Positions 1 through 20,139 of a DNA stretch of 20,139 bases are shown here, in pieces. The DNA is taken from positions 1-20,139 of IMG/VR virus record IMGVR_UViG_3300025112_000253. One strand, given 5' to 3'. Both the position numbers and the translations under genes were made by a program. Numbering within the stretch: the stretch's first letter is position 1; the number at the start of each line of letters is the position of its first letter. Below the pieces are notes generated by a model. The model searched no databases. It saw only the letters and a program-made list of their open reading frames with translations, and was not told the origin of the DNA. The stretch comes from a virus.

Positions 1-381
1 AAGGATGGTCAGTTCCTCTGGTGTTGCAACAAAAGACGCGTCCTTGTAGATGTGGCCGGGCTTTTTCTTAGTTTTGAAGCCGATGTAGTCCGCGGAGCCT
101 TTTAGATTTCCCCAGTACGTGGCATATGCTTCGAATGACTGGTAGTAATTCTGGTACTGTATAAACTCCTTGAGTTCATTGGTTAGTTCCACATAATTGT
201 AGCCGGATGGTGTCTCCGTGGGTGCACCCGCAGAGAGCCATCCTACAGACTTTTTGTACTCGCTGATGGTATGTAAGATAGCCTCGCACCGAGTCCAGCC
301 TGGATTATAAACATCATCCTTACCCTCTAGCCATTCTTTTTCTGGTGGGGAGGCGCCTCTATTTAATACGCATTTCGCCAT
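1..381 (-). CDS. Unrecognised protein, N-terminal part (cut by window edge)
   Basis: An open frame of 127 codons runs from an ATG at 381 to the window edge without a stop, so this is the N-terminal part of a longer gene. The start lies one base after the TAA of the gp53-like gene (383-385), and a GGCAGG ribosome-binding sequence sits inside the end of that gene, so the two are probably translationally coupled. The protein starts MAKCVLNRGA and is rich in Tyr, Trp and Lys, with no signal peptide or membrane segment. I do not recognise the family. Its place directly after a baseplate wedge gene suggests another baseplate or tail-associated protein, but that is inference from position only. Confidence 0.7.
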   Translation of the reverse strand, partial: MAKCVLNRGASPPEKEWLEGKDDVYNPGWTRCEAILHTISEYKKSVGWLSAGAPTETPSGYNYVELTNELKEFIQYQNYYQSFEAYATYWGNLKGSADYIGFKTKKKPGHIYKDASFVATPEELTIL

Positions 382-382
382 G

Positions 383-718
383 TTACCTGCCTAGCACCCT
401 GAGACCATCTTCTAAATTGGATGGAATTTCTATGAGTGCCCCTTTTTTAATGTCAGCCTCAGTCGGGTACCCGTTGTACCATGCTATAACCCACCAAAAG
501 CGAGAGTCGCCGTAATAGGTGTGTGCTAATTTATAGAAATGATCGCCGGTGGCCCAAATATAAGAGGTTGTGGTGAGCAATGTACGCGAAACGAGGCCCG
601 GATGGAACATGACCGGAGTTCCAAACTGTACAATTTTCTTGACTCCTCTCTTTTTCTTTAGAAAGTCATAATATTCACTTTCATTTACCATTGGTGTTTC
701 TGAATTATATCTTGACAT
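383..718 (-). CDS. 53: Baseplate wedge protein, gp53-like, with LysM-type fold
   Basis: The 111-residue protein has one recognisable region, about residues 50-100. It carries the pattern GDHFYKLAHTYYG, then RFWWVIAWYNG, then GALIEIP. This is the LysM-like pattern of phage baseplate proteins of the T4 gp53 type, which in T4 joins neighbouring wedges during baseplate assembly. The ATG at 718 follows a good CAGGAG site. The gene comes directly after two paralogous putative tube-initiator genes and before an unrecognised gene, all in one transcription unit with the tape measure. It is shorter than T4 gp53 (about 196 residues), so it may be a reduced version. The LysM-like part is seen in the sequence; the gp53 role is inferred from family pattern and position. 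Confidence 0.68.
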   Translation of the reverse strand: MSRYNSETPMVNESEYYDFLKKKRGVKKIVQFGTPVMFHPGLVSRTLLTTTSYIWATGDHFYKLAHTYYGDSRFWWVIAWYNGYPTEADIKKGALIEIPSNLEDGLRVLGR

Positions 719-733
719 TTTTGTGTTCTCCTG

Positions 734-1861
734 TTATTGATCTATCATTAGAAAGGTTGGGGACATTTCGTCGGACTTATCCGAGGACGTCCAGAGTACT
801 TCCATACCAAATTCGTCATAGTGCCTGCCGCTCACGCCGGCTTCACCTATTAAATAATCGGACGCGGCCTTTAAATATTCGTAGCTTGCCATTTGATCTG
901 CTGTCATATTGCCATCATTGTAGGCCGCGGCGTTCGCCTTCAACCATTCGATATCTCTGTTAAGAGTTTTTGCGGGGTTACGCCTAAAGAGTCCTGTTTT
1001 GGTTCCATATCTTTTCAGTGCTGCCAGGCGTGCTTGTTCTGCATGCGAAGCTTCTGACTCTTCTGGGTCGGGTTTTGGTTTCATGGCCAGTGCAATGTCA
1101 TCGCGGAGGGCTTTTAACTCGCTGGTGGCCGCATCCGCGCCCATCAGCGTTACGCCATATGGGAACGATTCGTCATTGAATTTATCTTTGTCCCACCCAA
1201 GTGTCTCATCGTGCATAGCTGTGAAGTCTATAGAAAGTTCTATCAAACCCGGGAGGACCGTATTGCCATCTTTCGCAAAGGTGGTTACGTCTGAATTTTC
1301 CAGACTATGATTAATAGTAAGGCTTGTAATAGAACCAAGAAGACCTTTTGCTGGATCCGGGGTTGATTTGTAAGAACTGTAGTCTGTTGCAGCGCCTGAT
1401 GGATCGGACTTTGCTATGAGGTTCATGACCTTAAGTCTGAGCATTGGGCCCTGAGAAGGCACCATTCCAGAACCATGTGCTGTATAATTTGGATATAAGA
1501 ACTGTGTGAGTTGGGCAACGCGGCCAAGGTTGTCATATGCTTCTCCGAACGATTCCGCCGGCACTTTTAAGCCAAGAGAGATTCTTCGTGTGGTAGATTT
1601 AAATATTTGAATTGGATCGGTTCTGCCGTAAACAACCTCTTCAGTCCATTCACTAGAGAAACTTTCATTCAAAGAACTAATGAATGCTTTAAAAAATACA
1701 CGGCGCCCTGATGGCTCATGCCTAAAAGAAACAACCATCGCATGACCTTCGCTCGAAGCAATCGAATCCGACGGAGAAACAAAGGTAGTCCTGCCGGCTT
1801 CCTCTCTGGGGTCAGCATATTTGTGTACGTTAAAATATCCTGGGGGTGCATTTTCTGACAT
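734..1861 (-). CDS. Baseplate/tail-tube initiator protein, gp48/gp54-like (paralog 2)
   Basis: This 375-residue protein is clearly paralogous to its upstream neighbour at 1890-3089. Both share a YFNVHK start, the block EEAGRTTFVSPSDSIAS, then FFKAFISSL, GRTDP, TTRRISLGLKVPAESF, EAYDNLGRV, FLYPNY, GLLG.ITSL, DVTTFAKDGNTVLPGLI and FPYGVTLM. An R.ISL.L.VPA..F.EA pattern, then YP.Y, GP..R.KVMNLI and GLLG.I, fits proteins that cap or nucleate the tail tube in contractile phages (T4 gp48 and gp54). The C-terminal third differs from the paralog: here it carries a charged PKPDPEESEAS stretch and a helical tail. An AAAGGAAAC site precedes the ATG. Only 28 bases separate the two paralogs. The exact T4 equivalent (48 or 54) is not decided by the sequence. 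Confidence 0.55.
   Translation of the reverse strand: MSENAPPGYFNVHKYADPREEAGRTTFVSPSDSIASSEGHAMVVSFRHEPSGRRVFFKAFISSLNESFSSEWTEEVVYGRTDPIQIFKSTTRRISLGLKVPAESFGEAYDNLGRVAQLTQFLYPNYTAHGSGMVPSQGPMLRLKVMNLIAKSDPSGAATDYSSYKSTPDPAKGLLGSITSLTINHSLENSDVTTFAKDGNTVLPGLIELSIDFTAMHDETLGWDKDKFNDESFPYGVTLMGADAATSELKALRDDIALAMKPKPDPEESEASHAEQARLAALKRYGTKTGLFRRNPAKTLNRDIEWLKANAAAYNDGNMTADQMASYEYLKAASDYLIGEAGVSGRHYDEFGMEVLWTSSDKSDEMSPTFLMIDQ
1266..1304. repeat. 39-bp block identical to 2443-2481 (between paralogs)
   Basis: The 39 bases from 1266 are identical to 2443-2481 in the neighbouring paralogous gene. They encode the ENSDVTTFAKDG region of both proteins. Identity at synonymous positions over this length suggests a recent duplication or gene conversion rather than only protein-level constraint. 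Confidence 0.8.
1557..1588. repeat. 32-bp block identical to 2782-2813 (between paralogs)
   Basis: The 32 bases from 1557 match 2782-2813 exactly and encode the RRISLGLKVPA region of both paralogous proteins. This is the second long identical block shared by the two genes. Confidence 0.8.
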
Positions 1862-1889
1862 GTTTTGTTTCCTTTAATTCTTTCTTGTT

Positions 1890-3089
1890 TTAGAAGTCGA
1901 AATCGAGGTCATACGCCGTAAGTTTTGCTGATGTGGGGCCGGATCCTAGAAGCGCTGCTGCCTTAGACTCCCAGCTTGTGAGACCGGTGTGCCCGGAGAG
2001 CATAAATTCGACGTTTCCGGTCTGCTGCGAACTGGTCCAGCTACTCTTGGCGCCATTGACGGCACTATTGATATAGTTATAATTCGCAGCCTCTTTGGGG
2101 CTCAGCTTGCCGGTCGACATCTTCTCTTTCATCTTTGCAAGGAACTCCAAATCCTTTGCAAGACGACTAACGGCACCAGGGATCGCTTTTCCATACCGAG
2201 CTTGGGCGTCAAGGGATGCCTGGCTGGGGAGGTCCTCAGCTTCTTCGACCTTTGGGCGATGCCGCGCAGCAATCTCTTCTTTGACTTTGACTGCGGCAAC
2301 CTCAGCATCTGCATCGCTCATTAACGTAACGCCGTAAGGAAAGACACCATCATTAAAATCGGTTTTATTCCATCCCAATCTTTTTTCATGAATAACCGCA
2401 AAATCCACATTAAGTTGAATAAGGCCAGGGAGGACTGTATTACCATCTTTCGCAAAGGTGGTTACGTCTGAATTTTCCAGATTGTGGTTGACCGTAAGAC
2501 TTGTGATAACACCAAGAAGACCATGGGCAGCGTCCGGGGTTGATTTATAGGAGCCGTAACTTGCTGCTGAGGCTTTACTCGTTGCATCTTTGGCTTCTCC
2601 AGTGGTAGCATCGCCGGCGGCCTGGGTGCCAGCTTTCGCTATAAGATTCATAACCTTCATTCTAACATATGGGCCCTGGGATATGGTCTTGTGGAGGCCA
2701 ACTGGCGTGTAGTTTGGGTACAAAAACTGTTCGAGCATAGAGACTCTGCCTAGGTTATCGTATGCCTCGCTAAAAGACTCTGCCGGCACTTTTAAGCCAA
2801 GAGAGATTCTTCGCGTTGTTTGTCTAAATAGACGACTGGGGTCTGTTCTACCAAAAATATTCTCTTCTGTCCAATCACAATTATACGTCTCTGTCAAAGA
2901 GGAAATAAATGCTTTAAAAAATACACTTTTGCCAGATTGCTCATGTCTAAAAGAAGCAACCATTGCATGGCCATCGGTCGAAGCAATCGAATCCGACGGG
3001 GAAACAAAAGTAGTCCTGCCGGCTTCCTCTCTCGAATCTTTGTTTTTGTGTACGTTAAAGTATCCCGAGGGTGGGGTTTCTGATGCCAT
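1890..3089 (-). CDS. Baseplate/tail-tube initiator protein, gp48/gp54-like (paralog 1)
   Basis: This 399-residue protein is the upstream member of a tandem paralogous pair. It shares about the first 170 residues and the middle DVTTFAKDGNTVLPGLI block with the 734-1861 product. It has an extra Ala/Thr/Lys-rich insert (near AGDATTGEAKDATSKASAAS) between the KVMNLIAK segment and the SYKSTPD segment, and a different C-terminus ending AYDLDFDF. Pattern and position directly after the tape measure gene fit a T4 gp48/gp54-type tube cap or initiator, on which the tail tube polymerises. The ATG at 3089 lies two bases after the tape-measure stop, and its GGGAGAGGG ribosome-binding site is inside the end of that gene, so translation is probably coupled. 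The role is inferred from family pattern and context. Confidence 0.55.
   Translation of the reverse strand: MASETPPSGYFNVHKNKDSREEAGRTTFVSPSDSIASTDGHAMVASFRHEQSGKSVFFKAFISSLTETYNCDWTEENIFGRTDPSRLFRQTTRRISLGLKVPAESFSEAYDNLGRVSMLEQFLYPNYTPVGLHKTISQGPYVRMKVMNLIAKAGTQAAGDATTGEAKDATSKASAASYGSYKSTPDAAHGLLGVITSLTVNHNLENSDVTTFAKDGNTVLPGLIQLNVDFAVIHEKRLGWNKTDFNDGVFPYGVTLMSDADAEVAAVKVKEEIAARHRPKVEEAEDLPSQASLDAQARYGKAIPGAVSRLAKDLEFLAKMKEKMSTGKLSPKEAANYNYINSAVNGAKSSWTSSQQTGNVEFMLSGHTGLTSWESKAAALLGSGPTSAKLTAYDLDFDF
2443..2481. repeat. 39-bp block identical to 1266-1304 (between paralogs)
   Basis: Second copy of the 39-base identical block shared by the two paralogous genes. Confidence 0.8.
2782..2813. 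repeat. 32-bp block identical to 1557-1588 (between paralogs)
   Basis: Second copy of the 32-base identical block shared by the two paralogous genes. Confidence 0.8.
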
Positions 3090-3091
3090 TT

Positions 3092-5758
3092 TTACGTCCC
3101 TCTCCCTGCCATGGCATCACCGGCCAGCTTACCGAAGCGCTGGTCTACAAACTTTCCGACCTTCTTGCCATCCATCATAACAACTCCCTCAACATTAACA
3201 TTAACTTCTCCTGATGCACCTCCACGGCCCGGGGCGCCGCCGGCGACGGCACTTTTGACTGCCGCGGCAGTCGCTTTAGTGCCAGCGGTTGCGCCGGCGA
3301 GGGCTGCCGCGGTCATCGTGGCGGTTAGTGCTATCGCCTTGGTGGTGGGCAGCTTTTCTATCTCGTCATTAATCTTTCCGAAGCCCAGTGCAATTTTCGC
3401 AAGCTTGGTAACTTCAAACTCTGCCAGTGAGGAAAAGAATATCGCATAATTCTCAAGTACGTCAGTGGGGGCGAGTGCCAAAGCCAAGGCCAAACCAAAC
3501 ATAGCTGTGGTAAGGATAGAAAGAGCTATTGCGGCTATTACGAGACCTGGGGAAAGATAGGCCAGGGTACCAATGAATACTGCGAAACCTATCATCTTTT
3601 CTAGTTCTATGGCTTTAAACATCACTGCCAGTCCCTTTGCCATCTCGCCGATGCCCAGAGCAGCTATTGCAACGCCGGCGCCGATCAAAAAGATTGCGGC
3701 GCCAAGAGGCAGTAGACCTGCTGCTGCGGCCATTGCGGCCGCCGACATTGTCGCCAATATGTAAACCATAGCGACTACGGCGGCCAGCACCAGAAAGATT
3801 CCGAGTGCAGCCCAGGGGGCATTATCGCCTACGTCAGCAAAGGCCGTAACTAGATATGAAAGCCCAACAGCGGCCATGGCGATGCCGGCGCCTATCAGAA
3901 GGATGGCGCCTCCCAGCGCTAAAATTCCCTTCCAGCTATCAGTCGCCGCTTCTCCTACGTTTTTAATACCTTCGGCCAAAGACTCTGAAGCTGACTCGCT
4001 TTCTTCGCTGGCGTCGTTGAGGGCCTCCTGGCCCTCGGCGGCCCCGAAGAGTCCTGTTGCAAAATCCCTTATTTTCCCGACCATTTCTCCCAGGGCGCCG
4101 GCGGCATTCAGCGCTTTCCATACGATCCACGCGCTGACAAACAAATACCAGTACTCTGTGGCTGAAATGATGACTTTTCCAATTGTCACCATGGCATCCG
4201 CGAAAGCCCTCAAGCTATCTTTAATATCTGCTTTATCTGCGTCCGAAAGGCCCCTAACCCACTCTTGAAGCTCTCCGACCACATCCGACATGACTGGAAC
4301 GAGATCCGCCATAAGAGTCTTAAATTGTTCAGTCATGCTTTGAATATCTTTCGTGCGTTTTGCAAGCTCTTTGTATTCGTCTGAAGATTTTTGTGTCGCG
4401 CCCTCTAAGTTACTCATATCGCCAGAAAGAACCGCCGCTAAGTCACTTACATCACTTAGGCCGAGAGCATCTGTATAGAATTTTCTCTGATAATATGACA
4501 TGTTATCAAAAGTAAGACCAGTATCTAAGATGGAGTCTCGAATCATGCCAAAGCGCTCTGCCGGGTCAGTTGCCATCATCAAGTCCATCGCGTTGACAAA
4601 GTTGCCGCCTAGGGCTGCGTTTAGCTTGCCGGCTTGCTCGGCGGCGCCTTCAAATGTATCAAACTTATCTGTAATGGCGAGAATCTTTTTCATTTCTAGA
4701 CCGGTTGTCTTGGAAACAATAGCCAGGTCCTTAAAGGCTCGAATACCCTCACTTCCCATTTTCGCTAGTCCATCGCCCATGGCGGCAAAGTCTGCGCCTA
4801 ATTCCGACGGTATAACGCCGATCACATTGGCAAAGTCTGCAATGTCACGGCCGGCTGCTGCCGCGGCAGGGCCCGTTAATCCAAAAGCCTTGGTGCTTGT
4901 TTGCATGGACTTTGCGAAGTCTTCGTTCTTAATGCCAACCTCAGCTAGCAATGCGCCGGTTTTTGCAATTTCGTCTTGCGCAGACGAATTAAGCATTGTA
5001 AAGTCAGTGTATGTGCTCTTTAGCGCTGTCATGGCAGCACTCATTTCTTTCAATTCAACGCCATATAAACGAGTTGCCTCATAGTTGGCGGTCATTTGCT
5101 TCGCCATCTTATCACTGGCGCCGGCGGTGCGCTTGAATGCGCTTTCTGCCTCATCAACCTGAATGGCTAGATTAATCAACGAGTTAACGAAGGATTTAAG
5201 AAGACCTAAACCTAAACTTTTAGCAAATTCAATCGCGCCGGCGGTACCGCCTCGGAATGCCTTTGCAACATTCTTTAGGTTGTCTGTGTTAAGGACGCTG
5301 TGCTTGCCATATGCCCCAAGTACGCCGCCCATGGCATCGCCTAGGCCTTTGGCGGCTTCGATACCCTCTTTGATGGCTTGGGTGGAGTTGGTTAGTTTCA
5401 GGAGTGTTTCTTCTTGTACAGCTAGGTTGGCCTGGGCAACTTTAAGCCTCTCTAAGGCCGCCTCGCCCGCCGGGCCGCCAAGGGCTACTTCTTTTTCTAA
5501 GTCTTTTATACGCGACTTTTCATATTCAAGGAGGGACTGTTGTTGAAGGATCTGTGCGTCCATAGAATCGCCCAAAGTCAGATATCTTTGGTGTTGAGCT
5601 TCGAGTTCCGCGGTGGTTTGCTTGTTCAGGCCGAGGAATGACTCGGCAGCTTTCGTCAGTTTGTCCGTCTCCGCCGTCTGTTCTTTGGTCTTTTTGACCT
5701 GTTTCTCTTTCTCTGCAGTTATATCCTGCTGATCTTTTAAGTCTTTCTCGTCAGCCAT
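3092..5758 (-). CDS. Tail tape measure protein (gp29 functional equivalent)
   Basis: The 888-residue protein has the usual tape-measure architecture. A charged, Gln/Glu/Lys-rich, probably coiled-coil N-terminus (about 1-125) is followed by long Ala-rich helical segments. A strongly hydrophobic region lies near 538-770, with several membrane-like helices (around 612-640, 655-710 and 721-768). The Gly/Ala-rich C-terminus ends MAGRGT. Tape measures fill the tail tube lumen, set tail length and often reach the host membrane on ejection, which fits the hydrophobic helices. It is longer than T4 gp29 (590 residues), predicting a longer tail. It heads its own transcription unit, with a strong terminator and an ACTATTTA motif just upstream. 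The ATG at 5758 follows a CGAGGAC site. It sits after the putative chaperone ORFs, the standard place for a tape measure. Confidence 0.85.
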   Translation of the reverse strand: MADEKDLKDQQDITAEKEKQVKKTKEQTAETDKLTKAAESFLGLNKQTTAELEAQHQRYLTLGDSMDAQILQQQSLLEYEKSRIKDLEKEVALGGPAGEAALERLKVAQANLAVQEETLLKLTNSTQAIKEGIEAAKGLGDAMGGVLGAYGKHSVLNTDNLKNVAKAFRGGTAGAIEFAKSLGLGLLKSFVNSLINLAIQVDEAESAFKRTAGASDKMAKQMTANYEATRLYGVELKEMSAAMTALKSTYTDFTMLNSSAQDEIAKTGALLAEVGIKNEDFAKSMQTSTKAFGLTGPAAAAAGRDIADFANVIGVIPSELGADFAAMGDGLAKMGSEGIRAFKDLAIVSKTTGLEMKKILAITDKFDTFEGAAEQAGKLNAALGGNFVNAMDLMMATDPAERFGMIRDSILDTGLTFDNMSYYQRKFYTDALGLSDVSDLAAVLSGDMSNLEGATQKSSDEYKELAKRTKDIQSMTEQFKTLMADLVPVMSDVVGELQEWVRGLSDADKADIKDSLRAFADAMVTIGKVIISATEYWYLFVSAWIVWKALNAAGALGEMVGKIRDFATGLFGAAEGQEALNDASEESESASESLAEGIKNVGEAATDSWKGILALGGAILLIGAGIAMAAVGLSYLVTAFADVGDNAPWAALGIFLVLAAVVAMVYILATMSAAAMAAAAGLLPLGAAIFLIGAGVAIAALGIGEMAKGLAVMFKAIELEKMIGFAVFIGTLAYLSPGLVIAAIALSILTTAMFGLALALALAPTDVLENYAIFFSSLAEFEVTKLAKIALGFGKINDEIEKLPTTKAIALTATMTAAALAGATAGTKATAAAVKSAVAGGAPGRGGASGEVNVNVEGVVMMDGKKVGKFVDQRFGKLAGDAMAGRGT

Positions 5759-5778
5759 GATAAGTCCTCGCTATGAAG

Positions 5779-5786
5779 TAAATAGT
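5779..5786 (-). promoter_or_regulatory. ACTATTTA late-type motif upstream of tape measure
   Basis: Coding-strand ACTATTTA lies 20 bases before the tape-measure ATG and 11 bases after a hairpin terminator. It is one of seven exact copies in the window, all intergenic. The upstream sequence TATAAA (coding strand) makes this the copy most like a T4 late promoter. Promoter function is inferred. Confidence 0.5.
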
Positions 5787-5791
5787 TTTAT

Positions 5792-5822
5792 AAAAAAAAA
5801 GACAAGAACTAGTCTTGTCTTT
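5792..5822 (-). terminator. Rho-independent terminator after the chaperone ORF
   Basis: A perfect 10-bp stem (5798-5807 with 5813-5822) and a 5-base loop overlap the TAA stop of the preceding ORF. On the coding strand a run of Ts follows the stem at once. It separates the tube/chaperone unit from the tape-measure unit. Confidence 0.85.
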
Positions 5823-6132
5823 ACTTCTTTGGTGCCTGGGCGCGCGGATCCGGGTTATTGTGTGCTGTGAGTGTTTGTGATTTGCCGCCGCCCTTCGAAG
5901 CCTGCTCCATCGCTTCGTTTTCTTGTTCTATTTGCTGAATTAGCCTTTGAGTAAACCATGTTCTAAGACCAACGGGCAAATTGTAAGCTTCTGTGAATGA
6001 CCACCCCCCGGAATATTTTAGAAAGAAAAACTGCTCATAGATGTTTTCCATGTAATCATCGGTCAGGCCAAAAAAACTCCGCTCCCAGCGGTACCTCCAT
6101 GTCCTGTGAGTATTCGCACTCGGGGCACTCAA
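5821..6132 (-). CDS. Short ORF overlapping the gp26-like gene; probable frameshift extension (tail assembly chaperone part)
   Basis: This frame overlaps the end of the gp26-like gene by 77 bases. The farthest start, TTG at 6132, gives 103 residues, but the first 21 are an out-of-frame copy of gp26-like coding and no ribosome-binding site supports that start. The only internal ATG candidate (6051, MENIYEQ) also lacks a GGAG-type site, unlike the other genes here. The likely expressed part is the 82 residues from GLTDDYMENIYE onwards, made by a +1 ribosomal frameshift at the T7 run (6070-6076) and giving a 365-residue fusion. It contains YEQFFFLKYSGGW and LPVGLRTWFTQRLIQQIEQE and has a polar C-terminus. 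Its place between tube and tape measure is that of the G/GT-type tail chaperones. The frameshift is inferred, not shown. Confidence 0.6.
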   Translation of the reverse strand: MSAPSANTHRTWRYRWERSFFGLTDDYMENIYEQFFFLKYSGGWSFTEAYNLPVGLRTWFTQRLIQQIEQENEAMEQASKGGGKSQTLTAHNNPDPRAQAPKK

Positions 6133-6919
6133 AATATTGTTTAAGATCTATGTTCGGTGCTGCTAGCTTATAGGCCATGCGCAGATGTCGAGAATCCATT
6201 GATGGAATATTATTAATAACGTAGTTTCTTGCTTCGGCACTATCGTCTTCATTTACCGCAACGAGTAGGTTAGCCAACTGATTGGTTACATTGTGTTCTT
6301 CACCCTTTCTTTTACGGGCGTTGGTAACAGAAGAAGCAAGATTCTTTTCATCGTGACCAACAAGAAGCCTAAAACGAACGTCTATGGATGTTTTAGGCAA
6401 CGTAGTTGTAAACGTGCCATCTCCATGATCCACCAACTCAAGCTGGTGCGCATCTTCTCCTCTATAAACATTTGCCTCTTTTAAGTCAAATGTATAACGA
6501 TTTATTTCGCCGCAACCTGGACAAGTTACATTTGTTGAATAATCGCTGCCGTATCCAGAAGACCTAATCGCAATAATAATTGCGTTTCTATCTCCAACAA
6601 GCAATGTATTTGGGTCAATGCTTTTATCTACAATAATGCTCTCGATAACTCTATCCAAAGCAACGCCTTTCTTAAGAAGGGTTCTGGATGTCAAAATATC
6701 CTCTTCTCTAGCGGTCATTTGCTTAAGTTCAATACAGTCTTTGTCGTGTAGCGGATGTCCTTCTGGATAAAACCTTCCTCCTGATGGAAGATCGACAAAC
6801 TCTGTGGGTACGACGAATGCTAACGCCATACCACCTTTGTTATCACCTTGCATTACGTGTTGGGGGACCGGACTTGATGTGGTCTTTTTCGCTCCAACGC
6901 GACTTTTATTTCTTGACAA
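6056..6919 (-). CDS. 26: gp26-like baseplate hub / tail assembly chaperone protein with two CxxC pairs
   Basis: The 287-residue protein has features of the T4 gp26 family: a VDLPSGGRFYPEGHPL segment near residues 42-57, then KQMTAREEDIL. Two Cys pairs follow, CPGC (133-136) and CPEC (265-268), spaced like a zinc ribbon. T4 gp26 acts in baseplate hub assembly. The gene sits between tube and tape measure, where other tailed phages place frameshifting tail chaperones. Its end contains GAG TTT TTT TGG and, just before, a GGGAGCGGAG sequence. Four codons after the T run comes TGA. Initiation is at TTG (6919) with an AGAGGTG site 5 to 7 bases upstream; a short inverted repeat brackets that site. 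It is somewhat longer than T4 gp26 (208 residues). Family call is fairly sure; the chaperone role is inferred. Confidence 0.7.
   Translation of the reverse strand: MSRNKSRVGAKKTTSSPVPQHVMQGDNKGGMALAFVVPTEFVDLPSGGRFYPEGHPLHDKDCIELKQMTAREEDILTSRTLLKKGVALDRVIESIIVDKSIDPNTLLVGDRNAIIIAIRSSGYGSDYSTNVTCPGCGEINRYTFDLKEANVYRGEDAHQLELVDHGDGTFTTTLPKTSIDVRFRLLVGHDEKNLASSVTNARKRKGEEHNVTNQLANLLVAVNEDDSAEARNYVINNIPSMDSRHLRMAYKLAAPNIDLKQYFECPECEYSQDMEVPLGAEFFWPDR
6068..6086 (-). other. Candidate +1 programmed ribosomal frameshift site
   Basis: On the coding strand the gp26-like frame reads GAG TTT TTT TGG. Slipping +1 on the second TTT re-pairs perfectly (TTT to TTT) and moves the ribosome into the overlapping ORF at GGC CTG ACC. 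A GGGAGCGGAG sequence (6077-6086) ends three bases before that second TTT, the same spacing as the stimulatory SD-like element of the bacterial prfB +1 site. The overlapping ORF has no start site of its own. An indel error in the T7 run would be the main alternative. Confidence 0.5.
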
Positions 6920-6945
6920 TATACACCTCTATTTTAAAATATTGT
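6916..6945 (-). other. AT-rich inverted repeat around the gp26-like start
   Basis: Seven-base arms (6916-6922 and 6939-6945) flank a 16-base loop that holds the AGAGGTG ribosome-binding site, and one arm contains the TTG start codon. If it forms in the mRNA it could lower translation of the gp26-like protein relative to the upstream tube protein. It is AT-only apart from one G-C pair, so stability is low. Confidence 0.25.
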
Positions 6946-7536
6946 TTATGCTGTGGTCACTTTATCGAAGAACGTCGTTGCGGTGGATGACCCCGCACCC
7001 ACGTTGGCCAACTCAACGGTAGCCCAGTCGTACTTTAAAGTGACCGAAATTTCTGATAAATCATCTTCTCCATACGCCATATCGCCGTATTTAACTTCTG
7101 TCATAAAGGAGTTATTAAGAGTCCATGTCTCGACCGCAGCGCCATCACCATCATACTGAATGATCTTCACTTGCCCTAGGGCGCCTGCTGCGGATGATTT
7201 GGATATGGTGGCCAGCTTGTCCGAAGCCGCCGGCGGCGCATAACCAGATGCCTGCATAATATTAGAAAAGGTTGCGGCTGCGTCTGGGTTAACGGGGTCG
7301 ACCAGTGTCATGACCACATCATTCCAAGTAATCGAGCCGGGATAATAAAATGTATGGTTTAAATACTTGTGTTCTGCGGCTGCAATGGTGAAGGATGGCT
7401 TTGACACAGTCTTTGCATACCAAAGTAGGGTATCAGTGCTCAAGCCAGTCATCTGCACCTGGAATCTAAATTTTCTTTTTGGGTCCTTAAGACCCGTGGT
7501 CGACGTGTCTCCGAAATCGGTTGTCCAGAATGACAT
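6946..7536 (-). CDS. 19: Tail tube protein (gp19-like)
   Basis: The 196-residue protein has the typical contractile-tail tube pattern: DPKRKFRFQVQM at about 18-29, WYAKTVSKPSF near 39-49, HTFYYPGSITWNDVVMTLVDP near 61-81, and a C-terminal EISVTLKYDWA. It polymerises into the inner tube through which DNA passes, inside the sheath. It is slightly longer than T4 gp19 (163 residues). The ATG at 7536 has a GGAG site about 9 bases upstream and an ACTATTTA motif 34 bases upstream. No terminator is visible between the sheath gene and this one, so it can be made both by readthrough from the sheath message and from its own signal, fitting the need for many copies. It is followed after 26 bases by the gp26-like gene. 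Confidence 0.88.
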   Translation of the reverse strand: MSFWTTDFGDTSTTGLKDPKRKFRFQVQMTGLSTDTLLWYAKTVSKPSFTIAAAEHKYLNHTFYYPGSITWNDVVMTLVDPVNPDAAATFSNIMQASGYAPPAASDKLATISKSSAAGALGQVKIIQYDGDGAAVETWTLNNSFMTEVKYGDMAYGEDDLSEISVTLKYDWATVELANVGAGSSTATTFFDKVTTA

Positions 7537-7570
7537 TATTTGGGTACTCCTGTTGTGTGCGTTCTTATTT

Positions 7571-7578
7571 TAAATAGT
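7571..7578 (-). promoter_or_regulatory. ACTATTTA late-type motif upstream of tail tube
   Basis: Coding-strand ATACTATTTAAAATAAG lies 34 bases before the tube ATG, in the short gap after the sheath stop. It is an exact copy of the shared octamer. Function is inferred from its repeated placement. Confidence 0.5.
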
Positions 7579-7593
7579 ATCTTATTTTCTTTT

Positions 7594-10500
7594 TTAATCA
7601 TTAAATCCTACGCCAGTTCGGGTAACAACGAAGTCAAGCGCAATAAATTCAATTGCTCGCGCCGGCTGTATCTTAATCTTGGCGTATAGGATATTACTAT
7701 CAATGAGCCAGTCTTGATCTGTTTGGCCAGTGACTGCAAGAAGCTCCGGCGGAATATCAGCATCACTCTGCACGGCTAGCTCGTAGTTTGTGATACCATG
7801 TTGTGTCAGAATATTCGACAAGAATGGATCTACTAGGCCTCGGAAGTTATTCCATGTGGCCTCTACGTTCTGCTCGAACAGAACTTGGTTAGCAAGAACT
7901 GCAATCGACTTCTTAACATAGTTCATGAGCCTTCTGACATTAATTCTATCTAAGGCTGATGATTCGCCCTGTAGTGTCTTCTGGCCAAAGACTACAACTC
8001 CGCTTCCCGGGAAGGAGGCAATCGGGTTGATGTCGGCCGCATAAAGGGTATCTCTATCATCAGACGTCAATCTTTCACTGACATTCACAACTGGGATATT
8101 GGCCGCGCCCTCCGTAAGGCCGCCGCGGTTAAAGCCAGCTGGAGCGAACCAAAGCTTTGTTCTTTTCTCTGAACTAGCTATGACACCTACCATGGCTACA
8201 GAAGGCGGCACCCACACAAGCTGTCCTGTGTTAGCATCGCGGGTTTGAACCCATGGATAAAATGTGCAACCGTAGCTACTATTCAGTGGTGTGCCGTCGG
8301 CTCTGTTGTTTGCGACTGCAACTGGCGTTGTTCCAACTCGGCTTGACTTATCTGCATAATAGACTTCGTGTGTTGGGATATAAACGCTTGCTAGGTCAAC
8401 TATGCCCAACGAATCGCCGCGGTTTGTGCACACATTAGTAATCTTGTTATTTAAGCCAGTATTTGTGAGACCTGGGGCCAACAACATATTCATATCGACA
8501 GATTCAGGATCTCTGGTTAGGGCGATGGCCTTGTTCCACGTATAATAAATGGAACTGCCTGCTTCAGTGCTGCTACCAATTCCATTGTTATACATCGGAT
8601 CCGGCACACGAATATTAAAGCCGTCGGAGCCGCCCCAGAAGGGAACAGTGAACTTGTCATAGCCGGCGTCTAGAAGGCTCTTATAAGTATTGGAACCTGT
8701 GGCTGTATAGCTTGTGCCGTCCACTCTGGAGCCGGATCTATGGAAATAGTTACTGCCGCTGGTTGCGACACTGCTGTTAACAATGTCATCCAGTGTAAAG
8801 ATATATGCATATGAATCGATGCCGGTGATCTCGCTTCCGACCGGGTTATCTGCGAAGCCCTTATAAAGCAGTCTATGCACATCAGCGCAACTTTGGTCAT
8901 GACGCGTACTAGTGGCTGTCCGAGTGGTTTGCATTCCAAAGTAGGCGCGTGTTGGCTGGCTTAAGCCGCCATCAGAGGCAGAGTTACGAATTCTCACGGA
9001 CGGGAACTTCATCGAGCATGTGAGGTTAATTGAGGCACCTTCACCCCAAGCTATGGCGGACGAAAGCGGCGATTGTGCCACTGCCTTAAGACCTGTGTCT
9101 GGCAAATATCCATCCACAATGATAAACTTATTGCCCAGGGTGGTCCCATCCGAGCCAGTGTTCTGAGTAAATGAACCAGAGAACGTCACGTCTGAATATT
9201 TCGGAGGACCGAAATATCCCCATGGCAGAAGCGTCTCAAGTCCGCCTGCGCCGGCATCAATACTATCATCCATCTGCACCCTAATGTACTTGGAAATATT
9301 GGGGTACCCGCCCGGAATTTTCGCTACCAATCTCGGGTAAGTGTGGGTGGTCGTGTCCCACGTCCACTCCTGGGTACCAATTTGGCGTGCAATATAGTTG
9401 GGAGAGGTTGGATTGAGGGTAAGATTATCGAATCTTTCTACGACCTGTACATCGTTGTCTGTATCACCAAACTTTCTGACTACAAGAGAAAATGTTCCGT
9501 AAGGGGAGGCCGTAGACTGTGATTGCTTAAGTCTTTCAATTGAGATCTTAAGGTTTCTCTGTGTCCACTCACCATGACCGCGGTCGATAATGCGGAAAAG
9601 TCTTTGCGAGTCTTCAGCCTTAAAGCTAGTTGCGCTACCCTGGTCCTGGCCAACGATCCAGCTAGTTCGAGCTGTCGAACCTGCCGTCAATGCGGCCTGG
9701 CCGAGCATGTTTGCGGGAGTTTCATTGTCGCTTGATCCAGTTAGCTGAAGGCCGGCGATCACACCAACAAGATTGCCACTTGTCAAAGACGCATCTCTTA
9801 GCTCCTGCTCATAAGTCTCTCCTAACCAATAATCTCTTTCGGATGTGGAGGGGTAAAAGTTGCCGCCAACCCTCAATTGTGGGTTAGTGTTAAACTTCTT
9901 TCTAATGAAATCTGCACTAGTATCATCGAGGTTAAAGGCAATCGTTTCGCCGCGGCCGTTCGAGCCACTGATGACAACCTTAAACCTACCATTGTCATCA
10001 GAGTTAATCAAAGTGGCGGATCCGGTTATATCGGCGGGGTCTGTGGCGCTAGATGTTCCAAAAAGACGTCCTCTAAGAGAAATTGAACCGCCATCCAAGT
10101 ACCATACGGCAGCTAACCGGAAGGAGTTGGAGCCTGTAAATGCGAATTCGATTGTCTCCGCATCGAATGAGGCCGAAGGAGCTACCCAAAGACCAATGGC
10201 GCCGCCGCGCGTGCCTTCATTTGCAGTTAATAGGTTGTCGGTTTTCCAACCAGCCTGCGGGTCATCTCCAGAATCTTTCTCACCGTAGTACTCTTCTCCC
10301 AAAACTCTAATGTATGTTAGTGGGGCTATATTGGCTTTTAAGTATGCTTTGGCTGCGTAGGTACCATACATTGGTGACTGGCCGCTGTTTCCAGCACGGT
10401 AAACATCACCACCCTGGAAGCCTGGGACCGTGTCACCGAAATTAGCAACAAATTGTTCCCATGATTTTACTTTAATTGGTACCATGGCCGGCCCTTTCTT

Positions 10501-10626
10501 GGCGCGGCCGATTATTACAGCGCCTATAGCGTCTGCTGATGCCGGCATCTGAGAATTATCTGTCTCGATAACTTGAACGCCTGGCGCGGTGTCACCGCTC
10601 ATGAATCTAAAGCTGCTTATGCCCAT
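7594..10626 (-). CDS. 18: Tail sheath protein (gp18-like), unusually long
   Basis: The 1010-residue protein has sheath hallmarks at both ends. Near the N-terminus are SGDTAPGVQVIETD, IGAVIIGRAKKGPA and a SWEQFVANFGD segment with AAKAYLKA following. Near the C-terminus are INPIASFPGSGVVVFGQKTL, RINVRRLMNYVKKSI, FEQNVEATWNNFRG and a final segment containing ARAIEFIALDFVVTRTG. These ends form the conserved sheath core that contracts to drive the tube through the host envelope. T4 gp18 has 659 residues, so about 350 extra residues sit in the middle (roughly 130-800), which is Gly/Ser/Asn-rich and presumably forms surface domains. The ATG at 10626 has an AAGGAACC site. An ACTATTTA motif lies 69 bases upstream, after a probable terminator. 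No terminator is seen before the tube gene. Confidence 0.92.
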   Translation of the reverse strand: MGISSFRFMSGDTAPGVQVIETDNSQMPASADAIGAVIIGRAKKGPAMVPIKVKSWEQFVANFGDTVPGFQGGDVYRAGNSGQSPMYGTYAAKAYLKANIAPLTYIRVLGEEYYGEKDSGDDPQAGWKTDNLLTANEGTRGGAIGLWVAPSASFDAETIEFAFTGSNSFRLAAVWYLDGGSISLRGRLFGTSSATDPADITGSATLINSDDNGRFKVVISGSNGRGETIAFNLDDTSADFIRKKFNTNPQLRVGGNFYPSTSERDYWLGETYEQELRDASLTSGNLVGVIAGLQLTGSSDNETPANMLGQAALTAGSTARTSWIVGQDQGSATSFKAEDSQRLFRIIDRGHGEWTQRNLKISIERLKQSQSTASPYGTFSLVVRKFGDTDNDVQVVERFDNLTLNPTSPNYIARQIGTQEWTWDTTTHTYPRLVAKIPGGYPNISKYIRVQMDDSIDAGAGGLETLLPWGYFGPPKYSDVTFSGSFTQNTGSDGTTLGNKFIIVDGYLPDTGLKAVAQSPLSSAIAWGEGASINLTCSMKFPSVRIRNSASDGGLSQPTRAYFGMQTTRTATSTRHDQSCADVHRLLYKGFADNPVGSEITGIDSYAYIFTLDDIVNSSVATSGSNYFHRSGSRVDGTSYTATGSNTYKSLLDAGYDKFTVPFWGGSDGFNIRVPDPMYNNGIGSSTEAGSSIYYTWNKAIALTRDPESVDMNMLLAPGLTNTGLNNKITNVCTNRGDSLGIVDLASVYIPTHEVYYADKSSRVGTTPVAVANNRADGTPLNSSYGCTFYPWVQTRDANTGQLVWVPPSVAMVGVIASSEKRTKLWFAPAGFNRGGLTEGAANIPVVNVSERLTSDDRDTLYAADINPIASFPGSGVVVFGQKTLQGESSALDRINVRRLMNYVKKSIAVLANQVLFEQNVEATWNNFRGLVDPFLSNILTQHGITNYELAVQSDADIPPELLAVTGQTDQDWLIDSNILYAKIKIQPARAIEFIALDFVVTRTGVGFND

Positions 10627-10695
10627 TTTTTTTGGTTCCTTATGTTTGCTGGGGTTCTATCAAATTATAGACTAAATTATCCCCGCAATCATCTT

Positions 10696-10703
10696 TAAAT
10701 AGT
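10696..10703 (-). promoter_or_regulatory. ACTATTTA late-type motif upstream of tail sheath
   Basis: Coding-strand AAATACTATTTAAAG lies 69 bases before the sheath ATG and about 22 bases after the T run of a probable terminator. It is an exact copy of the octamer. The leader that would result is longer than in most other units here. Confidence 0.5.
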
Positions 10704-10725
10704 ATTTCAGAATTCAAAAGTCTCT

Positions 10726-10769
10726 AAAAATCCGGAACTATACTAACAAACGAGCAAATGTTTCCGGAA
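10726..10769 (-). terminator. Probable terminator after the gp15-like gene
   Basis: On the coding strand, arms TCCGGAAAC and GTTCCGGA (about 10760-10768 and 10731-10738) pair with one bulged A around a loop of about 21 bases, and five Ts follow (10726-10730). The loop is long, so strength is uncertain. The remaining bases of the 174-base gap hold the ACTATTTA motif and the sheath leader. Confidence 0.5.
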
Positions 10770-10800
10770 GTGGTTTTTTGCCAATAAATTCCTTTATCCT

Positions 10801-11682
10801 TTATGTAATGGAGTCGTCCCCGGGAAACGCGCTCAGAACTGTTTCACTTGGATATGTTATTTCTACCACATTCTCATCAATTCTCACTAGCTGGCGATCA
10901 TCGTTGGGGCCCTCTCCTATCAGATATCCCAATATTCTAATTGTAAATTCGGTCGTAAACATGCGTGAATCTTCGCCCAAATCATTAACATTGTTGTTGT
11001 GGTTAAAGTCTTTGTCAATGAAAGCTTCATAGAGGTGCCCATTTCGCCTCAAAAGGAAGGAATTGATCTGGCCTGTACGAACCATGAATGGTGTTAGCAG
11101 TTCGTTCATCTGTTGTTGATATTCACTTTTGATCGATATCTTATATTCAACGTTCACATATATCGGAATTGGAATAGAAAGGTATTGAATAACGTATTTT
11201 TTGCCGGTTCTTGGGAACCAGGGGTCTCTGCTGCCAGCGCCGCCCGGAAGGTCCCGAGTATTGCCAACAACAGCATAATTTCTTGTTTTATCAGGAACCA
11301 TTCGTTTCGCTACAACCATTCTTCCTGTACGGCCATTTTTTCTATCTGAGTATATATGAGCCTGGTAGCTACCTTTTCTTGTTGGGTCTTTAGTGATGGT
11401 TGTTCTTTCAATACTCAAAAGCGGCATTTTCAATGCGCCGCCATCATCACGAAGACTTTTGTCATTTTTAATTTGATATGCGCGTTCTGGTGTCTGCCAC
11501 AAAACTGGCACTTCTGTGAATCCTTCATTGGTGTTTGAGCGTAGCCTTAAATTCTCTTTTAGCCACGAAACTATAGAATAATCTATATTCTCGACGTCAG
11601 ACGCCAACACTCCCAATTCTTTTAAAGTACTAGAGCTAGCGCCTTCGGGCAGCATTGCGAAATCGAAATTATCAGGTAGCAT
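10801..11682 (-). CDS. 15: Tail sheath stabiliser / tail completion protein (gp15-like)
   Basis: The 293-residue protein fits the T4 gp15 pattern. An early EVPVLWQTPERAYQI segment (near 57-71) is followed by PLLSIERTTITKD. Later come an IPIPIYVNVEYKISIKSEYQQQMNELLTPF segment with the usual spacing, and near the C-terminus MFTTEFTIRILGYLIG. In T4, gp15 caps the finished tail and joins it to the neck proteins gp13 and gp14. The gene order here (gp13-, gp14-, gp15-, gp18-, gp19-like) is the T4 order and supports the call. The ATG at 11682 lies inside the end of the gp14-like gene (11-base overlap), so translation is probably coupled. A probable terminator follows. No catalytic residues are expected. 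Confidence 0.7.
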   Translation of the reverse strand: MLPDNFDFAMLPEGASSSTLKELGVLASDVENIDYSIVSWLKENLRLRSNTNEGFTEVPVLWQTPERAYQIKNDKSLRDDGGALKMPLLSIERTTITKDPTRKGSYQAHIYSDRKNGRTGRMVVAKRMVPDKTRNYAVVGNTRDLPGGAGSRDPWFPRTGKKYVIQYLSIPIPIYVNVEYKISIKSEYQQQMNELLTPFMVRTGQINSFLLRRNGHLYEAFIDKDFNHNNNVNDLGEDSRMFTTEFTIRILGYLIGEGPNDDRQLVRIDENVVEITYPSETVLSAFPGDDSIT

Positions 11683-12160
11683 CGAATAGCCCCTTTCTTG
11701 CGCGGCGACATCGGGCCGAGATCTCGAAACCGTGTTGCACCTGGCCGAAGAGTTTTGTATCTTCGCTTAATTTAACTATCTCGTAGTAATAATCTCCGTA
11801 CAAAACAAAATCTCCCTCGCGAACATAAAGGTCTTGGTCATCCTCCAACCTTCTTTTGTGAAAATGAACATTAATTTCCCAACTTTTGTCTATTCCGGCT
11901 CCAGCCATGTATTCTGTTGCCAACTCCGTAAACTCAACTAGCGCAAAAACCCTAACAGGGGGTAGATATGTCTTTTCTATAGCTTCGCCATACATATCAT
12001 GGAAATCTGTTGTTTTCATGTCTATGGGATAATAAAGAATCTGCTGTCCGATGACTTTTTCAATAAGTTCATCATTGACTTGCTTTACGAGATCTCGCTC
12101 TTTCTTGCCAAAAAATAGCGGTGGTGGCGGGGTTGCTGGTTTGCTCCATTCATTAGACAT
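11672..12160 (-). CDS. 14: Neck protein (gp14-like)
   Basis: The 162-residue protein matches the layout of T4 gp14. A Gln/Tyr segment GQQILYYPIDM (near 38-48) leads to DFHDMYGEA. A central E.NVHFHKRRLED region follows, then REGDFVLYGDYYYEIVKL and FGQVQHGFEISARC near the C-terminus. The last two resemble the EGD..YFP....FEI and FYQLGQ stretches of T4 gp14. It would work with gp13 in closing the filled head and docking the tail. It is shorter than T4 gp14 (256 residues), missing a C-terminal extension. The start at 12160 lies six bases after the end of the gp13-like gene, and the next gene overlaps its end by 11 bases, so the three neck/tail-completion genes form one tight unit. Confidence 0.68.
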   Translation of the reverse strand: MSNEWSKPATPPPPLFFGKKERDLVKQVNDELIEKVIGQQILYYPIDMKTTDFHDMYGEAIEKTYLPPVRVFALVEFTELATEYMAGAGIDKSWEINVHFHKRRLEDDQDLYVREGDFVLYGDYYYEIVKLSEDTKLFGQVQHGFEISARCRRARKGLFDAT

Positions 12161-12166
12161 TTCTTA

Positions 12167-13441
12167 TTATCCTACAAAAATTGGTAATGGCGATGCCTTA
12201 AATACGGTTGCTGTGGCCTCAGCTGTTTCTGAATCGTATTTAACCAACTCCTTATATTCAACCTCCTTGAGCATCTCCGTAAGTTTATCTTTAAGCGCGG
12301 TTTGCTCTTCTTTTGCTTGGGCTAGCAATTCTGAGTGATTCAATGTCACACTTTCGCCCGGAATCGGGATTTGGGTGAATTTGCCTCGAATTTGAGCCAA
12401 CATCTCTTTACACAACGCTAGCGCATATTTTCGAATCCACTGTTTGCCTATTGAGTTTATATTTGTATATGGAATATTGTCAAAAGGCACTGTATTTAAA
12501 TTATTTATACCTTGGGTACCGTCTGTGTATCCAGAATTCTCTTCCCATGGGTTTTGATCGTCAATGTGAAACCTTACCCACATGCGGTCAACTTCAGAGA
12601 AGTCCCAATAACCCGGATCTGGGTAAAGGCGCAGCTTGTTATCTATAATTTCATATGAAAAGTTAGACGTTCTCGTATAAATTGAGTCTTCGTACATCAT
12701 TGACTGCAATTTGTTTTGCCATACTGGAACTATCTCAAATGTCGAGTCGTCTGCGAACTGGCCATACGTAGACATATTGCCGACGGCGCCAATTCCTCCA
12801 TAATAACCATAAAATCTCCAAACTGCGCGAGGTGTAATGTAGAATACCTTCGTTACTATGACCCTCTTGGTGCCAACCAGACCGGAAAATGGGACCGCTT
12901 TATTAGAGTCGTCCAAGCCGGTCGAAGACGCAGTTTCGATGATCTCTTGTAAATCATAATCTTGTTTGTTGGTTGTTGGCTTAAATGATGCCGAATATTG
13001 CGGAAGAGTACCACCAAGGCCTTGCATGGTCATCATTGTGTCGCCGACTTTCTTACTATAACCTGCTTGGAACCTCGGATATGATAGGCTGGCGCTCGAT
13101 GGACCGGTAAGGCGTTCTCCCTTGTGATCAAACGTCCCTGTTGTGGCGCCTAGGACACTTGATAGAACATTTTTGCCTTGATGAAGGTTTATTATATATG
13201 AATATTCTAGAACAGCCTCTTCATAGGCTGAATATACGTTAGATGGAGTAAGCTCAATATCTACAACATCTCCGCCTAACTTTTTGTAAACATACGCAAC
13301 TTGCGCACTGGCGCCACTAATAAATTCTGCTGATGCCGTATAAATTCCAAACGGCAGCGATCCAGTTACTAAATCGGTGCTTCCTGTGGAAGTCAGTATT
13401 ATCGAACTTTGGGTTGATGATGGATCTAAGTTAGTCGGCAC
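12167..13441 (-). CDS. 13: Neck protein (gp13-like)
   Basis: The 424-residue protein has a central FYITPRAVWRFYGYYGG segment and a DNKLRLYPDPGYWDFSEVDRM region. The C-terminal pattern is W..KYALALCKEMLAQIRGKF, then IPIPGESVTLNHSELL, and finally PLPIFVG. That C-terminal pattern is typical of T4-like gp13 neck proteins, which close the head after packaging and bind gp14. It is longer than T4 gp13 (309 residues); the Ser/Thr-rich N-terminal 60 residues may account for much of this. The start is GTG at 13441 with a strong TAGGAGGG site. An ACTATTTA motif lies 20 bases upstream, just after a hairpin terminator. The gene leads a unit with the gp14- and gp15-like genes. Family call rests on pattern memory plus gene order. 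Confidence 0.66.
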   Translation of the reverse strand: MPTNLDPSSTQSSIILTSTGSTDLVTGSLPFGIYTASAEFISGASAQVAYVYKKLGGDVVDIELTPSNVYSAYEEAVLEYSYIINLHQGKNVLSSVLGATTGTFDHKGERLTGPSSASLSYPRFQAGYSKKVGDTMMTMQGLGGTLPQYSASFKPTTNKQDYDLQEIIETASSTGLDDSNKAVPFSGLVGTKRVIVTKVFYITPRAVWRFYGYYGGIGAVGNMSTYGQFADDSTFEIVPVWQNKLQSMMYEDSIYTRTSNFSYEIIDNKLRLYPDPGYWDFSEVDRMWVRFHIDDQNPWEENSGYTDGTQGINNLNTVPFDNIPYTNINSIGKQWIRKYALALCKEMLAQIRGKFTQIPIPGESVTLNHSELLAQAKEEQTALKDKLTEMLKEVEYKELVKYDSETAEATATVFKASPLPIFVG

Positions 13442-13461
13442 ACGTGGGCCCTCCTACTAAA

Positions 13462-13469
13462 TAAATAGT
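13462..13469 (-). promoter_or_regulatory. ACTATTTA late-type motif upstream of gp13-like gene
   Basis: Coding-strand AAACTATTTATTTAG lies 20 bases before the GTG start and 12 bases after a terminator hairpin. Only about five bases separate the motif from the TAGGAGG site, so a transcript starting just downstream would have a very short leader. Confidence 0.5.
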
Positions 13470-13475
13470 TTCATA

Positions 13476-13504
13476 AATACAAAGCTCAACCATATGTTGA
13501 GCTT
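13476..13504 (-). terminator. Terminator after the 72-residue basic protein gene
   Basis: A perfect 9-bp stem (13482-13490 with 13496-13504) closes a 5-base loop. The coding strand continues TTGTATTT. The other side also has a T run, so it might work in both directions, but no gene is seen on the plus strand. Confidence 0.72.
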
Positions 13505-13528
13505 CGTTTTAAATAACCAATAAATTTG

Positions 13529-13747
13529 TTATTTTTTCTTAGTGGTGGCTGTTTTTCGTGTGCTTCTTTTCTTGGTAGTTTTCTTAGATGTAACAGGTGC
13601 TGCGGTTTCGACAGCAATCTCTTCCACAACCTTTTGTGCTACTTCTTCTAATATTGGGGTTGTGTCCTCAACAGTTGTAGCAACTATAACTGCTTCATTG
13701 GCGGCGCGCGCCTTCATTCTCCACATTAATCTTCTACGAGGGTTCAT
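13529..13747 (-). CDS. Small protein with basic histone-H1-like tail
   Basis: The 72-residue protein has three parts. The N-terminus MNPRRRLMWRMKARA is basic. The middle (about 18-50) is acidic and Val/Glu/Thr-rich. The C-terminus (about 52-72) is built of Lys, Thr, Arg and Ser in a TKKRSTRKTATTKKK style, like the tails of bacterial and eukaryotic H1-type histones. I do not know a defined family. DNA or RNA binding through the tail is a reasonable inference. It sits between two terminators with its own ACTACTTA motif and a strong AAGGAG site, so it is probably expressed alone, between capsid and neck genes. That place and its strong signals suggest a virion-associated or packaging-related protein. 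Confidence 0.72.
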   Translation of the reverse strand: MNPRRRLMWRMKARAANEAVIVATTVEDTTPILEEVAQKVVEEIAVETAAPVTSKKTTKKRSTRKTATTKKK

Positions 13748-13765
13748 AGTGTTTCTCCTTGTAAA

Positions 13766-13773
13766 TAAGTAGT
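13766..13773 (-). promoter_or_regulatory. ACTACTTA variant of the late-type motif
   Basis: Coding-strand AAAACTACTTATTTAC lies just before the AAGGAG site of the 72-residue gene. It differs from the octamer by one base but has the same A-rich left flank and position. It follows a terminator by about 87 bases. Confidence 0.4.
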
Positions 13774-13850
13774 TTTAAAATGTTGAAAACGAAAATCTCA
13801 GAAATTGTAAGCGAAAAAAATTTGGCAGATCGACATTTTTAAGGTTTGGT

Positions 13851-13888
13851 CTCCAAAAGAAAACCCCGCCCCGTAAAGGGCGAGGTTT
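13851..13888 (-). terminator. Terminator after the 194-residue structural protein gene
   Basis: An 11-bp GC-rich stem (13861-13871 with 13878-13888, one G-T pair on the coding strand) closes a 6-base loop and is followed on the coding strand by TTTTCTTTT. It is a convincing rho-independent terminator. Confidence 0.88.
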
Positions 13889-13916
13889 AATGTATTAGCA
13901 AACTTTAAAGGTTTAA

Positions 13917-14501
13917 TCAGGCCCCTTCAGTGTCGCCAGCATCAATATGCATGTATTCCACAATCCACACTGCCGTTCCGGCTGTGGTGACAGATACATT
14001 AGTCAAAAGCGTGTTGAAATACAATGTACGAGCCGTGGCCGTATAAGTACCATCTGCCGCCAATGCATCTGCATCCGTTGTCGCCGAATTAAAGGCAGCA
14101 AGGATTGGACCGCCGCTGCCGTCAGCTGCTTTGCCGCGTTGGGCAATGTGCAACACGGCGCCTTTGACAACCGTTGTACCAGCATCGATGATCTCGTCAG
14201 TTTGTTCAGTAACAATCTGTCCACCTCCGGTAGCAGTGCCTACTCCAAATCCGAAATCGCCACTGGCAAAAACCGGTGACACAGGAAATGCAAGATAAAT
14301 TGCATTTAAAACTGTGCCCGCTGGTTGGGTCCACGTTACCTCCGAATCACTGTTTTGCACAGCCGCAGACGTGTTTGCCAGTTTTACTGTTTTGACACAG
14401 CCTCCAAAAGCTGTACCGTCAGGTACACTCCAAGAGATCTCTCTCTTTAAATTTTCTAATAGAGCTTCGACTCTCGCCAAGCCTATTCTTTTTGTTCCCA
14501 T
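13917..14501 (-). CDS. Putative virion structural protein following the capsid gene
   Basis: The 194-residue protein starts MGTKRIGLARVEALLENLKRE, a helical, basic N-terminus. A Gly/Thr/Ala-rich, probably all-beta body follows, with segments such as TWTQPAGTVLNAIYLAFPVSP and ending WIVEYMHIDAGDTEGA. I cannot assign a defined family. An N-terminus of this kind is familiar from structural proteins of marine phages, and the location directly after the capsid gene fits a head decoration or head-associated protein. It has its own ACTATTTA motif 68 bases upstream, a GGAGGG site before the ATG at 14501, and terminators on both sides, so it is a single-gene unit that can be set to its own level. Structural role is inference. 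Confidence 0.65.
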   Translation of the reverse strand: MGTKRIGLARVEALLENLKREISWSVPDGTAFGGCVKTVKLANTSAAVQNSDSEVTWTQPAGTVLNAIYLAFPVSPVFASGDFGFGVGTATGGGQIVTEQTDEIIDAGTTVVKGAVLHIAQRGKAADGSGGPILAAFNSATTDADALAADGTYTATARTLYFNTLLTNVSVTTAGTAVWIVEYMHIDAGDTEGA

Positions 14502-14569
14502 AATTTAAAACCCTCCATTTATGTGTTTATAATTTAGGTGAGACAAAAGATGTACTCCTGCCTCACACA

Positions 14570-14577
14570 TAAATAGT
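14570..14577 (-). promoter_or_regulatory. ACTATTTA late-type motif upstream of the 194-residue protein gene
   Basis: Coding-strand GAAAACTATTTATGTG lies 68 bases before the ATG and 17 bases after the strong terminator that ends the capsid unit. The leader between has a GTGAG/CTCAC pair around a GGAG that is not followed by a usable ORF. Confidence 0.5.
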
Positions 14578-14584
14578 TTTCCAC

Positions 14585-14618
14585 ATAAAGAAGACCCCCG
14601 CCTTTTTCAAGGCGGGGG
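14585..14618 (-). terminator. Strong terminator after the major capsid protein gene
   Basis: A 10-bp, mostly GC stem (14595-14604 with 14609-14618) closes a GAAA tetraloop on the coding strand and is followed by TCTTCTTT. It is the strongest terminator in the window and closes the scaffold-capsid unit. Confidence 0.92.
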
Positions 14619-14675
14619 CTTTCTGTGTCACGTTTAGCCGTGCTTTTTACCTAATATGTAACAAATGTTTATCTA

Positions 14676-16514
14676 TTAGGATGTAGCTCCAGCCTCACCG
14701 ATCATACCTCGTACAACAACTAGGCCATACATATCGGGACGAACCATCTTCTTCGCATAACGAGTCATGACTCCCTTACGGGGCACGAAATCATCCGGTC
14801 CAAAGATAGTAGGTGTGGTCTGTAGCGGCACATAAGGTGCGTATACATATCCGCTTTCAAGGAAAGAGGATCCACGTCGACCAACCAAGATGAGGTTACG
14901 ATAGAAATACGGATCAACGTATATATCGAACTTCTTGGTTAGAGAACCGACCTTAACCGCACCAATGGAACCACGCTCGTCGTCAGCAGTGACGGAAGCA
15001 CGGAAACCAGCGGTGAACTCAAGAATGTTGGCAACTTCAGGTCCGCAGACGACGAAGTTAGCGCCACCACGCAGAGTCTTACGGTGGATCGCGGCTGATA
15101 CATCGTTAATGGTCTCGACAAGAGTCTCATACCACTCACTGACTGTACCGGTGAAGTCCGGAGCAGCAGAGCTAGCGCCAATTTCGGCACCAGTTGTACG
15201 GTTCACGAACAGACCCGGCGAACGGGACCAATACTGCGTACCAGCTTTCGAACCCTTAATGAGGTCCTCAAGGATCTCACGGTCGATCTCAAGAGCAATC
15301 TGCTCAGAGAGAATACTGGTAAGCTCAACCTCAGCATCAAGGTTGTGGTAGGCGTTGAGGTCTTGACCCAACTCCGGTGTCCACTTAGCCTTCAGCTTCT
15401 TGGTGATAGCGGTCACAGCCACGGAATCGACCTTAATGTCGATCTCGGGGATCTTCTCGTTATTCTCCAAGCCCCACGGGTCGTCACCGACTACGGAACC
15501 AATAGCACCACCAGTGACGAAGTCGTCAACAATGGGCCAGGATCCCGAAATTATGTTTGCTCCACCATCGCCTGGGTACAACGTACCACCGCCGCCCGCT
15601 GCGTGTGTTGAACCGGTCAGAAGCTCCTTCAACTGCAGAGCACTTGCGGCACCATCATACGATGCGATAACAACAATAGCGTGAGTAGATGCTGAGCCAG
15701 TAAAGCGCGTAAGACGCTTAAGCTGAACACCATACCGCGCTGATGCCGCGGATTCTGACGAGGCCATCTTGCCCATACCACCATAGCCGGATGAACTCGA
15801 AAGCACAATTGCATTTAGGTTACGAACACCCTCAACTACGTCGAAGTCGGTAAGGCCGCTCATAAGTATGCGACCAACGGCAACAGTTGCTGTACCAGAC
15901 TGAGACTCAAGCTCAGGATCGAACTGACAAAGCTTCGGAACATCGCCGGCGGAAGAACTATACACACTTGATGTAATATATGCAATTGTAAACACCCCGG
16001 AACCCGTCGGAGACGAGTAGGCGTTGTTAAGGTTATATGCACCTTCCTCAGCTTTTTCCTCAGTAATCAGAACACCGTCAACGATGCCCTTGGCAACACG
16101 ACCGCCACCATATAGTGACTCTTCATCACCTTGAGGATTACCGTAACCTAGACGGGGCAAGCCCGCGCCATCAGTGGAGACAGTGAAGTCAAGGAAGAAG
16201 ATGAGACCACTCGGTAGGCTCATCGGCTGTACACTAACAAGATCGTTAGCGATTAGGCCAGCGAAAACACGACGAACGATGGGGAATGCGACGGCCGCGA
16301 AGCCCTCAACAGAACCACCCTTCATTGTGCTAGTTTCGCGTAGCAACTCTTTTGCTTGGTTTTCAAGCAGGCGCGCCATGGTTTGACGACTTTGTTCATT
16401 ACCGATCCCCTCTAAGAGACCGGTCTTCTCCCACTTGGAAAGAAGAGCGTGGCTTTCAGCACGCATATCACGATTGACAATACCTTCTGTCAATCTTTCT
16501 ACAATACTAGACAT
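14676..16514 (-). CDS. 23: Major capsid protein (gp23-like)
   Basis: The 612-residue protein shows the T4 gp23 pattern. The N-terminal pro-region carries TGLLEGIG and MARLLENQAKELL, then VAFPIVRRVFAGLIANDLVSVQ and MSLPSGLIFFLDF (near 74-110). Near the C-terminus are GRRGSSFLESGYVYAPYVPL and a YAKKMVRPDMYG segment. It forms the hexameric head shell. T4 gp23 (521 residues) is cut by the prohead protease at an (I/L)xE site; LRE at 58-60 is the best candidate here. It is longer than gp23, presumably in the insertion region near 150-330. The ATG at 16514 has a full-length TAAGGAGGTGAT ribosome-binding site, the best in the window, as suits the most abundant virion protein. It follows the scaffold gene by 29 bases, and a strong terminator follows it. 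Confidence 0.93.
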   Translation of the reverse strand: MSSIVERLTEGIVNRDMRAESHALLSKWEKTGLLEGIGNEQSRQTMARLLENQAKELLRETSTMKGGSVEGFAAVAFPIVRRVFAGLIANDLVSVQPMSLPSGLIFFLDFTVSTDGAGLPRLGYGNPQGDEESLYGGGRVAKGIVDGVLITEEKAEEGAYNLNNAYSSPTGSGVFTIAYITSSVYSSSAGDVPKLCQFDPELESQSGTATVAVGRILMSGLTDFDVVEGVRNLNAIVLSSSSGYGGMGKMASSESAASARYGVQLKRLTRFTGSASTHAIVVIASYDGAASALQLKELLTGSTHAAGGGGTLYPGDGGANIISGSWPIVDDFVTGGAIGSVVGDDPWGLENNEKIPEIDIKVDSVAVTAITKKLKAKWTPELGQDLNAYHNLDAEVELTSILSEQIALEIDREILEDLIKGSKAGTQYWSRSPGLFVNRTTGAEIGASSAAPDFTGTVSEWYETLVETINDVSAAIHRKTLRGGANFVVCGPEVANILEFTAGFRASVTADDERGSIGAVKVGSLTKKFDIYVDPYFYRNLILVGRRGSSFLESGYVYAPYVPLQTTPTIFGPDDFVPRKGVMTRYAKKMVRPDMYGLVVVRGMIGEAGATS

Positions 16515-16520
16515 TTTAAA

Positions 16521-16532
16521 ATCACCTCCTTA
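16521..16532 (-). promoter_or_regulatory. Near-perfect ribosome-binding site of the capsid gene
   Basis: Coding-strand TAAGGAGGTGAT is complementary to the 3' end of bacterial 16S rRNA over its whole length, with the ATG seven to eight bases later. The ATAAATA just upstream (16535-16541) resembles a T4 late promoter core but is too close to leave the site intact if it sets the 5' end. Confidence 0.8.
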
Positions 16533-16543
16533 TATATTTATGA

Positions 16544-17752
16544 TTATTTTATTCCAGCTAGTTTTTTCATCCGATCCTGGAATGGATCAGACGCCGTGGA
16601 CTCATGACGAGTCGCACGAATAACAGATGTACGATTACGACTGATAGCTTCGCTCAATGATTGTGGGCCTCTCTTAGGAGTGGTCTCCATTGTGCTTTGA
16701 AGTGTTTCATACATCGTCTTCGCTTCTGTTACAGAACCAGCATTGGAAATAGCTTCGACAATTTTTGTTTTTTGCCGCTCATTTAGGGAGGTATTTCGCA
16801 ATACGCGGTTCGTATAAAGCAAGCGAGCATTGGAAAGGTTTACATCCTGCATACCTTCTCGCAACTCTTGAATTGCTTGCTTATATTGGTTGTTTTGCTC
16901 TTTAAGTTGGTTATTTTCTGCAACCAACTCTTCTTGAGCTTTGTTCAAATCTTTTAAATCTTCTTTTACATCGTCACTCTGTGCGCCGGCAATTTCTCTT
17001 TCTTGCTCATGCTTGAGTTGTGATGTGGGGCGGCCGGCCCAGCCAGATAGCTCTGCGCCTAAATCAACTGTGAGCTTTTCTGCGATGGCGGCGACGAGAG
17101 AATCCAAATTCTCCTCTTGCACGTCTTCGTTGGCATCGGGCTTGTTGTCCTCTTCGAGGCCGGCGTTTTTCATCGCATCAGAATCGGCTTCTTCTGCGGC
17201 GGCCGATCCGGCAAGAGCAGCAGCGCTGTCGTCGTTGCCCTCGTCTTCCTCGGCCTCTTCACCAGCAAAGGAGCCAGCATCCGTGGCCTCGCCAATGTTA
17301 ATTTCAACATCTTCGCCGTCTTGAAGCTCTTGAAGTGCTTCTTGTAGGGCACCAAGATCAATAGACACCTCTACTTGCTCGCCATCGGTAGGCATGCCTG
17401 ACAAATTTTTGCCATCAAAGTCAGATAGACCATTGGTGGCCGCATAAGGAATGTCACCTTCGTTCTCAGCAACTTCCTCGGCTTCGCCCTCTTCTTCGGC
17501 TGCCATGGGATCGCCCATATCGACGTCGGCTGCCATCGGATCCATCGCTGGGTCTGCGGCGGGGGCGCCCATCTCTTCCGGGGGCATATCTCCGCCCATA
17601 TCAAGGGCCATATCATCTTGTTCTAAGATATGGTCTAAGGTTTTTCTAACTTCATTAGAATACTTCTCTATTACAATATCTTCTGCATTTTTTAGCGCGG
17701 TTTCACGTAGCGCTGCGGCATCAACGATTGCCTCCTTAAGCAGATTGGACAT
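16544..17752 (-). CDS. 22: Prohead core scaffold protein (gp22-like)
   Basis: The 402-residue protein is very acidic between about 45 and 215, with runs of Asp, Glu, Ala, Met and Gly. A probable coiled coil lies near 265-310 (NKAQEELVAENNQLKEQNNQ). The basic C-terminus ends DPFQDRMKKLAGIK. Acidic, coiled-coil scaffolds with this kind of C-terminus lie directly upstream of the capsid gene in T4-like phages (gp22). They form the core that guides head assembly and are then degraded by the prohead protease; LLKE near the N-terminus and LREG in the coil fit (L/I)xE-type cut sites. It is longer than T4 gp22 (269 residues). The protease gene itself (gp21) is not in the window. The ATG at 17752 has a TAGGAG site and an ACTATTTA motif 32 bases upstream. 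Confidence 0.78.
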   Translation of the reverse strand: MSNLLKEAIVDAAALRETALKNAEDIVIEKYSNEVRKTLDHILEQDDMALDMGGDMPPEEMGAPAADPAMDPMAADVDMGDPMAAEEEGEAEEVAENEGDIPYAATNGLSDFDGKNLSGMPTDGEQVEVSIDLGALQEALQELQDGEDVEINIGEATDAGSFAGEEAEEDEGNDDSAAALAGSAAAEEADSDAMKNAGLEEDNKPDANEDVQEENLDSLVAAIAEKLTVDLGAELSGWAGRPTSQLKHEQEREIAGAQSDDVKEDLKDLNKAQEELVAENNQLKEQNNQYKQAIQELREGMQDVNLSNARLLYTNRVLRNTSLNERQKTKIVEAISNAGSVTEAKTMYETLQSTMETTPKRGPQSLSEAISRNRTSVIRATRHESTASDPFQDRMKKLAGIK

Positions 17753-17784
17753 AAATTAAACTCCTATTTGACAATGACTCAAAA

Positions 17785-17792
17785 TAAATAGT
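17785..17792 (-). promoter_or_regulatory. ACTATTTA late-type motif upstream of scaffold and capsid genes
   Basis: Coding-strand AATAATACTATTTATTTTG lies 32 bases before the scaffold ATG. It would serve the scaffold-capsid unit. A TATAAATG (17812-17819) a little further upstream is one base from the T4 late core and is an alternative. Confidence 0.5.
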
Positions 17793-17840
17793 ATTATTAA
17801 ACATTAAAGCCCATTTATACCGTGTTTAACTTCAAAGTGA

Positions 17841-17858
17841 AGACAAAAATATTTGTCT
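17841..17858 (-). terminator. Weak hairpin at the end of the fiber-like gene
   Basis: A 7-bp AT-rich stem (17841-17847 with 17852-17858) overlaps the stop codon of the fiber-like gene. No T run follows directly on the coding strand, so it may be a weak terminator or an mRNA 3'-end stabiliser. Confidence 0.3.
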
Positions 17859-19047
17859 ACTCATCTTCTTCTATCGGGATAAGCGCCATTTTGAATTTCT
17901 TTCCGGTTTTGTTGTTAATCACACACAGGTAATCTTCTTCCTCAACCACGGTCCAATCACCTCTATCGTTTTTAAGATGTAAGTCGCCTGTGTACACGTT
18001 GGCCCAGCGCAATGCAGCCGAACCAAGGTTGAGATTGTTGTCTGTAGCTGGCAAAACATGACTGCCGGCCGTGACGGACCCACTCGTTGCCAGTGTAGAG
18101 CCCAGCGTGGCGGCTCCCACCATATGTAATGTGGTAGAGCCTGATAGATCTGTGTCGCTAACCGATAACGCTTCAGTGGTGTTGTCACAGAGAAGCTTAA
18201 TTTCGCCGCCAGTGCCTTGGTTTACAATAAGAAGATTTCCGCCGGCTCCCTGTTTAACATATGCTTTTTCTACATGGTTAGTGAGGAATCTAAGATAAGC
18301 ATCTGTGCCAGACGCGGCGTCTACAGCTACTACCGTTGCACCGGGGCCGTTAACATGCAAGTCGTATAAGGGGTTTGTAAGACCTACACCAAGATTCCCC
18401 GAGAAGTGACTTTCTCCGCTAGCGCTGATTGATGTAACTGTGAGTGCGCCTGAACCAGAGATTGTTGTGGCTGTTACTGCTTGCGCTGATGTCGAGCCGG
18501 CTAGTGTAGTAGATCCCGAAACCGATAGAGTGTTTCCAAGAGTGGTGGCGCCAACAGCTTGCAACGTGCTTGAGCCTGAGATGGGCCCAGTGGAAGTTAA
18601 ACCTACTGAGGTAAGTGAACCGCTGGCTGCAATTGTGCTGCTAAACGTTGCGGCGCCAACATTGTGAAGGGTACCAGACCCAGAGATGTTACCGGCCGAT
18701 GATTCAATATTGTATACCCTGGTGGAGTTTGAGTATAAATCAAGGCTTCCTGTTCTCGCGTGGACATCATCGGCCGAGTTGCCAAAATAAGATGACCCAC
18801 TAGAGTGAATTTCAGAAATACTTTTTATATGATAGCTGCTGGCTGAGATGGCACCTGAGACGACAAGCGCGCCGGTGAGAACGAGCGTGCTAGCGGCATA
18901 GCCGTGCACAGCCGCAGTGTGGTACATAAAACTTGTTGTGCCACTAAGTGCGTTTGTTCCCGTTAGGAACTGAACTGAACCAGTCGGACCTGCAACGTCA
19001 GGCCCGACATCGGTGCAGTCTACATATGCCCACCCAAAAGTAGCCAT
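17857..19047 (-). CDS. Repeat-rich fiber-like virion protein
   Basis: The 396-residue protein is rich in Ser, Gly, Thr and Ala. It has three copies of a roughly 24-residue unit of the form SGS.TL..VGA.TL..TL..SGS (about 121-144, 166-189 and 301-324). A GNLGVG....PLYDLHVNG motif lies at about 218-234, of the kind seen in phage tail fibers, and the C-terminal domain (about 336-396) contains LGSAALRWANVYTGDLHL and DRGDWTVVEEEDYLCV. Trimeric fiber-like shafts are built from such repeats. Because the gene lies between bS21/unknown genes and the prohead scaffold, it could be a head fiber or a whisker-like protein rather than a tail fiber. The ATG at 19047 follows GTAGGATAG and may be coupled to a mini-ORF ending five bases earlier. 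No chaperone gene is adjacent. Confidence 0.68.
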   Translation of the reverse strand: MATFGWAYVDCTDVGPDVAGPTGSVQFLTGTNALSGTTSFMYHTAAVHGYAASTLVLTGALVVSGAISASSYHIKSISEIHSSGSSYFGNSADDVHARTGSLDLYSNSTRVYNIESSAGNISGSGTLHNVGAATFSSTIAASGSLTSVGLTSTGPISGSSTLQAVGATTLGNTLSVSGSTTLAGSTSAQAVTATTISGSGALTVTSISASGESHFSGNLGVGLTNPLYDLHVNGPGATVVAVDAASGTDAYLRFLTNHVEKAYVKQGAGGNLLIVNQGTGGEIKLLCDNTTEALSVSDTDLSGSTTLHMVGAATLGSTLATSGSVTAGSHVLPATDNNLNLGSAALRWANVYTGDLHLKNDRGDWTVVEEEDYLCVINNKTGKKFKMALIPIEEDE

Positions 19048-19051
19048 AGGT

Positions 19052-19129
19052 CTATCCTACCCCAATAGAACTCGAAGATCTTGAGTATAAGATAGGCTGT
19101 ATAATTGAATTTTTGTTAGGTCTTCTCAT
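19052..19129 (-). CDS. Possible 25-residue mini-ORF
   Basis: An ATG at 19129 lies seven bases after AAGGAG, which itself overlaps the stop of the 152-residue gene. The frame runs 25 codons (MRRPNKNSII...SSSIGVG) to a TAG at 19052, five bases before the ATG of the fiber-like gene. The ribosome-binding site has no other start to serve. It may be a real tiny protein or a leader that couples translation to the fiber-like gene. No family recognised. Confidence 0.45.
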   Translation of the reverse strand: MRRPNKNSIIQPILYSRSSSSIGVG

Positions 19130-19140
19130 ACTCACTCTCC

Positions 19141-19599
19141 TTAAAAGGTACTGCATGCAGCAAAAACAGTAAGTTCCGCGTGATCGGCGCAAACAAAAGC
19201 AACTTTGTCTATTCCCGCTATATCATAACGCCGATACTCTCTATCAGATGGCACCTGTGCTGCGGGCGCGCGGGCGATATTCCCAATGTCAATCGAGGCC
19301 GCGGCGTTTGCGGTGTTCTGTCCTTGTCCGCCCGCTTCGCTCTCCGGTATTTCAAACCATCGTTGAAATGCGTGGCAATATCCAAAAATAGTAACGGGGT
19401 CGGGATCGTCCGAAGTGGTGAGGTCCTCTACTAGAACATGCAAATATCTTTGATTTTCTGTATCATAGCCTGCAGTTGTTGCGGTAACGCCTAATAGACG
19501 TGTGGTATTGGCCAAAACCTCAACTGCAACACCGCGGCCGGCGCCGGGGTTCAGACTCTTTGGGCTTCTTGTACGTCCCCAACTGTTAAAACCTGCCAT
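19141..19599 (-). CDS. Unrecognised protein, probable virion component
   Basis: The 152-residue protein starts MAGFNSWGRTRSPKSLNPGAGRG. It has a compact, probably beta-rich body with segments YLHVLVEDL, VTIFGYCHAFQRWFEIPE and VAFVCADHAELTVFAACSTF. There is no signal peptide or clear membrane helix. I do not recognise a family. It heads a unit with the mini-ORF and the fiber-like gene, has an ACTATTTA motif 32 bases upstream and a CAGGAG site before the ATG at 19599. Sharing a unit with a fiber-like protein and the general late setting suggest a structural role such as head decoration or fiber attachment, but the sequence does not show which. Confidence 0.6.
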   Translation of the reverse strand: MAGFNSWGRTRSPKSLNPGAGRGVAVEVLANTTRLLGVTATTAGYDTENQRYLHVLVEDLTTSDDPDPVTIFGYCHAFQRWFEIPESEAGGQGQNTANAAASIDIGNIARAPAAQVPSDREYRRYDIAGIDKVAFVCADHAELTVFAACSTF

Positions 19600-19630
19600 A
19601 ATATTTCTCCTGTCTCAATGGTCTTTCAAT

Positions 19631-19649
19631 ATAAATAGTCTCTATTTAT
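19631..19649. repeat. Inverted repeat containing the late-type motif
   Basis: Eight-base arms ATAAATAG and CTATTTAT (19631-19638 and 19642-19649) are separated by three bases. Here the motif occurs in both orientations, and one arm is the end of the bS21 reading frame. Confidence 0.6.
19632..19639 (-). promoter_or_regulatory. ACTATTTA late-type motif downstream of bS21
   Basis: Coding-strand AGAGACTATTTATATTG lies 32 bases before the ATG of the 152-residue gene and just after the bS21 stop. It is an exact copy of the octamer and part of a short inverted repeat. Confidence 0.5.
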
Positions 19650-19887
19650 TTCTATTACGTCTTTCTTGTGCTCTACGGCGTTTTTGTTGTTCACGAAGGG
19701 CTGCCTTTATAGCTCTTTGTCGTTTCTCTTTTTTCTTAACTGAGGGCTTCTTATAATATTTTCTATCTCGAACTTGTTCTACGATCTTTGCTTTCTTTGT
19801 TTTCTTAAGAAATCTTCGGATCATCTTTTCTACATTACCTCTAGTTTCCCTGCTGCTGACTGATACGTTTATCGCTTTATGAGACAT
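19642..19887 (-). CDS. rpsU: Phage-encoded ribosomal protein bS21
   Basis: The 81-residue, very basic protein carries the bS21 signature: MIRRFLKKTKKAKIVEQV at about 22-39, then RDRKYYKKPSVKKKEK (compare ALRRFKR and the YEKP region of bacterial bS21), and a Lys/Arg/Gln-rich helical tail ending RRNRNK. bS21 sits on the small ribosomal subunit near the mRNA exit and anti-Shine-Dalgarno region and helps initiation. Phage copies are known and are thought to replace or compete with the host protein so that phage mRNAs are favoured. The ATG at 19887 has a GGAGGG site and starts 12 bases after the end of the preceding gene. It is complete, near the usual length, and located inside a virion gene cluster, which is odd for a translation factor. 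Confidence 0.88.
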   Translation of the reverse strand: MSHKAINVSVSSRETRGNVEKMIRRFLKKTKKAKIVEQVRDRKYYKKPSVKKKEKRQRAIKAALREQQKRRRAQERRNRNK

Positions 19888-19899
19888 CAGTTCCCTCCT

Positions 19900-20139
19900 C
19901 TACTTCATGTGCTGCCAAATCTTTGACGCGTCACCTACAATCGAACTAATATCTACGCCCGCGTCTCCGGGGGCGCCCAGATCTGTTTGGCCAGGTTTTG
20001 GCTCTGAATTGGACATTGGTGTCGTGCCTTCGAATAAGTCTACTCCATTATATGAACCTCTGCCAACAGCATCTAACATCTTCTTACGATGTTCTGCCAT
20101 CTTGGTTCTTGCTTCGTTGTTTTTGTTTGCTACCGCTTT
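19900..20139 (-). CDS. Unrecognised protein, C-terminal part (cut by window edge)
   Basis: The frame is open from the window edge to a TAG at 19900, giving at least 79 codons. An ATG at 20100 is possible but has no ribosome-binding site, and the frame continues upstream of it (in phase KAVANKNNEARTK), so the gene probably begins outside the window. The visible part is polar, with a basic helix MAEHRKKMLDAVGRG, a Gly/Pro/Asp-rich linker and a C-terminus ASKIWQHMK. I do not recognise it. In T4 the genes upstream of the scaffold are portal, small core proteins and prohead protease, so a head-assembly role is possible but unsupported. Confidence 0.6.
   Translation of the reverse strand, partial: KAVANKNNEARTKMAEHRKKMLDAVGRGSYNGVDLFEGTTPMSNSEPKPGQTDLGAPGDAGVDISSIVGDASKIWQHMK

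Follow-up and report, generated by a model that had tools for sequence, protein, structure and literature searches.

A strand-specific intergenic octamer as the probable late promoter element of uncultured marine T4-superfamily phages

The octamer ACTATTTA and its variants, together ACTA[T/C/A]TTA, are considered here to be the -10 box of a late promoter in a large uncultured clade of marine T4-superfamily phages, directed by a sigma factor related to gp55 (a reading to which we give a probability of about 0.85 on sequence grounds). The case for the octamer being a promoter is strong, and it is likely that a gp55-like sigma reads it. The evidence comprises the element itself, its strand bias and placement, an upstream box, a downstream purine and two sigma-like genes present in full-length relatives; from it we infer the promoter role in vivo, the late use and the assignment of protein to box. 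Searches of the literature for phage promoters with ACTATTTA or CTATTTA returned nothing relevant. The octamer may serve as a ready rule to mark late transcription units in these abundant uncultured marine phages, for which no described late promoter was found.

The octamer in the window and in its relatives

The window spans an entire IMG/VR contig (20,139 bases). Every gene in it is encoded on the minus strand, and the genes follow the order known from T4-type virion modules: S21 ribosomal protein, core region, major capsid protein gp23 (assigned by Pfam PF07068), neck, tail sheath, tail tube, T4_baseplate protein (Pfam PF12322), tape measure and baseplate. Gaps between genes make up only 5.4% of the window, and all eight octamer sites, seven exact and one ACTACTTA, lie in them on the minus, that is the coding, strand (Table 1). 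The first-pass annotation had listed these eight sites and had found no exact copy inside a gene, and both statements hold. It had also placed the copies 15 to 69 bases before start codons; they do precede start codons, at a measured distance of 18-69 nt. The capsid gene has no copy of its own in the 29-nt gap preceding it.

Chance would give 0.69 copies of ACTATTTA on both strands of the window and 0.14 on the intergenic coding strand (order-2 Markov model), and seven copies were reached in 0 of 100 shuffles. Copies with one mismatch anywhere are not in excess in the window (29 against 27 expected), which fits the near-strict consensus of the clade, where position 5 alone varies. This consensus was derived from relatives recovered from IMG/VR with the capsid protein as query, 80 in number, in nearly all of which ACTATTTA is confined to the sense strand. 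Once near-duplicates had been removed, 58 loci (690 kb) remained, in which the octamer occurs 208 times sense and twice antisense; 176 of the sense copies are outside ORFs called by a simple script. The clade consensus is ACTA[T>C,A]TTA; positions other than the fifth are near-invariant, and the fifth is T in 173 intergenic sense sites of the relatives, C in 39 and A in 38, against 0, 0 and 1 on the antisense strand. The only single-base variants enriched between genes are, accordingly, ACTACTTA and ACTAATTA, and given the counts of the former the ACTACTTA copy at 13766 is regarded as genuine. An origin of the octamer by chance or as a coding repeat was rejected on the counts, the shuffles, the intergenic placement and the strand bias in relatives.

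The sites are concentrated at virion genes. In five long contigs, with virion and replication blocks drawn by us from homology maps (the latter comprising SSB, UvsX, helicase and their neighbours), the virion blocks (194 kb) contain 29 intergenic sense copies and the replication blocks (87 kb) a single one (p=0.0003). In the contig G014 (161.7 kb) the motif stands before 7 of 47 virion-block genes and 2 of 131 others (p=0.0014), and the corresponding element is likewise enriched per virion gene in Flavobacterium phage immuto (p=0.0008) and Microcystis phage Mel-JY01 (p=0.003). In G013 (186 kb), where copies also precede genes beyond the virion block, and in G015, some strand-matched copies lie away from virion genes; the regulon is hence not limited to these and may extend to further genes or to other times. 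The survey of relatives advised in the first-pass annotation has in this way returned an octamer that is strand-specific, intergenic, clade-wide and most frequent at virion genes.

Table 1. Predicted promoter elements and terminators of the window
Feature	Position	Strand	Context	Predicted start
ACTATTTA, -10-like element	19632..19639	-	Before 152-aa gene 19141-19599; T-box absent, upstream sequence is the end of the S21 gene	~19625
ACTATTTA	17785..17792	-	Before gene 16544-17752 in prohead-core position, followed by major capsid protein gene 14676-16514	~17778
Upstream T-box GGCTTTAA	17804..17811	-	Belongs to 17785 promoter; from window sequence and relatives' consensus	
ACTATTTA	14570..14577	-	Before gene 13917-14501	~14563
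Intrinsic terminator, 11-bp stem	14594..14619	-	Directly upstream of 14570 site; T tail overlaps T-box position	
ACTACTTA variant	13766..13773	-	Before gene 13529-13747	~13759
Upstream T-box TCGTTTTC	13785..13792	-	Belongs to 13766 promoter	
ACTATTTA	13462..13469	-	Before gene 12167-13441 (head-tail adaptor family)	~13455
ACTATTTA	10696..10703	-	Before tail sheath gene 7594-10626	~10689
Upstream T-box GACTTTTG, perfect consensus, no hairpin	10715..10722	-	Belongs to 10696 site	
ACTATTTA	7571..7578	-	Before tail tube gene 6946-7536; no T-box	~7564
ACTATTTA	5779..5786	-	Before tape-measure gene 3092-5758	~5772
Intrinsic terminator, 10-bp stem, T9 tail	5798..5822	-	Directly upstream of 5779 promoter	

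Layout of the predicted promoter

When the first base of the octamer is numbered 0, indices 13-14 are rich in purines in the 58 relatives, with A at.62 and G at.27 at index 14, which is a purine in 84-89% of the relatives' sites and in 8 of the 8 window sites. The octamer and the purine peak are 6-7 nt apart, and the start site is deduced from sequence: the late promoter box of T4 occupies -13 to -6 of the start (PMC1524935, PMC2988020), and by this geometry, together with the purine at 13-14, transcription is expected to begin there. In the three tightest sites of the window (5779, 13462 and 13766) the predicted start coincides with the beginning of the Shine-Dalgarno sequence or lies just ahead of it, so that a start later than index 14 would remove this sequence from the leader.

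A second conserved box, approximately GNNTTTTG, lies at -19 to -12 from the octamer, about -33 to -26 from the predicted start. The first-pass annotation had described an A-rich left flank, which is correct in part (A at about 50-65% at -2/-3); the better conserved flank is this T-rich box, at -16 to -13, which it did not mention. Where a terminator precedes the octamer its T tail tends to cover the T-box position. The idea that the box is a mere terminator tail was rejected, since the box persists at sites free of hairpins: in 40 non-redundant sites with neither hairpin nor upstream gene, T reaches 88% at -15 and 93% at -14, TT is found at -15/-14 in 33 of the 40 (p=2e-23), and TTT occurs mainly at the T-box offset. 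Certain sites, such as 7571, 19632 and those inside upstream genes, have a weak T-box or none.

This layout bears on two other functions that had been put forward in the first-pass annotation, operator and processing site, neither of which gained support. An operator, or another protein-binding site controlling late genes without being the promoter itself, would also be intergenic, strand-specific and close to the starts of units, as the octamer is. Such a site is nevertheless very unlikely, because the octamer is non-palindromic, keeps a single orientation throughout and is accompanied by a downstream purine and an upstream T-box, both at fixed spacing; the other strongly sense-biased intergenic octamers proved to be overlaps of ACTATTTA, ribosome-binding or terminator sequences, or sequences of a single gene. 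An RNA element, either an endonucleolytic processing site or a translation signal in the leader, would suit an AU-rich octamer so near to start codons, yet it is improbable in the extreme: positioned often directly behind an intrinsic terminator, the octamer would rarely be in RNA, the spacing of the T-box is fixed with or without a hairpin, and the ribosome-binding sequence of the tight sites begins at the predicted transcription start.

For the late promoter, the following mechanism is proposed. A phage-encoded sigma related to gp55 (region 2) would direct the host RNA polymerase to the octamer at about -13/-14 to -6/-7, and transcription would start on a purine 6-7 nt downstream of it. The second box, in many cases formed by the T tail of the terminator ahead of it, is found at most sites and could serve as a -35 element for a protein resembling sigma region 4.

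Candidate sigma proteins

As a 20 kb fragment the window carries neither sigma gene, and the link to them runs through relatives whose capsid protein is 55-59% identical. A late sigma of the gp55 type, which the first-pass annotation had proposed to look for, was found in full-length relatives. The protein gp118 of immuto has a weak match to the PHROG gp55 family and clear homologues in Mel-JY01 (E=8e-46) and in both full-length clade members, G014 (34110-34811, E=8e-34) and G013 (72002-72685, E=4e-33). In the two isolates these proteins are annotated as “hypothetical”, and the finding points to a divergent late sigma among them. The PHROG “late sigma transcription factor” (phrog_234) is matched by 35 of 52 members of the candidate family (best 2.6e-7), and comparison of the candidate profile with gp55 by hhalign gave a collinear alignment of 107 columns (probability 71%, E=3.8e-5). 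Among Pfam families, Sigma70_r2 alone has matches in more than two members (20 of 50, weakly), and a tblastn match was found in Ochrobactrum phage OC, in a protein bearing the annotation “RNA polymerase sigma factor for late transcription”. By these comparisons the candidate is related in sequence to gp55 over region 2, as expected of the gp55 late sigma family.

The AlphaFold2 model of the candidate (mean pLDDT 80) points in the same direction. In a Foldseek search of the PDB sigma factors rank first, albeit with weak E-values (0.11). The 50 neighbours listed in a second structural comparison all carry sigma factor titles; in it, sigma domain 2 superimposes on residues 17-114 at Z 8.6 and 2.5 A over 95 residues, though a Z of about 9 cannot be conclusive when the protein is helical. 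In whole-chain matches the C-terminal part can be aligned to region 4 as well, at a large rmsd, and the modelled candidate may therefore hold more than the region 2 of T4 gp55.

A direct PHROG search of the partial contigs G001-G012 gave no match to gp55, probably because these are fragments that fall short of the region, as the full-length G013 and G014 carry the candidate; the Sigma70_r2 search of the same set matched Rhodothermus phage RM378 alone. The gp45 clamp (phrog_223), a component of the T4 system, was not recognised in the 12 records of relatives searched, controls being likewise without a match, and the consensus of A2 shows no obvious C-terminal clamp epitope of the T4 kind. The 1,266-aa protein of the baseplate region, used as a query to extend the contigs, recovered its own record alone.

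A second, stand-alone protein of 79-87 aa, which combines conserved cysteines with the helix-turn-helix of sigma-70 region 4, is encoded in six clade contigs (G007, G009, G011, where it is cut by Ns, G013, G014 and G015), adjoining a dehydrogenase gene in all five contigs checked. The gathering score of Pfam PF04545 (cut-off 24.1) is passed in G007 and G009 with 40 and 37 bits, a profile comparison with the PDB matched region 4 of RpoD/SigA, and sigma region 4 also heads the Foldseek matches (prob 0.93, with E at 0.36 nonetheless). The protein has at least 355 relatives in IMG/VR and no match among 50,697 isolate phage records. In the best 80 of these at least 355 loci, ACTATTTA occurs 122 times sense and once antisense. 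Neither the protein nor the T-box was found in immuto or Mel-JY01; within the clade the two co-occur, a correlation that stems from a single evolutionary split and is not proof.

A split sigma may tentatively be considered, in which the gp55-like protein reads ACTATTTA and the separate 80-aa protein with cysteines and region 4 (the CRLWIDY family), seated on the polymerase flap, reads the T-box as a true -35; we hold this to be possible, though doubtful. In T4 the flap is the place of gp33. If true, the clamp-dependent, -35-less system of T4 would become a two-box promoter with two reading proteins. The T-box and the stand-alone protein make the universality of the T4-style replacement of a -35 by a clamp testable in the superfamily.

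Relation to other late promoters and to host promoters

Most likely, to judge by its sequence, the octamer is a diverged T4-type element in which the core TA-AA-TA has become TA-TT-TA. The first-pass annotation had spoken of a different or shifted late promoter element: different it is, in the change of core, and not shifted, as relative to the predicted start the octamer occupies the -13 to -6 position of T4. The T4 late promoter (TATAAATA, served by gp55, gp33 and gp45) shares with it an 8-bp box with a start about one turn downstream (deduced here), placement before virion genes, T4-type capsid, sheath, tube and baseplate genes and, in the relatives, a gp55-related sigma. The two differ in the core and in the leading bases, AC here and TA in T4, and a conserved upstream box is found here, unlike in T4 (PMC2988020). 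Aeromonas phage Aeh1 has the late promoter CTAAATA, with C for A at -12, together with a divergent gp55 (PMC1524935); this C and a divergent gp55 are common to both systems, whereas the centre is AA in Aeh1 and TT (or CT/AT) in the clade of the window. Among the relatives neither TATAAATA nor CTAAATA shows any sense excess, the sense core there being TATTTA.

The same core precedes late genes in isolates. Immuto carries [AC]TATTTAT (37 intergenic sense against 3 antisense copies) and Mel-JY01 ATATTTAT (20 against 6), and in RM378 WTATTTAA stands at several gene starts; TATTTA probably precedes virion genes in Rhodothermus phages too. A downstream purine is present in all three, as in the clade of the window; unlike in the clade, the first two positions are relaxed and T or A follows the core, and no clear T-box was seen in any of them. 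The sigma encoded by RM378 matches region 2 clearly and region 4 weakly. As far as could be found, these late elements have not been described earlier, and the pattern was not seen in T4 and the other T4-like isolates checked. The T4-type late box would thus have a second sequence class, TATTTA, common to phages of distant hosts, and for this reason the specificity is probably encoded by the phage.

An ordinary promoter of the host housekeeping sigma, with TATTTA as a degenerate -10 and the T-box as a degenerate -35, is unlikely. Its position and two-box layout resemble those of sigma-70 promoters, and late transcription by host sigma has been claimed for Ma-LMM01 (PMC5780444); the octamer, however, tolerates much less variation than a sigma-70 -10 box and must begin with ACTA, replication blocks are almost devoid of it, and its core is common to Flavobacterium, Microcystis and probably Rhodothermus phages, whose hosts differ in their housekeeping promoters. 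As immuto infects Flavobacterium, the Bacteroidota -33/-7 promoter (TTTG / TAnnTTTG) was also considered and was rejected, there being no conserved TTTG downstream of the octamer. The Bacteroidota -7 box is TAnnTTTG.

The sense reading of the late box in the clade of the window is backed by gene direction, the downstream purine, the upstream box and the placement after terminators. The caution of the first-pass annotation that orientation should not be assumed was reasonable all the same, since in Pelagibacter phage HTVC008M the reverse complement, TAAATAGT, is the sense element.

Start-codon element of Pelagibacter phage HTVC008M

An earlier published search for late promoters in pelagimyophages found none (PMC7029224). 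In HTVC008M (KC465899, 5000-53000), ATAAATAGTNNN was located directly 5' of the ATG in 9 of the 54 genes checked, with its TAAATA occupying -11 to -6 relative to the AUG. The geometry of T4 late promoters would put the transcript start on the A of the AUG, making these late mRNAs leaderless.

Gap 5' of the major capsid gene

The 29-nt gap 5' of the major capsid gene (window 16515-16543) lacks ACTATTTA and holds a strong ribosome-binding sequence, AAGGAGGTGATTTT, which recurs in relatives, as well as a ATAAATATA stretch. The gene is probably co-transcribed from the predicted promoter at 17785.

Other genes of the clade

The widespread CRLWIDY family (about 80 aa) combines sigma region 4 with conserved cysteines (alignment A5) and has no match among 50,697 isolate phage records. 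ClpP/head-maturation-protease-like genes number two per genome in the clade contigs G007 and G014. The position of the ribosomal protein S21 gene is kept in Microcystis phage Mel-JY01 and the window's clade, and its end is abutted by the next predicted late promoter.

Coordinates of selected genes
Gene	Location	Remark
ClpP/head-maturation-protease-like	G007 14547-15173, 21511-22116	outside virion module
ClpP/head-maturation-protease-like	G009 75291-75968	outside virion module
ClpP/head-maturation-protease-like	G014 5451-6059, 133064-133753	outside virion module
Ribosomal protein S21	window 19642-19887	within virion module
CRLWIDY member	G014 14475-14729	relatives in alignment A5

A 620-aa protein of clade contig G009 (60723-62582) matches Mel-JY01 58325-60178 (E about 1e-293); the match is far closer than that for any other gene common to G009 and Mel-JY01, which suggests recent transfer.

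Follow-up and report, generated by a model that had tools for sequence, protein, structure and literature searches.

Two overlapping open reading frames (ORF) lie between the tail tube and tape measure genes of the phage fragment studied here, and the question is whether they encode two independent proteins or are parts of one gene that is read in two ways. The window, i.e. the whole stretch of DNA analyzed, is a 20,139-base IMG/VR virus fragment whose tail module is placed on the minus strand. From sequence comparison, the reading favored is a programmed +1 ribosomal frameshift by which a single gene would yield a tail assembly chaperone in two forms, and a probability of about 0.88 is assigned to it.

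Tail module and overlapping reading frames

The features of the locus, all on the minus strand, are the following:

6946..7536, minus: tail tube gene, upstream neighbor (phrog_4542 tail tube, 2.9e-27)
6056..6919, minus: gp26-like gene that begins with TTG and encodes 287 aa; predicted tail assembly chaperone, 'G' form (PF12322 T4_baseplate, 1.6e-15; phrog_150 baseplate hub, 6.2e-16)
6093..6098, minus: conserved Shine-Dalgarno-like (SD-like) GGAGGT, probable stimulator (GGAGG kept at the synonymous level)
6079..6091, minus: RNA hairpin CCGCU-GGG-AGCGG bordering the slip site on its 5' side (comparative folding energy)
6068..6076, minus: slip site TTT TTT TGG (T7 at 6070-6076), the same in 85/89 relatives
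5821..6069, minus: 82-aa 'T' domain, GLTDDYMENIYEQFFFLKYSGGWSF..., downstream of the slip in the +1 frame (+1-frame pN/pS; profile match to short gp51)
5790..5822, minus: terminator-like (intrinsic) hairpin and T run separating the T ORF from the tape measure gene (MFE -10.1, z -3.2)
3092..5758, minus: tape measure-like gene, downstream neighbor (phrog_5493 tail length tape measure protein, 1.7e-4)

The gp26-like protein belongs to PF12322, with 57.9 bits against a curated cut-off of 24.5. The tube and tape measure genes flank the pair, as the first-pass annotation had placed it, and two overlapping ORF occupy this same interval in the window and in the relatives L015, L016 and L017. In the window (6919-6890, minus strand) and in the close relatives read (L001-L010), the start codon of the gp26-like gene is TTG instead of ATG; in the window, a GAGGTG is found directly 5' of this codon. 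Such a conserved weak start may limit the synthesis of the gp26-like protein.

The tail sheath (7594-10626, minus strand; 1010 aa) is unusually long and has a good match to known sheath families only in its C-terminal third. Beyond the tape measure gene, two adjacent ORF of 375 and 399 aa (734-1861 and 1890-3089, minus strand) are clear paralogs of each other (..PPGYFNVHK..REEAGRTTFVSPSDSIAS..), the second of them having no PHROG match.

The minus-strand gp26-like ORF (6919-6056) ends with ...GGA GCG GAG TTT TTT TGG CCT GAC CGA TGA, in which the T7 run spans 6076-6070 and the 0-frame stop 6058-6056. Relative to it, the second ORF (6132-5821) is shifted by +1. With a +1 step on the second TTT, reading resumes at GGC CTG ACC ..., and the 283 residues through the second Phe plus 82 give a fusion of 365 aa. 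Both the GAG TTT TTT TGG end and the 365-residue product proposed at first reading therefore agree with the sequence and the arithmetic. The second ORF's sole upstream start is a TTG, as had been observed; an in-frame ATG is also present, but past the 0-frame stop (7 nt after the start of the stop), and is ATA in L007, L008 and L011.

Conservation of the junction

Relatives were taken from viral contigs and from metagenome-assembled genome (MAG) contigs. The last 0-frame codons at 89 junctions, which come from related contigs and are thus not independent events, are TTT TTT TGG in 85, TTC TTT TGG in two (L051, L069) and TTT CTT TGG in two (L075, L087; also found in Flavobacterium phage immuto). 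The +1 frame is open beyond the 0-frame stop in all 89; a comparison of the T run and the overlap among relatives had been proposed as a check. Among the MAG-contig loci, T7 is at the same place in 10 of 11 and the remaining one has eight Ts. A sequencing error in T7, which the first-pass annotation wished to see checked, is ruled out by this recurrence in relatives from many metagenomes and MAG contigs. In one MAG contig (NHDW01000006) the same gp26 locus is present near both ends (L107 and L108); this contig is probably a circular phage genome with redundant ends that was binned with a bacterium.

The codons themselves are constrained. The second Phe codon is TTT in 81/81 sequences, compared with 274/354 (77%) in other conserved Phe columns. 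Pro285 is CCT in 71/71, in line with what the Leu codon of the +1 frame demands. After the slip, pN/pS against the relatives is 0.00-0.36 in the +1 frame and at least 0.84 in the other two frames. These values indicate that the +1 frame is under purifying selection and that, at the level of the alignments, the conservation of the slip site is far beyond chance.

The second ORF could still be a separate gene with its own start, translated by termination-reinitiation at the overlapping stop and giving no fusion. The ATG just after the stop in the window and the retention of some ATG, GTG or TTG in many relatives would suit such an arrangement, as would the pairs of cellular contractile systems, which overlap at GTGA/ATGA-type junctions with an SD just upstream (GGGGAATCGTGA) or at TGATG. 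On the other hand, 14 of 87 loci contain no ATG, GTG or TTG in the +1 frame ahead of a conserved YE..F motif, and consequently independent initiation cannot explain those loci. In some, a stop codon is placed just 5' of the T run, and the window's ATG is replaced by ATA, as in L007. Moreover, ahead of any possible start, conservation in the +1 frame already covers TTT TTT TGG and the subsequent Gly-Leu codons, and the conserved GGAGG is too distant from any start. Two separate genes without a fusion are therefore very unlikely. A programmed +1 frameshift in the window is very likely on the comparative evidence, and the slip proposed to join both ORF gains support from the invariant site, the selection on the +1 frame and the startless loci.

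The +1 frame could also be reached by a -2 ribosomal slip or by slippage of the RNA polymerase on T7. The length of the run suffices for either, the downstream product would be identical and a -2 slip is used in phage Mu (PMC5009743). The natural variants TTC TTT TGG and TTT CTT TGG, however, contain no long homopolymer and allow near-perfect re-pairing only for a +1 movement (UUU to UUU and CUU to UUU, respectively). They favor a +1 slip over both a -2 slip and transcript slippage. Other sites, among them TTTC and TTT CGT, are used by distant relatives. A -2 or transcriptional route is thus unlikely, though a little less so than separate genes.

Conserved elements upstream of the slip site

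The first-pass annotation had pointed to an SD-like GGGAGCGGAG at the spacing of the prfB site. This did not hold, since most of its bases form the 3' arm of a hairpin and the sequence differs among the relatives, where its counterparts are GCG GAC, ACG GAC, GTT GAC, CTC GAC and ACT ACC. A different motif, GGAGG, is found in 82 of 84 loci, against 25.8 expected (maximum 32) when codons are resampled synonymously to preserve the protein. Its start is at -22 in 66 loci; 13 others have it at -28 and three at -31. Given these varying distances and the varying codons in which it lies, the motif is kept while its position changes.

The hairpin is placed between GGAGG and the T run. The case for it is a comparative synonymous-resampling test on 84 loci: the summed MFE of the 24 nt is -487, against -221.5 +/- 13.7 in the resampled sequences. 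Control windows farther up the gp26-like gene deviate much less under the same resampling. The stems differ yet pair (CCGCU/AGCGG in the window, GGUUCC/GGAACC in L058, CGUUCC/GGAACG in L098 and CCGU/ACGG in L079). Folded as a single sequence, the window site is not exceptional relative to shuffles (z -0.77). The alignments thus identify GGAGG and the hairpin, not GGGAGCGGAG, as the conserved upstream elements, and both probably act as stimulators of the slip, a role that we infer.

A GC hairpin closely followed by U7 also resembles an intrinsic terminator, and the two could function as an attenuator that tunes transcription of the tape measure gene. Several relatives, however, have a C interrupting the U run with the frame arrangement unchanged, and a clear terminator is placed just 3' of the T ORF. 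Attenuation would furthermore leave the selected +1 ORF and the GGAGG unexplained, and it is the least probable of the alternatives considered here.

A parallel is known from T4: gene 25 is started with the help of an SD and a hairpin that lie in the last part of gene 26, the structure bringing a distant SD to working distance (PMC3014915). This split ribosome-binding site (L024:5850-5790, minus strand) is found at the position that corresponds to the SD and hairpin of the window's frameshift site, and it may be a re-used relic.

Proposed mechanism of the +1 slip

The comparative support assembled here covers the site, the frame, the selection on both products, the conservation of SD and hairpin and the gp26/gp51 homology; the efficiency of the slip, the role of the SD and hairpin and the binding partners are proposals built on it. 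The majority of the ribosomes would end at TGA and release the 287-aa gp26-like protein (G form). A fraction would slip at the moment when UGG occupies the A site and tRNA-Phe is paired with the second UUU. The tRNA-Phe would then re-pair one base forward on UUU, with GGC as the next codon. The hairpin would shorten the distance between the SD and the P site, and its refolding behind the ribosome could favor the forward movement. The slip would add the 82-aa helical T domain to give the 365-aa GT form. If lambda G/GT is taken as a guide, coating of the tape measure would fall to the G part and recruitment of tail tube subunits to the T domain.

Spread of the arrangement in distant phages

The arrangement is found well beyond the close relatives. 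Among phages with gp26 homologues, a +1 arrangement with other signals is present in Microcystis phage Mel-JY01, Flavobacterium phage immuto, SP-15, LIS04, RM378 and SagM-GXN1, and a -1 arrangement in XacN1, Atu_ph07 and LR756511. In P-SSM2, S-PM2, HTVC008M (a pelagiphage), phiM12 and KVP40, a T run closes gp26 (three have TTT TTC and two have TTT TTT), and the same type of domain is encoded by the -1 ORF. Further cyanophage-type contigs also use the -1 frame, with TTTTTTC at the site in 80/80 and GGAGG, GAGGG or AGAGG ending 9-10 nt 5' of it in 69/80. A TTTTTTC with an SD-like element 9-10 nt upstream is a standard -1 layout.

The GenBank records examined give the -1 ORF as a separate 'short gp51' or omit it. 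The short-gp51 profile aligns with the T domain of the window group (hhalign 92.8%, E 4e-7). A T-domain ORF of this kind is present in 594 phage records, and the annotations sampled show two unrelated-looking genes or miss the second. The gp51 of cyanophages and marine vibriophages is without about 200 N-terminal residues and, in cyanophages, has only about 20% of the usual length (Sullivan et al. 2010, PMC3037559). On the present reading, gp26 would supply the N-terminal residues missing from short gp51. A literature search limited to non-subscription journals found no earlier report of a gp26/gp51 frameshift. At first reading, T4-like gp26 had been set apart from the frameshifted pairs; this distinction is not maintained, as T4-like gp26 outside T4 itself has the same arrangement. 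The window is consequently no one-virus oddity.

T4 gp26 and gp51

The gp26 of T4 ends with ...KEFFELL, gene 25 is immediately next, and no second ORF was found after gene 26. Residues 1-201 of T4 gp51 match PF12322 and its C-terminus matches the short-gp51 profile (hhalign 84.7%, E 6.7e-6) as well as phrog_634. By these profile matches, T4 gp51 is a gp26-like PF12322 domain plus a T domain in one ORF, so that T4 carries the short (gp26) and long (gp51) forms as two genes. Matches to full-length gp51 are found in 1,334 records, mostly of enterobacterial T4-like phages. The domain make-up suggests that gp26 and gp51 behave as a lambda G/GT pair. According to a review (PMC5009743), frameshifting of the G-T type is common to most long-tailed phages, being widely conserved 'except T4', and the two-gene organization offers a reason for this exception.

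Probable chaperone identity

The AlphaFold model of the window's gp26-like protein (pLDDT 86) has as its best fold match in the PDB the HK97 tail assembly chaperone 2OB9 (probability 0.87, E 0.11, TM 0.21/0.49), a match between a model and a structure that is weak by score and pointed in its identity. The T domain is predicted as three helices, and its fold search returned weak matches only, to small myovirus proteins including P-HM1 Gp51. In the structural comparison proposed for both products, the gp26 part thus put the HK97 chaperone first, at a weak score. No credible match came from PDB sequence searches that used the profiles of gp26, the T domain and the cellular chaperones. The T domain was also compared with DUF6760 (PF20546), where it stayed below the cut-off, at 20.2-21.2 bits against 27 (E 3e-4 to 6e-4).

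Could the frameshift be real and gp26 nevertheless be a structural protein of the baseplate hub? Databases name PF12322 and phrog_150 'baseplate hub'. However, the T4 annotation gives gp51, with the same domain, as a chaperone or assembly protein, and the synteny between tube and tape measure, the frameshift architecture, a link to phrog_508 and the HK97 fold match favor a chaperone. A structural hub role is hence unlikely, although less so than any other alternative weighed here. The placement of gp26-like proteins among the tail assembly chaperones, proposed at the outset, is sustained by synteny, by distant frameshifts with other signals, by the domain make-up of T4 gp51, by profile homology to short proteins of cellular contractile systems and by 2OB9. 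Membership in the G/GT class is suggested by architecture and indirect homology.

Cellular contractile systems

In the loci of cellular contractile systems, a short protein precedes DUF6760, which is encoded in a different frame. One of the short proteins (L123) matches phrog_508 'tail assembly chaperone' (1.8e-7), and the profile of the short proteins aligns with the C-terminal half of gp26 (93%, E 3e-7). In most of these loci the second protein has its own start codon overlapping the stop, and hence the fusion is not universal. Searches with PF20546 in the phyla of L107, L105 and L115 likewise found cellular systems that are mostly coupled through the start codon.

Some cellular loci differ. 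In L122 (1440-1510) a GGGAAAG, the lambda-type heptamer, is found near the end of the short chaperone-like gene. DUF6760 comes next, in the -1 frame and lacking a start codon, so that this cellular injection system may use a -1 frameshift. In L135 and L143, the DUF6760 ORF overlapping the chaperone-like gene has no ATG, GTG or TTG, with CTG or ATA at the position of the GTGA of their relatives.

Taken jointly, the data make it probable that one tail assembly chaperone exists in the T4 superfamily as a G and a GT form, gp26 and gp51, respectively. The ancestor would have been one frameshifted gene, using -1 in cyanophages, pelagiphages and KVP40, and +1 in the marine lineage of the window by means of a relocatable SD and a slip-site hairpin. 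Two genes would have replaced it in T4-type phages, and cellular contractile injection systems would carry the pair mostly as coupled genes. The SD, hairpin and T7 would represent a new type of +1 stimulator.

Comparison with known systems

The cyanophage, pelagiphage and KVP40 gp26 and 'short gp51' share with the window the same two domains, the overlapping frames and a T-run site that ends gp26. They differ in the -1 shift, mostly at T TTT TTC with an SD 9-10 nt upstream. In T4, gp26 (baseplate hub) has the PF12322 first domain and gp51 (hub assembly protein) has this domain and the C-terminal one, whereas the short and long forms are two separate genes with no frameshift. If gp26/gp51 are a G/GT pair, the T4 exception vanishes and two poorly understood hub-assembly proteins of T4 gain a testable mechanism. 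It would also account for the shortness of cyanophage gp51. A two-gene form such as that argued for T4 is known in another phage lineage, likened to it by gene layout: the G-like and GT-like tail chaperones of phage 0305phi8-36 are two genes with no frameshift (PMC2147016). In the HF1-group haloviruses, which have an archaeal host, a +1 shift at a TTT-CGC site was proposed in the same interval between tube and tape measure genes (PMC7230728). HF1 showed no PF12322 match.

The lambda G/GT pair (Xu, Hendrix and Duda type) is likewise encoded between the tail tube and tape measure genes. Lambda uses a -1 shift at a bare G GGA AAG heptamer. The window has instead a +1 shift, an upstream SD and hairpin rather than a bare heptamer, and a first protein that is a two-zinc-ribbon gp26-type of 287 aa. 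The prfB +1 site resembles the window in the P-site codon before U, the +1 slip and the upstream SD-like element. A prfB-type site was nevertheless rejected for the window, given its A-site UGG and its conserved GGAGG at -22, -28 or -31. The slow A-site codon is UGG and not a stop, and the SD is at least 16 nt from the first UUU with a hairpin between them, whereas the SD of prfB is 3 nt from the shift codon. A +1 site with a conserved upstream SD and hairpin offers a natural system for the study of forward frameshifting.
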